Source: an uncultured Prevotella sp. (GTDB lineage: Bacteria; Bacteroidota; Bacteroidia; Bacteroidales; Bacteroidaceae). Taken from it: a DNA stretch of 64,000 nt. The notes under the pieces are model-generated. The model was not told the DNA's origin. It searched no databases and saw nothing but the letters and a program-made list of their open reading frames with translations. Below, one piece after another: positions 1 through 64,000 of the stretch (position 1 is its first letter; each line of letters begins with the position of its first letter). A program made the translations under genes and the position numbers. Location: NCBI RefSeq assembly GCF_946404925.1, contig NZ_CAMJFM010000011.1:1-64000 (forward strand), in the 5' to 3' direction.

Positions 1-895
1 CAATGAGCAGTGAGCTCTTATGGTGAGAGGCTGAGAACGGACCGCAGAATGCAGCGCAAGCCTCGCCATTGGCCATAAACGAGTTGGCAAAGAACAGGCT
101 GGCCTCAGCTGTAAAGCCGTTGGTTATCTGACATGCCTCGCCCACGAAGCAATCCTGCATCTTTACGCTGTTATTAATCGAACAACCATCGCAGATGATA
201 GAGTTCTCGCAGATGACACCTGTACCAATGAATACCGGAGCATCCATAGATGACATGACGGTACACTCTGACAGGCGGGCTGCACCACTGATCTCACAAT
301 CGCCCTTGATGATGGTGTTGGTGATATCCTTGGCGTTGATGATCTTCACGTTGTTGCCGATATAGCCACGATCAGGACGAGACACGCGCAGTTCGTCCTC
401 AATCATCTGCTGGAGGGTCTGCTTGAGACTCTTATCATTGTTGTGCTTGACCATAAACGAGGCCAACTGAGAGTTCAACTCGCGGAAGATGGTGACATTG
501 CCATCGCCCATCTCGTTAAGCACAGAGATGACAGAGCCCTCGCCATAGGTAGCATCGTCGGTGGTTTCGAGCGTACATATATTAGATATGTAGCAGTCGT
601 TACCGATGGTATAGTTGTTGATGTAGTTACCAATCTTCTCGATGAGGCAGTCGTTGCCCACGGTAACATTGCGCAAGGTGGCATCGTTGATACCAGAGTG
701 CTTAGTGAAGCCCTTGCTCACCTCGACCATCTTGTTGAATGCGCCCAGGCGGATATCGCCATAGAACATGACACGATGGAAATTGTAAGGTTTAAAGTTT
801 TCGTCGACTAATACACGCTGCCAGTCCTCAGCCCAGCATACGTTGTTCTCCAAAACATCAATCTCGTTCTGGGTTAGTTGTCTGTAATTACTCAT
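1..895 (-). CDS. DUF4954-family protein (hexapeptide-repeat-like), 3' part runs off the window
   Basis: Minus-strand ORF from ATG at 895, [51 protein letters not shown]..., open to base 1; overlaps the hflX stop by 8 nt. Confidence 0.75.
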
Positions 896-2276
896 AATCT
901 TGATATAAAAAATCGTTATAGGGATATTTCTGAACATGCAGCTCGCGCACACGCTTATAGAGTGTTTCGCGGAGCTGATCGATGTTATCTTTCTGCTTGG
1001 CAGAGATGAACATGCACTCGAGGTATTGTCTTGAACTACCTGTATCCTTGTCTCCTTGTCTACCCATCTTTCCCATCCAGGTCTTTTCGAGATCCTCGAG
1101 CGAGATATTCTCCTTGGTTGGAGCGGTGAGGTCATCCTCCTCCTGTGGGGTCCATGTATAGGCATCGATCTTGTTGAACACCAGCATGGCAGGTTTATCG
1201 GCACAACCTAACTCCTTCAAGGTTTCCTCTACCACACGTATCTGGTCCTCAAAATCAGGATGAGAGATATCTACCACATGTACTAACAGGTCAGCCTCGC
1301 GCACCTCGTCGAGGGTGCTCTTGAACGACTCCACCAGGTCTGAAGGCAACTTGCGGATGAATCCTACGGTATCAGCCAACAGGAATGGCAGATTATCGAT
1401 GGTCATCTTGCGGACTGTAGTATCGAGTGTTGCAAAGAGCTTGTTCTCGGCAAACACCTCACTCTTGGCCAGAAGGTTCATCATGGTAGACTTGCCCACA
1501 TTGGTATAACCCACCAGAGCCACACGAATGAGGCGACCACGATTCTTACGCTGGGTGGTTTTCTGCTTATCAATCTCAGCCAGGCGCTGCTTCAACAGCG
1601 TGATGCGCTGCAGGATGATACGGCGGTCCATCTCCAACTGGGTTTCACCAGGTCCACGCAGACCTACAGAACCCTTACCACCGCCGGAACCAGAGCCACC
1701 ACCCTGGCGCTCCAAGTGCGTCCACAAGCGCTGCAATCGTGGCAGCATATAGCGGTGCTGAGCCAACTCCACCTGAGCCTTGGCCTCAGCCGTTTGAGCT
1801 CGCATGGCAAAGATATCAAGAATCAGCGATGTACGATCGAGGATCTTGACCTGCAACTCCTTCTCGATGTTACGCATCTGCTTGGCAGAAAGTTCATCAT
1901 CGAAGATGACCATACCAACAGGCTGCGGTGCATTGCTCTCGTCGAGCAAACCCTCGGCAAAGAGCGATGCATCCTGAGCAATTCCCGAGCTTTGCTCGCC
2001 TACCCGTAGCCTTTCAAGCCAGTCATCGTAGGCATCCTGGCATTGCTTGATGTATTCCTTAATCTCAAGTAGCTTACCGCTACCCACATATGTAGTCTGA
2101 CTGGGGCCACCCACCTTTTGGGTGAACCTCTTAACAGTTACAGCTCCGGCTGTGTCGGCCAGGAACTCCAACTCGTCGAGATATTCTTTTGTCTTAGCCT
2201 CGTTCTGCTCCTTGGTGATCAAACCCACCAGCACAGCAGTCTCAGCTTTAGCTTCTGATATTACAAATTCTTTCAT
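888..2276 (-). CDS. hflX: GTPase HflX
   Basis: GTPase motifs [18 protein letters not shown]; HflX N-domain with [19 protein letters not shown]. Confidence 0.95.
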
Positions 2277-2413
2277 AATTGCTTGCAAAATTAATGATTT
2301 CTTCGCTCGAAAAGAAAAAATCTGTGTTAATCCGTGTTAATCCGTGCCTAAAACAAATAATTCGTTGTATTTTTGCACGGAAATTAAGAACCAAACTTAA
2401 AACAAATAAGATT

Positions 2414-3208
2414 ATGAGAGTAATTATTCAGAATGACTATCAGAAGATGTCAAAGTGGGCAGCTAACCACGTCATCGAGCGTATTAACGAGTTTAAACCA
2501 ACCCCCGACCACAAGTTTGTGCTGGGACTTCCTACTGGTTCATCGCCTGTTGGCATGTACAACGAGCTGGTAGAGGCTAATCGTGCTGGAAAGGTATCTT
2601 TCAAGAATGTCATCACTTTTAATATGGACGAATATGTGGGATTGCCAGAGACTCACCCTGAGAGCTACCATGCTTTCATGGCTCGCAACCTGTTTGACCA
2701 TATCGACTGTCCCAAGGAGAACATCCACATACTGAATGGTAATGCACCTGACCTGCAGGCTGAGTGCAAGCACTACGAGGAGATGATTCAGGAAGCAGGT
2801 GGTATCGACCTGTTTATCGGAGGTATCGGTCCTGATGGTCATATCGCATTCAACGAGCCAGGTTCATCTCTGCGCTCAAGAACACGTATGAAGACCCTGA
2901 CAACCGACACCCGCATTGCCAACAGCCGTTTCTTTGGTGGCAAGCCTGAGAATGTGCCTGCTCACGCTCTGACCGTAGGTGTAGGTACAGTGATGGATGC
3001 CCGCGAGGTGATGATTCTGGTGAATGGTCATGGTAAGGCTCGCGCTATGCAGGCTGCTGTTGAGGGTTCTATCAACCACATGTGGACCATCTCTGCGCTA
3101 CAGATGCATGAGCATGGTATCATCGTGAGCGATGAGGAGGCAGCTGACGAGCTGAAGGTTTCTACCTATAAGTATTTCAAGGATATCGAAAGCGACCAGC
3201 TGCTTTAG
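2414..3208 (+). CDS. nagB: Glucosamine-6-phosphate deaminase
   Basis: [20 protein letters not shown]...FNMDEYVGL...[20 protein letters not shown] at 2414 preferred over the longer ORF. Confidence 0.95.
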
Positions 3209-3239
3209 ATTAAACATTAAACATTAAAGATTAAAGATT

Positions 3240-5186
3240 TTGAAGAAAATATTTTTATCGATAATGCTGGCGTCATCAGTCCTGTGCTGGGCTGATGACG
3301 TTCGTGTTTCATCGCCTGATGGTAATCTGGTGGTGACAGTGAGTGATGCAGGTGGGCGACTGTACTATTCAGTAAAACTGGATGGTCAGCAGGTGTTGGA
3401 ACCATCGGCACTGGGACTGAAAACCAGCTTTGGCGATATTACACGCGACCTGAAGATAGTGGAGACTGCCCAAGAGACTGTCAACGCTACCTACCAGATG
3501 CGTGGCACTAAGGCTTCGACAGCCACATATCAGGCCAACGCACTGAAATTCAAGGTTGAGAGCAAGGAAGGTCTGAAGTTTAAGATGGAGTTCCAGGTGA
3601 GCAACAACGACATAGCATATCGCTATCTGATGTCGCGCAAAAATCTGAATGGTCGCGAGTACAAGCGCGTGCGCATACTGTCTGAACTCAGCAGCTTTAA
3701 TCTGCCTGAGGGCACTACCACATTCATTTCGCCACAGATTGGCCCTGAGAGTGGTTGGGAACAGACCAAGCCAAGCTACGAGGAGGGATACTCTAACGAT
3801 GCGCCCATGAACAAGCCATCGCAGTATGGTCATGGCTACATATTCCCTGCCCTATTCCATCTGCCTAACGGATGGATGCTGGTGAGCGAGACTGGTGTGA
3901 CAGGCGGCTACTGCGGCAGTCATCTATCTGATTATCAGGCTGGTGTTGGCTATACCGTGGCCTACCCTGACAAGGGCGAGAACAATGGCTTTGGTATAGA
4001 CCATGCAGCCATACCCCTGCCTGGTGCCACCCCTTGGCGCACCATCACAGTGGGCAATACACTGAAGCCTATCCTCGAGACTACCATCAGTTATGATGTG
4101 GTAGAGCCACAGTTCAAGGCTTCGACCAGCTATAAGCCAGGTCGCTACACATGGAGTTGGCTGATAGGTCAGGACAAATCGATAAACTACGACGATCAGG
4201 TGCGCTTCATCGACCTGGCATCGGCCATGGGATTCGAGTACTGTCTGGTAGACAACTGGTGGGATCAGAACATCGGACGTGAACGTATAGCTGAGCTCTC
4301 GAAATATGCCCAGCAGAAAGGTGTACACCTGCTGATGTGGTATAACAGTAATGGTTTCTGGAACGATGCCCCCCAGACACCACGCAACTGCATGAACACA
4401 GCTATAGCCCGCGAAAAGGAGATGAAATGGTTGCAAAGCATTGGTGTGAAGGGTATCAAAGTGGACTTCTTTGGAGGTGACAAGCAGCAGACCATGCAGC
4501 TCTATGAGGACATTCTGAGTGATGCTAATCGTTATGGACTGCAGGTGGTGTTCCATGGTTGCACGGTGCCTCGCGGTTGGGAGAAGATGTATCCTAACTT
4601 CGTGGCCTCAGAGGCTGTGCTGGCCAGTGAAAATCTGTTCTTTGGTGAGGAAGCAACGATTCGCGAGGGCTTCGACCTTACCCTGCATCCTTTCTGCAGA
4701 AATGCTACTGCATCAATGGACTGGGGAGGCATCATCATGAACAAGTATATGGCTACCGACAACAAGAGTCGCCACACTCGCAAGACCACCGACATCTTTG
4801 AACTGGCATCTGGCATCACCATGCAGACATCAGTACAATGCGTGGCCATGCAGCCCAACAATCTGCAGGAATTGCCTGAGTTTGAGATGGATTATCTGCG
4901 CCAGTTGCCTACCACCTGGGAAGAGACGCGTTTCATAGATGGCTATCCTGGCAAATATGTTGTTCTGGCTCGTAAGGCCACCAATGGAAACTGGTATATA
5001 GCAGGACTCAACGCTCAGAAAGAGCCTATCAACCTTTCTATCAATCTGAGCGATTTTGACAGCAATTTGTCAAAAGTGCTCATCGACAATAAAAAAGGAC
5101 AGCCTGTTCAGACTGCCCTTAAGACTGATAAGACAGGAAAGGTAAAAGTAACTATCCAGCCTAATGGTGGATTGGTTATTTATTAA
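3240..5186 (+). CDS. Glycoside hydrolase family 97 protein (TTG start)
   Basis: Signal peptide; GH97 N-domain SPDGNLVVTVSDAGGRLYYSVKLDGQ and catalytic region VDNWWDQNIGRE...GIKVDFFGGDKQ. Confidence 0.92.
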   Translation: MKKIFLSIMLASSVLCWADDVRVSSPDGNLVVTVSDAGGRLYYSVKLDGQQVLEPSALGLKTSFGDITRDLKIVETAQETVNATYQMRGTKASTATYQANALKFKVESKEGLKFKMEFQVSNNDIAYRYLMSRKNLNGREYKRVRILSELSSFNLPEGTTTFISPQIGPESGWEQTKPSYEEGYSNDAPMNKPSQYGHGYIFPALFHLPNGWMLVSETGVTGGYCGSHLSDYQAGVGYTVAYPDKGENNGFGIDHAAIPLPGATPWRTITVGNTLKPILETTISYDVVEPQFKASTSYKPGRYTWSWLIGQDKSINYDDQVRFIDLASAMGFEYCLVDNWWDQNIGRERIAELSKYAQQKGVHLLMWYNSNGFWNDAPQTPRNCMNTAIAREKEMKWLQSIGVKGIKVDFFGGDKQQTMQLYEDILSDANRYGLQVVFHGCTVPRGWEKMYPNFVASEAVLASENLFFGEEATIREGFDLTLHPFCRNATASMDWGGIIMNKYMATDNKSRHTRKTTDIFELASGITMQTSVQCVAMQPNNLQELPEFEMDYLRQLPTTWEETRFIDGYPGKYVVLARKATNGNWYIAGLNAQKEPINLSINLSDFDSNLSKVLIDNKKGQPVQTALKTDKTGKVKVTIQPNGGLVIY

Positions 5187-7491
5187 TAACGTACACCTTA
5201 TAATCCTTGATACTGCCCGGAGCACCTTGTTCAGCTCTGGGCAGATAATCGATGCCAGAGATGGTCTGCTCACTACCCAAGTCTATCACCATCAGGTGAG
5301 GCAACTCAGCATTCTTAGCAGTACGCCAATAGGTTGACTCCTGCAGGTCGAAGGTCTTATCGGCCGTAAAGTTACCTCTGCGGATATCCTCGCTGTCAGC
5401 ATACTTCACGGTCCACTGTTCACGACTGATTCTGCTGCCTACAGTATTGATGACATAGATCTCAGCCACAGCCACATCGCTCTTGCCTGCATGGGTGCTC
5501 AGAGCCTGCAGCACCAGATAGCGACCCGTATGCGGGGTATTGAAGCGTACCTTCTGCCAGCCATTGCCAGCATAGAAAGTGCCCTGTGCGGCTGGTGTAG
5601 CAGAATTGAGATCGGGCTTATCGCCAGGGGCATTATGGGTGCGCGATTTCTCTACATTCAGTTTATCGAGTTCTGGGGAAGTCTGGCCCATGATGGTGGG
5701 CTGTTTAGGTCCGACCACATCGAGCACGATGACCTCGTTCTTGCCCTTCTTGAGCCAGCATCCTGGCACATAGAGTGTCTGCTGCGGACCAATGCTCCAG
5801 AAACGGCCAATGGCATGTCCGTTGACATACACCTGCCCCTTGCCAAACTGCTCCATATTCAGGAAGGTGTCGCCCACCTTCTTCAGGTTGAAATAGCCAC
5901 GATAGTAACCCGCTTTTGAAGTGAGGGGCGAGGGGAAAGTCTTGAGCGCCTTGAGGGCTGTTGCGTAGTCATCGGGGATGGTGAAAATGGTCCAGCGTTT
6001 CAGGTTCCATATCAGCTCGTGGCCCTCCACATCAGTAGAAATGGTGACGCTGTTGGTGATGCCCTTATAGTCCTTGATGGCACGACCGAAATTGATGCGG
6101 CCCATGGCCTCAATCACAATCTTGAGTTCCTGACCTTTCTTAACTGCAGGCAACTGCAGACTGTTTTCATTGCGCACGCGATCAATCTTACCAACGTACT
6201 GATTGTCGATAAAGACCTGTGCGAAGTCATGGCCCTCGTTCAGCGTGAGTACACTGGGGGTTGAGATCTCAGGCAGACTGGTGACATAGACAATCGAACC
6301 CCAGCCCTGATCCAGCTCCTCCATGGTGCGTAACGGACTATCCATGACCACGCTATCTACCCCCATCAGCAGATCAACATGCTCTGTGAGTTCAAATGCA
6401 GGTATCTGTATGAAGGGCGCAGGCATCTTGGGGATAGCAGGCAACTTGGTCTTGCTGTACTTCTGCATCATCTTGCGCAGTTGGAAGTACTTATCGGTGG
6501 TGCCGCCATATTCGTTGATAGGGGCATCGTAGTCATAGCTGGTGACATCGGGGGCGAAACCAGGCGAGTTAGCGCCAGCCCAATGACCGAAACTGGTTCC
6601 TCCGTGGGTCATATAGAGCGAGAAACTGATGCCCTTAGACAGCATCTCGTCCATGCCATCAACCATATCCTTGGCAGGACGCGTCTCGTGATTAGCGCCC
6701 CACTTGTCGAACCATCCACTCCAGAACTCCGAGCACATCAATGGGGCATTGGGACGGAGTTCTTTGAGACGGGCGAACTCATGGTCGATATTGGCTCCTG
6801 TGCCAAAGTTCATGGTCCATACTAAGTCGTCGAGACCATTCTTCTCGAAGTTTGAACTCCAATCGCACTGGAACAAGGCCAGCTTGTCGCCATAGATGCC
6901 ACGCAGACAGTCGCGAATCTCAGAGATGTATGGCTTGTTCTCGCCATAGGAGCCATACTCATTCTCTACCTGCACCATGATGATGGGGCCACCATTCTGT
7001 ATGGTGAGTGGAGCCAACTGCTCGCCCACCTTCTGCTCGAAGATCTTGACACGCTCCATAAAGTATGGATCCTGCTCGCGTAGGCGAATATCCTTCTTCT
7101 TGAGCAACCACCAAGGCAGTCCGCCCATCTCCCACTCTGCACATACGTATGGACCAGGACGCACAATGACGTACATACCATTCTTCTGTGCCAATCGACA
7201 GAACTCAGCCACATCGTTATTGCCAGAGAAATCGAACTGTCCCTCGCGCTGTTCGTGGATATTCCAGAACACATAGATGCACAGGGTATTCATGCCTAAG
7301 GCCTTACACATTTTGATGCGGTGATCCCAATAAGCCTGAGGGATTCGGGGGTAGTGCACCTCGGCCGCTTTGACCACAAACGGTTCGCCATTTAGCAGGA
7401 AAGTCTTGTTGCCAACAGTAAAATCGCCAGCATACATCATCATCGGCAAAACGGCAAAAACAAGCGTAATTAGCAGTTTAACCTTTTTCAT
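5176..7491 (-). CDS. GH35 beta-galactosidase with C-terminal discoidin-like domain
   Basis: FLLNGEPFVVKAAEVHYPRIPQAYWDHRIKMCKALGMNTLCIYVFWNIHE...VQVENEYGSYG; C-terminal IDLGSEQTISGIDYLPR. Confidence 0.93.
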   Translation of the reverse strand: MKKVKLLITLVFAVLPMMMYAGDFTVGNKTFLLNGEPFVVKAAEVHYPRIPQAYWDHRIKMCKALGMNTLCIYVFWNIHEQREGQFDFSGNNDVAEFCRLAQKNGMYVIVRPGPYVCAEWEMGGLPWWLLKKKDIRLREQDPYFMERVKIFEQKVGEQLAPLTIQNGGPIIMVQVENEYGSYGENKPYISEIRDCLRGIYGDKLALFQCDWSSNFEKNGLDDLVWTMNFGTGANIDHEFARLKELRPNAPLMCSEFWSGWFDKWGANHETRPAKDMVDGMDEMLSKGISFSLYMTHGGTSFGHWAGANSPGFAPDVTSYDYDAPINEYGGTTDKYFQLRKMMQKYSKTKLPAIPKMPAPFIQIPAFELTEHVDLLMGVDSVVMDSPLRTMEELDQGWGSIVYVTSLPEISTPSVLTLNEGHDFAQVFIDNQYVGKIDRVRNENSLQLPAVKKGQELKIVIEAMGRINFGRAIKDYKGITNSVTISTDVEGHELIWNLKRWTIFTIPDDYATALKALKTFPSPLTSKAGYYRGYFNLKKVGDTFLNMEQFGKGQVYVNGHAIGRFWSIGPQQTLYVPGCWLKKGKNEVIVLDVVGPKQPTIMGQTSPELDKLNVEKSRTHNAPGDKPDLNSATPAAQGTFYAGNGWQKVRFNTPHTGRYLVLQALSTHAGKSDVAVAEIYVINTVGSRISREQWTVKYADSEDIRRGNFTADKTFDLQESTYWRTAKNAELPHLMVIDLGSEQTISGIDYLPRAEQGAPGSIKDYKVYVINK

Positions 7492-7596
7492 TTTGTATCT
7501 TTTGTTTTGTTATATGGCGCAAAGATACAATTTTTTTCCTACGGATTATACGGATTATACGGATTTTTTATTAATTTTGCCGAAAAATTTTCAATT

Positions 7597-9516
7597 ATGT
7601 ATTTAAAGAAACTATCATTACTCATTTTGGCGATAGTCTTTGCTGGGATGGCAAAGGCTGAAGACGGTCACCAGTTGTGGCTGCGCCAGACACCTGTTAA
7701 CAAGGCGGTGGTTACCGGTCCTGAATGTCTCGCAGCCCAGGAGTTGCGAACCTATAGTAACAACAACGTAGTACTGAAGCTGGATGCTACCATGGAGCAG
7801 GATGCTTATAGCATCAACCCTTCGACAAGCTCAGGGACCGCGTGCATCACTGCCAAGAACAAAATAGGACTGCTTTATGGTGCTTATGCCTATCTGCGTG
7901 GCGAGACCACTGGTAGCAAGCCTTTCTACAAGCTCCGCATATTGAACCACTGGGACAACCTGAATGGCACCATCGAGCGTGGTTATGCCGGATTGAGCAT
8001 CTTTTGGAAAGGCAAGGAAGGTGGCAAATCACGTTTTGGTCGCACCATCTTTGTGGAGGATCCTGATCAACCCATTGATGCAGATCTGATTAAGGAATAT
8101 GCGCGCGCCAATGCCTCTATCGGTATCAACGGCACAGTGCTCAACAATGTCAACGCATCACCCAAGATGCTGTCGGACATATATATTAATAAGGTGAAGC
8201 AGTATGCCGACATTCTGCGTCCTTATGGTATCAAAGTCTATCTGTCGGTGAATTTTGCTTCGCCCATGACGATACCCGCCAAGGGATTCAACAAGGGTAA
8301 GACGCTGAAGACTGCCGACCCACTAAACCCACAGGTGAAGGCTTGGTGGAAGGCTAAGGCCAAGGAGATTTATGCTCAGATTCCCGACTTTGGCGGATTC
8401 CTGGTAAAGGCCAATTCTGAAGGTCAACCTGGTCCTTTCGACTATCATCGTACCCATGCCGATGGTGCCAACATGCTGGCAGATGCCGTGAAGCCCTTTG
8501 GTGGCATCATCATGTGGCGCAGCTTTGTGTATGGTGCTGCTCACGCTGGCGAGGACCGAGTAAAACAGGCAGTGAGCGAGTTTGCCGGACTTGATGGTAA
8601 GTTCCGCGATAATGTAATCCTGCAGTCAAAGAACGGTCCGCTGGATTTCCAACCACGTGAGCCATACGCTCCTATCTTCGACAACATCCACAAGACCAAG
8701 CAGATGGCTGAGCTACAGATTACCCAAGAGTATCTGGGGCAGTCACGCCATCTGGTATATTTAGCCCCCATGTGGCGCGAGTTCTTTGGTTTTGTAGCTC
8801 CAGAGAAGTTGGTTGGTATCGCAGGTGTAGCCAACATAGGTCTCGACACCAACTGGTGTGGTCACCACTTCTCTCAGGCCAACTGGTATGCCTTTGGTCG
8901 TCTGGCCTGGGATCCCAATCTCACCTCTGAGCAGATAGCCAACGAATGGCTGGAGCAGACATTTAATGTTCCGCAAAGCGAAACATTAAAGTCTGTGATG
9001 CTGAGAAGTCGCGAAGCCTGCGTCGACTACATGATGCCAATAGGTCTGCACCATATCTTCGCCTTCGACGAGCACTATGGCCCAGAGCCCAACGGTTTCA
9101 TCCCCAGCTATCCCATTGAGTGGTGCCCAGTGTACTATCACAAAGCCAACAACGATTCGATAGGCTTTGACCGCACTCATACAGGCTCTAACGCTACAGC
9201 CCAATATCGCGAGCCATACTGCAGCATCTACGACAATATCAACACCTGCCCAGAGCGCTACCTATTGTGGTTCCACCGTGTACCTTGGAGCTACAGACTG
9301 AAGAGCGGTCGCACCGTTTATGAAGAGATGGCGTATCGCTACACCCGTGGTGTCAACGAGGTAGAGGACTTTATCCGCGTGTGGAACGAGGCCAAGCCCT
9401 ATATCGATGACCAGCGCTGGCAGGAGGTTGATGCCCGATTGCAGCATCAACTCGAAAACGCCAAGCAATGGCGTCAAGTCTGCTTAGATTACTTCAAAAG
9501 CTTCACCACAAAGTGA
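7597..9516 (+). CDS. GH67 alpha-glucuronidase
   Basis: MYLKKLSLLILAIVFAGMAKAEDGHQLWLRQTP...SIGINGTVLNNVNASP...GFLVKANSEGQPGPFDYHRTHADGANMLA. Confidence 0.93.
   Translation: MYLKKLSLLILAIVFAGMAKAEDGHQLWLRQTPVNKAVVTGPECLAAQELRTYSNNNVVLKLDATMEQDAYSINPSTSSGTACITAKNKIGLLYGAYAYLRGETTGSKPFYKLRILNHWDNLNGTIERGYAGLSIFWKGKEGGKSRFGRTIFVEDPDQPIDADLIKEYARANASIGINGTVLNNVNASPKMLSDIYINKVKQYADILRPYGIKVYLSVNFASPMTIPAKGFNKGKTLKTADPLNPQVKAWWKAKAKEIYAQIPDFGGFLVKANSEGQPGPFDYHRTHADGANMLADAVKPFGGIIMWRSFVYGAAHAGEDRVKQAVSEFAGLDGKFRDNVILQSKNGPLDFQPREPYAPIFDNIHKTKQMAELQITQEYLGQSRHLVYLAPMWREFFGFVAPEKLVGIAGVANIGLDTNWCGHHFSQANWYAFGRLAWDPNLTSEQIANEWLEQTFNVPQSETLKSVMLRSREACVDYMMPIGLHHIFAFDEHYGPEPNGFIPSYPIEWCPVYYHKANNDSIGFDRTHTGSNATAQYREPYCSIYDNINTCPERYLLWFHRVPWSYRLKSGRTVYEEMAYRYTRGVNEVEDFIRVWNEAKPYIDDQRWQEVDARLQHQLENAKQWRQVCLDYFKSFTTK
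7818..7840. repeat. Short REP-like palindromic motif CCCTTCGACAAGCTCAGGGACCG inside the GH67 CDS
   Basis: Read directly; imperfect palindrome CCCTtcGACAAGCtcAGGG, encodes NPSTSSGTA. Confidence 0.6.
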
Positions 9517-9523
9517 AGCTTTT
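9497..9523 (+). terminator. Rho-independent terminator of GH67 gene
   Basis: AAAAGCTTCAC-CACAA-GTGAAGCTTTT followed by T-rich tract; stop codon lies inside the stem. Confidence 0.85.
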
Positions 9524-9546
9524 TTCTTTCTTTCAGAAAGATGTCC

Positions 9547-10107
9547 TTTTTGAAAAGGACCAAAAGAAGTATTCTTTTTCTTTCGTCACCGAAAGATAAA
9601 GAATCAAAAAGAAAGGTGCAAAAACGTCCTGTGCTCAGAGGCCGGAACCCTATTTTTTCAAAACACTCAATGAACTCGCTTCGCTCAAACAGCATTTCGT
9701 ATTTCGTTACTCAGATTGCTAACCGCAATCAGAGACTCAATGATGTTTCAAAAAAATAGAATTCCTCTAAAGACCTCTTCGTGCGGAATGTTTTTGAGAT
9801 TTTTCTCAAAGACATGAAGCACCGTGCGGTTACGGCTTTGCCGCTTGGCTCGTCCAAGAATGTTTTTGAGTTAGGCTGCGCGTTGAGTCCCTTCCCAAGG
9901 GGCGGCGAAAGCAAGGATGTAAAAAAACATGGCTCGCCCCGAAGGGGCACAGGCTTTGCGAGCCATACCAAAACTTTGATGGAGAGGGTCTTCCCTCGGA
10001 ATCAACTAAGTCTCCCTTACAAAGGGAGATTTAGAGGGTGGTGTTTCTTTTAGTTCTTTTCTTTGCGACAAAGAAAAGGACATCCCTTTTGGTACTTTTC
10101 AAAAAAA
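9547..10107. repeat. Non-coding structured element with imperfect terminal inverted repeats
   Basis: Left 9547-9620 TTTTTGAAAAGGACCAAAAGAAGTATTCTTTTTCTTTCGTCACCGAAAGATAAAGAATCAAAAAGAAAGGTGC matches reverse complement of right 10041-10107 TTTTTTGAAAAGTACCAAAAGGGATGTCCTTTTCTTTGTCGCAAAGAAAAGAACTAAAAGAAACACC. Confidence 0.65.
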
Positions 10108-10114
10108 ACATCTA

Positions 10115-10636
10115 TCACTCGATAGTATTATCGCGAGAGATGCCTACCTCGGCGAAATTGGAGAGAGTTACTACCAAGGGAATGTACTCATCGGTTTGAG
10201 GATGAGACACTGAGGCGGCAAAGAAAAGCTGGTTGCCCTCGGCACGGTCGAAGACAAACCCCTCGAGGATACCCGTCTTACGATAATCATCGTCGAGACA
10301 AGCATTAAAAGCTGACTTGGTGAAGGTCTTGGTACAGAAGATGCTGCCATCAGCACGAATAACCTTGAGAACAATACGATTGTCGACAAACTGCTGACCA
10401 AGTTCGTCCTTGACCATAGTCAGAGAATCGCTGGCAGTACGAGACACCTCTATCTGATACTGCTTGCCCAACCACTGCACATCGGTAGTCTGGCGATAGT
10501 CTTGCATACGGATGGGAGCCTGAGGTTTAGGCGTCTCGGTATCTTGTACAATGATATCATCGTGCTGTTTCTTCTTGCCGCAACTTGTGAGCAACAAAGG
10601 AGCAACTATAAGGGCAATAATAATCTTCTTATTCAT
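10115..10636 (-). CDS. DUF4738-like lipoprotein
   Basis: MNKKIIIALIVAPLLLTSCGKKK lipobox; RMQDYRQTTDVQWLGKQYQIEVSRTASDSLTMVKDELGQQFVDNRI. Confidence 0.75.
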   Translation of the reverse strand: MNKKIIIALIVAPLLLTSCGKKKQHDDIIVQDTETPKPQAPIRMQDYRQTTDVQWLGKQYQIEVSRTASDSLTMVKDELGQQFVDNRIVLKVIRADGSIFCTKTFTKSAFNACLDDDYRKTGILEGFVFDRAEGNQLFFAASVSHPQTDEYIPLVVTLSNFAEVGISRDNTIE

Positions 10637-10734
10637 ACACATTTCGATTTTCGCTTGCAAAAATAAAAAATTTTTCCTACGGATTATACGGATTTTACGG
10701 ATTTTTTATACTTTTGCAGAAAAATAGTGTTGCA

Positions 10735-11433
10735 ATGAATAGAAAAAGACTTATAATACTAGCCTGTGGCATTGTAATAGCAGTGATACTGTTACTGCTT
10801 GCAACAACCAAATGCAGCAGCACCGACAAAGAGTCAGCACCCACCACTCTGGCCCAAGGCATAGATACGGTGCCCATGTTGATTATGCAAGTACAGAAGT
10901 GTTCAAAGCTGTATACCGCAGAATACAGGGTACATAAGATCATTACGCATGATGATGCCTTGCGACTGAAGGGACAACTGATGAGCAAGGCCTTTGACCT
11001 GAAGGTGCCCCTGGCCGACAGAAAGATAGCTATCCCCATGGATGCAAAGATCAAAGCGTATATCGACTTCAGCGACTTCAGCGAGAAGAACATAGAGCGC
11101 GATGGAGACAAAATAACCATCATACTGCCCGACCCACAGATAGTGATGACGAGCTCGAAAATAGACCAGAAGAACGTGAAACAGTATGTGGGATTGACAC
11201 GTGCACACTTTAGCGACGAAGAGTTATCCAACTACCAGAAACAAGGGCGCGAGGCCATCATCAACAGCATACCGGAGATGGGTATCACAGAGACAGCCCA
11301 AGCCAATGCGGCCAAAGTGCTGGTTCCGATGATGAAGCAACTGGGCTACAAGGAGCAGAACATCACGATTGCCTTCAGACAGGAATATGGACAGAATAAC
11401 ATCAGAGACTTCATTATTAAAGGCACGGATTAA
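10735..11433 (+). CDS. DUF4230 domain protein
   Basis: Single N-terminal TM plus AEYRVHKIITHDDALRLKGQLMSKAFDLKVPLADRKIAIPMDAKIKAYIDFSDF. Confidence 0.75.
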   Translation: MNRKRLIILACGIVIAVILLLLATTKCSSTDKESAPTTLAQGIDTVPMLIMQVQKCSKLYTAEYRVHKIITHDDALRLKGQLMSKAFDLKVPLADRKIAIPMDAKIKAYIDFSDFSEKNIERDGDKITIILPDPQIVMTSSKIDQKNVKQYVGLTRAHFSDEELSNYQKQGREAIINSIPEMGITETAQANAAKVLVPMMKQLGYKEQNITIAFRQEYGQNNIRDFIIKGTD

Positions 11434-11469
11434 CACGGCTAAAATATATTTTTAGACACGGATTTGATT

Positions 11470-12054
11470 ATGGCAAACAAAATTAAGATCATCATAGCTG
11501 GGGCGATATTGCTGATGCTTATCGCGGGATTCTTTTGGCTGAAGTCAGTCACAAAGGATAACTATATCAGTCTGGGCACATCGGAGGCTATTGAGCCTAC
11601 ACCAACCCAAATACAATCGATCAAAGATATTGGCGAATGGGAGTTCCTGTCGATATCGGCCGAGGAAATGGTGGATACAGTGAGGAAGGGATTCTTTAGC
11701 AACGACGAGCTGGTACGTATATACTATGGTACGCTGCGACTTGGCATCGACATGAAGCAGCTGGCACCAGATGCCATCACAGTGAATGGTGATTCGCTGG
11801 AAATGATGCTACCCAAGGTAGGACTGCTGGACAAGGACTTTATTGACGAAGCCAAGACGAAATCATTCTACGAGAGCGGCAAGTGGAGCCCTAAAGATCG
11901 CGAAGCACTCTACAAGAAAGCCTATCGCCAGATGATACAACACTGCATGACCAAGGAGAATCTGGAAGCCGCCAGAACCAATGGAGAAGCCCAAATGCAC
12001 CACATGATGCAACAACTTGGCTATAAGAACATTACAATAAAAATCGAAAAATGA
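11470..12054 (+). CDS. DUF4230-like protein (tandem paralogue)
   Basis: TM plus RIYYGTLRLGIDMKQLAPDAITVNGDSLEMMLPKVGLLDKDFIDEAKTKSFYESG. Confidence 0.65.
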   Translation: MANKIKIIIAGAILLMLIAGFFWLKSVTKDNYISLGTSEAIEPTPTQIQSIKDIGEWEFLSISAEEMVDTVRKGFFSNDELVRIYYGTLRLGIDMKQLAPDAITVNGDSLEMMLPKVGLLDKDFIDEAKTKSFYESGKWSPKDREALYKKAYRQMIQHCMTKENLEAARTNGEAQMHHMMQQLGYKNITIKIEK

Positions 12055-12072
12055 AAATTTTTCGGTTTTTTA

Positions 12073-12103
12073 TTTGGTGGTTCGAGAAAAGTTAGTATCT
12101 TTG
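12073..12103 (+). promoter_or_regulatory. Bacteroidetes-type promoter TTTG-N19-TATCTTTG
   Basis: TTTG 12073-12076, TATCTTTG 12096-12103, spacing 19; ATG at 12108. Confidence 0.8.
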
Positions 12104-12107
12104 CCAC

Positions 12108-13865
12108 ATGAATATTGCTAAAATCCTTTTAACTACAACACTACTACTGACCTTTGGCACAAGCCATGCAAAAGTAGATTACAAGAACGATGCGAAATAC
12201 CAAGAGCTTCGCGACTCGATGACCCATGGGTTTAACAGTGGCGATAGCGCGAGATTCTATAATCATGTGAAAAACCTGCAGAACTATCTGTTAGGCAAGA
12301 ACGACTATCACAGCTACTACACCCAGCGATGCAATGAGATTATCTTCGAGATGAACCGCCAGCGTATATTCGAAGCATACGTAAAGGCTCAGGAACTATC
12401 GAAAGAACTCCGCGAGAAGAAACTGGACAAGGAGATGTATATGGCCGTAAACATGATGGGCCACATAAACAAATACTGCGGCAACAAGGAGGCTGCCAAG
12501 AAGTGCTGGTATGAGGTGATAGACATGATGAAGAAGAACGGCTACTACGAGAGTATCCCGCCAATCTACATGAATATTATAAATGTGGCTATAGATGATG
12601 ACGCACAAGAGGCATTAGACTTGATGGACAAAGCCAAGGAAATCGCCCAGAAATACTCGCCCGAACGTGTGTTTGATATCGAAACACGAAAAACTCTGAC
12701 CTATTATAATAGTGGCGACATCCAGAAATTCCTAGAGGGCTACAAGGCCTATAAGGAGGGAGAGAAAAAGGGACTGTCATCGGTTCACGGGCGAAGCATG
12801 GAGGCTTACTATCTAGCATGCACAGGCAAGGTGGACGAGGCTATAGAATATGCCAAAAAGTATTTGGGCGATGAGGGGCAGGAAGCCATACCACTGATAT
12901 ATGAGCGGGCAGGCAGATGGGAAGATGCCTACAAGGCCTTTAAGGAAGAATCGCTGGCCAGCGACTCTATCGACAACGTGGTGATCATGAACAGCATGCA
13001 TGGCATACAGGACCAGATACAACTGTATGAGACTGAGCACAAACAAGCCATGGATCGCACTTACGGACTGCTGACGCTGATATTCCTGCTGGTGCTGCTG
13101 ATTATAGCGATGGCCTATATTGTGCAGACACGTAAGAAGCATATGCTTGAGCTGAAAAAGGCCTACGACAAGGCGCTGGAATCAGAAAAGATGAAGACGG
13201 CATTCATCCAAAACGTTACCCACGAGGTGCGCACCCCACTGAACATCATCACAGGATTTGCCCAAGTGATAGCCAGCCCGGATATGGCCGAGAGTCCGGA
13301 GGAGCGCAAGCACATTTCGACCATGATGCAGAAGAGCACACGCCAGGTAACCGTGCTGATGGACGAGATTATCGGACTATCGCTTATCGACTCGACAGAG
13401 AAGATACAAAAGGACGACGTGACCAACATCAACAGAGTGATGCGCGATCTTACCAACGAATACAAGAACTACGCCACCAACGAGACTGAGGTAAAACTGG
13501 AAACAGAACTGGCCGACGACTATGTGCTGAAGACCAATGAGATCATGTTACGTAGGATTATGAACTGCCTGCTTGAGAATGCCACAAAATACACCAGTCA
13601 AGGTAGCATTACAGTTAGAGCCCAGCAAGAGGGCACCCTGCTGAAACTTACTGTTGAGGATACCGGCAGTGGTATTCCAGAACAGGAAGCCGAGCATATC
13701 TTCGACCGATTTGTGAAACTCGACAACTTTAAGGAAGGTATAGGATTAGGCCTATCATTAAGCAGGAAGTTGGCAGAGCAGTTAGGTGGAAAAGTAGAAT
13801 TGGACACCACCTATAAAGATGGTGCCCGATTTATCGTTACGTTGACAACTGCCAACGAGAATTAA
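12108..13865 (+). CDS. Sensor histidine kinase with TPR-like N-terminal domain
   Basis: Signal peptide, helical repeats, TM, HisKA FIQNVTHEVRTPLNIITGF, HATPase EDTGSGIP...GIGLGLSLSRKLAEQLGG. Confidence 0.9.
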   Translation: MNIAKILLTTTLLLTFGTSHAKVDYKNDAKYQELRDSMTHGFNSGDSARFYNHVKNLQNYLLGKNDYHSYYTQRCNEIIFEMNRQRIFEAYVKAQELSKELREKKLDKEMYMAVNMMGHINKYCGNKEAAKKCWYEVIDMMKKNGYYESIPPIYMNIINVAIDDDAQEALDLMDKAKEIAQKYSPERVFDIETRKTLTYYNSGDIQKFLEGYKAYKEGEKKGLSSVHGRSMEAYYLACTGKVDEAIEYAKKYLGDEGQEAIPLIYERAGRWEDAYKAFKEESLASDSIDNVVIMNSMHGIQDQIQLYETEHKQAMDRTYGLLTLIFLLVLLIIAMAYIVQTRKKHMLELKKAYDKALESEKMKTAFIQNVTHEVRTPLNIITGFAQVIASPDMAESPEERKHISTMMQKSTRQVTVLMDEIIGLSLIDSTEKIQKDDVTNINRVMRDLTNEYKNYATNETEVKLETELADDYVLKTNEIMLRRIMNCLLENATKYTSQGSITVRAQQEGTLLKLTVEDTGSGIPEQEAEHIFDRFVKLDNFKEGIGLGLSLSRKLAEQLGGKVELDTTYKDGARFIVTLTTANEN

Positions 13866-14734
13866 CCCAAGTATTTCATCAAGATGCGAGCATAACCGCT
13901 GTCGTGCAGTTTGGTGATGCTCTTCTCGCGTATCTGACGGACACGCTCACGAGTGAGTCCCATCTCAGCACCGATCTCCTCGAGACCACGCTCCTGACAT
14001 CCAATGCCAAAGCACTCCTTAACGATCTTCAGTTCGCGATCCTTGAGCACATTGCGAAGCACATTATCAAGATCGGATGTAAGCGACTCGTAATCAACCA
14101 GTTTATCAGTACGAGTGTCCTCGCCTGAACTCAGCATATCGGCCATTGAGTTGTCATCGTCCTCGCCAAAGGGTGCATCGATACTCATGTGGTGGCTATC
14201 GGCCTTGGCGGTCTGCTCAATCTTCGACTCCTCAATCTGTGTGAGTTCAGCAAGCTCGGTAACAGATGGACGACGCTGGTGCATCTGCTCGAACTTATTG
14301 ATTTCCTGATTGATCTTGCTGAGTGCACCACTCTGATTCAATGGCAGGCGCACAATACGACTCTGCTCGGCTATAGCCTGCAGAATGCTCTGACGAATCC
14401 ACCATACGGCATAAGAGATGAACTTAAATCCGCGTGTCTCGTCGAACTTCTCAGCTGCCTTAACCAGTCCTATATTACCCTCATCAATCAAGTCGGTCAA
14501 TGTCAATCCCTGATGCTGGTACTGTTTAGCTACAGACACCACAAAGCGCAGATTGGCTGTAACAAGGCGCTCCTTGGCCTTTTCGCCCTCAGGACCTCCA
14601 CGACGTATAGCCTGAGCCAGCTCAATCTCTTCATCAATAGTGACAAGGGGTTGACGACCGATTTCTACAAGGTACTTATCAAGCGCCTCGCTCGATCGGT
14701 TGGTAATGCTTTTTTGAATCTTTAATTGCCTCAT
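13862..14734 (-). CDS. rpoD: Primary sigma factor RpoD/SigA family
   Basis: LRFVVSVAKQYQHQGLTLTDLIDEGNIGLVKAAEKFDETRGFKFISYAVWWIRQSILQAI...EIGAEMGLTRERVRQIREKSITKL. Confidence 0.95.
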   Translation of the reverse strand: MRQLKIQKSITNRSSEALDKYLVEIGRQPLVTIDEEIELAQAIRRGGPEGEKAKERLVTANLRFVVSVAKQYQHQGLTLTDLIDEGNIGLVKAAEKFDETRGFKFISYAVWWIRQSILQAIAEQSRIVRLPLNQSGALSKINQEINKFEQMHQRRPSVTELAELTQIEESKIEQTAKADSHHMSIDAPFGEDDDNSMADMLSSGEDTRTDKLVDYESLTSDLDNVLRNVLKDRELKIVKECFGIGCQERGLEEIGAEMGLTRERVRQIREKSITKLHDSGYARILMKYLG

Positions 14735-14772
14735 ATTTCTATCGTTACTCTGAAAAAGTTTGCAAAAGTACT

Positions 14773-14804
14773 AAAAAAAACGATACGTTGCAACCAACGC
14801 ATCG
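14773..14804 (-). terminator. Terminator of GH2 gene overlapping rpoD promoter region
   Basis: Minus strand CGATGCGTTG-GTTG-CAACGTATCG-TTTTTTTT. Confidence 0.8.
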
Positions 14805-14833
14805 CCTTTTTAAACACTTTTAACTAATTTACC

Positions 14834-17281
14834 TTAGAATTTTATAGTCGAGGGCTTTAAATCAATCGACTCTGCATGCAAAGTACCATTTCCGCCCACT
14901 ACCACCAGGCACTTGCCAAAGAAGGCTTTACGGCGAGGAGCCTGGAATCGCTCCATAGACGTCTGGCAACCATTATCTGTACCCAGAATCTTTGCCTCGC
15001 CCGTGGTAGAGAACTCAATCTGATTCTCGGCCCAAGGACACAGATTGCCATCCTTATCAACCACCTCAACATTGATAAAGGTAGTATTCTTGCCTTTGTA
15101 ATCGGTTGTGAGGCGAATGTGATCTGGCTGACCTGCAGTCTTGATGATTTGAGAGCAAACCTCCTTGCCATCCTTTCGTGAAACAGCTTTGATCTCACCC
15201 GGCTCGAACTTCACCCTCCAACCAACATGATACTCAGTACACAAAAGGAACCGTCCCTTTTGTGTACTTTTACTCCTAACACCTTGACTCTTACCGTTTA
15301 TGAAGAGTTCGACTTCATCGGCATTGTTGTAGTAAGCCCAAAGATCGATGGTCTGACCGGGGAGCCAGTTCCAATGTGGGAAGAGATGAAGCATGGGTTT
15401 GGTGGTCCACTCGCTTTGGTACATATAGTAGCTATCCTTAGGAAATCCAGCCAAATCGATAAGACCAAAATAACTGGAGCGTGCTGGGAATCCATAAGGA
15501 GTAGGCTCGCCGATATAATCGAAACCAGTCCAGATGAACTGTCCGCCTACGTATGGCGTATGCTTCACCACATCCCACGTTTCCTCGTGAGTAGAACCCC
15601 ATGAGGCCGACATGTTATCGTAGGCCGAGCACATAAAGCTGGGATCGGTATAAGGCAACCACCACTGCTTAGGCGCTCTGAAGACACTATCCGATGGCAT
15701 CATATAGTAGCCACGAGTCTGCAGGGCCGACACACTCTCAGAGAAGATGAAGGGTTTGTTGGGGAAGTTCTGCGGTACACCCTTTACCCACTGGTGGTGA
15801 TAGTTAAAGCCAATGATATCGATGGCACCACTCTTAAACAGATGGTTATTGGGCGAAGGTTCGTTACAACCCGCAGTGATTGGGCGAGTGGTGTCATAGC
15901 GCTTCACTATCTCAGCCAGGTGACGGGTGAGCAATGAATTAACACTGAGTTCGCCCTCCTTAGCCAAGGTAGAGGCATCGTGCCCAGCATTAAGAATCAG
16001 GTTGGCTTGTTCGAGCGTCAGGGTATCAGCCTTGGCATCACTCCACTGCTCAAGAACCTCATTACCAATTGACCACATGAGCACACTGGGATGATTGCGA
16101 TCGCGCAATACCAAATCGGTCAGGTCGCGCTCGTGCCACTCATCAAAGAATCGGGCATAGTCGTTCTTTGTCTTTTTGCGTCGCCACATATCGAACGACT
16201 CGTCCATTACGATGATACCCATTGTGTCGCACATGTTCAGCAGCTCAGGAGCTGGAGGATTATGCGAACAGCGAATGGCATTAACGCCCATAGCCTTTAG
16301 TTTGGCGAGTTTACGATGCAGCGCATCCTCGTTGAGGGCCGAACCAAGACATCCAAAATCGTGATGCTCGCAAACACCATTAAGCTTGAAGTTCTTGCCA
16401 TTGAGCCAGAAACCTGTATTTGCATTGAATTTGAAATCGCGGAAACCTGTGGTGGTTTCCACCTCATCGACAACATTGCCACCAACCATCAGTTGCGTGC
16501 GTACCTTATATATATAAGGGTCTTCGCAGCTCCACTTATGTAGAGGTGAGAGGTGAGAGGTCTTGCGTCCCGTTGGTAGCAAGCGAGCGGAGCTCGAGCG
16601 GAGAGGTGAGTAATTACCTTTTGCAGTGGCAATGGTTTTGCCTTTGGCATCGATGAGGGTATTGACCACAGTGACTTTTTGCTTGGTAGGGTTTTCGTAG
16701 TCCACATCAACCTTACCATCGTGCACATAAACTCCCCAATGCTTGACGTGAATGGGATTGGTTTTGGTAAGCCATACATGACGGTAGATGCCACAGCCTG
16801 AGTACCAACGGGAGTTAGGCTGGTCAGAGTTATCAACTCGCACAGCCACTACATTCTGTCCCGCATGCACATAAGGGGTTATATCATACTCAAAGCTAGA
16901 ATAGCCATAAGGGCGAAAGCCTACCTTCTGGCCATTGATATAAACCGTAGAGTTCATGTAGACACCATCGAACTCAATATAGAGGTGAGAGGTTAGAGGT
17001 GAGAAGCTAGAGATATCAAAATGCTTTCTGTACCAACCTACTCCTCCTGGCAATGCTCCGCCACCGGCACCACTGGGATTGCTGGCATAGAAGTCGCCCT
17101 CGATGGCCCAGTCGTGGGGCACATCAAGTTTTCGCCACCAAGAATCATTATACTCGGCGCCAGCCATCTGTGTAGAATCGCCTAGACAGAAGCGCCAATC
17201 ACTATCAAAACAAACTCGCTCTCTGGCTTGACAAGCCAGAGAGCTGAGTACTGCAATTATCAAAAAAATGTATTTCTTCAT
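14834..17281 (-). CDS. GH2 beta-galactosidase-like protein
   Basis: WYRKHF...DGVYMNSTVYINGQKVGFRPYGYSSFEYDITPY...NGVCEHHDFGCLGSALNEDALHRKLAKLKAMGVNAIRCSHNPP...FIFSESVSA. Confidence 0.93.
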   Translation of the reverse strand: MKKYIFLIIAVLSSLACQARERVCFDSDWRFCLGDSTQMAGAEYNDSWWRKLDVPHDWAIEGDFYASNPSGAGGGALPGGVGWYRKHFDISSFSPLTSHLYIEFDGVYMNSTVYINGQKVGFRPYGYSSFEYDITPYVHAGQNVVAVRVDNSDQPNSRWYSGCGIYRHVWLTKTNPIHVKHWGVYVHDGKVDVDYENPTKQKVTVVNTLIDAKGKTIATAKGNYSPLRSSSARLLPTGRKTSHLSPLHKWSCEDPYIYKVRTQLMVGGNVVDEVETTTGFRDFKFNANTGFWLNGKNFKLNGVCEHHDFGCLGSALNEDALHRKLAKLKAMGVNAIRCSHNPPAPELLNMCDTMGIIVMDESFDMWRRKKTKNDYARFFDEWHERDLTDLVLRDRNHPSVLMWSIGNEVLEQWSDAKADTLTLEQANLILNAGHDASTLAKEGELSVNSLLTRHLAEIVKRYDTTRPITAGCNEPSPNNHLFKSGAIDIIGFNYHHQWVKGVPQNFPNKPFIFSESVSALQTRGYYMMPSDSVFRAPKQWWLPYTDPSFMCSAYDNMSASWGSTHEETWDVVKHTPYVGGQFIWTGFDYIGEPTPYGFPARSSYFGLIDLAGFPKDSYYMYQSEWTTKPMLHLFPHWNWLPGQTIDLWAYYNNADEVELFINGKSQGVRSKSTQKGRFLLCTEYHVGWRVKFEPGEIKAVSRKDGKEVCSQIIKTAGQPDHIRLTTDYKGKNTTFINVEVVDKDGNLCPWAENQIEFSTTGEAKILGTDNGCQTSMERFQAPRRKAFFGKCLVVVGGNGTLHAESIDLKPSTIKF
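15237..15267. repeat. REP-like perfect inverted repeat inside GH2 CDS
   Basis: GTACACAAAAGG-AACCGTC-CCTTTTGTGTAC, 12-bp perfect arms, 7-nt loop; encodes STQKGRFLLCTE. Confidence 0.8.
16543..16610. repeat. In-frame AGGTGAG heptamer array plus GC-rich palindromic block inside GH2 CDS
   Basis: gaggtgagaggtgagaggtcttgcgtcccgttggtagcaagcgagcggagctcgagcggagaggtgag; encodes SPLRSSSARLLPTGRKTSHLSPL. Confidence 0.75.
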
Positions 17282-17284
17282 TAC

Positions 17285-19141
17285 TTAGAAGTTTCCGCCA
17301 TAGATCAGGCCATAGTAACGGTCGCTCTTATCAAACGAGCTATTGATGTTCGGATCGCGCTTAGGTTGCCAGGTACGTACCTTGATACAGGGTTGGTCGA
17401 TATCATTAAGGTCGACCATCAAGAACAGGTATCCTGTATCAGAATAGGTTGAGCTATAGTAATCCTGATGAATCTGGATACCGTATGTATCGGCACCTAC
17501 ACCCATTTTCTTGACATCGTTATCGGTAAAGCGGATGTTGATGAACTGGTTACTCTTAAAGCTACGTTCCACATTCTTGATATACTCCTGCTTGCTAAGG
17601 CGGGTGTGCTTAACCATCTCGTTGTCGAGATACTTATCGTTCTCAGCAGTTTTCTGGGCCTTCTTGATGACGTGACCTACGATAATGATAGCGTCGTCAT
17701 CAAAAATGCTCTTGATATAATCAGCACGTTTCAGCGCGAAAGCTGTCTTGTAGTTTTCGAGGAAGGTAGCAATCACCATACGAATACTATCGGTCCATCC
17801 TGCAGCCTCGCGATTAAAGATATCATCGCGTGCAGCCTTGTCGAGACCGAATGCGATAGACTCTATCTTTCTATCAGCATCGAAGGTAAAGGTGACGTCC
17901 TCAACGAATGAGCGGTTATTGTTCTTGAAGGCAAACTTCATAGGAACACTTCGACAGATGATGCGATCGCCCAACTGATAGAAGTTCAGACTCGGGTTAC
18001 CAAGAATAGATGCTGTACCATAGTTGATAAGACGGGTGAACATATCGAAGCCATCCTCGGTAAAGTAGTCGCGTACAGAGTCGTACTTCTTAGCCTTGAT
18101 AGCATTGATGATATTGCCAACAGTCTGTGCCAAAACGGCCGATGCGTCCTCTTGAACAGCGGTAGCATGTCCGGCCACACTCATCGCCTGAACGGTCTCC
18201 TGGAATTTCTCCTGAGTAGCCTTCATCTCCTTCTTCTTAGGACCATTGATAACTACAGTAGCCTTGGGGAATGGAGTTGGGTTGAACACCTCGGATACCA
18301 TCTCAAGCTCACGGTCCTGCCGCATCTGTCCGGCAAACTCGTACTCATACTTGAGCTGAAGTTTATCAGTTGGCGTTCCTGGGTGTAGTTCAATCTCCGA
18401 CAGACCATCCTTGGCCGAGTTCACAAAACTATAGTTCATACCGTCCATAAAGCGGAAGTCGAGACTTGTAACAGGCTTGCCCTTATAGTTAATAAACAGA
18501 TCGATAACATTCTCCTCCACCTTGGCAATCTCGGTCTTGATATTAGCAAGGATACCATTAATCTGTTCTGGAATCCATACAGTCAGTGTCTGCTTGATGC
18601 CATCCTGTTCGATCTTTACTGCATTGGGGTGCTGCAAGCTCTTTAGCAAACAGAGACCCCAATAATAGTTACGCAGGGCATCATCTATACGTCCCTCGCG
18701 CTCTGCATTCTGAGCAGTATATACATAGCTCAATATACGATCCTCGCGCTCCTGGAACACCTTCTCAAGTTCGTCTTTGTGGATATAGCGTACCACGTAT
18801 GCCTCTGGCTCGTGCGAAATCCACAAACTCTTAGTATTGTTCAGACTACCTGCCGAGTAAGTACGTACCACAGCTTCCATTGCAGTCTTCGAGTCAACCT
18901 TATCGCCATCAGCTATCTGCTGCATGTCGAGGTTTGTCTCACTCTGAACAGTCACCGAAATCTTACTGATCAGATCGTTTAATGCGCTTTGGTTAGCTTT
19001 AGAATCTGTATTGCTACGACCCTCACCAATGATGTAATTGTCGTCGGCCTGAATCTTGGCCAACTGCTCCAAAGGAGACTGGGCCATTGCCAACATTGGC
19101 AACAGAATCAGACAGAAAAAACCTATCACCCTCTTTTTCAT
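17285..19141 (-). CDS. Secreted protein with LPP20/FlgT-like N-terminal domain, unknown function
   Basis: MKKRVIGFFCLILLPMLAMAQ signal; YIIGEGRSNTDSKANQSALNDLISKISVTVQSETN. Confidence 0.6.
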   Translation of the reverse strand: MKKRVIGFFCLILLPMLAMAQSPLEQLAKIQADDNYIIGEGRSNTDSKANQSALNDLISKISVTVQSETNLDMQQIADGDKVDSKTAMEAVVRTYSAGSLNNTKSLWISHEPEAYVVRYIHKDELEKVFQEREDRILSYVYTAQNAEREGRIDDALRNYYWGLCLLKSLQHPNAVKIEQDGIKQTLTVWIPEQINGILANIKTEIAKVEENVIDLFINYKGKPVTSLDFRFMDGMNYSFVNSAKDGLSEIELHPGTPTDKLQLKYEYEFAGQMRQDRELEMVSEVFNPTPFPKATVVINGPKKKEMKATQEKFQETVQAMSVAGHATAVQEDASAVLAQTVGNIINAIKAKKYDSVRDYFTEDGFDMFTRLINYGTASILGNPSLNFYQLGDRIICRSVPMKFAFKNNNRSFVEDVTFTFDADRKIESIAFGLDKAARDDIFNREAAGWTDSIRMVIATFLENYKTAFALKRADYIKSIFDDDAIIIVGHVIKKAQKTAENDKYLDNEMVKHTRLSKQEYIKNVERSFKSNQFINIRFTDNDVKKMGVGADTYGIQIHQDYYSSTYSDTGYLFLMVDLNDIDQPCIKVRTWQPKRDPNINSSFDKSDRYYGLIYGGNF

Positions 19142-19210
19142 ATTACTATAGTTTTTTGTTTCTATGATACCTATGGGTGCAAAGTTAACAAAAATTTTGG
19201 AATATAATGC

Positions 19211-19259
19211 ATTATAGACCAAAAATTTTCGTATAAAACGCAAAATTTTGGTCTATAAT
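19211..19259. repeat. Inverted repeat ATTATAGACCAAAAATTTT / AAAATTTTGGTCTATAAT
   Basis: 18-bp arms with one bulged A, 12-nt loop, between GH31 and the LPP20-like gene. Confidence 0.85.
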
Positions 19260-19291
19260 GGTTTAAGAGTGTTAAGACAACACAGGGTTTG

Positions 19292-22200
19292 CTATAGTTT
19301 TACGCTTATAGCCTTGCCGGTGTAAGTCACCATCTTGCCCTCGGGGGTATCGAGGTTAAGAGCCTTGGGGGCATCCTTGGTGATGAGAACCACATTGAAT
19401 CTACGGTTCTTCAGCATGCCATTGAACTGGCCCTTGCGAGCGCCGAAGGTAACGGTTTTGTTGGCATCATCGTAGGTAATATCGATGGTGGCGTACTTGC
19501 CCTTCTCGTAGTTATAGTTGGTACCCTCGTCCTCGTAGAGCTGGAACTGACCATCCTTACCGGCATAGATATAGAGGTTGATGAGCTCGGCGGGTTTCTC
19601 GTCGCTCCACTCCATCTCAGGACCAAATGGGATGATAGCTCCCTCGCGCACGAATACTGGAATCTGCTCGTAAGGTGCATCAACCACAAGCCTACGGCTT
19701 GAGAGGTGAGAGGTGAGAGGTGAGAGGTGAGAGATATCTTCAGCCTCAATGACTTTCTCACCAGAGTAAAGGTTGTACCAACCACACTGGGCGGGGAAGT
19801 AAACACTGCGGTTGCGAGCCTTGTAATAGCCTACAGGACAAGCCATTAAAGCAGGACCAAGCATCCACTGATTGCCGATGTTCTCTACCTCCTTATCGCC
19901 ATTAAAGTCCATCACCAGCGCGCGCATCAAGGTGTAATCCTTGAAATGTGCCCAACCGGCCAATGAATAGAGGTATGGCATCAGACGATAACGCAGCTTG
20001 TCGTAGTAAACAAACGACTTATATGCAGGATGGTTATCGGGGGCGATGTTCCAGATCTCGCGCAGAGGCCACTGACCATGACTACGGAACAACGGAATAA
20101 ACGTTCCAAACTGATTCCAACGGGTCTGCAACTCGCGCCACTCCTTCAGGTCCTCGTTCTCCTGACCCGTACGATCGAACAGCTGCTGGGCGGCCACATA
20201 GCGGTTCTCAACACAGAATCCACCCTGGTCCATACCCCAGAATGGGATACCAGAAATAGAATAGTTGAGTCCGGCAGTCATCTGGGCGCGCATATCCTCC
20301 CAACGAGTGCCGATATCACCACTCCAAGTGGCTGTAGAGTATCGCTGCTCGCCAGCAAATCCACTACGTGTCAACAGGAACACACGAGGCTCGTTGAGTT
20401 TGCCTTTCCAAACCGAGCGCTGGCCATTGTAGATGGCATCGGCATTCACGGTGCTATAGGCATTGAAGTACTCGGTTGATGTACCTAAGGCAGTAGGACC
20501 GCTCAAGGCCTTGCGATACCACATTGGTGTGCAATCGCGCACATTGGGCTCCGAGGCATCCATCCACCAAGCGTCGACACCAAACTTATACCTAGTATAA
20601 AGTTTTTCGTCCATCTGGCGCCAGAACATCTTGCGGGCACCGGCATCATAGGCATCGTAGAAACCATTCTTATAGCCGGGGCCTACCCAGTCGTGTATAT
20701 CATCGGTTGGGCTCTGTATGTACATCCAGCCCTTAGCATCAAGTTCCTTGTAATTATCGGTATTGCAATAGAACTTAGGCCATACGGAGATCATGAACCT
20801 TCCGTGCATGGCGTGAACCGAGTCGAGCATAGCCTGAGGATTGGGGAAGCGCGAAGCCTCGAACTCATGACTACCCCACTGATTCTCGGGCCAGTAGTTC
20901 CAGTCCTGTACGATATTGTCGATAGGAATATGGCGCTTGCGGAACTCAGCCAGCGTCTCTTCGATCTCGGCTGAGGTCTTGTAACGCTCGCGACTCTGCC
21001 AGAAGCCGAGCACCCATTTGGGATAGAGACTTGCCTTACCGGTCAGAGTGCGATAGCCGGAAATGACCTGATCCAGATTCTCGCCGGCGATGAAGTAATA
21101 GTCCATATCCTTGGCCATCTCGCTCCATACGCTCAGCTTGCCGCGCTCCTCAGCACTACGAGGTGCCGAAACACGCAGTCCGCAATAAGCCTCGCCACCA
21201 TCGGGGCGCCACTCTATGCGAAGCTGCACACGCTTGCCCTTCTGCAAATCGGTAGAGAACTTATAGGTGTTGGGGTTCCAGGCTGTGCGCCAACGCTCGG
21301 GCACAACTTCCTTACCATTGATATATACCTTCACGTAGCCCGAATAGTAAAGCACAAATTGATACAACTGCGACTTACCCTTGCATTTTCCGCAGCATTC
21401 GGGCTCGATAAAGCCTTCGTAAGTCACGTTGGCGCCCATCAGATTGATTTCTTTGGGGAAGTTCTTGATACCGCCATTATCGGTCTTCAGGGCTATCTCC
21501 GATTTCTCGGGTGTACCATATTCATAATAGATGCTATCTTCATCGCGCACCAGTTTTTTGCCCATACGGTCGATGTATGTGCCGGTAAGATGACCGGCCT
21601 TACCGTTCTTATCGTAAAGCTTAAAAGCACGATTCAACTGCAGATAATCGTCGGGATTACCAAAGCGACAGAAGCTGTAGCTATCCCAAAGCAATCCGTA
21701 GTTCTTGTTGGACAGCACGAATGGGATGCTCACCTTGGTGTTATACTGGAACAGATCCTCGTTCTTGCCCTTCATGTTGAACTCCTCGCTCTGGTGCTGA
21801 CCCAAGCCATAGAAGGACTCGTCCTCGGGACTATCAAATTTCATCTGCCAACTCAGTCCGTGCTTGTGCTCCTCGGGCACCGTATAGCCGGTCTTCATGC
21901 CCAGTTCGCGCTCGGGCACGGTGAAATCCCAAAATTTCTTACCATCCTTGGCCTCTTTCAGCAGCTCTTTGCCATTGGCATCGTAGAATGTAACCTGACC
22001 TGTGGCCATCTGTACCACAGCCGTTACGTTCTTGGCCTTAACGGTTACTTTCTCGTTATCCTTTTCGATGTTAACATTCTTAACCACAGTAGTTTGCGGT
22101 ACTATCATCAGCGATGCGGGTTTCTCGGGCAAGGCATCCTTCGATGTGGCACGAACGCGGATAATGTTATCGTTCATCACCTCGAGCCTGATTACCTTAG

Positions 22201-22312
22201 CCTCTCCCCCATCGGGGCGGATAGTCACATTGTTTCCACTGGTCTGCACATCACCTGCCAACGCTGCGGCAGACACGAAAAGTGCAGATACGATTAGTTT
22301 TAGTTTTCTCAT
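19292..22312 (-). CDS. GH31 alpha-xylosidase/alpha-glucosidase with PA14-like insert
   Basis: GLGQHQSEEFNMKGK, PKWVLGFWQSRERYKT, KFGVDAWWMDASEPN; insert LYQFVLYYSGYVKVYINGKEVVPERWRTAWNPNTYKF. Confidence 0.92.
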   Translation of the reverse strand: MRKLKLIVSALFVSAAALAGDVQTSGNNVTIRPDGGEAKVIRLEVMNDNIIRVRATSKDALPEKPASLMIVPQTTVVKNVNIEKDNEKVTVKAKNVTAVVQMATGQVTFYDANGKELLKEAKDGKKFWDFTVPERELGMKTGYTVPEEHKHGLSWQMKFDSPEDESFYGLGQHQSEEFNMKGKNEDLFQYNTKVSIPFVLSNKNYGLLWDSYSFCRFGNPDDYLQLNRAFKLYDKNGKAGHLTGTYIDRMGKKLVRDEDSIYYEYGTPEKSEIALKTDNGGIKNFPKEINLMGANVTYEGFIEPECCGKCKGKSQLYQFVLYYSGYVKVYINGKEVVPERWRTAWNPNTYKFSTDLQKGKRVQLRIEWRPDGGEAYCGLRVSAPRSAEERGKLSVWSEMAKDMDYYFIAGENLDQVISGYRTLTGKASLYPKWVLGFWQSRERYKTSAEIEETLAEFRKRHIPIDNIVQDWNYWPENQWGSHEFEASRFPNPQAMLDSVHAMHGRFMISVWPKFYCNTDNYKELDAKGWMYIQSPTDDIHDWVGPGYKNGFYDAYDAGARKMFWRQMDEKLYTRYKFGVDAWWMDASEPNVRDCTPMWYRKALSGPTALGTSTEYFNAYSTVNADAIYNGQRSVWKGKLNEPRVFLLTRSGFAGEQRYSTATWSGDIGTRWEDMRAQMTAGLNYSISGIPFWGMDQGGFCVENRYVAAQQLFDRTGQENEDLKEWRELQTRWNQFGTFIPLFRSHGQWPLREIWNIAPDNHPAYKSFVYYDKLRYRLMPYLYSLAGWAHFKDYTLMRALVMDFNGDKEVENIGNQWMLGPALMACPVGYYKARNRSVYFPAQCGWYNLYSGEKVIEAEDISHLSPLTSHLSSRRLVVDAPYEQIPVFVREGAIIPFGPEMEWSDEKPAELINLYIYAGKDGQFQLYEDEGTNYNYEKGKYATIDITYDDANKTVTFGARKGQFNGMLKNRRFNVVLITKDAPKALNLDTPEGKMVTYTGKAISVKL
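19687..19737. repeat. Hairpin CAAGCC-TAC-GGCTTG followed by AGGTGAG heptamer array, in-frame in GH31
   Basis: caagcctacggcttgagaggtgagaggtgagaggtgagaggtgagagat; encodes DISHLSPLTSHLSSRRL. Confidence 0.8.
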
Positions 22313-22337
22313 TGTTAATATTAAAATTGATTAGTAA

Positions 22338-25300
22338 TTACTCATCGTCGTCCATCATTATAGCCTCTTCGGCTTTCGCCTCGTCAACGGGCAGATTGAT
22401 GGTGAAGATTGAACCTCCACTCGGGTTGTTCTCGGCTGTGATATTACCTCCGTGCATCTCAACGATGGCCTTTACGAAGAAGAGGCTCATACCCGAGTCG
22501 TCATCGCTGATCATTGGGTCGAAGATGCTCTCCTCGGCACCCTCAGGTATACCTACACCGTTGTCCGATATACGGATGGTGCCCGATGTTGAGGTCTTAT
22601 CTATAAACACTTTTATTTTACATTCGGTTGGCGAGAACAGGGCGCTGTTGCTCAATATCATCTGTACTGCCTGAGCCATCTGGTCGTGGTCGAACTCAAC
22701 GGTCAGATCGTTGGCCAATGGGAAGAACGAGAACTTGACGTGCTTGCCAAGCGGCGCCTTGAACTGAGCACACTGTTCCTTCATGAAGTGCTGCAGATCG
22801 TGCGGTTTCTTCACCGTCTCTTCTATCGACCAAGCCTCGGCATAAAGCTCCTCGGCCTTAGCCTTCTGAGCATTCTCCTGCTGCTGTTGCAACTCGGCGC
22901 GCATCTCGCTCATCCACTGCTTCTTCATCACCTCCATGCGCAGATAGTCGCGCTCGGTCTTCTCGGCCTGCTGTTTCAGGAACATGCGGCGCCACAGGAA
23001 TACACCAAGAATCACAAGACTCAGGAAGATGACCATGATCCAACGGTTACGCAGCAATGGCGGGGTGACGGTGATGTCGAGTGTGGCCTCGTTCTTACCC
23101 ATCGTTCCGTCCTCGTTCATCATGCGCACATGGAGCACATAGTGACCATGTTTCAGCGACATATAGGTAATGTTAGGATCGTTCTCCTCGGTCTTAATCC
23201 ACTTATCGCTGAAGCCCTCGAGCATATACACAAATCTTGATGTATTGTGCATCTCGCCCTTGTCGGTGGCCAGCTGTATAGTAAACTGATTCTCATAGTA
23301 TCTTAGCACCAGTTCCTTGCTGATGTTCAGGTCTTCGTCCATAATCACACGGCCATCGTATGCCTCGCCGATGCCAAGCTGCTGGCCGAAAAGTTTCAGT
23401 CCGCTGAAGATAGGCGTCTCGGTATTGTCGATGTTGGTTACCAGCTTGGGGTTAATCACATCTACGCCGTTCATACCGCCCACCAGGATCAGTCCGTCCT
23501 GGGTCATGCTTACCGAGCGCTGGTTGTATGGGCCCTGCTGCAGTCCGTCTTTATTACTGAAGCTACGCACGTTGAAAGTCCAGTTGCCCGTCTCGTCCTT
23601 CTTTGGCACCACGTTCGATACACCATGCTCGGTGATGACCCACATGGTGTGCAACTTATCCTCAACGATACCCACCACGCTCGATCCCAGCAAGCCTGAG
23701 TTCATATCGAGCATGTGCTGCTTGTTGGTCTTCATATCTACCACACAGCAACCGGCTGTTGAGCCGTGCCAAACCAACCCGCGACTATCCTCCATCACAC
23801 AGGTGGTGGTGGCCATAGCCGCCGTTTGTCCTTTCAGTGCTGGTATCTTGAAGTTGGCCACCTTGCCGCTAACGGGGTTGATGAGCGAGTAGAACTCTGA
23901 GTGACCTACCATCAGCCAGCCCTTCTTGGTCCAGCTCTCCGATGTCATGAAGTCGGCCGGAAGTACTGAGTTCTGCGAATTGATGGTCTTGAACTTGCCC
24001 GATTTAGGCGTGAACTTCTGCACACCGCTACCTAGCGTGCCCAACCAGATGTCGCCCCATTTATCCTCGGTTACCGACCACACGTTGTTGTTCAGCAACT
24101 GCCCGTTGGTACTAGCCATGGTGTAGTTCTTAACTTGTCCGCCATCTATGTGTATCAAGCCGCCGTTATAGGTTCCAAACCACACCGAACCGTCCTTGGC
24201 GCCATAGCTGGTCACCATAATGTCGGATGCAAATCCGCAGCGAGCCTTGTCATACACTTCGGTCTCGCCCGTCGCGCGTACATATTTAATAATACCTCGG
24301 TTGTCGGTACCAAACCAGAAGTTGCCGTTGGCATCTACAGCGGTAGTGTTCACATCGCCCAGCTCCAGGGTGTTGAATCCCATCAGTTTCTCGATGTATT
24401 GGTTCAAGCCGTTTCTGTAGCAAGCCACCCACATGTTGCCCGTCTTGTCGAGCATCAGTTTCTTCTGGGTATTCTCGCTAATCGAGGTGTTATCAAACTT
24501 GTTGTTCACAAAGTTCTTGGTGTTGCCGTTCTTGGGGTCAATCACGTACACGCCATAGTGGTCGGTAGCCAGCCATATCCATCCGCGCTGGTCCATACAC
24601 ACATCCCACACCTGCATATCGGCGGGCAGCGGGGCCACACCTAGAGTGGCCAGATAGTCGTTCAGACTCTTATACCACACCTTATCCCTCTGGTTGAAGA
24701 TAAACTGGCGGTTGGTGGTCAGTATCCAGTAGTTGCTATGCTTGTCTACATAGCAGTAGTAGGCCTGACTCGATTGTCCGCCGTTGTTCTTCATAAAGTC
24801 GTCTCGCCATATCACTTTGCCCTTGTCGCCATCGATAGCCATGATGTCGCCATCGCTCGATGTAACGAGTAGTTTGTCGTTCCACTCGGCAAAGTTCGAG
24901 AAGTAGTACTCCTTGTTTATCTGGTCGGCCTCGTAGCCGTACTTTATCAGCTTAACGCTCTTCTTTCGTGGGTTGTAGCAGTAAAGTCCCTCGTCGTATG
25001 TCTTCACCCAGAATCGTTTCTGCGAGTCGATATAGAATCGGTCTACGCCGCCCTTGATGCCCCATTTGCTCAGTATGGTTGTCGGGTTTCGCGTCACCTT
25101 CTCGGTCACGGGGTCAAACACGCAGTAGTTCATGCCTTGCTTCAGCCACAGTTTTCCCTCGCCGTCTTCCCATATCTGGTCTACGTAGTTATTTCGCAGG
25201 GTTGTGGTATCGTTGACATCCGAGTAGTACACGCGGAATCGGTAGCCGTCATAACGGTTCAGTCCGTACGAGGTACCAATCCAGATGAATCCGCGCGAGT

Positions 25301-25448
25301 CCTGGAACAGATAGTTAATCTGCGAGTTCGACAAGCCGTCGCGAGCGTCCAGTCTGCGGAATTTCATATCGGGTATCACGCCGGAAGCAGCGCTGGCCGA
25401 AAGACAGGCCAGACAGATTATCGAGGTAAGTAGTTGCTTAATATTCAT
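22338..25448 (-). CDS. HTCS-like sensor (two-component-regulator propeller + Y_Y_Y + TM + HATPase-like), degenerate kinase
   Basis: MNIKQLLTSIICLACLS; propeller repeats FQDSRGFIWIGTSYGLNRYDGY; HATPase ISDNGVGIPEGAEESIF; no HisKA H-box, REC or AraC domain. Confidence 0.85.
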   Translation of the reverse strand: MNIKQLLTSIICLACLSASAASGVIPDMKFRRLDARDGLSNSQINYLFQDSRGFIWIGTSYGLNRYDGYRFRVYYSDVNDTTTLRNNYVDQIWEDGEGKLWLKQGMNYCVFDPVTEKVTRNPTTILSKWGIKGGVDRFYIDSQKRFWVKTYDEGLYCYNPRKKSVKLIKYGYEADQINKEYYFSNFAEWNDKLLVTSSDGDIMAIDGDKGKVIWRDDFMKNNGGQSSQAYYCYVDKHSNYWILTTNRQFIFNQRDKVWYKSLNDYLATLGVAPLPADMQVWDVCMDQRGWIWLATDHYGVYVIDPKNGNTKNFVNNKFDNTSISENTQKKLMLDKTGNMWVACYRNGLNQYIEKLMGFNTLELGDVNTTAVDANGNFWFGTDNRGIIKYVRATGETEVYDKARCGFASDIMVTSYGAKDGSVWFGTYNGGLIHIDGGQVKNYTMASTNGQLLNNNVWSVTEDKWGDIWLGTLGSGVQKFTPKSGKFKTINSQNSVLPADFMTSESWTKKGWLMVGHSEFYSLINPVSGKVANFKIPALKGQTAAMATTTCVMEDSRGLVWHGSTAGCCVVDMKTNKQHMLDMNSGLLGSSVVGIVEDKLHTMWVITEHGVSNVVPKKDETGNWTFNVRSFSNKDGLQQGPYNQRSVSMTQDGLILVGGMNGVDVINPKLVTNIDNTETPIFSGLKLFGQQLGIGEAYDGRVIMDEDLNISKELVLRYYENQFTIQLATDKGEMHNTSRFVYMLEGFSDKWIKTEENDPNITYMSLKHGHYVLHVRMMNEDGTMGKNEATLDITVTPPLLRNRWIMVIFLSLVILGVFLWRRMFLKQQAEKTERDYLRMEVMKKQWMSEMRAELQQQQENAQKAKAEELYAEAWSIEETVKKPHDLQHFMKEQCAQFKAPLGKHVKFSFFPLANDLTVEFDHDQMAQAVQMILSNSALFSPTECKIKVFIDKTSTSGTIRISDNGVGIPEGAEESIFDPMISDDDSGMSLFFVKAIVEMHGGNITAENNPSGGSIFTINLPVDEAKAEEAIMMDDDE

Positions 25449-25462
25449 ATTCTTAGGTATTT

Positions 25463-26482
25463 TTATTTCTTGGCCGATGTTTCGCGTATCACGATTTTCT
25501 GCGGCACTATCTTCCTGTATATCTTGGTGTCGCCGCTGATGTTCTTGAGCAACAGCTGACACGACTGCACGCCCATCTCGTAGCTCTGGTCTTCGATGGC
25601 CGATAGCTTGGGCGTTACATATTTGGCGTGCACATCGTCGGTAAATCCGATAAGTGCCACGTCTTCGGGTATTCGCAGCCCTTCCTGCTTGATGGCGGTA
25701 AAGGCGGCAAATGTGATGATGTCGTTGAATGCCAATATCGCATCGGGGCGGTTCTCCTTGCGCAGCAGTTTGGTAGTAGCCTCCAGCGCCCAGTCAAAGT
25801 CTATCTTCTCGCACACCACCAGTTCGCGGTCTATCTGTATGCGATTCTCACGCAGGGCCTCCAGATAGCCGTGCTTACGGCGCACCACCATGTCCAGATG
25901 GTTAGGTCCGCCGATAAAGGCTATACGCTTGCTACCCGTATCTATCAGGTGCTGGGTGGCTTGCTGGGCGGCCTCGTCGCCATTGGCCATCACGCTCGAG
26001 AACTTGTCGGGCAAGCATGTGCGACCGAAGAATACCATCGGTATGCCCATCTTCCAGATTTCCTCAAAGTGGCTGTAGTCGCGGGTATTCTGCGCCAAGC
26101 AGGCTATGATACCCTCTACGTGCAGACCTATAAAGTTGTCGATGGCTTTCACCTCGGCCTCGCCGTCCTCGTGGGTGTTGGCGCTGATCACCGAGTAGCC
26201 TGACTTGCGGGCCTCGTCTTCGATACCGTCGAGCACGGCGGCATAGTAGTGCGACACCATGTTTGGCATCACCACACCTATCACCTTGGGGGCCTCTTTG
26301 CGCAAGCTCTGGGCAAAGGGGTTAGGCCTGTAGTTCATCTCGCGAGCCAGGGCTTTCACCTTGGCCTGCATCTCCTTGCCTATCTCGGGTGAGTCGCGCA
26401 ATGCACGACTAACAGTGGCTATACTTACGCCCAATACCTCGGCGATATCCTTCAGCGATGTTCTACGTTTCACATTAACCAT
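25463..26482 (-). CDS. LacI-family transcriptional regulator
   Basis: MVNVKRRTSLKDIAEVLGVSIATVSRALRDSPEIGKEMQAKVKALAREMNYRPNPFAQSLR. Confidence 0.95.
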   Translation of the reverse strand: MVNVKRRTSLKDIAEVLGVSIATVSRALRDSPEIGKEMQAKVKALAREMNYRPNPFAQSLRKEAPKVIGVVMPNMVSHYYAAVLDGIEDEARKSGYSVISANTHEDGEAEVKAIDNFIGLHVEGIIACLAQNTRDYSHFEEIWKMGIPMVFFGRTCLPDKFSSVMANGDEAAQQATQHLIDTGSKRIAFIGGPNHLDMVVRRKHGYLEALRENRIQIDRELVVCEKIDFDWALEATTKLLRKENRPDAILAFNDIITFAAFTAIKQEGLRIPEDVALIGFTDDVHAKYVTPKLSAIEDQSYEMGVQSCQLLLKNISGDTKIYRKIVPQKIVIRETSAKK

Positions 26483-26509
26483 ATTCTTCTCCGTAAAAAT
26501 GCGACGTTG

Positions 26510-26547
26510 CAAAGGTACACTTTTTTCTGGAAATTGCAAACGTTTAC
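26510..26547 (-). promoter_or_regulatory. LacI-gene promoter with overlapping LacI-type operator
   Basis: Minus strand TTTG-N19-TACCTTTG (TTTG = 26537-26540, TACCTTTG = 26510-26517); palindrome GCAAACGTTTAC at 26536-26547. Confidence 0.75.
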
Positions 26548-26592
26548 GTGTGTTTTTTCACTATAAACCATTGATTTTGAGCATTTTCATCG

Positions 26593-26700
26593 TACCTTTG
26601 CACCAGCAAAAGTCAGAATGAGTAATGAATAGTTGATAATAAGTTAGTTAGAAAACATGTAAAAGTAAGGCTGTCGTGATGACAGCCTTTCTTTCTTTTT
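26593..26700 (+). ncRNA. Candidate small RNA: -7 box, ~95 nt with no real ORF, terminator
   Basis: TACCTTTGC at 26593-26601; AAGGCTGTC-GTGAT-GACAGCCTT (26667-26689) followed by TCTTTCTTTTT. Confidence 0.45.
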
Positions 26701-26706
26701 ATGTCC

Positions 26707-29319
26707 TTAGAACGTTGCTCTAACCATAAATCTCACACCATGTTTGTGCGCCGTTGGCAGCTCGTTGTAGTTCAGTCGGCGTATGTACTCCACGTGTACT
26801 ATCTTAAAGATATTATGTATACCCAGACTCAACTCCATGTACGGGCGCTTGGGGTTCAGCTCGTAGCAGCCTTCGGGGAAGTACATCAGCATCGTGTTGC
26901 CAGCGTTCTTAGCCAACAGCGGGTTGTTCTTCTCCGACAGCTCCCCCCACAGCACGCGGAATCCTATCCACTCTCTCCACTTCAGCTTGCGTATCAGCGG
27001 TATACGGTTCAGTATCTTTCCGTTCAGGTCCCAGTTCACCTGACCCGATAGGAATCTGTCGGTGGGGAACTCCATGTTGTTGATGGCCTCAAACGTGTAG
27101 TCCTGTACAATGTAGCTCAGGTTGGTCTCGGGCATAATCAGCAGTGGGAATGGTACTTTCTCCCACTCTATACCACCCTTCACCTTGAAGTCCATCTTTC
27201 CCCACGACTTCAGCCAGAATCGCTTGTAGATCGATGCCTCGGTGTAGTTGTAGCTGTATTGTCCGCCCAGCACGCCTTTCAGTCCTAAGGTATGACTCAC
27301 GGTGAATACCGGTGCATCCAGGTTGATGGGCAGTCGGCGCTGCTTGGTGTTGATAAACGTCTCGCCCGGGGCGAATCGCAACTCGGCGCGCAGCTCGGTG
27401 GTGCGTATCTTCTGACTCTGCACCGTGTTGGCACCCGATGTGGGCAATGCCGGATTGCTCCAGTTGGTCCAGGTGCTTTGGTCGTTGCTCTCCGATAGCG
27501 GAATGAAGTACAGGTTGCCGCAGGCCTCGTTCTCCTCAGTCTTCATCTGCACCGTGGTGCGGAATCCCCAGTCCTCCTCGCGCTCAAAGGTCAGCGTCTG
27601 GCGGTTGTAGAACATCATCTTGTCTACCTTGCTCCACTTAAAGGCAGTAAACATGTTGTCCTTATCGGTACGCATGAACTTGTCTGATGGCGACATCACG
27701 TCGTAGGTCGACGAGAAGGTGAGCGTGCGCTGCGGGAACTCGCGGGGCAAGTACTCCTTCTTGTTGAACGACCATATCACATCGCCCTTGTAGTACCACT
27801 TCTTCGAGTCGATGCCTCGGGCCACGTAGCCTTTCAGGAAGAGGTTCGAATCGAGATTAGCCGTGGTCTGGGCCGATAGTCGCAGGCGTATACCGTCTAT
27901 TATGTTCTTGGTTATCATGGTGTTGATAGGACCAATATCCACCTTGCTGGGGTGTTTCTTGGTGCCCGTCTCCACAAAGTTCTCTATCAGCGCCTTCAGG
28001 CCGAAGATGATGTACTTAAAGCCCTTGATGTTCTCGATGTTGCTGATAAACGAGCCCATCTGACTCTCGCCCTTGGTCAGCTCCACCTGGCGATACTGGT
28101 TCCAGAACTCGTCGCCGCGCATCATGGCGTTCACGTCCTTCACCTCCTTCTTCGAGCCCTTAAACAGCTGCTTGGGCAGTTCGTCGAAGGCGTAGTCGCT
28201 GATGCGGGTGTTACGTATCACAGCCAGTTTCTGCAAGAAGCTGGCCACCTTTATCTCGGTAAACATATCGTCTACGCTCAGCACCCAACTGCCATCGGGC
28301 AACTGTGTAAACTCCTGCACCACCTGCATGTTCTCCACCCAGTTCACATCGCTCTTCTTGGGTATGGTCATCTCGCAGCGCTTCACCTGCCAGCTCGAGT
28401 CGGCCAGGATATACAGGTCGCCGCGGAAACCGAAGTCCTGCTGGTTGTTGGGCAGGAAGTGCAGATGGTAGCACAGGTCCTTGTCTACATACAGCGTGTC
28501 TTCTATATAATATCGGTAGAAGGCGATGGCATCCTTACCTATGGGCGATGTAAACGGATACTGCAGCATACGTATCTGGTCGTCGTATATGTTCACATCG
28601 GTAAACACGTCCTTAATCACCGTGTTCAGTATGTCGCCCGTTTGTATCAGGTCGTTAATACCCTGCGTGTTGATACCTTTTATGATGGTCTTCTCGTCGT
28701 GGGGTTTCTTGCGGTATATCTTCTGCGACACCGTCTCGTCTACGCTGATGGGCAGTATCAGCTTGTTGTTGTAGGGACATGCCTCTATCTGGTCTATCAG
28801 CCACTGCTTCTTCTTGTACTTAGGCGAGTCGAGCACCTCGGGGCGGAAGTCGTTCAGCGCCAGGGTTATCTTCTGATACTTGTTGTACTGATAGAAGTCG
28901 CGGTTGTCCAGATCGGTTTGTTTCTTGGCGGCCACCACCTTCTTCATCATCTCTACGGCCGGGTTGTTCTTGCGGCTGTAGCGCTGTCGTTTGGTCTTGA
29001 CGGTCACCTCCTTCAGCATCTTGTTGTCGGTCTTCAGGCTTATCTTGATGTTGTCCTTGATGCTCGAGCTGATGGCCACCGTGTGACTCACGTAGCCCAC
29101 CGATGTAAACGTGAGCTGCCAGCCATTGTGGCGAGCTATCTTGAAGTTTCCGTCGATATCCGATGCCACGCCCACACCATGACCCATATACTGGGCACTG
29201 GCAAAGGGGATTGGCTCACCGGTCTTAGCATCCACTATCTGACCGGTAATCATGTGCTGTGCCCATACGCTCATGGCCATCAGCATCATACTCAATAGTA
29301 CTGTTATCCTTCTATTCAT
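26707..29319 (-). CDS. DUF5686-family outer-membrane protein with carboxypeptidase-like regulatory domain
   Basis: Signal peptide; ITGQIVDAKTGEPIPFASAQYMGHGVGVASDIDGNFKI; DUF5686-like body and C-terminal GIHNIFKIVHVEYIRRLNYN. Confidence 0.85.
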   Translation of the reverse strand: MNRRITVLLSMMLMAMSVWAQHMITGQIVDAKTGEPIPFASAQYMGHGVGVASDIDGNFKIARHNGWQLTFTSVGYVSHTVAISSSIKDNIKISLKTDNKMLKEVTVKTKRQRYSRKNNPAVEMMKKVVAAKKQTDLDNRDFYQYNKYQKITLALNDFRPEVLDSPKYKKKQWLIDQIEACPYNNKLILPISVDETVSQKIYRKKPHDEKTIIKGINTQGINDLIQTGDILNTVIKDVFTDVNIYDDQIRMLQYPFTSPIGKDAIAFYRYYIEDTLYVDKDLCYHLHFLPNNQQDFGFRGDLYILADSSWQVKRCEMTIPKKSDVNWVENMQVVQEFTQLPDGSWVLSVDDMFTEIKVASFLQKLAVIRNTRISDYAFDELPKQLFKGSKKEVKDVNAMMRGDEFWNQYRQVELTKGESQMGSFISNIENIKGFKYIIFGLKALIENFVETGTKKHPSKVDIGPINTMITKNIIDGIRLRLSAQTTANLDSNLFLKGYVARGIDSKKWYYKGDVIWSFNKKEYLPREFPQRTLTFSSTYDVMSPSDKFMRTDKDNMFTAFKWSKVDKMMFYNRQTLTFEREEDWGFRTTVQMKTEENEACGNLYFIPLSESNDQSTWTNWSNPALPTSGANTVQSQKIRTTELRAELRFAPGETFINTKQRRLPINLDAPVFTVSHTLGLKGVLGGQYSYNYTEASIYKRFWLKSWGKMDFKVKGGIEWEKVPFPLLIMPETNLSYIVQDYTFEAINNMEFPTDRFLSGQVNWDLNGKILNRIPLIRKLKWREWIGFRVLWGELSEKNNPLLAKNAGNTMLMYFPEGCYELNPKRPYMELSLGIHNIFKIVHVEYIRRLNYNELPTAHKHGVRFMVRATF

Positions 29320-29338
29320 TCACTCTAAATTCTCAATT

Positions 29339-30007
29339 CTAAACTCTTAATTGGTTGAGCGCCGTAATCACGCGCTCAGCCGCTGTTTCGTCTACAGGGT
29401 CGTTAGTCCAGCCTTCGCCTTTAAACCATACGGTGTGGCATCCAGCCTTGCTGGCAGGAATAATGTCCTTATCCATGCTGTCGCCCACCACCACAACCTC
29501 ATCGGGTTGCATCTTCAGAGCCTCCACGCCAAGTGTAAATATCTTGGGGTCGGGTTTGCGCACACCCACCACAGCACTCTCTATGATGGTGTCAAAAATG
29601 CCATCCAGCTTGAATTCCTTCAGCACGGTGGCTATGTTGCCGTAAAAGTTGCTCACCAGCACCATGGGGTATCGTCCCTTCAGCTGCAGCAGCACCTCAC
29701 GACTACGGGCGGTCTCCTCGCAAGTCAGCTGGTACAAGTCGTCTACCACAGCCTGCTGATATTCGGGCTTGCCCAAGAATTCCAGCTCTATGCGTATCTT
29801 CTCCTCCAGCGTACGCTTAAAGGTAAAGTCGGGCTTGATAATCGGGTTCTTGCCCAGTGTACGCTCGGCGTGCACGTAGGCATCGCGAAATTCGGCCTCG
29901 CTCACGGGCACCTGCTGGCGCTCGTAGGCATGCCATATCACCTTGCCCCAGTGCTGTCCACCGGTATCCAGCGTGCCGCCGTAGTCAAATATATATCCTT
30001 TAATCAT
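29339..30007 (-). CDS. HAD-family hydrolase
   Basis: MIKGYIFDYGGTLDTGGQHW; KPDPKIFTLGVEAL; VVVGDSMDKDIIPASKAG. Confidence 0.9.
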   Translation of the reverse strand: MIKGYIFDYGGTLDTGGQHWGKVIWHAYERQQVPVSEAEFRDAYVHAERTLGKNPIIKPDFTFKRTLEEKIRIELEFLGKPEYQQAVVDDLYQLTCEETARSREVLLQLKGRYPMVLVSNFYGNIATVLKEFKLDGIFDTIIESAVVGVRKPDPKIFTLGVEALKMQPDEVVVVGDSMDKDIIPASKAGCHTVWFKGEGWTNDPVDETAAERVITALNQLRV

Positions 30008-30056
30008 TGTCTCACCTTCTCACTTTCTCACCTTCTCACCTTCTCACTTTCTCATC
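30003..30056. repeat. CTCACCTTCT decamer array between CDP-alcohol transferase and HAD genes
   Basis: tgtctcaccttctcactttctcaccttctcaccttctcactttctcat. Confidence 0.85.
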
Positions 30057-30952
30057 AGTTCCGCGCACAATCGCTCATGCTTACTGTGCATATACATATA
30101 CATGGCCTGGAACACGGTTATCTCTACCAGCGGATATACCCATGGGCAGTCTAGCAAGCAGGTCACGTAGATGGTGATGGCGCGAGTGTTAAACGTCAGC
30201 AGATTGGTGTACTTCATCAGCGGACGACTACCCTCCAGCAGTTTCTGGCGCACCTCTTCGTTTGGATTCTGCTTCCAGCGTGCAAAGAAGCTCTGGAACT
30301 GCGGTGTGCGCTGCTCCTGACTCTTGCAGTAGTTGGCGTAGTTATAGTAGAACGTGCGGCCCAGCAGGTCGCTTTTGGGCAGAGCCTCGTAGGTGGCACG
30401 CTGCTGCTTGTAGTTGTCCAGCTCGCTACCCTCCTTGCCCAACAGGAAGAACAGGTGTATCTGGCGATAGTAATCGGCCAGCGAGCTCTGCTTGGAGTGC
30501 AGCAACACACCAGCTATAAAGCACAGCACAAAGCCCCATATGCCCCACTGATACTCAGTGCCGGGTATGTTCTGATTCCACAGGCGCCAGATGATGGCGA
30601 TGTAGATACTTGTAAACCACAGGTCGCCCGAGAATCCATCGAGCATACGGCCTATCAGGGTTTTCTTGCCTGTTATGCGGGCCATCTGGCCGTCGGTCGA
30701 GTCACAGAAGTTAGCAAACATCAGCAGCACCACGCCACAGATGTTATGCATCAGGTCGGTGTAGTGGAACATCCATCCTGCTCCCACACCTAAGAATATC
30801 GATACGATAGTGATTACGTTGGGGTGGATATCCAGTTTATTCCACAACAGTGCAAACACCAGTCCTATGGGGCGGGTAAAGTGCACGTCCAACCACTCTT
30901 CAGTATCTTCCGACTTAAACGATAATTTCAATAATTCCTTAAATGTTGCCAT
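30044..30952 (-). CDS. CDP-alcohol phosphatidyltransferase family protein
   Basis: Motif NFCDSTDGQMARITGKKTLIGRMLDGFSGD; several TM segments. Confidence 0.88.
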   Translation of the reverse strand: MATFKELLKLSFKSEDTEEWLDVHFTRPIGLVFALLWNKLDIHPNVITIVSIFLGVGAGWMFHYTDLMHNICGVVLLMFANFCDSTDGQMARITGKKTLIGRMLDGFSGDLWFTSIYIAIIWRLWNQNIPGTEYQWGIWGFVLCFIAGVLLHSKQSSLADYYRQIHLFFLLGKEGSELDNYKQQRATYEALPKSDLLGRTFYYNYANYCKSQEQRTPQFQSFFARWKQNPNEEVRQKLLEGSRPLMKYTNLLTFNTRAITIYVTCLLDCPWVYPLVEITVFQAMYMYMHSKHERLCAELMRK

Positions 30953-30957
30953 TATAA

Positions 30958-31015
30958 TGTTTAATCTTTAATCTTCTAATTTTTAATCTTTAATTTTTAA
31001 TCTTTAATTTTTAAT
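30958..31015. repeat. TTTAATC/TTTAATT heptamer array
   Basis: tgtttaatctttaatcttctaatttttaatctttaatttttaatctttaatttttaat. Confidence 0.85.
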
Positions 31016-31777
31016 CAGCTTCGCGATAGCGAAAGCTGCCTCCTCGCGACAGCGAGAGAATGAGGGCCAGTCATTAAAATCTATGATGCTATACGCGCCC
31101 TTCTCGTCTACGATGCAGTCGCCGCCATACACGCTGATGCCCACTGCCTTGGCCAGCTGTTCTGCACACGCCTGCAGCGTCTCTATCATAAACGGATAGT
31201 GTCGGGCTGCCCCGTTGCGCTGTTCGTCGCCAAACTTGGTGTCGCCATCGTCTGTGGGGTAGTAATAGCGGAAGAATCCCGTGCCTGCCACACCATAGAA
31301 CTTCACCAGATCGCCGGGCACGTGCGCACTCACGGTATATTCGGTGATGCCGCGCGCCTTAAACTCCTCAATCTTCTGCTCCAGCTCGGCCTTGGTAGCG
31401 GCAAACTGCACGTCGCCCTTGCTCTGTGCGGCAGCATCGCCTCGCTTCAGCCAGTAGCCGTGCACACCCTCGCGTGGTGGCATAGGCATACCAGTGCGGC
31501 GCATTATCTCCTCCAACTTGCATCGGGCGCAGTTCTTGATGCCATCCGATGAGTTGATGGTGTTCAGCGTCTGCAGTTTAGCTAATGTCTCGGGCAGACG
31601 GCCCATCGTCATAATGCGGTCGTACTGCTCAGGTGCGTATTCAGCCTCCTCGCTCACCAAGTCTACTTGATGTCCAGCCGCCATGAGTTTAGCGCCTACC
31701 GTTTCCAGTATCGCCTTGTCCTTCTCCACCGAGTTCGGCGAGAATCTCTCCGCCCGCTGTATCATCAGTATCCTCAT
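31004..31777 (-). CDS. ATP-grasp-like protein
   Basis: MRILMIQRAERFSPNSVEKDKAILETVGAKLMAAGH; ATP-grasp-like end GGDCIVDEKGAYSIIDFNDWPSFSRCREEAA. Confidence 0.65.
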   Translation of the reverse strand: MRILMIQRAERFSPNSVEKDKAILETVGAKLMAAGHQVDLVSEEAEYAPEQYDRIMTMGRLPETLAKLQTLNTINSSDGIKNCARCKLEEIMRRTGMPMPPREGVHGYWLKRGDAAAQSKGDVQFAATKAELEQKIEEFKARGITEYTVSAHVPGDLVKFYGVAGTGFFRYYYPTDDGDTKFGDEQRNGAARHYPFMIETLQACAEQLAKAVGISVYGGDCIVDEKGAYSIIDFNDWPSFSRCREEAAFAIAKLIKN

Positions 31778-31781
31778 TTCT

Positions 31782-31833
31782 CTAGCTTCTCACTTCTCAC
31801 CTCTCACCTCTGAGAAAGCATTCGGCTTTCTCA
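31782..31833. repeat. CTCACCT heptamer array plus 9-bp hairpin at NTP-transferase 3' end
   Basis: agcttctcacttctcacctctcacctc then TGAGAAAGC-ATTCG-GCTTTCTCA (31811-31833). Confidence 0.85.
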
Positions 31834-32513
31834 ATATCGCTCGCGTGGTCTATATCCAGCACCTTCGAGAAGCCGTAAGCCTTCAGCTTCAGCCCGTCGC
31901 TCACCAGTGCACGCTGAAAGTTGCGCATTCGGCTGTCGCCGCGCTCTATGCATCGGCGCAGGGTGTCTATCGATTTCGGTGTCAGTCCGTATATGCCACC
32001 GCTGATGAATTTCGGATTCTCGCAGGTGTCGTAGAATCCTGTGATGTCCATACCCTCGGTAGTGCCCACATATAGCGGCTTCTCGTCGTCTATATAGTCC
32101 GTCACGCCCATCAGTCCGTCGGCCACGTTGTCGGCAACGTACAGTTCAAAGGTCTTGGCGTATGTACCAAACTCCTTCTCGCGGAAAATGGTGTCTACCG
32201 TAGTCAGGATGAATGGCTCATCGCCCAACCATCGGCTCAGTTCCCACATGCTGTGCATCGAGCTTGGGGTGCTCTTCACCACATACTTCAGGGGCACGCG
32301 TCCTGCCTCTGCTATCTCTTTCAGGTGTTCGGCCACGGCCGTCATCTGTTCATTACATATCACGCATATCTCGCTGGCATTGTTATCCATAAACACGCGT
32401 ATCAGTCGGTCTATCAGCATCTCGCCGCCAACTTTTACCAGCGGTTTCGGCGCTGCCACGCCCTCCTGCACCAATCGCGATCCCTCGCCAGCAGCTATAA
32501 TTGCATACTTCAT
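31797..32513 (-). CDS. Nucleotidyltransferase (NTP_transferase family)
   Basis: MKYAIIAAGEGSRLVQEGVAAPKPLVKVGGEMLIDRLIRVF; VDTIFREKEF. Confidence 0.9.
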   Translation of the reverse strand: MKYAIIAAGEGSRLVQEGVAAPKPLVKVGGEMLIDRLIRVFMDNNASEICVICNEQMTAVAEHLKEIAEAGRVPLKYVVKSTPSSMHSMWELSRWLGDEPFILTTVDTIFREKEFGTYAKTFELYVADNVADGLMGVTDYIDDEKPLYVGTTEGMDITGFYDTCENPKFISGGIYGLTPKSIDTLRRCIERGDSRMRNFQRALVSDGLKLKAYGFSKVLDIDHASDIEKAECFLRGER

Positions 32514-32543
32514 TTTTCCAAACTAAATCTAATTTATTCGCAT

Positions 32544-32603
32544 CGTTATTAAAATAACGGGTGCAAAGTTACGCAATTTTACCGAATTGCGAAAACTTTG
32601 CAC
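32544..32603. promoter_or_regulatory. Dyad-symmetric promoter of the NTP-transferase operon
   Basis: GTGCAAAGTT-A-CGCAATT-TTACCG-AATTGCG-AA-AACTTTGCAC (32561-32603) containing minus -7 box TAACTTTG; second palindrome CGTTATT-AA-AATAACG (32544-32559). Confidence 0.75.
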
Positions 32604-32652
32604 GCTTATTTAGGTTTTATTAGTATTACGCGTTGATATACATCACCTTGAG

Positions 32653-32819
32653 ACTTTTGCACTTTGACAGTTTGACATTTAGGCTTTGGATATTAATAGG
32701 GAAATCTGCGAATGAGACACAATACTTGTATCATATATTATAATATATAATATAAGTATATTTCGTTGTTGAACAATTCCAGAATAGCAGATGTCAAACT
32801 GCAAAAGTGCAAATCTCTG
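32653..32819. repeat. Nested inverted repeats (28-bp outer arms, 36-bp inner AT palindrome)
   Basis: ACTTTTGCACTTTGACAGTTTGACATTT (32653-32680) vs reverse complement of 32790-32819; inner 32723-32758. Confidence 0.75.
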
Positions 32820-32937
32820 CCAATACAGAAATACCCAAAGTTCTTTTTGAAAATAATTACCAATTTACCTAATAATTCCAATATTTTAAAAACCTTTGCA
32901 TTGGAGTTAAGGCTATGCATACTTTTGGTTAGGCCAT

Positions 32938-32973
32938 GAAAATTTTTCTAGTAGGCCTACCAGGAAAATTTTC
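32938..32973. repeat. 36-bp near-perfect loop-less palindrome
   Basis: GAAAATTTTTCTAGTAGGCCTACCAGGAAAATTTTC; 16 of 18 pairs Watson-Crick. Confidence 0.9.
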
Positions 32974-33072
32974 CATACCAAGCCCGCAAAACAAAGACAG
33001 AGAAAGAAACTTCAATAAAAAAGAATATATTTTACAAACTCAAGCTCGTTTATGTATATTTTGGAACTCATG

Positions 33073-33100
33073 CAAAAAAAGGGGCAAGAAGCCCCCCCCA
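33073..33100 (-). terminator. Terminator of the GIN-domain gene
   Basis: Minus strand GGGGC-TTCTT-GCCCC-TTTTTTT. Confidence 0.85.
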
Positions 33101-33119
33101 ATACGTATCTTATTTTTAT

Positions 33120-33893
33120 TTATTGCCCTACTCTCAAGTCGCCGGAGTTGATGTCGCCCGAGCCGCGTTTGTGCATGTCGAAGCGCTGAACCTGGCCCTT
33201 GAGGGTGATGTCGCCAGAGCCTTGAAGTTCGGCATTGACGGAGCCGCAACCACTGAGAAACTCGACGTCGATGTCGCCAGAGCCACGGAGCTGCAACTGG
33301 GTGCGGAGGGCGTTCATCTGGCGGATGTTAAGATCGCCGGAGCCGATGAGGGTGGCTGTGGTCTCGCGGGTATCGAGATGCTTGATATTCAGGTCGCCCG
33401 AGCCTACGAGCTCGGCATCGCAGCGGTCGCAAACCACATCGGTGAACTGCACATCGCCCGAGCCCTTGAGGCGGAGTTCAAGATTGTCGGTATCAACACG
33501 GCCCTGACTGATGAAATCGCCTGAACCGCTGACCTGCACGCCAATCAAATCGGGCGAGGTGACATAGACGGCCAACTCCTTGTCGCCACCAAAATGGACA
33601 TTGAAGATGCCTATCTTGCCCTTGTTGCGGATAGTGAGGGTGCCGCCCTCTACATCGGTAAGGATATTGGGAACAAGGTCCTTAGGACCTTTTATGCGAA
33701 CGGAGAACGAGTCGGCCTGGGTGTAATAGACGGTAGGCGAACCGATAACCTCGATCCTATCGAAACCTTCGAGATCGGTGGTACGCACTTCCATCTCGTC
33801 GGAATTGGAATACGTAATCTTTAAACCACTGGTGCTGCACGAACAGAGTGCCAAAGCAGCTACGGCAAAAAACGGAAGAAAATATCGCTTCAT
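33120..33893 (-). CDS. Head GIN domain (DUF2807) lipoprotein
   Basis: Lipobox ALALCSCS; seven GSGD turns at 19-21 aa spacing. Confidence 0.88.
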   Translation of the reverse strand: MKRYFLPFFAVAALALCSCSTSGLKITYSNSDEMEVRTTDLEGFDRIEVIGSPTVYYTQADSFSVRIKGPKDLVPNILTDVEGGTLTIRNKGKIGIFNVHFGGDKELAVYVTSPDLIGVQVSGSGDFISQGRVDTDNLELRLKGSGDVQFTDVVCDRCDAELVGSGDLNIKHLDTRETTATLIGSGDLNIRQMNALRTQLQLRGSGDIDVEFLSGCGSVNAELQGSGDITLKGQVQRFDMHKRGSGDINSGDLRVGQ

Positions 33894-33971
33894 ATTAAAG
33901 ATTAAACATTAAAAATTATACATTAAATTAAACTTTTCTATCCGTTTGACGGAACAAACGATAGAAAAGTT
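33893..33971. repeat. ATTAAAG/ATTAAAC heptamer array plus 17-bp hairpin
   Basis: attaaagattaaacattaaaaattatacattaaatta then AACTTTTCTATCCGTTTG-ACGGAA-CAAACGATAGAAAAGTT (33931-33971). Confidence 0.85.
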
Positions 33972-33991
33972 GCAAAGCATCATAAAAAAAT

Positions 33992-35242
33992 TTATCTCAT
34001 TGGGATTTCTACCCAGAAGCGCGAACCCTCGCCAAGGATAGAATCGACACCAATAGAACCACCAAGACTCTCGGCGTGGCTCTTGGCAACCGAAAGACCA
34101 AGACCGGTGCCGGGTATGTACTCGTCGACCTTGTAGAATCGCTCGAAGATGCGCTTCTGGTCGTCCTCAGAGATACCCTTACCAGTGTCGAGAACCCACA
34201 GCATGAGCTTGTCGCCATGTGGCAAATCGAAACCAACGGTGATGGAACCCTGAGCGGTGAACTTGACGGCATTCTGAACAAGGTTGGTAATAATCTCCTT
34301 GACCTTGGCGATATCGGTGGTAACCATGAGCTCGGTGATGGGGAACTGGCTGGCCAGAATGACCTGCGACGGATCGACCATACCGGCGAACGAGTCGACA
34401 ACCTGGCGGAGCACAGGGATAAGGTCGATTTGCTGCTTGACAAGACTCTTGGCCTCGGCCTCGACCTTCGACATGCTAACCAATCCGTCGATGATATTAA
34501 GCAGCTTATAGTTGTTCTTCTGAATTTCGGCAATGAGCTGGGCGCGGTCTTCCTCGCTCTCGACCACGGGCAGCAGATCGGCAAAGCCCACAATTGCATT
34601 GAGCGGGGTGCGGATTTCGTGACCCATATTGGCCAGGAAGGCGGTCTTAAGGCGATCGCTCTCTTCGGCCTTGTTACGGGCGGCAATAAGCGAGGCCTCC
34701 ATCTCCTTCTGAGCATCGATACGCACCGAGGTACCTACCACACGAGATGGATTGCCCTCTTCGTCGCGGGCAGAGATGGTTCCGAAGCTTTCCTCCCAAT
34801 ACGTCATACCCGACTTGCCGGCCAGCACACGATACGTCTCGTGATACCACAGCGTGTTGCCCTCGCAAATCTTATAGAGCGCGACGCGCACACGCTGGGC
34901 ATCGTTCTTATCAATCAGACCGAAAAGCTGCTCGAGCGGAACCTCGGGGATAGACACCAGATCGCCCTTGTCATCGCGGAAGTCGGCATCGACACTGATG
35001 GTACGATTCTTACAGTCGATGTGCCACGTGCAGAGATGCATAGCCTTGAGCACAAACTCGTACTCGATATTGTTCTGCTTCACCTTGTCGAGATCGGAAA
35101 GCTCGCGCTTGAGGCGGCTGCCCGCACGGCGCTGAACAAAAATAAGGATGATTAACAATATGAGCAGACCTATGCCGATGGCCCACAGCATAGGGACGAG
35201 ATACTTGTTCTCAGTCTGGGTATAGAGCAACAAACTATACAT
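33992..35242 (-). CDS. Sensor histidine kinase with PAS-like domain
   Basis: N-terminal TM; FLANMGHEIRTPLNAIVGFADLL; VLDTGKGISEDDQKRIFERFYKVDEYIPGTGLGLSVAKSHAESLGG. Confidence 0.92.
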   Translation of the reverse strand: MYSLLLYTQTENKYLVPMLWAIGIGLLILLIILIFVQRRAGSRLKRELSDLDKVKQNNIEYEFVLKAMHLCTWHIDCKNRTISVDADFRDDKGDLVSIPEVPLEQLFGLIDKNDAQRVRVALYKICEGNTLWYHETYRVLAGKSGMTYWEESFGTISARDEEGNPSRVVGTSVRIDAQKEMEASLIAARNKAEESDRLKTAFLANMGHEIRTPLNAIVGFADLLPVVESEEDRAQLIAEIQKNNYKLLNIIDGLVSMSKVEAEAKSLVKQQIDLIPVLRQVVDSFAGMVDPSQVILASQFPITELMVTTDIAKVKEIITNLVQNAVKFTAQGSITVGFDLPHGDKLMLWVLDTGKGISEDDQKRIFERFYKVDEYIPGTGLGLSVAKSHAESLGGSIGVDSILGEGSRFWVEIPMR

Positions 35243-35404
35243 AGGTTCTTAATTTCAGAGGACAAAAGTAAGAATTTTATTTGGAAAACACGCATTTTTC
35301 GCACTATTTTTAATAAAAACGAAGTTTTTTTGTTAGATTAACAGTAAAAAAGAGTGATTTTAGGCCGATTTGCATTAACTTTGCACCCTGATAACATTAA
35401 CATA

Positions 35405-36904
35405 ATGGAAAAGTACGAATTAATTGCCAAAACGTTCATGGGACTGGAACCTGTGCTGGCAAAGGAGTTGACCCAATTGGGGGCAAGTGATGTGGAAATC
35501 GGTAGACGAATGGTATCGTTTACGGGTGATAAGGAAATGATGTATCGTGCCAACTTTCAGTTGCACACGGCTATCAGAATTCTGAAGCCAATACGCCATT
35601 TCAAAGCTAGAAGCGCTGATGATGTTTATGATGAAATCAAGAAGATTGACTGGACTGAGTATCTGGGCACCGACAAGACGTTTACTGTAGACTCGGTGGT
35701 GTTCAGCGAGGAGTTCCGCCACTCTAAGTTTGTATCTTACAAGGTGAAGGATGCGATTGTTGACCAATTCCGCGAGAAGATGGGCAAGCGCCCCAACATA
35801 TCGATTAGCAATCCCGACATCCGCCTGAACATGCACATAGCCGAGGACAAGTGCACGCTGAGTCTTGACTCGAGCGGCGAGAGTCTACACCGACGTGGCT
35901 ATCGCCAGGAGAGCGTAGAGGCACCGCTGAACGAAGTGCTGGCTGCCGGCATGATTCTGCTTTCAGGATGGCAGGCCGACACCGACTTTATCGACCCCAT
36001 GTGCGGTAGCGGCACACTGCTGATAGAGGCTGCACTGATAGCCAAGAACATGGCGCCCGGACTATTCCGCAAGGAGTTTGCATTCGAGAAGTGGCCCGAC
36101 TTTGACGCCGACCTCTTCGACGAAATCTACAACGACGAGAGCCTGGAGCGCGAGTTTAACCACAAGATCTATGGTTACGACATCGACATGAAGGCCGTGA
36201 ACACCGCACGTATGAACGTGAAGGCAGCCGGACTGAGCGACATCATCACCGTAGAGCAGCAGGACTTCAAGAACTTTACACAACCCGCCAACAAGAGCAT
36301 CATGATATCGAACCCACCTTACGGCGAGCGTATCTCTACACCCGACCTGCTGGGAACCTACAAGATGATAGGCGAGCGACTGAAGCACCAGTTTAAGGGC
36401 AACGACGCCTGGATACTGAGCTACCGCGAGGAGTGCTTCGACCAGATAGGCCTGAAGCCAAGCATCAAGATACCTCTTTATAATGGATCGCTGGAGTGCG
36501 AGTTCCGCAAGTATCAGATGTTTGACGGCAAGCTGAAGGACTTCCGCTCGGAGGGTGGCATCGTGAAGACCGAAGAGGAGAAGCGCCAGATGGCCGAGAA
36601 ACACCGCTTTAAGAAGGAGCGCGAGTTCAAAAAACGTCTGGAAGAGAAGGAGGAGAATGAAGAGGCCGACATACTGAGCTTTACCTTCCATCGCCACGAC
36701 CTGAGCAAGAACCGCGGTGGCCACGAGAGCTTTGACCGCAGCGGCAAGGAGCGCAGCGGGCGCAAGGAGTTTAACAAGGACCGCAAGGACTTTGGCGGCA
36801 AAGACCGTAAGGACCGCAAGGACTTTAAGCGCGGCGGCAAGAGAGAGTTCGGCAAGAAAGACTTCGGCGGAAAGAAAAAGAGATTTGACGATGATGAAGA
36901 TTAA
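35405..36904 (+). CDS. THUMP-domain class I SAM-dependent rRNA methyltransferase (RlmL/YpsC-like) with basic C-terminal tail
   Basis: MEKYELIAKTFMGLEPVLAKEL; DPMCGSGTLLIEAALIAKNMAPG; ISNPPYGERI; tail [32 protein letters not shown]. Confidence 0.92.
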   Translation: MEKYELIAKTFMGLEPVLAKELTQLGASDVEIGRRMVSFTGDKEMMYRANFQLHTAIRILKPIRHFKARSADDVYDEIKKIDWTEYLGTDKTFTVDSVVFSEEFRHSKFVSYKVKDAIVDQFREKMGKRPNISISNPDIRLNMHIAEDKCTLSLDSSGESLHRRGYRQESVEAPLNEVLAAGMILLSGWQADTDFIDPMCGSGTLLIEAALIAKNMAPGLFRKEFAFEKWPDFDADLFDEIYNDESLEREFNHKIYGYDIDMKAVNTARMNVKAAGLSDIITVEQQDFKNFTQPANKSIMISNPPYGERISTPDLLGTYKMIGERLKHQFKGNDAWILSYREECFDQIGLKPSIKIPLYNGSLECEFRKYQMFDGKLKDFRSEGGIVKTEEEKRQMAEKHRFKKEREFKKRLEEKEENEEADILSFTFHRHDLSKNRGGHESFDRSGKERSGRKEFNKDRKDFGGKDRKDRKDFKRGGKREFGKKDFGGKKKRFDDDED

Positions 36905-39056
36905 ATATTTGCTCATAGCACTATTCGCTATTCACTGTTCATTATTCACTCCTATGAGCGCTCAGGATAAGAAACTGTTTACACTCGAAGACCTGAACTT
37001 TGGCGGAACCAACTACGCCAACCTGCGACCACAGGACATGTGGCTGACATGGTGGGGCGAGAAACTGATAGAAACCGGTGTGGACGAGTGCAAGGTGATA
37101 GACACCAAGACGGGCAAGAAACAAGTGCTGTTTACACTCGACGACATCAACAAGATGGCCGGTAGCGACGACGACAAGTACGTGCGCCACCTGATGAACG
37201 CCACATTCCCCTACCCCGACAAAACCATCGTGGCTGTGGGCAATCGCAAGGCGTTCATACTGGTTGACTTCGAAAAGAAGCAGATAGTATGGCAGGACAG
37301 CATATCAGGCCAGACGGCTAACGACTGGAACCCCACATCGCGCGCCACAGCGTGGGTGGAGAAAGACCAGCTCTACGTGGCCGATGCCAACGGCGTGAAG
37401 CACCAGCTGAGCACCGACGGCAGCCGCGAAATAGTGTACGGACAGAGCGTGCATCGCAATGAGTTCGGTATCAGAAAAGGTACATTCTGGAGCCCTAAAG
37501 GCAACAGACTGGCCTTTTATCGTATGGACCAGAGCATGGTGACCGACTATCCACAGGTGAACATTTTCACCCGCTCGGCCGACTACGAGCCCGACAAATA
37601 TCCCATGGCCGGCATGACCAGCCACAAGGTAACGGTGGGCGTGTATGACGTGAAGACCAACAAGACCATCTATCTGCAAGCCGGCGACCCAACCGACCGC
37701 TATTTTACCAACATAGCATGGAGTCCCGACGAGAAGACCATCTACATGTTTGAGTTGAACCGCAAGCAGAACGACTGCCGACTGGTATCGTACGACGCCA
37801 CAACGGGCGCTAAGATAGCCGAGCTGTATCGCGAGACATCAGACAAATACGTGGAGCCACAGAACCCCATTCAGTTCCTGCCTTGGGACTCTGAGAAGTT
37901 TGTGATGCAGAGTCAGAAGGACGGCTACAACCACCTGTACCTGATGGACAAGAGCGGCAAACAACTGAAGCAGATAACCAGCGGCAAATGGGTGGTGATG
38001 GACTTAGTAGGCTTTAACACCAAGAAGAAGAGCATACTCTACACCAGCAACGAGATTTACCCCACAAACTGCAATCTGTGGACCGTTGAGGTGAACAGCG
38101 GCAAGCGCAATCTGCTGGGCCAAGGCATCGGCGTGGTACAGAGCGCACAGCCATCGGCCACAGGACAGCAGGTGGCTCTGAAGTTCTCGTCGTACAACCG
38201 TCCACGCGTGATCGACCTGATTAACGCCAACACCTGGAAGGTAACCAATCTGCTGGAGGCCGCCGACCCCTGGAAGGACTACCAGCAGCCCATCTACACC
38301 AGCGGCTACATAACAGCTGCCGACGGCAAGACCGACCTGTACTACCGCATGGTGAAGCCACACGACTTTGACCCCAACAAGAAATATCCCACGGTGATAT
38401 ATGTATATGGTGGTCCGCACGCGCACAACGTAGATGCATCGTGGCACTACATGAGCCGCCCCTGGGAGACCTATATGGCACAGAAGGGCTACATCGTGTT
38501 CATTATGGACAATCGCGGATCAGAGAATCGCGGTCGCGACTTTGAGCAGGCCACATTCCACCAGCTGGGACAGGTAGAGATGCAGGACCAAATGAAGGGT
38601 GTGGAGTTCCTGAAGAAGCAGCCATACGTAGACATGAACCGTCTGGGCGTGCACGGATGGAGCTTCGGCGGATTTATGACCATATCGCTGATGCTGAACT
38701 ATCCTGATGTGTTCAAGGTAGCCGTGGCTGGCGGACCCGTGATAGACTGGAAGTGGTACGAGGTGATGTATGGCGAGCGCTATATGGGCACCCCACAAGA
38801 TAACCCCGAGGGCTACGCCAAGGCCAGCCTCATCAGCAAGGCCAAGAACCTGAAGGGCAAGCTGCAGATCATCACCGGCTATAACGACAACACGGTGGTG
38901 CCACAGCACTGTCTGTCGTTCCTCGATGCGTGCGTGAAGGCCGGTACACAGCCCGACTTCTTTGCCTACCCGGGCGAGGAGCACAACATGCGAGGCCACG
39001 CCAGCGTGCATCTGCACGAACGTATCACACAATATTTCGAAGATTATTTAAAATAA
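36891..39056 (+). CDS. S9 family prolyl (dipeptidyl/tripeptidyl) peptidase
   Basis: Signal peptide; beta-propeller; [49 protein letters not shown]. Confidence 0.93.
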
Positions 39057-39061
39057 CTATA

Positions 39062-40348
39062 ATGAAACTTTTACTGTTAGGAAGCGGCGGACGTGAGCAC
39101 GCCTTAGCTTGGAAAATTGCTCAGAGTGATAAATGCGAGAAACTCTACATCGCACCAGGTAACGCAGGTACCGGCAATTGTGGCGAGAATGTAGCCATGA
39201 AGGCCGACGACTTTGAAGCCATCAAGAACTTTGTGGCCGAGAAGGGCATCAACATGGTAGTGGTTGGTCCTGAGGACCCACTGGTAAAGGGTATCTACGA
39301 CGAGTTGAAGACCGACGAGCGCACAAAGAACGTGCCCGTTATCGGTCCATCAAAGGCTGGAGCAGTGCTCGAGGGCTCGAAGGATTTCGCCAAGAGCTTT
39401 ATGATTCGCCATAACATCCCCACAGCCCGCTATCAGACCTTCGACGGCGAGCATCTGGAGGAAGGACTGAAGTTCCTGGAGACACTCGAGGCCCCATACG
39501 TGCTGAAGGCCGACGGACTCTGTGCTGGTAAGGGCGTACTGATTCTGCCCACACTCGACGAGGCCAAGAAAGAGCTCAAGGAGATGCTGGGCGGTATGTT
39601 CGGCAATGCCTCATCGCAGGTAGTGATCGAGGAGTTTATGGCCGGTATCGAGTGTTCGGTATTCGTGCTAACCGACGGCAAGAACTACAAGATTCTGCCC
39701 GAGGCTAAGGACTACAAGCGTATTGGCGAGCACGACACGGGCCTGAACACCGGCGGTATGGGTAGCGTAACACCAGTGCCATTTGCCACCAAAGAGTGGA
39801 TGCAGAAGGTGGAAGACCGCATCATTCGCCCAACAGTAGAAGGACTGGCCGCTGATGGCATCGACTACAAGGGCTTTATCTTCTTCGGACTCATCAACCG
39901 CACCAACACACCTACCGGTCAGCCCGAGCCATACGTGATTGAGTACAACTGCCGTATGGGCGACCCAGAGACCGAGAGCGTAATGCTGCGACTGAAGAGC
40001 GACATAGTTGACCTGTTTGAGGGTGTGGCCAATGGCGACCTGGACAAGCGCGCCATCGAGTTCGACGAGCGTGCTGCCGTTTGCGTAATGCTGGTATCGG
40101 GCGGCTATCCACAGGAGTACAAGAAGGGCTACCCCATCAAGGGCATCGAGAACGTTGAGGGATCAATCGTATTCCACAGCGGTACTGCCCTGAAGGATGG
40201 CGAGGTTGTTACTGCCGGCGGACGCGTCATCGCTGTATCATCTTACGGCAAGGACAAGGCCGAAGCCCTGCAGAAATCGTTTGAAGAGGCACAGAAGATA
40301 CAGTTTACCGACAAATACTTCCGTCGCGACATAGGTGCCGACCTGTAA
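39062..40348 (+). CDS. purD: Phosphoribosylamine--glycine ligase
   Basis: [37 protein letters not shown]...[19 protein letters not shown]. Confidence 0.96.
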
Positions 40349-40354
40349 AGCAGT

Positions 40355-41290
40355 ATGAGCAAGAAGCATACACAGAACATCATAGCCGAAAGCCGTAAAA
40401 CGTTGCCGATAACCATCGTGTATGGTGTCGGCATCTGGCTGTTGGCCGGATTGGTTAATAATGGCTGGTGGGTGCAGTTCGTGTGTTTCTGGGCATCGGT
40501 GTATGCCATGATTCACCTGAACAACATCAACCTGATGATACGTATCTACAGCCGTTCTGTGTCGGCCGCCTACATTCTGCTGTCGTGTATAGCCGTGTGG
40601 CTGTTCCCATCGGTCAACGGGGCCGTGATGCAATTAGGAACCACACTGATACTGCTATTGCTGTTTGCAAGCTATCAGGACTCCGAAGCCCGGGGCAAGA
40701 CATTCTACATGTTCCTGATTCTGAGCGTGATGAGCATGCTTGAGCCCCACTATCTGCTGTTTATGCCATTGATATGGCTACTGATGGCCATCACGGTCTA
40801 CTCGATGAGCATACGCACATTCCTGGCATCCATCATCGGCCTGATAACGCCCTACTGGCTCTATGCGGGTTGGTTGCTGTTCATGCATCCTAAGAATCCA
40901 GAAATGGTGCTGAGCCTTACCGACAGATTCAGCGAGATACAATGGGCCATCGACTACGGCGCCCTGACCCGCGCGCAAATCATCTACTTTGCACTATTGG
41001 TAATGTTGTTCCTGATTGGCGCCTTCCACTTCTGGATGACCAGCTATATGGACAAGATACGTGTGCGCCAGATTTACACCAGTCTGATCATGCTGACGCT
41101 ATATACCATATTATTATTAGCCGTACAACCACAGATGTACAACGTGCTGATATTTGTGATGACGATAGCGGTGAGCCCGATTATAGCCCACTTCGTATCG
41201 CTGACCCACACGCGGATGTCGAACATATTCTTCATGGTGCTGATGGCGGCCATACTGATACTAACGGGAGTGAACCTATGGATTTCATAA
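40355..41290 (+). CDS. Multi-pass membrane protein, unknown function
   Basis: Multiple hydrophobic segments. Confidence 0.6.
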   Translation: MSKKHTQNIIAESRKTLPITIVYGVGIWLLAGLVNNGWWVQFVCFWASVYAMIHLNNINLMIRIYSRSVSAAYILLSCIAVWLFPSVNGAVMQLGTTLILLLLFASYQDSEARGKTFYMFLILSVMSMLEPHYLLFMPLIWLLMAITVYSMSIRTFLASIIGLITPYWLYAGWLLFMHPKNPEMVLSLTDRFSEIQWAIDYGALTRAQIIYFALLVMLFLIGAFHFWMTSYMDKIRVRQIYTSLIMLTLYTILLLAVQPQMYNVLIFVMTIAVSPIIAHFVSLTHTRMSNIFFMVLMAAILILTGVNLWIS

Positions 41291-41730
41291 TACACTTCCT
41301 ATCGCAGTACGGCTATTGGGGCATGCTGTTGGCGGCATTCCTGGCGGGTAGCTTCTTCCCTTTCTCTAGCGAGGCGGTGATGGTGGCACTGATGGCTACC
41401 GGGCTCGACCCTTGGGTGCTGATGATATACGGCACCATAGGCAACGTGATGGGAAGCGTGTTTAACTACTGCGTGGGCCGAATGGGTAAGCTGGAGTGGA
41501 TTGAGAAATATCTGCATGTAAAGAAAGAGGATCTGGACAAAGCCCACAAGTTTTTGGCCGGGCGAGGTGCGTGGATGGGATTCTTTGCCTTTCTGCCCGT
41601 TCTGGGTAGCGCCATCACCATCGCTTTAGGACTGATGCGATCGAACATCATCATCACATTCATCGCCATCACACTGGGTAAGTTATTCCGTTATGTGATA
41701 TTAATCTACGGTGCAGGACTGTTTATGTAA
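41278..41730 (+). CDS. VTT/YqaA-like small membrane protein
   Basis: MDFIIHFLSQYGYWGMLLAAFLAGSFFPFSSEAVMVALMATGLDPW; overlaps previous gene by 13 nt. Confidence 0.8.
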   Translation: MDFIIHFLSQYGYWGMLLAAFLAGSFFPFSSEAVMVALMATGLDPWVLMIYGTIGNVMGSVFNYCVGRMGKLEWIEKYLHVKKEDLDKAHKFLAGRGAWMGFFAFLPVLGSAITIALGLMRSNIIITFIAITLGKLFRYVILIYGAGLFM

Positions 41731-41766
41731 GTTAATTATCAATTATCAATTGTCAATTATCAATTA
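41731..41766. repeat. TCAATTA heptamer array
   Basis: gttaattatcaattatcaattgtcaattatcaatta. Confidence 0.85.
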
Positions 41767-41824
41767 TATTTCGTAACTTTGCACCACTATTTAGATTTTT
41801 AACGTTAAAGTATAAAGTATTGTA

Positions 41825-44800
41825 ATGAAACAATTCAGGTTAGTAGACAACGCCTTGGGCTGGTTAGCATTCTTTATTGCAGCCTTTGTCTATTGTTCTA
41901 CCATCGAGCCGACAGCCAGTTTTTGGGACTGTCCGGAATTTATCACCACTGGTTACAAACTGGAGATAGGTCACCCACCGGGTGCACCATTCTTCATGCT
42001 TACAGCCAACTTGTTCTCGCAGTTTACCAGCGACCCAACCCAGGTGGCACGAATGGTTAACACCATGAGTGCGCTGCTTTCGGCCACTTGTATTCTGTTC
42101 CTGTTCTGGACCATCACGCATCTCACCCGCCGATTGCTCATCAGCAACTGGGACGAGATGACGCTGCCCAAGATGATTGCCATCGAGGCATCAGGACTGG
42201 TGGGCGCGCTGATTTACACATTCAGTGATACATTCTGGTTCTCGGCTGTTGAGGGCGAGGTTTATGCCTACTCATCGGCATTTACTGCTGTGGTATTCTG
42301 GCTGATACTGAAGTGGGAAGACCAGGCCGACCAGCCTCATAGCGACCGCTGGCTGGTGCTGATTATGTATATGACGGGACTTTCAATCGGTGTTCACCTG
42401 CTGAACCTGCTTTGTGTGCCCGCCATCGTGCTGGTTTACTACTATCGCCGTTTCCCCGATGCCAACCTCAAGGGTTCGCTCATCGCACTGGGTGTGTCGG
42501 TAGTTATTCTGGGCGCAGTACTTTATGGTGTAGTACCAGGTATCGTCACCGTGGGCGGATGGTTCGAGCTGTTCTTTGTGAACACACTCGGCATGCCATT
42601 CAACACAGGTGAGATTATCTATATCTTCCTGCTGGTGGCTTGTGTTATTTGGGCCGTTTACGAGACTCAGACACAGAAGCATTCGCTGAAGATACAGAAT
42701 GTGGCCTTCCTGATATCAGTAGGTATGCTGGGTATCCCCTTCTACGGATGGGGTTGGAGCGCATTCTTCATCGGCGTGGTTGTGCTGGCAGCACTCTGGT
42801 TCCTGCTGAAGTACACTGTAAACAAGCAGCCACTGATTACCGCACGCATCAAAAACACCATGCTGCTCTGCATGCTGATGCTGATGATTGGCTACTCGAG
42901 CTACGCACTGATCGTGATCCGTTCGTCGGCTAACCCACCTATGGACCAGAACTCGCCCGAGGATATCTTTACGCTGGGCGACTATCTCGGTCGCGAGCAG
43001 TACGGCCAGCGCCCATTGTTCTATGGTCCTGCATACACATCGCAGGTAGCACTGGAGCAGGATGGCAACTACTGCAAGCCCGTCATGTCGAAAGGCAAGC
43101 CCGTATACCAGCGCAAGGAGAAGGCAAGCGCCGACGAGAAGGACTCGTACTTTGTAGTACGCACCAAGGATGAATATAAGTATGCACAGAATATGCTGTT
43201 CCCACGTATGTATGATGCCGGCCACGCCGCAGCTTACGAGTCGTGGATGGGCGGTGTTGACGGTTCGCAGGTGCCTTACGACCGCTGCGGAGAGCAGATG
43301 ACGGTGAAGGTGCCAAGTCAGCTGGAGAACATTCGCTTCTTCCTGAGCTATCAGTGCAACTTTATGTATTGGCGCTACTTTATGTGGAACTTTGCCGGAC
43401 GCCAGAATGATATCCAGGGCAACGGCGAGCTGGAGCACGGCAACTGGCTCACAGGATTCTCGTTCATCGACAACGCACGTCTGGGCGACCAGAGCATGCT
43501 GCCTCAGGAGCTGAAGAAGAACAAGGGTCACAACGTGTTCTATTGCATGCCTTTGATACTCGGATTGCTGGGACTCTTCTGGCAAGCTTGGTACACACGC
43601 AAGCGCAAGGTTGGCGAGAAGACCATCGACGATCCTATCGGCATCCGTCAGTTCTGGGTAGTATTCTTCCTGTTCTTCATGACTGGATTGGCCATTGTGT
43701 TCTATCTGAACCAGACACCAATGCAGCCACGTGAGCGCGACTATGCATACGCCGGTTCGTTCTATGCCTTCGCCATCTGGTGCGGTATGGGCGTTGCAGC
43801 AATCATCGACTGGTTGAACCGCAAGATGAAGAAGGAGAACATGGTTGTAGCCATCGTCATCGGATTGGCTTGCTTGATAGTTCCTATCCAGATGGCATCG
43901 CAGACTTGGGACGACCACGACCGTTCGGGCCGCTACTGCTGCCGCGACTTCGGTCAGAACTACCTGATGACGCTACAGGAAGAGGGTAATCCTATCATCT
44001 TTACCAATGGTGATAACGACACCTTCCCACTCTGGTACAATCAGGATACCGAGGGATTCCGTACCGATGCTCGCGTATGTAACCTCTCATATCTGCAGAC
44101 CGACTGGTATATCGATCAGATGCGCCGTCCGGCTTACGACTCTCCATCAGTGCCCATCAGCTGGAGCCGACTGGAGTATTGCGCCGGCACCAACGAGTAT
44201 GTGCAGGTTGATCCTTCATTGAAGAGTCAGGTTGAGGAGTTGTATCGCCAGAATCCAGAGGAGGCTAAGAAGCAGTTCGGCGAGAAGCCATTCGAGCTGA
44301 AGAACATCCTGAAGAACTGGGTACGTTCAACCAATAAGGATCTGCACGTGATTCCTACCGACACCGTTTATGTAACCATCGATAAGGAAGCTGTGAAGAA
44401 GAGCGGCATGATGATGGCCAGCGATTCTATCCCCGACCAGATGGTAATCTCGCTGAAGGGCAAGAACGCGCTGTATAAGGGCGACCTGATGATGCTCGAG
44501 ATGATAGCCCAGTGCAACTGGACCCGACCCATCTACGTAGCAACAACCGTAGGTGCCGAGAACTATATGAACCTGGGCGACAACTTTGTGCAGGAGGGAT
44601 TGGCTAACCGCATCACCCCATTCACCACCAACGCTCCCGGTGCAAAGAACTTCGACACCGAGAAGACGTATAACAACGTGATGAACAAGTTCAAGTTCGG
44701 TGGTGTTGACAAGCCTGGCATCTATCTCGATGAGACCGTGATGCGCATGTGTTACACACATCGCCGACTGATGTCGCTGCTGGCCATGCATCTTGTTAAC

Positions 44801-45178
44801 GAGGGTCAGGATAAGAAGGCGAAGGAAGTACTCGACAAGTGCGAGAAGGAGCTGCCAAGCTACAACATACCTCACGACTACCAGAGTGGCTCAATGGATC
44901 TGGCCCGTGCTTACGCATTGACCAACCAGACCAAGAAGGCTCAGGAGCTGATAGACCAGCTGTGGCGTAAATCGGCCGAGTATATGTTGTGGTACTGCTC
45001 GCTCGACGGACAGCGTTTCGAGAGCTCACAGCAGGACTGCATGTTGCACCTCTACATCCTGAATCAGGTTCTCGACCTGCAGTCGGCAGTAGATGCCAAG
45101 AAGGCTGAGGAGAAGGACAAGCAGTTCCAGACCATCAATAAGATCTACACCGCTAAGGGTGGAACTTACGGACAATAA
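41825..45178 (+). CDS. DUF2723 multi-pass membrane protein (glycosyltransferase-like)
   Basis: ASFWDCPEFITTGYKLEIGHPPGAPFFML; PTQVARMVNTMSALLSA; NQTPMQPRERDYAYAGSFYAFAIW. Confidence 0.93.
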   Translation: MKQFRLVDNALGWLAFFIAAFVYCSTIEPTASFWDCPEFITTGYKLEIGHPPGAPFFMLTANLFSQFTSDPTQVARMVNTMSALLSATCILFLFWTITHLTRRLLISNWDEMTLPKMIAIEASGLVGALIYTFSDTFWFSAVEGEVYAYSSAFTAVVFWLILKWEDQADQPHSDRWLVLIMYMTGLSIGVHLLNLLCVPAIVLVYYYRRFPDANLKGSLIALGVSVVILGAVLYGVVPGIVTVGGWFELFFVNTLGMPFNTGEIIYIFLLVACVIWAVYETQTQKHSLKIQNVAFLISVGMLGIPFYGWGWSAFFIGVVVLAALWFLLKYTVNKQPLITARIKNTMLLCMLMLMIGYSSYALIVIRSSANPPMDQNSPEDIFTLGDYLGREQYGQRPLFYGPAYTSQVALEQDGNYCKPVMSKGKPVYQRKEKASADEKDSYFVVRTKDEYKYAQNMLFPRMYDAGHAAAYESWMGGVDGSQVPYDRCGEQMTVKVPSQLENIRFFLSYQCNFMYWRYFMWNFAGRQNDIQGNGELEHGNWLTGFSFIDNARLGDQSMLPQELKKNKGHNVFYCMPLILGLLGLFWQAWYTRKRKVGEKTIDDPIGIRQFWVVFFLFFMTGLAIVFYLNQTPMQPRERDYAYAGSFYAFAIWCGMGVAAIIDWLNRKMKKENMVVAIVIGLACLIVPIQMASQTWDDHDRSGRYCCRDFGQNYLMTLQEEGNPIIFTNGDNDTFPLWYNQDTEGFRTDARVCNLSYLQTDWYIDQMRRPAYDSPSVPISWSRLEYCAGTNEYVQVDPSLKSQVEELYRQNPEEAKKQFGEKPFELKNILKNWVRSTNKDLHVIPTDTVYVTIDKEAVKKSGMMMASDSIPDQMVISLKGKNALYKGDLMMLEMIAQCNWTRPIYVATTVGAENYMNLGDNFVQEGLANRITPFTTNAPGAKNFDTEKTYNNVMNKFKFGGVDKPGIYLDETVMRMCYTHRRLMSLLAMHLVNEGQDKKAKEVLDKCEKELPSYNIPHDYQSGSMDLARAYALTNQTKKAQELIDQLWRKSAEYMLWYCSLDGQRFESSQQDCMLHLYILNQVLDLQSAVDAKKAEEKDKQFQTINKIYTAKGGTYGQ

Positions 45179-45181
45179 GAT

Positions 45182-45793
45182 ATGTTTATAGAGCAACCGG
45201 CAATCTATCTGCGCTGGCTCTATCCAAGAGCATACTGGCGAATGGACCATCACGAAAAGTCAGTCTACCTGACTTTCGATGATGGTCCCATCCCAGAGGC
45301 TACACCGTTTATCCTCGACACACTGAAGGAGTACGGTGCCCGCGCCACCTTCTTTATGGTGGGCGACAATGTGCGCAAATATCCCGAACTCTATAACCGA
45401 ATATTAGCCGAAGGTCATCAGGTGGGCAATCATACCCATAACCATATTGGCGGATTGCGCCACTCCATCAAGGAATACAGCTATAATGTAGAAAAGGCCA
45501 ACGCCTACATCCACAGCCACTATGTACGTCCGCCCCACGGTTGGATGCGTATGGCGCAGTATGCCTGGCTAAGCCGTAAGTACAAGATTGTGATGTGGGA
45601 CCTTGTAACACGCGACTACTCAAAATGGATGACCGCCGAAGATGTGGTTAATAATATAAAGAGGTACGCGCGTAATGGCTCAATCATCACATTCCACGAC
45701 TCACTGAAAAGTATCGACAAACTAAAGACCGCACTACCCGAAAGTCTGCAATGGCTGAAAGACCAAGGCTATAGCTTCAGAATATTCCCATAA
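45182..45793 (+). CDS. Polysaccharide deacetylase (NodB) family protein
   Basis: SVYLTFDDGPIPEATPFILDTLKEYGARATFFMVGDNV; GNHTHNH. Confidence 0.92.
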   Translation: MFIEQPAIYLRWLYPRAYWRMDHHEKSVYLTFDDGPIPEATPFILDTLKEYGARATFFMVGDNVRKYPELYNRILAEGHQVGNHTHNHIGGLRHSIKEYSYNVEKANAYIHSHYVRPPHGWMRMAQYAWLSRKYKIVMWDLVTRDYSKWMTAEDVVNNIKRYARNGSIITFHDSLKSIDKLKTALPESLQWLKDQGYSFRIFP

Positions 45794-45811
45794 AACAAAT
45801 AATAAACAACA

Positions 45812-48160
45812 ATGAAAAGATTACTAACAACCTGCTTACTTACAGCAACATTCGCAATGACAACAAATGCACAACCGCAGCTTCGTGCCGATAATATCGA
45901 CGAAGTGCTCAAGGCCATGACCCTTGAAGAGAAAGCCAAACTATTAGTTGGCGGTGCTAACAATTTCTTTGGTGCCGGTGCCGTAGTTGGTGGCGAGGCC
46001 GACCTTGTGGCCGGTGCCGCTGGTACATCACCCGCCATCCCACGTTTGGGCATCCCCGCTACAGTACTTACCGACGGCCCTGCCGGCGTACGTATCGACC
46101 CAACACGTAAGGGTACCACCAAGACCTATTATGCCACAGCATTCCCCATCGGTTCGTGCTTGGCTTCAACATGGAACACCGAGCTGGTTAGCAAGGTGGG
46201 CGAGGCCATCGGTAACGAGACCAAGGAGTATCGCTGCGACGTGATACTGGGTCCTGGTATGAACCTGCATCGCAACCCACTCTGCGGTCGTAACTTCGAG
46301 TACTATTCCGAGGATCCTCTGCTCACAGGTAAGATTGCAGCTGCTTATATCCAGGGTGTACAGAGTCAGGGTGCTGGCGTAAGTGCCAAGCACTTTGCCA
46401 TCAACTCGCAGGAGACCGACCGTACCGCAGTTGACGAGCGCGTTTCACAGCGTGCCGCCCGCGAGCTGTATCTGCGCGGTTTCGAGATTGCTGTTCGCGA
46501 GAGTAACCCTTGGACCATCATGGCATCATATAATCAGGTAAACGGCGAGTACTCTATGGGTAACCACGACCTGCTGACCAAGATTCTGCGTGAGGATTGG
46601 GGCTATAAGGGCATCGTGATGACCGACTGGATTGGTATCCGTCAAGGCCTTACCACAGCCAGCGAGGTGCATGCCGGCAACGACCTGATGGAGCCCGGAC
46701 AGCCCGCACAGGTGCAGGAGATTATCGATGCCGTTAAGAATGGCAAGCTCGACATAGCCGATGTTGACCGCAACGTGCGCCGCATGCTCGAGTATATCGT
46801 TAAGACTCCAAGCTTCCACAAGTATCCCGCATCAAACAATCCCGACTTCAAGGCTCACGCAGCCATCACACGTCAGAGTGCCGCCGAGGGTATCGTGATG
46901 CTGAAGAACAATGGCGCATTGCCTTGGAAGAATGGTATTGTTAAAACCGTTGCCTTATTTGGCGAGAACTCATACGACTTCCTGAGCGGTGGAACTGGTT
47001 CAGGTTGCGTTCACCCACCATACGTGGTTGACATGCTCGAAGGACTTAAGAATGCCGGCATCAGCTCGTCGGCTACACTTACCGATATCTATCGCAAGTA
47101 TATCGAGTTTGCCCGCGTCAAGTTCCAGGCCGAGCGTCACCCGGCCAAGTGGTTCCAGACAGAGATGATGGGTCAGCAGAAGTACCCTGAGATTTCTATC
47201 GCCCCCATCGCTATCAACAAGGAGATTCAGGCTGCCGATGCAGCTATCATCACCATCGGACGTCAGGCTGGTGAGGGTATCGACCGCGATATCGACACCG
47301 AGTTCAACCTGATTCCTGAGGAGCGTAATCTGATTGTAGACGTTTGCAACGCTTTCCACGCTGCTGGTAAACCCGTCATCGTTATCATCAACTCGGGTAG
47401 CGTTATCGAGACTGCTTCTTGGAGCGGATATCCCGATGCCATCCTGTGTGCTTGGCAGCCAGGTATGGAAGGCGGTAACTCTATCGCCGACCTGCTCACC
47501 GGTAAGGTTAACCCATCTGGTAAGCTCACCATGACTTGGCCGATCGCAGCTACCGACCACGCATCTACCAAGAACTTCCCCGGAAGTCTCGATGACTATA
47601 CTTTCAAGATGCTGGTAGGAAACAAGGCCCAGATTCCTGGTCACACCTACACCAACCACGAGGAGGACATCTACGTAGGTTATCGCTACTTCGACACCTT
47701 CAACAAGAACGTTGCCTACCCATTCGGTTATGGATTGAGCTACACCACATTCACCTTCTCAAAGCCAGTAGTTAAGGCTAAGGGCAAGGATGCCGTTGAG
47801 GTTAGCATCACCGTTAAGAACACCGGTAAGATGAGCGGTAAGGAAGTAGCTCAGGTTTATGTTCAGGCACCCGAAGGCAAGCTTGAGAAGCCAACTCAGG
47901 AGCTCAAGGCATTTGCCAAGACCCGCGAGCTGCAGCCCGGCGAGAGTCAGGTTCTCACCATGACTATCCCCGTACGCGATCTGGCAAGCTTCGACGAGGT
48001 TAACAGCCAGTGGATTACCGAAGCCGGTAATTACACCTTCCGTATCGGTAACAGCAGCCGCGACATAGCTGCTACAGCAACACTCAAGATTGCTGAGTAC
48101 ACCGAGAAGACCACCAACGCTCTTGCACCAAAGCAGAAACTCAACCTGCTAAAGAAATAA
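45812..48160 (+). CDS. GH3 beta-glucosidase-like protein
   Basis: MTLEEKAKLLVGG; GPGMNLHRNPLCGRNFEYYSEDP; KGIVMTDWIG; C-terminal fibronectin-III-like domain. Confidence 0.94.
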   Translation: MKRLLTTCLLTATFAMTTNAQPQLRADNIDEVLKAMTLEEKAKLLVGGANNFFGAGAVVGGEADLVAGAAGTSPAIPRLGIPATVLTDGPAGVRIDPTRKGTTKTYYATAFPIGSCLASTWNTELVSKVGEAIGNETKEYRCDVILGPGMNLHRNPLCGRNFEYYSEDPLLTGKIAAAYIQGVQSQGAGVSAKHFAINSQETDRTAVDERVSQRAARELYLRGFEIAVRESNPWTIMASYNQVNGEYSMGNHDLLTKILREDWGYKGIVMTDWIGIRQGLTTASEVHAGNDLMEPGQPAQVQEIIDAVKNGKLDIADVDRNVRRMLEYIVKTPSFHKYPASNNPDFKAHAAITRQSAAEGIVMLKNNGALPWKNGIVKTVALFGENSYDFLSGGTGSGCVHPPYVVDMLEGLKNAGISSSATLTDIYRKYIEFARVKFQAERHPAKWFQTEMMGQQKYPEISIAPIAINKEIQAADAAIITIGRQAGEGIDRDIDTEFNLIPEERNLIVDVCNAFHAAGKPVIVIINSGSVIETASWSGYPDAILCAWQPGMEGGNSIADLLTGKVNPSGKLTMTWPIAATDHASTKNFPGSLDDYTFKMLVGNKAQIPGHTYTNHEEDIYVGYRYFDTFNKNVAYPFGYGLSYTTFTFSKPVVKAKGKDAVEVSITVKNTGKMSGKEVAQVYVQAPEGKLEKPTQELKAFAKTRELQPGESQVLTMTIPVRDLASFDEVNSQWITEAGNYTFRIGNSSRDIAATATLKIAEYTEKTTNALAPKQKLNLLKK

Positions 48161-48169
48161 TAAAAAGAA

Positions 48170-48196
48170 TCCCCGGTTGAAATCATCAACCGGGGA
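48170..48196. terminator. Bidirectional terminator between GH3 and Lrp genes
   Basis: TCCCCGGTTGA-AATCA-TCAACCGGGGA, 11-bp perfect stem flanked by A-rich and T-rich tracts. Confidence 0.9.
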
Positions 48197-48217
48197 TATT
48201 TTTATGCTCATGAAAAA

Positions 48218-48703
48218 CTATTCAGATACTTCTTCTTCGTTAGTCAGTATATCTGCTATTGGCAGCTGGCGGTCAATAGCTGTATGGAATGAAATCAGCG
48301 TCTGACTGCTTGAAAGCCCAAGGGGCTGCAGCTTATCATGGATAATCGTCAGCAGATGATGATTATTACGGGCATACAGTTTGATAAACATATCGAAGTT
48401 TCCGGTTGTATAGTGACACTCCACAACCTCAGGTATCTGCTTGAGTTTCTCAAGTACCTCGTCAAAGCGAGCAGGATCCTTCAGATTCAATCCGATATAA
48501 GCACAGGTCTCGTAACCTATTTTCTCGGGTTCAATCAAGAACTGCGATCCTTTGAGCACACCTAGTCCGTTCAACTTCTGAATACGCTGATGGATGGCTG
48601 CACCACTCACATTACATGCACGTGCCACCTCCAGGAATGGGATACGGGCATCGGCGGCTATCAAACTAAGAATCTGTCTGTCAAGTTCGTCAATTTTTAC
48701 CAT
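48218..48703 (-). CDS. Lrp/AsnC family regulator
   Basis: KIDELDRQILSLIAADARIPFLEVARACNVSGAAIHQRIQKL. Confidence 0.94.
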   Translation of the reverse strand: MVKIDELDRQILSLIAADARIPFLEVARACNVSGAAIHQRIQKLNGLGVLKGSQFLIEPEKIGYETCAYIGLNLKDPARFDEVLEKLKQIPEVVECHYTTGNFDMFIKLYARNNHHLLTIIHDKLQPLGLSSSQTLISFHTAIDRQLPIADILTNEEEVSE

Positions 48704-48711
48704 AATAGCAG

Positions 48712-49188
48712 TTATTTTTTGATTTCAGTTGCACTATAATTTATCTTCAGGGCGTAGGCCTGCTGCAGATTTCGTTTCACCTCGCTCACAAGTCCCATAG
48801 GTGCCTTGCGGTCTACACGTAGCGACACCGTGAGTCGGGCTTGGTTCTCGGCACTCAGTCCACTACGTATATGCTCTATCAGAGCGGGTATATCATGAGG
48901 GTTTACAATGTCGCCATTCAGCTGCACAGCCCAACGGCCACTTTTATTTTTCCCCTCCTTCTCACCTTCTCTACCAATATAGATGTTCACCACAGCCTGC
49001 TTGTTGGCCAGCTTCTGTACCTCAACACCCTCGGGCACCTGTAGGCGCACCTTCACCTCATCGCTACGCATGTGAGTTACAATCATAAAGAAGAACAGCA
49101 CCGTAAATATCAGGTCGGGCATCGAAGCCACATTGAGCGATGGCACGCTTCTGCGACTCTGATGAAACATACTCTTCATGGGTCTCAT
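48712..49188 (-). CDS. ExbD/TolR biopolymer transport protein
   Basis: RSVPSLNVASMPDLIFTVLFFFMIVTHMR. Confidence 0.85.
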   Translation of the reverse strand: MRPMKSMFHQSRRSVPSLNVASMPDLIFTVLFFFMIVTHMRSDEVKVRLQVPEGVEVQKLANKQAVVNIYIGREGEKEGKNKSGRWAVQLNGDIVNPHDIPALIEHIRSGLSAENQARLTVSLRVDRKAPMGLVSEVKRNLQQAYALKINYSATEIKK

Positions 49189-49706
49189 CTGGCACCTCCT
49201 TCCTGTATGGGCGATTCGCTGATACGCTGCGGATAATACTCGTTCAGTGCCGTCTTCTCATCGTTGGTACACGCAGCATAGCTGTGGCCATAACGTTTCT
49301 TGGCATATTCTTCGCGCAGTTCCTGATAAGCACTTACCACGGCATCCTGCATCTTGAAGTATGCCTCGTAGGTGGTAGCAGCATTAGCTTCTATCGATAT
49401 CACGTGCCCGGTACGGTTCACAAATGCCAGCGAGCGCACGGCGGCTGTCAGCTCCTCATAGCTCACGGTCTTTCCATCGCAAGTCAGCTGGTTGTTGGCA
49501 TCCAGTTTCACCTGCATCACATTGTCTCGGTTGATGTCCTTTGGCTGTTCGTGCTCCAATGGCGGCGGAGCCATCTGGCGCAGCAATCCCTTCTCCGTGT
49601 CCATCGATGATGTCACGAGGAAGAATATCAACAGCATAAACGATATGTCGGCTGTCGATGTAGTATTCAGCTCCGGAATCTGCTGACGATAGCGCTTACG
49701 AAACAT
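49185..49706 (-). CDS. ExbD/TolR biopolymer transport protein
   Basis: QQIPELNTTSTADISFMLLIFFLVTSSMDTEKGLLRQM. Confidence 0.88.
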   Translation of the reverse strand: MFRKRYRQQIPELNTTSTADISFMLLIFFLVTSSMDTEKGLLRQMAPPPLEHEQPKDINRDNVMQVKLDANNQLTCDGKTVSYEELTAAVRSLAFVNRTGHVISIEANAATTYEAYFKMQDAVVSAYQELREEYAKKRYGHSYAACTNDEKTALNEYYPQRISESPIQEGGAR

Positions 49707-50029
49707 CCGATAATCAATATAATAGAGGTATAGATAAACATATCAGCAACACGCAGCCAGAACGTATCGGTAAGCAGTTGGCCGTTGGTCATGATGGGCT
49801 TGGTAGAGGCCAGAGCGAATGTGAGCACCATGCACAGCACAAAGCCGATGGCAACACACCACCCGATTTTTCCAGCGGGCACACCATTCACCACATCATC
49901 GCCCTTTCTGCGGAATCGCAATCCATGCCACACCGAATAGGCTGTAGTCAATATGGCAACAGCAATCGCCAGGTACATCAGTCCCAGCATCACATCAGCT
50001 ATAGCAGGCGAAATGAAGTTATTCATCAC
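49667..50029 (-). CDS. Small 3-TM membrane protein of the TolQ/ExbD operon
   Basis: Hydrophobic segments; conserved operon position. Confidence 0.6.
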   Translation of the reverse strand: MMNNFISPAIADVMLGLMYLAIAVAILTTAYSVWHGLRFRRKGDDVVNGVPAGKIGWCVAIGFVLCMVLTFALASTKPIMTNGQLLTDTFWLRVADMFIYTSIILIIGCFVSAIVSRFRS

Positions 50030-50039
50030 TATTCACTCT

Positions 50040-50861
50040 TCACTTTTCACTATTCACTTTATACTCGCTAATCATGTCCAGCAGCATTATGGCAGCCTCT
50101 TCCATCTGAGCCGTCAACCGCTCAATCTTTGAGAGGATATAGCTATAGAACAGCTGCAGTATCAGGGCCACTACGATACCGAAGATGGTGGTAATCAGCG
50201 CCACCTTCATACCCTGAGCCACTACGGTAGGACCGATGTCGCCAACAATCTGAATCTGATCGAACGCCATCACCATACCAATCACGGTGCCCAGGAATCC
50301 GAGCGATGGAGCCATCGCAATAAACAGCTTAATCCACGAGCAGCCCTTCTCCAGGTTGGCAGTCTGCAATCCACCAAAGTTAGTGATGCTACGCTCAATG
50401 GCATCCATGGGCTGTTTGATGTGCAGCAATCCTTGGTAGCATACCGATGCCACAGGTCCACGGGTGTTGCGACATAGTGTCTTGGCCCCCTCTACATCGT
50501 TGGCCTTCAGTTTCTGCTCTATATCGCCCATCAGCTGGTGGGTTTTAATCTCCGAGAGTGTCAGATAGATGATGCGTTCTATGCAGAAAGCCAGTCCCAG
50601 CACAAGTGCTAGGGCCACAAGCGACATAAATGCCACATTACCATCCACAAACTTGGTCTTCAGCTGTTTGTGCAGTCCACCTTCAGCCTCATCGCCGGCA
50701 AGTTCGTCGATATCATCAGCCATCACAGCCATCGAGTCAACATCAGCCGTGATAGCCGTTGTGTCGGTGATTGCTACAGAATCAACCTTGTTCTGAGCAA
50801 TACTGGTTTGCGAAACACTCAGCAAACCTATCAGTGCGAAAAGAAAAATCAGTCGTTTCAT
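50040..50861 (-). CDS. MotA/TolQ/ExbB proton channel family protein
   Basis: SWIKLFIAMAPSLGFLGTVIGMVMAFDQI...VAQGMKVALITTIFGIVVALILQLFYSYI. Confidence 0.92.
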   Translation of the reverse strand: MKRLIFLFALIGLLSVSQTSIAQNKVDSVAITDTTAITADVDSMAVMADDIDELAGDEAEGGLHKQLKTKFVDGNVAFMSLVALALVLGLAFCIERIIYLTLSEIKTHQLMGDIEQKLKANDVEGAKTLCRNTRGPVASVCYQGLLHIKQPMDAIERSITNFGGLQTANLEKGCSWIKLFIAMAPSLGFLGTVIGMVMAFDQIQIVGDIGPTVVAQGMKVALITTIFGIVVALILQLFYSYILSKIERLTAQMEEAAIMLLDMISEYKVNSEK

Positions 50862-50877
50862 ATCATAAAATTCCTAG

Positions 50878-50965
50878 CGGAGAGAGGGGGATTCGAACCC
50901 CCGAATCGCTTTTGACGATTACACGCTTTCCAGGCGTGCCTCTTCAGCCACTCGAGCACCTCTCC
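50878..50965 (-). tRNA. tRNA-Ser (anticodon GGA)
   Basis: GGAGAGGTGCTCGAGTGGCTGAAGAGGCACGCCTGGAAAGCGTGTAATCGTCAAAAGCGATTCGGGGGTTCGAATCCCCCTCTCTCCG: full cloverleaf with long variable arm. Confidence 0.97.
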
Positions 50966-51036
50966 TAATTAAGTGGATGCAAAGTTAGCGTTAATAATTG
51001 ATAATCAATAATTGCCAATTGATAATTTAATATTCT

Positions 51037-51813
51037 TTAAATGATTATTCCGAGCACTCGTGCCACATTCTCATTGGTCTTCTGCGCCACCTCTTCTTCG
51101 CTCACACCATAGGCCTCAGCAAGTCGCTTCAACACGTATGCCACAAAGGCTGGTTCATTCCTTTCGCCACGCTTAGGCACTGGTGCCATATAGGGGGCAT
51201 CGGTCTCCAGCACAATGCGATCCAGAGGTACTACTGCTGGCAGAACTTCGGGCAGATGCGACTTCTTGAAAGTAGACACACCGCCTATGCCCAACACAAA
51301 CTTGTCGAACTGCAACAGCTCTGCGGCCTCTTGCTCATTGCCGGTAAAGCAATGAAACACGCCACCGGGCAAGTCCTTCTGATACTTCTTGATGATGGCC
51401 ACCATCTCGTTCTGAGCCTTACGGCAATGAATCATCAGCGGCAGCTGATACTCTACGGCCCAACGCACCTGCTCCTCAAATGCCTCCAGTTGCTCCTTCT
51501 CGAACTCCCTACTCCAGTAATAATCCAGCCCTATTTCGCCAATGGCGATGGCCTTAGAGGTGAGAGATATCTTTATGCGCTCTAAAACCTCACGCCAGTC
51601 AGCCTTTACATCCTCGGGATGCAGGCCTAACATTGGGTAGCAGTAACCGGGATAGCGGCTGCATACAGCCTTGATGGATTCTATCGAATCCAGATTGATG
51701 CCTGGCACACCAATAGCAGCAACCCCAGCCTCGCGGGCTCGGGTTACTACGGCTTCGAGATCATCGCGGAACTCTTCGCCATCCAGATGACAATGTGTAT
51801 CTATAAACTGCAT
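51037..51813 (-). CDS. TatD family hydrolase
   Basis: MQFIDTHCHLDGEEF; AIGEIGLDYYW; MIHCRKA; LETDAPYMAP. Confidence 0.95.
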   Translation of the reverse strand: MQFIDTHCHLDGEEFRDDLEAVVTRAREAGVAAIGVPGINLDSIESIKAVCSRYPGYCYPMLGLHPEDVKADWREVLERIKISLTSKAIAIGEIGLDYYWSREFEKEQLEAFEEQVRWAVEYQLPLMIHCRKAQNEMVAIIKKYQKDLPGGVFHCFTGNEQEAAELLQFDKFVLGIGGVSTFKKSHLPEVLPAVVPLDRIVLETDAPYMAPVPKRGERNEPAFVAYVLKRLAEAYGVSEEEVAQKTNENVARVLGIII

Positions 51814-52787
51814 TAACTCTGTCGTTTCATCATCTCAGCAGCGTATGCCTTCAACTCGGCCTTACGCTCCTCGGGCAGATTAATCTTGGCCAGATAAACC
51901 AGACTCTCCTGATAATACTCGTCCATCTTCTTCTGGCAGAGTTCGCGGATACCTATCTCGTTATACAACTCGGTAACGGTCTTCACCTTCTCGTTGCGGT
52001 CGAACTCCTTAGCCTCAATCCACTTCATCAGCTCCTCGCGCTGTGCTGCATTAGCACGGTTCACAGCGTTAATCAGCATATAGGTCTTCTTGTTCGATGT
52101 GATATCGCCACCAATGTTCTTACCAAATACAGCTGGGTCGCCATATACATCCAGCAGATCGTCCTGCAACTGGAATGCCAAACCCAGCTTTTCGCCGAAC
52201 TTATACATATTCTCAACATCCTCGGCTGGTGCATCGGCCATAATAGCACCTACCTTGCAAGCACAAGCCAATAGCACACTGGTCTTCAGACGGATCATCT
52301 CGATATACTCGTCCTCGGTCACATCGTTACGTGTCTCAAACTCCACGTCCAACTGCTGTCCCTCACCAATCTCAAGCGTAGTCTGTATAAACACCTTGAA
52401 TATAGCAGGCAACTTAGCAGGATCACAATCCTCTACGCGCTCAAAGGCCTGGAGCAGCATAGTATCACCCGACAGGATGGCACGGTTGGCATCCCACTTC
52501 TTGTGCACCGTCTCATGACCTCTGCGCATATCGGCGTGGTCCATCAGGTCGTCGTGCAGCAGGGTGAAGTTGTGATAAGTCTCAAGTCCTATGGCCTGAG
52601 GCATAATACTCAGTGGATCATCCTTATAGAGGTTATACGACAACATCGTGAGCACAGGGCGCACACGCTTGCCTCCTATCGAGAGTACGTACTTGATAGG
52701 GTCGTACAACGAGGCTGGCTGGCGATCGTAAACCAGATTGTCCAGTGCCTCATTCACTTTCTTGAGTAATTCTTCTGATGTATACAT
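51813..52787 (-). CDS. Polyprenyl synthetase family protein
   Basis: GKRVRPVL; LLHDDLMDHADMRRG; QLQDDLLDVYGD. Confidence 0.95.
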   Translation of the reverse strand: MYTSEELLKKVNEALDNLVYDRQPASLYDPIKYVLSIGGKRVRPVLTMLSYNLYKDDPLSIMPQAIGLETYHNFTLLHDDLMDHADMRRGHETVHKKWDANRAILSGDTMLLQAFERVEDCDPAKLPAIFKVFIQTTLEIGEGQQLDVEFETRNDVTEDEYIEMIRLKTSVLLACACKVGAIMADAPAEDVENMYKFGEKLGLAFQLQDDLLDVYGDPAVFGKNIGGDITSNKKTYMLINAVNRANAAQREELMKWIEAKEFDRNEKVKTVTELYNEIGIRELCQKKMDEYYQESLVYLAKINLPEERKAELKAYAAEMMKRQS

Positions 52788-52793
52788 ATCATA

Positions 52794-53489
52794 TTATAAA
52801 TTAAATACTACTGGTATGCTCACCATGGTTCTGCATGGTTTGGCATTCATCATGCCGGCCTTCCATTGGGGCATCATCTTCAGCACCCTCAGCACCTCCT
52901 GATCGCAGGCAGGCTCCAGCGGCTGCACCACTTGCAGATCGCTCAGCGATCCGTCTTTGTTCACAATGAACTGCGCCACCACCTTGCCCTTAATCTTGCG
53001 TTGCTGGGCCGATGCGGGATACTTCAGGTTCTTTGTCAGCCACTTCATAAACTCGGCAGCTCCGCCGGGAAACTGGGGCAGATCCTCTACCACACGGAAG
53101 TCGATAGGCTCATCATACATATCCACCACCTGTGGTTTCTCTTCCTCTGCCTTCAGCGTAGGCTCCTCCTCTTCGGTCTCTTCCTGCAGGATGGGCTCTG
53201 GAGGTAACTCCACATCGTTATCTACCAGATGCAGTTGTTGCGATTCCTGTTTCTCCACCTTCTGCTCCTGAGGCATCATCATCGGCACCTCATCCTTATC
53301 GCGCTTCAGGGGCGACAGCTCTACCTCGGCATCCAGACTTTCGTCATCGTCGAAGAACGACCATCCGCTTCCGCCGCTGTTCCACTCCAGCAGCACAAAC
53401 AGCGAGGCCAGCACCACAATCAGTCCCAAAAGGAACCCTTGTGTGCGCTTTTGTTCCAAATCCGCCTCTTTACTCTTCTTGACTTCCAT
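52794..53489 (-). CDS. TonB-family energy transducer
   Basis: MEVKKSKEADLEQKRTQGFLLGLIVVLASLFVLLEW; C-terminal KWLTKNLKYPASAQQRKIKGKVVAQFIVNKDGSLSDLQVVQPLEPACDQEVLRVLKMMPQWKAGMMN. Confidence 0.93.
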   Translation of the reverse strand: MEVKKSKEADLEQKRTQGFLLGLIVVLASLFVLLEWNSGGSGWSFFDDDESLDAEVELSPLKRDKDEVPMMMPQEQKVEKQESQQLHLVDNDVELPPEPILQEETEEEEPTLKAEEEKPQVVDMYDEPIDFRVVEDLPQFPGGAAEFMKWLTKNLKYPASAQQRKIKGKVVAQFIVNKDGSLSDLQVVQPLEPACDQEVLRVLKMMPQWKAGMMNAKPCRTMVSIPVVFNL

Positions 53490-53586
53490 CTGTTTTATAT
53501 AAAACCGAGTGCAAAGATAGTTATTTTTTCGGTAAAATAGGTATATATTAAGTTTTTTTGCTATCTTTGCGACCAAATTAGGAGAA

Positions 53587-54537
53587 ATGAACATTCGAAA
53601 CGTCATAATAACCCTCATCACGGCCTGTGCGTCAACCACTATCAATGCTCAGGACAGCGAGACAGCCTACAATTTCCTGCGGCTGCCGGTTAGTGCGCAT
53701 GTGGCTGCCGTTGGTGGCGACAACATCTCACTGGCCGAGGACGACGCTACGATGATATTCCACAATCCGGCCCTTATCAGCGGGGTGAGCGACAACAGCA
53801 TCAACCTCAACTACATGACGTATATGGAGGGGGCTAAGAACGTCAGCGCATCGTTTGTCAAACTGGCTGGCGAGCGTTCCTCATGGGGCGTTTCAGCTCA
53901 GCTGATGGACTACGGCAGGATAAACCAGACCACCGCTTACAACGAGCATCTCGGCAAGTTCTCTGCCCGCGACATCGCCATCGGCGGCACCTTTGCCTAC
54001 GAGCTTACCGACAGGATCAGCGGCGGTATCACGGCCAAGTTCATCACTTCTACCATCGCCGATTACAACTCGCTGGCAGTGGGTGTGGATTTAGGATTAA
54101 ACTACCTTGATATCGATCGTGGCTGGAGCCTCTCCACCGTGGCACGCAATCTGGGCGGACAAATCAAGGCTTACGAAGACGATTTCGAGCGCATACCGTT
54201 CGATCTGCAGGTGGGCGTCAGCAAGCGCCTATTGAACTCGCCTCTGCGATTCCACGCCACACTCAGCCGACTGACTGATTGGGACGAAGCTTTCGGGCAC
54301 CATCTGGCCATCGGAGCCGATGTGCTATTGGGCGAGAATATATACTTGGCTGCCGGCTACAACTTCCGCAAGTCACAGCAGATGTCGGTTTCCGACAACG
54401 ATGGTTCGTCAGCCCATGGGGCCGGACTATCACTTGGTGCAGGCTTGTCGCTTCAGCGATTCAAGCTCCATTTGGGCTGGGGCAAGTATCATGTCAGCAC
54501 CTCATCACTACTGATTAATATATCATACGCATTATGA
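53587..54537 (+). CDS. porQ: Type IX secretion system protein PorQ
   Basis: [38 protein letters not shown]; porQ-cmk gene order. Confidence 0.88.
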
Positions 54538-55226
54538 AGAAGATAACTATTGCAATTGATGGCCACAGTTCGTGCGGTAAAAGCACCATGGCCAAGGACC
54601 TGGCCCGCGAGGTGGGCTATGTATATGTAGACACAGGCGCCATGTATCGCAGCGTAACACTCTATGCCCTGCGCCACAACCTGTTCAACGAGGATGGCAG
54701 CGTTAAGACCGCCGACCTCCAGAAGGAGATGCCAAACATCCAGATTTCGTTCAAGTTCAATGCCGAGGCCGGTCGCCCCGACACCTATCTTAACGGCGAG
54801 TGCGTCGAAAAGGAGATCCGCTCGCTCGAGGTGAGCAGCCACGTTAGTCCTATTGCTGCCGTACCATTTGTGCGCACAGCTATGGTAGCCCAGCAACAGC
54901 AGATGGGTAAGGACAAGGGCGTGGTGATGGATGGCCGCGACATTGGTACCACCGTATTCCCCGATGCCGAACTGAAGATATTCGTCACCGCCTCTGCGCA
55001 GGTTCGTGCCCAGCGCCGATTCGATGAACTCAAGGCCAAAGGCATGCCAGCCGATTTCAACGACATCCTGAAGAACGTTGAAGAGCGCGATTATATCGAC
55101 TCTCATCGCGAGGTGAGTCCGCTGCGCAAAGCCGACGATGCTATCGAGCTCGACAACAGCAATATGACGATTCCAGAACAGAAAATATGGCTTTTAGAGC
55201 GTTTTAAGGAGCGTTCGGGACAATAA
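54534..55226 (+). CDS. cmk: (d)CMP kinase
   Basis: [59 protein letters not shown]. Confidence 0.96.
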
Positions 55227-55319
55227 ATTGTTCATTTTTGGTATTTTTCTCGTCATTTTCTCGCTTGTTTTAGAAATTTTGGCTACCTTTGCAGCCGAAT
55301 TTAAAGAACATAGAAGAAA

Positions 55320-56726
55320 ATGACGAGAAAAGTATTTATTTCAGCCATTGTGGCCTTAGCCACATCAGCCTCAGTCCATGCAGGTGGACTCATGACCAAC
55401 ACAAATTATCACATAGCTTTCGACCGAATGTTTGCTCGTGGTGCATCAACCGAGATTGACGCAGCCTACAGCAACCCCGCTGGTTTGGCATGGGGACATG
55501 AAGGTTGGCAGTTCTCTCTTAATTTCCAGAAACCTTGGCAGTACCGCGACATCGAGCTGACCACATCTGTAGGTAGTCACACTTATGAAGGCAAAGCCTC
55601 AGCACCTATCGTTCCAGCTTTATTTGCTTCGTATAAGAAAGATCGCTGGGCCCTCTCAACCATGATTGGCATTGTGGGCAGCGGTGGCTTTGTTGAGTAC
55701 AAAGAGGGTGTACCCATGTTCAACGCACTGCTGGGTGGCACAATAACCTCGCTGACACAGAGTCTGTCGGACGCTACCAGTGGATTCGCTCCTGTAGTAA
55801 CACCCGACCAGTACGACGCTGAGATGAAGGGAAAGCAGTATATCTATGGTGGACAGTTGAATTTCACCTATAAAATTATTGATTGCCTCTCGGCAGCTGT
55901 CGGAATCCGTGCCAACTACTACGATGGCTACTATCGTGGCCACGTAAAAGCAGCGCAGTCAACACTGGGCGAACTGGCAAATCTTTCGCTGGATGTAGAC
56001 CAGAAGGGATGGGGTTTTACTCCTATTGTCAGCTTAGCATTCCATAAAGGTCCACTCACGCTGAGTGCTCGCTATGAGTTCCGCACAAAGATTGAGACCA
56101 AGAACGAGACAAACAGTCTGAACGCCAACTTAAACACCGCCACACTTGTTGAGGAGCCACTGGCGCAATTGGTTGCTGCAGGCGCTCTGCCAGCAGAGAC
56201 AGCCATTGCAATGGCACAGAGCATCCGCACCAAGGTTGAGAGTTCGTTGGGTGGCTACATCCAACCTTATCAGGACGGCGTAAAGACACGCTACGATATG
56301 CCTGCCATGCTTAGCATAGCTGCTGGATATGAGTTTAACAAGAATCTGCGCGCAGCTTTGGAGTATCACTTCTTCGACGACAAGAATGCCCAGATGGCAA
56401 ACGACCGTCAGAAGGAGTTAACCCATGGTACTCACGAAATCCTGGCTGGTATCGAGTGGGACATCAACGACAAATTCACAGTAAGCTGTGGTGGTCAGCG
56501 CACTGACTATGGTCTCTCTGATGGTTATCAGCAGAACACCTCGTTTGCTTGCGACAGCTACAGTGTAGGTTGCGGTGGTGCCTGGAACATCAGCGATAAG
56601 ATGCGCCTGAACGTGAGCTACTTCTGCACACTGTACAGCGATTACGACAAACAAACCAGCTATGGTTTAGAAACATACAGCCGCACCAATCATGTGATTG
56701 GCGTAGGTTTGGATTACAAATTCTAA
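55320..56726 (+). CDS. OmpP1/FadL-like outer membrane protein
   Basis: GLMTNTNYHIAFDRMFARGASTEIDAAYSNPAGLAWGHEGWQFSLNFQ; C-terminal VGLDYKF. Confidence 0.88.
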   Translation: MTRKVFISAIVALATSASVHAGGLMTNTNYHIAFDRMFARGASTEIDAAYSNPAGLAWGHEGWQFSLNFQKPWQYRDIELTTSVGSHTYEGKASAPIVPALFASYKKDRWALSTMIGIVGSGGFVEYKEGVPMFNALLGGTITSLTQSLSDATSGFAPVVTPDQYDAEMKGKQYIYGGQLNFTYKIIDCLSAAVGIRANYYDGYYRGHVKAAQSTLGELANLSLDVDQKGWGFTPIVSLAFHKGPLTLSARYEFRTKIETKNETNSLNANLNTATLVEEPLAQLVAAGALPAETAIAMAQSIRTKVESSLGGYIQPYQDGVKTRYDMPAMLSIAAGYEFNKNLRAALEYHFFDDKNAQMANDRQKELTHGTHEILAGIEWDINDKFTVSCGGQRTDYGLSDGYQQNTSFACDSYSVGCGGAWNISDKMRLNVSYFCTLYSDYDKQTSYGLETYSRTNHVIGVGLDYKF

Positions 56727-56734
56727 GTATCAAT

Positions 56735-57151
56735 TCAATCTCTTATTTCCCGAAGCGGGATCATCACAAAGTCTCGCTTCAGCATCAGGGGGTGGGGAAT
56801 CTGCAAGTCAGGTTCATCCACCCTCAGATCGTCATATAGCAGTATGTCTATATCTATACAGCGATCGGCATAACCGCCATCGGTGCTTTTCTTCAGGCGC
56901 CCCATCTCACGTTCTATCTTCTGCGTGGCGCGCAGCACCTGCCGGGGTGTCAGCATGGTCTCGCACATGACTGCAGCGTTCACAAAGGTATTTTCCGACT
57001 CAAACCCCCAAGGTTCGGTTTCAATAAATGATGAAACACGAAGAACCTTGCCTACTCTTTCGCCAATCAAGCGAATAGCGCAAGCAAGGTTCTCTCTCTT
57101 ATCTCCAAGGTTAGACCCTAACCCCAAGTAAACATAATGTTCAATGCTCAA
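56735..57151 (-). CDS. folK: 2-amino-4-hydroxy-6-hydroxymethyldihydropteridine diphosphokinase (TTG start)
   Basis: YVYLGLGSNLGDKRENL; RCIDIDILLYDDL; IPHPLMLKRDFVMIPL. Confidence 0.93.
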   Translation of the reverse strand: MSIEHYVYLGLGSNLGDKRENLACAIRLIGERVGKVLRVSSFIETEPWGFESENTFVNAAVMCETMLTPRQVLRATQKIEREMGRLKKSTDGGYADRCIDIDILLYDDLRVDEPDLQIPHPLMLKRDFVMIPLREIRD

Positions 57152-57170
57152 TGTTCAATGCTCAATATTA
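57136..57170. repeat. TTCAATGC/TTCAATGT heptamer array between queA and folK
   Basis: aatgttcaatgctcaatgttcaatgctcaatatta; contains the folK TTG start codon. Confidence 0.85.
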
Positions 57171-58232
57171 ATCGTCCAGCATCAACAGTGCATCACCGTA
57201 GCAACCAAACTTATAATCCTCCTTCAGCGCACGCTGATAACCCTCGTACAGTAGGTCATACCCTACAAACGAAGCCTCGGTCATCATCATGGGCGACTCT
57301 GGGTGATAGAAGTTGCCGATCATTGCATTACACAGTCCGAACTCGTATGGTGGGAAGATGAACTTATTGGTCCATCCCTCAAACTCCTTCAGCATACCAT
57401 CGGTACCTACAGCACTCTCGGTGGCACGAGCGGTGCTCACACCTACGCAGCACACGCGGCGGCCGGTGCTCTTAGCCTTGTTTACCACCTCACAAGCCTC
57501 GGCTTTAACAAACATCTGCTCACTGCCCATCTTGTGTTTGGTCAGGTCTTCAACCTCGATGGCATCAAAGTTTCCAAGACCACAGTGCAGTGTGATAAAG
57601 GCAAAGTTAATACCCTTAATCTCCATACGCTTCATCAGCTCACGGCTGAAGTGCAGACCTGTTGAAGGCGCAGTAACAGCACCCTCGTTCTTAGCATATA
57701 TGGTCTGGAAATTATCCATATCCTCTGGGGTAGCAGGGCGCTTGTCGATGATGTAGCGTGGCAGTGGTGCCTCGCCAAGACCAAACAGCAACTCCTTGAA
57801 CTCATCGTGCGGACAGTCGTAGAGGAAACGCAGTGTACGTCCGCGGCTGGTGGTATTGTCAATCACCTCGGCCACCATTGGTCCATCCTCCTCAAAGAAG
57901 AGTTTGTTTCCAATACGTATCTTACGTGCAGGCTCTACAAGCACGTCCCACAGGCGCTGGTCGGCATTAAGCTCGCGCAGCAGGAATACCTCAATCTTTG
58001 CATCTGTCTTCTCCTTGGTGCCATACAGTCTTGCTGGGAACACCTTAGTATCGTTAAAGATAAAGGCATCGTCCTCATCAAAGTAGTCCAGAATATTACG
58101 GAAGTCAAGTCCCGTTTCAATCTTCTGACTCTTACGATGTAACACCATCAGTTTGCACTCATCGCGATGATAAGGTGGCTCGAGCGCAATCTGCTCTTCT
58201 GGTAACTTAAACTTAAACTGTGATAACTTCAT
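57168..58232 (-). CDS. queA: S-adenosylmethionine:tRNA ribosyltransferase-isomerase (QueA-like)
   Basis: MKLSQFKFKLPEEQIALEPPYHRDECKLMVLHR; NDTKVFPARLYG; APSTGLHFS. Confidence 0.94.
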   Translation of the reverse strand: MKLSQFKFKLPEEQIALEPPYHRDECKLMVLHRKSQKIETGLDFRNILDYFDEDDAFIFNDTKVFPARLYGTKEKTDAKIEVFLLRELNADQRLWDVLVEPARKIRIGNKLFFEEDGPMVAEVIDNTTSRGRTLRFLYDCPHDEFKELLFGLGEAPLPRYIIDKRPATPEDMDNFQTIYAKNEGAVTAPSTGLHFSRELMKRMEIKGINFAFITLHCGLGNFDAIEVEDLTKHKMGSEQMFVKAEACEVVNKAKSTGRRVCCVGVSTARATESAVGTDGMLKEFEGWTNKFIFPPYEFGLCNAMIGNFYHPESPMMMTEASFVGYDLLYEGYQRALKEDYKFGCYGDALLMLDD

Positions 58233-58241
58233 ATCTAAATT

Positions 58242-58958
58242 TTACGATTTTACTATTTCACTATTTGACAATTGTTTTTCCAGCCAGATTGGAAAATCAT
58301 CGAACGTCAGGCAGTCCTCTATGCGTACATCGCCCACACGGGTGCGGCATAGTTGCGTCAGGTGTGCGCCGCTGCCTAAGGCCTCGCCAATGTCGCGGGC
58401 CAGCGATCGGATGTAGGTACCCTTGCCACATGCCACACGTATCTGCAGCAGCATCTTCTCGGGGTCAAAGCTCATCAGCTCAATCTCGTCTATGCGTATG
58501 GGCTTGGGCTCCAGCTGGTGGTCGCTACCCTTGCGGGCCAGCTCGTAGGCACGGTCGCCACCCACCTTACAGGCCGAGAACAACGGTGGGCGCTGCATAA
58601 TGTCGCCCACAAATTTGGGCAGTGTCTGCTCTATCAGCTCGCGAGTAATGTGCTCGGTGGGGTACGTCTTATCCACCTCGTGCTCCAAGTCGTAGCTGGG
58701 CGTTGTGGCACCCAGTTGCAGCGTGGCGGTGTACTCCTTCGAGTGTTTCTGCAGCTCCTCAATCTGCTTGGTAGCCTTACCCGTGCACAGCACCAGCACA
58801 CCTGTTGCCAGGGGGTCTAGCGTTCCGGCATGCCCCATCTTCACACGCTTCACATGCAGACGCTTCGACAGCACATATCTGATGTGCGCCAACGCCCCAA
58901 AGCTCGACATGCGATAGGGTTTATTGATATATATGTATGCGCCTTCCTGGAAATTCAT
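58242..58958 (-). CDS. truB: tRNA pseudouridine(55) synthase
   Basis: GHAGTLDPLATGVLVLCTGKATK; CGKGTYIRSLARDIG. Confidence 0.95.
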   Translation of the reverse strand: MNFQEGAYIYINKPYRMSSFGALAHIRYVLSKRLHVKRVKMGHAGTLDPLATGVLVLCTGKATKQIEELQKHSKEYTATLQLGATTPSYDLEHEVDKTYPTEHITRELIEQTLPKFVGDIMQRPPLFSACKVGGDRAYELARKGSDHQLEPKPIRIDEIELMSFDPEKMLLQIRVACGKGTYIRSLARDIGEALGSGAHLTQLCRTRVGDVRIEDCLTFDDFPIWLEKQLSNSEIVKS

Positions 58959-59815
58959 TAGTCAACCATTGCAAGTGAATGACCTGTAAGCAGCAGCACA
59001 ATGATAATGGTGCCCATTACTATACGATAAATACCAAAGGCCTTGAATCCGTATTTGGTGAGATAGTCAACAAACCAGCGCATAGCCAGCAGTGCCACCA
59101 CAAATGCGATGACGCATCCCAGTATCAGCATGGTGATGTTGTGACTTGTGGCCCAAGCCGTATCTTCCTTCAGCAGATCCAGCAGGTCAAGCAGTGTGGC
59201 GCCGGCCATGGTTGGCACAGCCAGGAAGAACGAGAACTTAGCCGCACGGCGACGTGTAAGTCCCTGAGTCATACCGCCCACGATGGTAGCCATCGAGCGC
59301 GATACACCAGGAATCACCGATATACACTGATACAATCCTATTTTAAATGCACGGCGCTCGTCAACCTTGTTCTCCTCGCTGCCTTTGTTAAACAGCTTGT
59401 CGCAGAACAGCATGAACACACCTCCCAGCACCAGCATCACAGCCACTACCTCTACACTATCCAGCAACCAGTCCAGCAAACCTGACTTCTTAGCAGCCAA
59501 ACCAATCACCACAGCAGGCAACACACCTACTATCAGCAACCAGTAGAAATAGAATCTGTGCTTCAGTCTAATAAACAACGAGCTACCCTCGGGTGCGGGT
59601 GTATTGTCAAACTGGAAGAATCGCTTCCAATACAGGCATACCACCGAGAGGATGGCACCAAACTGAATGATAAACGTAAATGCGTGTACAAAAGGGTCGC
59701 CTTGAGGCACACCCAGCAGGTTCTGCGCTATAATCATGTGTCCGGTCGACGACACTGGCAGAAACTCTGTCAAGCCCTCAATAATGGCGATAATGACTGT
59801 TTCAATCCAATCCAT
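58958..59815 (-). CDS. uppP: Undecaprenyl-diphosphatase
   Basis: IIEGLTEFLPVSSTGHMIIA; PGVSRSMATIVGGM. Confidence 0.95.
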   Translation of the reverse strand: MDWIETVIIAIIEGLTEFLPVSSTGHMIIAQNLLGVPQGDPFVHAFTFIIQFGAILSVVCLYWKRFFQFDNTPAPEGSSLFIRLKHRFYFYWLLIVGVLPAVVIGLAAKKSGLLDWLLDSVEVVAVMLVLGGVFMLFCDKLFNKGSEENKVDERRAFKIGLYQCISVIPGVSRSMATIVGGMTQGLTRRRAAKFSFFLAVPTMAGATLLDLLDLLKEDTAWATSHNITMLILGCVIAFVVALLAMRWFVDYLTKYGFKAFGIYRIVMGTIIIVLLLTGHSLAMVD

Positions 59816-59850
59816 ATTTAATTTTTCAATTTTTACATTTTTAAATTTGC

Positions 59851-60078
59851 CTACTCGTCTTTTGGTTTTCTTACTACTGCATATATCATCGACACAAAGC
59901 CCACCAGGCAGATAACCGGGGCCACCTTTGTGCGGCGTGCACTGAAGATATCGGGCTCAAAAACGGTATCCGATGAGTTAGGACCTACCATCAGCAGGAA
60001 TCCGATAACCACAATGGCCATGCCAATTGCCAACAATATAAAGTTGGTCTTGTCGAATGCAAAATTCTTCTTATCCAT
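59851..60078 (-). CDS. DUF3098 small membrane protein
   Basis: MDKKNFAFDKTNFILLAIGMAIVVIGFLLM; uppP-DUF3098-ftsX order. Confidence 0.85.
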   Translation of the reverse strand: MDKKNFAFDKTNFILLAIGMAIVVIGFLLMVGPNSSDTVFEPDIFSARRTKVAPVICLVGFVSMIYAVVRKPKDE

Positions 60079-60152
60079 CATATCTAAAAATCTCAAACCT
60101 CAAATCTCAAATCTCAAACCTCATACCTCAAATCTCAAACCTCAAACCTCAA
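60079..60152. repeat. CTCAAAC/CTCAAAT heptamer array between ftsX and DUF3098
   Basis: tctaaaaatctcaaacctcaaatctcaaatctcaaacctcatacctcaaatctcaaacctcaaacctcaaatc. Confidence 0.9.
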
Positions 60153-61027
60153 ATCTTATACAGTTCTCCAGCCGACATGCGGAGGAATTTATTGACCGAG
60201 ATATACGAGCATGCAGCTGTAATGATGATACCAAACAGCAGCACAGCCCCAGCCGTGATGGCCAGTTCGCGCCAGCTGATAACTGCCACAATGTTAGGCT
60301 CGTAATAATACAGTCCGTAGAACAGTCCGCCCAGCACAGCGATGGCTATCAGGGCAGCCGCAACGCCCACCAGCAGAGCCTGATTCATAAACGGGCGGCG
60401 TATAAAGCCCCACGATGCGCCCACCAGTTTCATGGTGTGTATCAGGAATCGGCGCGAGTAAACGCTGAGTCTCACGGTGTTGTTAATCAGCGAGAACGAC
60501 ACAAACGTCAGCAGCACAGCCAGTGCCAGTAGCAGCAGGTTCAACTTGGTCAGATTGCGGTTCACACTGTCCATCAGGTCCACCTGATAGGCCACATCCG
60601 TAATCTTAGGGTTCTTCTGCAGCTCCTTAGCTATCCACTTCAGCGAGTCGCGGTTGGCATAGTCGCCCTTCAGTTGCAGCTCAAGTGTAGCCGGGAATGG
60701 GTTCACACCTAAGAATTCCGATGGGTCCGATCCCATAGCTTCAGTCTGCTCCTTCAGTGCCTGATCCTTGCTGATAAAGTCAATGTTTCTTGAGTAGGGG
60801 CGATGATACAGGTCGCGACACAACATCTTTGCACCGTTCACACTCACATCGTCACTAAGCATCACAGTCACAGTCAGGTTCTCCTTCACACACTGCGACA
60901 GATTACGACTGGTCTGTACCGAGAACACCACCAGCCCAAGCAGAACCAGCACCATCGCAGTACTTATGCATAGTGTAACCAACTGCACACCACGACGGTT
61001 GCCAGCATATTTTTTTCGTCTTTTCAT
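60149..61027 (-). CDS. ftsX: FtsX-like permease (cell division)
   Basis: GVQLVTLCISTAMVLVLLGLVVFSVQTSRNLSQCVKENLTVTVMLSDDV; 4 TM. Confidence 0.92.
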   Translation of the reverse strand: MKRRKKYAGNRRGVQLVTLCISTAMVLVLLGLVVFSVQTSRNLSQCVKENLTVTVMLSDDVSVNGAKMLCRDLYHRPYSRNIDFISKDQALKEQTEAMGSDPSEFLGVNPFPATLELQLKGDYANRDSLKWIAKELQKNPKITDVAYQVDLMDSVNRNLTKLNLLLLALAVLLTFVSFSLINNTVRLSVYSRRFLIHTMKLVGASWGFIRRPFMNQALLVGVAAALIAIAVLGGLFYGLYYYEPNIVAVISWRELAITAGAVLLFGIIITAACSYISVNKFLRMSAGELYKI

Positions 61028-61055
61028 TTATTTACGTACGTAAAAATTCGAATTC

Positions 61056-61125
61056 GGCTGCAAAGTTACATATTTTTTTAGACATAAGTACATAAGAACA
61101 TATAATTTTTTGTAATTTTGCAGCC
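61056..61125. promoter_or_regulatory. Dyad-symmetric divergent promoter pair (ftsX / radical SAM)
   Basis: GGCTGCAAAGTTACA (61056-61070) and TGTAATTTTGCAGCC (61111-61125), 14/15 inverted match, each containing a -7 box. Confidence 0.8.
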
Positions 61126-61128
61126 GAT

Positions 61129-61905
61129 ATGAGTACAATTATTTATCCATCGCCCATTTTCGGGCCTGTTCACAGTCGTCGCCTGGGCATTTCGCTCGGC
61201 ATCAACCTTTTGCCAGCCGATGGCAAGGTGTGCAGTTTTAACTGTATCTATTGCGAGTGCGGTCTCAATGAGACTCATCGCCCTACCCTGCCCATGCCTA
61301 CGCGCGAAGAGGTAGCCGTTAAGCTCGAAGAGAAACTGCAGTCAATGACAACCGAAGGTCAGCTACCCGACGTGCTCACCTTTGCCGGCAATGGCGAACC
61401 CACTTGTAATCCCCATTTCCCCGAGATTATCGACGACGTGATCCGTCTGCGCAATCAGTATTGCCCGCAGGCCAAGGTTTCTGTACTCAGCAACTCCACC
61501 ATGATTCATCGTCCTGAGGTCCACGATGCACTTATGCGTGTTGATAACAATATCCTTAAGCTCGACACCATCAATCCTTCATATATTAATAAGGTGGATC
61601 AGCCTAATGGTAATTACGATGTACACAAGATTATAGAACGTCTAAAGGCTTTTAATGGTCATGTAATCATCCAGACGATGTTCATGCAAGGTAGTGTTAA
61701 CGGCGAATCTGTAGATAACACTGGCGATGAATACGTTAGCCCATGGCTTGAGGCTGTTAAAGAGATTGCCCCACAACAGGTAATGATCTACACCATAGAC
61801 CGCGAGACACCTGTGCAAGGTCTACAGAAAGCAACCCATGGACAACTCGACGCCATCCGCGACCGCGTCATTGCCCAAGGCATCCCCTGCTCAGCATCAT
61901 ATTAA
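61129..61905 (+). CDS. Radical SAM protein
   Basis: VCSFNCIYCECG; FAGNGEPTCNPHFPEI. Confidence 0.92.
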   Translation: MSTIIYPSPIFGPVHSRRLGISLGINLLPADGKVCSFNCIYCECGLNETHRPTLPMPTREEVAVKLEEKLQSMTTEGQLPDVLTFAGNGEPTCNPHFPEIIDDVIRLRNQYCPQAKVSVLSNSTMIHRPEVHDALMRVDNNILKLDTINPSYINKVDQPNGNYDVHKIIERLKAFNGHVIIQTMFMQGSVNGESVDNTGDEYVSPWLEAVKEIAPQQVMIYTIDRETPVQGLQKATHGQLDAIRDRVIAQGIPCSASY

Positions 61906-63170
61906 ATAAGACTCTTTTTCTTTCTATTTATCCACGAGTTGATAAACGATAACAATATGTAGGTAAACAGACCGATTATAATACCATCGGTGATACTGCC
62001 TGTTATGGTCATAAGCAGGATAATAAGGAAAGCGGGGAAACTCTCCTTTACATCTTCAAGATTTATATGACGGACGATACCAAATAGGTAGAGTCCGGCA
62101 ATAACCATGATTGGCGCTGTAGCTGCATTAGGGATGGCAAGGAACAGCGGAGCCAGAAAGAGACTTATAACAAAGCAAATGGCCACCACAAAGGCCGAAA
62201 GACCTGTTCGACCGCCCTCGGCAAAGCCCGTGGCACTCTCGACATAGGTGGTAACAGTGCTACAACCCAGGCAGGCGCCTGTAACAGTGGCAATGGCATC
62301 GCTGAGCATGATACGACGCAGGTGGGGGATGCGACCGTCCTTACGGATGATGCCCGAGCAGGCCATGACGCCCACAACGGTACCAAGGCTATCGAACACA
62401 TCGAAAAACAGCATGGTGAGCACACATACCCAGAAGTCGGGCCAGAAGATGAAATCGAACGAGAACTGGCAGAACAGCGGTGCAGGCGATGGCGGCAAGC
62501 AGAAAATACTATCGGGTATCTGCGTAACGCCAAACGGTATGCCAATAAGGGTGATGATAATGATGCTGGGCAGCAGACTGCCACGGAAACGCATGATAAA
62601 GAATGTGCCAGTGAGAATCAGACCCAACAGGAACAGCAGTGATGATGGGGTGGCAATGGTATCAAGATGATTAAAGATGGTGCCATTGGCCAGGATGCCA
62701 CTATTCTTGAATCCGATCATAGCTACAAAGAAACCGATGCCTGCTGCAATAGCATACTTAAGCGATGTGGGCACCATCTCGAAGATGATGCGACGCAGGC
62801 TGCTGATACAGATGAGCACGAACAGGATACCCTCGACCAGCACAGCGGTAAGTGCAAACTGCCAGGGATAGCCTAATGAGATACAAACAGTCTCGATAAA
62901 AAACACGTTAAGCGTAAGTCCTGGAGCCAATCCGAATGGGCGCTTGGCCACAAACGCCATGAGCAGTGTGCCAACGATGGCAGAAAGGGCTGTGGCAGTG
63001 AACATGGACTCGACGGGGAAGCCCAAGGGGCCCAGCGGTGCAAACATAGCTGGCAGCAGGGCCAGGATGTAAACCATGGTAAAGAAAGTGGTTACGCCCG
63101 AGATAACCTCGGTTCTGAGATCGTCGCGCTGCGACGAGAATCCTACTAACGAGAGGAGTTTGTCTTTCAT
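61902..63170 (-). CDS. NCS2 family nucleobase permease (AzgA-like)
   Basis: EVISGVTTFFTMVYILALLPAMF; GLAPGLTLNVFF; FFDVFDSLGTVVGV; STVTTYVESATGFAEGGRTGLSA. Confidence 0.94.
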   Translation of the reverse strand: MKDKLLSLVGFSSQRDDLRTEVISGVTTFFTMVYILALLPAMFAPLGPLGFPVESMFTATALSAIVGTLLMAFVAKRPFGLAPGLTLNVFFIETVCISLGYPWQFALTAVLVEGILFVLICISSLRRIIFEMVPTSLKYAIAAGIGFFVAMIGFKNSGILANGTIFNHLDTIATPSSLLFLLGLILTGTFFIMRFRGSLLPSIIIITLIGIPFGVTQIPDSIFCLPPSPAPLFCQFSFDFIFWPDFWVCVLTMLFFDVFDSLGTVVGVMACSGIIRKDGRIPHLRRIMLSDAIATVTGACLGCSTVTTYVESATGFAEGGRTGLSAFVVAICFVISLFLAPLFLAIPNAATAPIMVIAGLYLFGIVRHINLEDVKESFPAFLIILLMTITGSITDGIIIGLFTYILLSFINSWINRKKKSLI

Positions 63171-64000
63171 GCTTTATGTTCAATTGGAATGATCAGATCG
63201 AATTTTGCGCCACCACTATAACCGGGATCGATAGTGAGTGTGCCGCCAAGGCGCTCGGCTACCAGGCGGGCGATGGGCAGGCCAAGACCCGCGCCCTGCA
63301 CAAAGCTATCGAGCTTAGAGAAGCGCTCGAACACAAAATCATGCTTATCGCATGGTATACCAGGACCTGTATCGGCCACTGCAAAGTGCAGTTTATCATC
63401 CTCCTTAGCAAGACTGATAGTGATACTGCCCTGAGTGGTGAACTTGGCAGCATTATCGAGTAGCTTGGTAAGTATCTGGTTAATCATGTGGGGATGAGTG
63501 GTGATTATCTCGGTTTCGGGGATGGTGCAGCTACACTTAAGCTCCACACCCTGAGCTACTACAGGTTCGATGGTATCGCGGGCCTGAGTGATGATTGAAG
63601 CGGCGATACATGGTTCAGGATCAGGCAAGGCTGCACCACTCTCTGTATCAGATATCAAGATGAGGTCATCGAGGATATTAGTGAGCAGACGGGTGTTCTC
63701 CTGAATACGCTGGCTGAAGTCGAGACGCTCAGCTTCAGGAATCTCGATACCTGTCATGGTGAGTACCTGGGTGAAGCCATTGATGGCGTTGAGTGGGGTA
63801 CGTATCTCGTGAGTCATGCTACGAAGGAATGAGGTCTTAGCCTGCAGAGCTGCCTCTGCACGGTCGCGCTCGATGGCGAGCTGTTTGTTTTGAGCCACCA
63901 CCACGTTGCGCTCGCGCTGCAACTGGAGGTTTTTAACCTCAAGTCTGTGTTGCCAGCGGTTGTTTACTACAAGGAACACCAGCAGTGCTCCGATGCATAC
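63167..64000 (-). CDS. Sensor histidine kinase, N-terminal part beyond the window
   Basis: FLRSMTHEIRTPLNAINGF; VADTGPGIPCDKHDFVFERFSKLDSFVQGAGLGLPIARLVAERLGG. Confidence 0.92.
   Translation of the reverse strand, partial: VCIGALLVFLVVNNRWQHRLEVKNLQLQRERNVVVAQNKQLAIERDRAEAALQAKTSFLRSMTHEIRTPLNAINGFTQVLTMTGIEIPEAERLDFSQRIQENTRLLTNILDDLILISDTESGAALPDPEPCIAASIITQARDTIEPVVAQGVELKCSCTIPETEIITTHPHMINQILTKLLDNAAKFTTQGSITISLAKEDDKLHFAVADTGPGIPCDKHDFVFERFSKLDSFVQGAGLGLPIARLVAERLGGTLTIDPGYSGGAKFDLIIPIEHKA

Follow-up and report, generated by a model that had tools for sequence, protein, structure and literature searches.

Tandem arrays in the window

The window, a 64,000-nt stretch of DNA from an uncultured Prevotella sp., contains short direct tandem arrays at gene junctions, at gene ends and within genes. 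The arrays are listed below by coordinates and strand.

3209–3239, + strand: ATTAAA[C/G], period 7, 4.4 units, immediately 3′ of the upstream stop codon
16542–16561, − strand: CTCACCT array within a GH2 gene (14834–17281), adjoining a 40-nt core common to another gene of the genome
16980–17012, − strand: CTCACCT-type array in the same GH2 gene (14834–17281), on the stop-free strand
19700–19733, − strand: CTCTCACCT array located in a loop of the GH31 gene product (gene 19292–22312)
29324–29352, − strand: degenerate AATTGAG/AATTTAG array at the HAD hydrolase/DUF5686 junction
30010–30054, − strand: GTGAGAA[G/A], period 8, including the CDP-alcohol transferase stop and reaching to within 2 nt of the HAD start
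30955–31016, − strand: ATTAAA[G/A/C], period 7, running from the end of gene 31004–31777 and stopping 2 nt short of the ATG at 30952
31773–31811, − strand: GGTGAGA/AGTGAGA at the junction of the NTP-transferase gene and gene 31004–31777, including the upstream TGA
33894–33927, − strand: TTTAAT[G/C] (ATTAAAN family, reverse strand), ending at the ATG at 33893
36919–36950, + strand: CACTATT array encoding the signal-peptide core of a DPP-IV-like peptidase
41734–41767, + strand: AATTATC array that follows a stop codon and precedes a TAnnTTTGC-type promoter motif
50026–50058, − strand: AGTGAA[T/A/G] array at the end of gene 50040–50861
50994–51027, − strand: degenerate AATTATC array preceding a TAnnTTTGC-type promoter motif
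57136–57166, − strand: ATTGA[G/A]C in the spacer between queA and a folK-like gene, G and A alternating unit by unit
58239–58266, − strand: AAATAGTR, period 8, forming the truB C-terminus and stop, before queA
59820–59848, − strand: AAAAATTG/AAAAATGT array, period 8, at the DUF3098/uppP junction; the version in a related genome (L081) is one substitution away
60088–60156, − strand: TTTGAG[G/A], 9.4 units, including the ftsX stop, before DUF3098

As read from the sequence, the arrays at 41731 and 50990 are placed upstream of promoter motifs and do not abut a start codon. The GH31 array (19700–19733) is an in-frame insert that most orthologues lack; the orthologue in G022 has a different unit.

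Existence, enrichment and period

An earlier note on this DNA had named eleven of these arrays, and all eleven were confirmed. Their best lag identities range from 0.65 to 0.96, each exceeded its dinucleotide shuffles (P ≤ 0.008), and TRF recovers the same arrays. Every named site has a period of 7 or 8 and never 10; the 10-nt unit described previously is a period of 8 (GTGAGAAR) at 30003–30056, and the period at 59816–59848 is also 8.

The source genome (G000) was sampled as stretches totalling 864 kb. These contain 105 intergenic arrays of all periods against 9.0 after shuffling, including 24 of period 7 (0 shuffled) and 13 of period 8 (0.2 shuffled), so the proposed enrichment at junctions stands. 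In 79 other Prevotella loci of ~12 kb each, period 7 is the predominant class (n = 148), followed by period 8 (n = 35) and period 6 (n = 3), and no array of period 5 was found. The suggested bias toward periods of 3n+1 is borne out by the dominance of period 7, but period 8, which is 3n+2, is present as well; "rarely a multiple of 3" describes the junction periods better. The arrays are thus a genome-wide feature of this Prevotella, and their density in the lineage is about ten per 100 kb. The genomes compared are mostly MAGs, one per species. An assembly artefact was rejected, since the arrays are short and consistent across related genomes and their density is ordinary in a contig of P. ruminicola KHT3 (G285).

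Placement, stop codons and strand

Array sites in the 864 kb comprise 55 junctions, 9 divergent or convergent spacers and 29 positions within genes. Density is 49 per 100 kb in non-coding DNA and about 4 (4.0) in coding DNA, i.e., spacers are roughly twelve-fold enriched. The assignment of the arrays to gene junctions therefore holds as a strong enrichment but not as a rule, with the sites at 16542, 16980, 19700 and 36919 as in-gene examples in the window. Genes with internal arrays include clpB and purL, and their period is that of the junction arrays (25 coding-class arrays of period 7 and 7 of period 8 in the source genome). Coding period-7 arrays of at least 28 nt are 28–36 nt long, with a mode of 32 nt, and spacer arrays span 15 to 87 nt.

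Among 54 same-strand junction arrays of the source genome, 42 overlap or abut the upstream stop codon and 41 end within 20 nt of a start codon. The stop-bearing strand is sense-only in 52 junction arrays and antisense-only in 15, whereas within genes the counts are 2 and 26 (Fisher P = 1 × 10−10), i.e., the stop-free strand is read. The sense strand of junction arrays has 0.89 stops per unit and the other strand 0.43, and 82% of these arrays carry a stop in nearly every unit.

These features would be expected of functional junction elements, selected as three-frame stop insulators or translation leaders, in which a period of 7 places stops in all frames. The stop of the preceding gene usually falls within such an array, which extends as far as the start codon, and a translational role has been proposed for the TAACTGA repeats of Beggiatoaceae, which occupy the same position (PMC4679880). 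However, coding arrays of the same period cannot serve this purpose. The earlier idea that three-frame stops cause the 7-nt period is not supported by the same arrays: read on their stop-free strand, they keep a period of 7 or 8, so the period is a property of the generator. Identical families occur at junctions and, as the reverse complement, in genes, which makes the generator independent of place. Moreover, at five junctions of one conserved operon an array is present in only 2 to 26 of 74–79 genomes, depending on the junction; close relatives have no array there or have overlapping stop and start codons, and many different units do the job. The array is therefore not required at junctions, and functional elements are an improbable account of its origin. 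The strand bias between junctions and genes can be explained by selection after the fact.

Unit families and the single variable position

Most of the eleven named arrays belong to families that recur within the source genome. The ATTAAAN family is found at 3209, 30958 and 33893 (the last on the opposite strand), the GTGAGA type at 30003 and 31782, and the ATTGANA family at 41731 and 50990, and other loci of the genome carry the same families. Hence the description of the units as unrelated from locus to locus does not apply within the genome, where at least eight families coexist, although it is valid between species. In most of these families, nearly all variation falls on one position of the unit. 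For ATTAAAN, it is 0.58 at position 7 and at most 0.07 at the others. Across 160 arrays, one-position variability is 0.63 against 0.46 expected, while a comparison set of 36 arrays of period 9, 12 or 15 gave 0.49 against 0.49.

Unit similarity within a genome is 0.101, compared with 0.020 in label shuffles (maximum 0.039). Exact 26-nt TTTGAGR matches number 58 in G104, 36 in G097 and 17 in G000, and most of 90 genomes have none. AGTGAAD has 98 matches in G050 and 3 in G000; the reversed-pattern control for these family counts is not clean because AGTGAAA arrays match the control.

If slippage were neutral, strictly local to each unconstrained spacer and free of exchange between loci, the twelve-fold enrichment in spacers would be expected, and slippage by the polymerase has been proposed as a cause of the over-representation of heptamers in many bacteria (reported in PMC4692102). 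Yet unit sharing within a genome is five times the between-genome level, and family blooms limited to single genomes are not expected from independent local events. By itself, this process appears quite improbable.

Turnover between genomes

Vocabulary is specific to each genome, and orthologous junctions have differing units or no array. The ftsX/DUF3098 junction has an array in 26 of 79 genomes, and just 25 of 325 pairs of these arrays share 30% of their 7-mers. L081 has 85–90% coding nucleotide identity to the window, yet three of its junctions carry AGTGAAT-type arrays in place of the three different units found in the window; one further array is a single base away from its window counterpart. 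The purL arrays of G056 and G053 are distinguished by a T to G difference present in all copies, although a copy-specific mark is retained. Spacers, protein tails, signal peptides and loops are thus rebuilt faster than the adjacent genes diverge. The occurrence of a different unit at the same spot in the next species points to a fast repeat-making process, the products of which are then sorted by selection.

Possible copying between loci and candidate machinery

Identical 32-nt arrays are located at C4:60307 and C5:48507, and identical 40-nt cores with flanking CTCACCT arrays lie in two unrelated genes; G050 has a related core flanked by AGTGAAG. A single dispersed core was rejected as the cause, as the shared 40-nt core occurs only twice in 864 kb. 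Together with the single-genome blooms and the narrow array length within genes, these cases would fit a mobile or gene-conversion origin, in which ready-made arrays of ~30–60 nt are copied from locus to locus in a MITE-like or REP-like manner. Against this, loci share no more of their unit order than their unit composition would give: aperiodic 20-mers are shared by 67 pairs, compared with 57 ± 8 after shuffling of the unit order. Spacer arrays also range widely in length (15 to 87 nt), and an unsystematic inspection showed neither terminal repeats nor target duplications. A mobile origin is unlikely, though somewhat less so than the other alternatives.

The telomeres of some protists are built by template-directed repeat addition. 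A comparable enzyme, adding units from a genome-specific template that sets the unit length and one loose position, would produce the fixed unit length, single variable position, genome-specific units and unshared unit order seen here. However, no reverse transcriptase domain (PF00078) was found in the array-rich genomes G000, G104, G047, G051 and G071, whereas the array-poor G010, G016, G003, G040 and G061 have one or more, and at least eight families are present together in G000. A reverse transcriptase as generator is not supported by this distribution of PF00078, and template-directed synthesis is very improbable. Another reading, which we regard as improbable, is that these Prevotella actively write repeats throughout the genome, each genome drawing on its own vocabulary of units. 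Such a process would assemble 7–8-nt arrays, with one position of the unit left loose, de novo at many loci, and would thereby create spacers, C-termini, signal peptides and protein loops; known reverse transcriptases are unlikely to be its machinery.

A proposed model for array formation

One architecture with many sequences indicates a generating process, not one mobile family. Of the two options left by the earlier note, a generating process or a function, the former is thus favoured and the three-frame-stop function is not. The reading that we prefer, with a probability of about one half, combines slippage-like generation at short direct repeats, the spread of units between loci and sorting by selection. 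Where constraint on the DNA is weak, at gene junctions and gene ends and in signal peptides and protein loops, a process at the DNA level may keep producing short direct arrays of 7- or 8-nt units. A direct repeat of ~6 nt whose copies lie 1–2 free bases apart could prime replication slippage or template switching, so that the period would come out as 7 or 8 and each unit would have one free position. Ectopic copying would carry units, once present, to further loci of that genome, giving rise to genome-specific vocabularies.

Selection would act on the products in two ways. At junctions, the surviving arrays would be those showing the strand with a stop in each unit, and they would usually provide the upstream gene with its stop and the gene that follows with a purine-rich leader. 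Within genes, the survivors would be in frame on the stop-free strand; as 3 × 7 = 21, three-unit steps preserve the frame, which may explain the cluster of coding period-7 arrays near 32 nt.

Several observations weigh against this combined model. Slippage usually favours units of 1–4 nt, and these are missing here. Slippage alone cannot account for unlinked loci of one genome sharing units, and the copying of whole arrays left no direct trace in the 20-mer comparison. Simple slippage also does not predict the T to G change throughout the purL array with a copy-specific mark retained. With mostly one genome, usually a MAG, for each species, no array event at the strain level was seen.

Comparison with known repeats

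The arrays belong to the known class of bacterial heptameric repeats, given their excess of 7-nt tandem units (24 vs. 0) and their concentration in intergenic DNA (49 vs. 4.0 per 100 kb). The Rickettsia RPE are palindromes of ~100–150 nt that form few families and are inserted in frame in surface loops of conserved proteins as well as in spacers. The Prevotella arrays are likewise small repeats found in frame in protein loops and in spacers, but they are direct heptamer arrays and not palindromes.

In position, the arrays resemble the TAACTGA direct repeats of Beggiatoaceae and some Cyanobacteria and Bacteroidetes (PMC4679880). In both cases, heptamers lie just upstream of starts (41/54 junction arrays here) with forward stops in all frames, some overlap the upstream stop or sit within genes, reverse orientation included (cf. 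52:15 at junctions and 2:26 in genes), and there is no link to gene function (PMC4679880). TAACTGA is, however, a fixed unit, the only one in its genome, and its single-base variants are seldom repeated (PMC4679880). A Prevotella genome instead holds at least eight families, which differ from species to species; the units have one variable position, and period 8 occurs too. TAACTGA itself is absent from the array units listed for the source genome.

GGGAATC of Xanthomonas and GGGGA(C/T)T of Nostoc are also spacer-rich heptamers that vary in length and sequence among close relatives, and the Nostoc unit has one two-way position like the Prevotella units (PMC4692102). Those heptamers form G-quadruplexes and make up one main family per genome (PMC4692102). 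In contrast, the Prevotella units are A/purine-rich (ATTAAAN, TTTGAGR, GGTGAGA, AGTGAAN, ATTGANA) and lack runs of 3–4 G, form many families and extend into genes. The tandem repeats of Borgs are similarly fast-evolving, of independent origins, A-enriched and present in spacers and genes, but the units given as examples are ~18–36 nt and in-gene repeats give perfect amino-acid repeats (PMC9879509). The Prevotella units are 7–8 nt, lie on a bacterial chromosome and are not a multiple of 3 even within genes, as seen in the 25 period-7 and 7 period-8 coding arrays.

The arrays affect start-codon annotation and alignments in rumen Prevotella. The cause of the seven-base repeat excess in bacteria has been little studied (PMC4692102). 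With about ten arrays per 100 kb, a species-specific vocabulary and arrays in conserved genes, this lineage allows the origin, spread and sorting of such arrays to be followed in a dense natural record.

Abundance and Distribution

The genome containing the window (G000) comprises 3.0 Mb in 82 contigs and is placed in rumen Prevotella; the UppP of the window is 97–98% identical to its best-matching named proteins, Prevotella ruminicola KHT3 among them. All 11 junction arrays reported in the earlier note exist, each exceeding its own dinucleotide shuffles (P ≤ 0.008), and the same arrays were found by TRF. The 7-nt unit stands at nine of these loci, but the 10-nt unit does not, as 30003–30056 and 59816–59848 are best described by a period of 8. 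The survey covered 864 kb of G000, window included, with TRF at a score of 40 and genes called by our own codon model, in which stop codons are exact and start codons approximate. Intergenic DNA of this sample contains 105 arrays of all periods versus 9.0 in dinucleotide shuffles. The tandem-repeat scan suggested beforehand gave an enrichment at single periods too, with 24 intergenic arrays of period 7 (0 shuffled) and 13 of period 8 (0.2 shuffled).

Per 100 kb, G000 has 10.8 arrays of period 7 or 8 and G285 has 11.2; G353, G071, G056, G051, and G020 range from 8.8 to 16.2, whereas the density falls to 1.0 in G016 and 1.2 in G026. There are none in G010, none in G025, G038, and G030 (other families), and none in 50 kb of E. 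coli. The comparison genomes are mostly MAGs, one per species. Given these densities, the 7/8-nt arrays are, as far as sampled, limited to part of the genus Prevotella. Across 79 Prevotella loci, 148 arrays have period 7, 35 have period 8, and three have period 6, while period 5 is absent.

Unit Families and the Variable Position

Each locus had been thought to carry its own unit; instead, the arrays of G000 form recurring families, assigned here by chosen consensus units, which leave 21 of 93 arrays without a family:

Period 7: ATTAAAN, GGTGAGA, TTTGAGR, AGTGAAN, ATTGANA, RAATGAT
Period 8: GTGAGAAR, GTAAAAAR

In most of these families, a single unit position takes nearly all the variation. 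For ATTAAAN, variation is 0.58 at position 7 and at most 0.07 elsewhere, and position 7 of TTTGAGR (0.41–0.42) behaves alike in junctions and genes. The feature is weak in AGTGAAN, and the GGTGAGA arrays of G000 have no single dominant variable position. Across 160 arrays taken from many different genomes, 0.63 of mismatches fall at the most variable position, versus 0.46 at random; in 36 arrays with a period of 9, 12, or 15, the value equals the random one (0.49 each). Adjacent units frequently alternate, as read from the sequence (GATTAAA AATTAAA; TTTGAGG TTTGAGA). The period-9 arrays (TACGGATTA, CACGGATTA, CACGAATTA), found at 7540–7565 and 10678–10705 of the window and many times in G000, are a distinct family, mostly of three copies and often paired in inverted orientation or located in short spacers between divergent genes.

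Vocabulary and Turnover

Units are more alike within a genome (similarity 0.101) than under shuffled genome labels (0.020, maximum 0.039). Exact 26-nt matches, counted with overlaps and hence not numbers of loci, confirm this genome-specific vocabulary genome-wide: TTTGAGR gives 58 in G104, 36 in G097, and 17 in G000, with most of 90 genomes lacking it; GGTGAGA gives 17 in G000 and 13 in G051; and AGTGAAD gives 98 in G050, 78 in G099, and 3 in G000. Unit order is shared by 67 pairs of different loci, no excess over the 57 ± 8 expected from unit composition.

At the five junctions of the ftsX-DUF3098-uppP-truB-queA-folK operon, arrays are present in 26, 5, 2, 23, and 22 of 74–79 genomes; at the three of these where arrays are frequent, 30% of 7-mers are shared in just 25/325, 11/253, and 28/231 pairs of genomes. 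The coding DNA of one such locus (L081) is 85–90% identical to the window, which has TTTGAGR, AAATAGTR, and ATTGARC at three junctions where L081 has AGTGAAT-type units; their DUF3098|uppP arrays differ by a single base. A second region repeats the pattern, with GATTGAGA/AACATTG at several junctions of G115 (L227).

Junction Position and Strand

G000 has 54 arrays at same-strand junctions: 42 of them overlap the stop codon of the upstream gene or lie directly against it, 41 reach to within 20 nt of the next gene's start, and 31 have both properties. Among arrays from all genomes read in which just one strand carries a stop in almost every unit, the stop-bearing strand faces the ribosome in 52 junction arrays and the other strand in 15; inside genes, the counts are 2 and 26 (Fisher P = 1e-10). 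Since junction arrays are mostly purine-rich, stop content and purine content are poorly separable; ATTAAAN has stops on both strands, yet its A-rich orientation still leads in junctions, 9 to 4. Among the pyrimidine-rich arrays at junctions are those with the AATTATC unit at 41734 and 50994, upstream of TAnnTTTGC-type promoter motifs.

At convergent gene ends of G050 (L330, L334, L338, L342, L347), AGTGAAG arrays, GAATTTGCTACCGC ... GCGGTAGCAAATTC, and a reversed array form a long hairpin that may be a terminator. A dispersed palindromic element of ~70 nt (GCGAG..CAGAGCCAAGCTTGCTTGAGC...) adjoins arrays at gene ends (L225, L227, L229).

Arrays inside Genes

Coding arrays are true insertions into conserved proteins. 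The GH31 gene (19292–22312) has a loop, missing from most orthologues, that is occupied by a CTCACCT array; this loop holds a decayed copy in G041 and a different, TCAATTG-type unit in G022. The PurL linker before PKAAIIREK is built of AAACCTC in G000, AATGTTC in G056, and AATGGTC in G053, contains hairpins in G071 and G022, and is empty in many other genomes. The linker arrays of two purL loci (L285, L291) differ by T to G in every copy, a silent codon position included, and a copy-specific base is retained; simple homogenisation of the units does not account for this. ClpB has two array sites, and in the ClpB loop of L254, L255, L257, L265, and L266 palindromic inserts such as CAGCGGTTCTCCCGCTG replace arrays, with paired changes across species. 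N-terminal arrays (window 36919–36950; C2:178401 and C2:134354 in another stretch of G000) encode hydrophobic signal-peptide cores, heptamer-coded examples being ALFTIRCSLFT and QLSIVNCQLSI. A 40-nt core, CCGCTCGAGCTCCGCTCGCTTGCTACCAACGGGACGCAAGA, with CTCACCT flanks lies in two unrelated genes (a GH2 gene, window ~16520–16600; G000 stretch C5 near 34637), and a related core in G050 lies next to AGTGAAG units, which belong to that genome's own set.

Origin of the Period

Three-frame stops had been proposed as the reason for the 7-nt period, but the identical period occurs inside genes on the stop-free strand. This shows that the period is set by the process that generates the arrays. Heptamers are over-represented in many bacteria (PMC4692102), and the same paper cites an earlier proposal tying this excess to the DNA length held by the polymerase. 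A direct repeat of ~6 nt, its copies 1–2 free bases apart, could be the seed, grown by slippage or template switching; its expansion would yield a 7- or 8-nt period, a single free position, and alternating founding bases. Slippage alone cannot give unlinked loci common units, so exchange between loci would also be required. A template-directed enzyme would account jointly for the unit length, the loose position, and the vocabulary; however, several genomes rich in arrays lack known reverse transcriptase domains, which do occur in array-poor genomes. Selection would then keep stop-bearing strands at gene ends, because a stop-free array there would extend the protein, and would retain stop-free, in-frame arrays inside genes. 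Coding period-7 arrays of at least 28 nt measure 28–36 nt (mode 32); a frame-preserving gain of three units (21 nt) could produce ~32 nt from a short seed.

Comparison with Known Repeats

A literature search, with most subscription journals outside its coverage, found no description of such arrays in Prevotella. They are heptameric simple repeats in the broad sense. Three known systems come closest: TAACTGA repeats in Beggiatoaceae (PMC4679880), G-rich heptamers in Xanthomonas and Nostoc (PMC4692102), where GGGGA(C/T)T has one two-way position resembling the single variable position of Prevotella, and Borg tandem repeats (PMC9879509). The Prevotella arrays differ from these in their several families per genome, vocabulary turnover between species, single variable position, and invasion of conserved genes.
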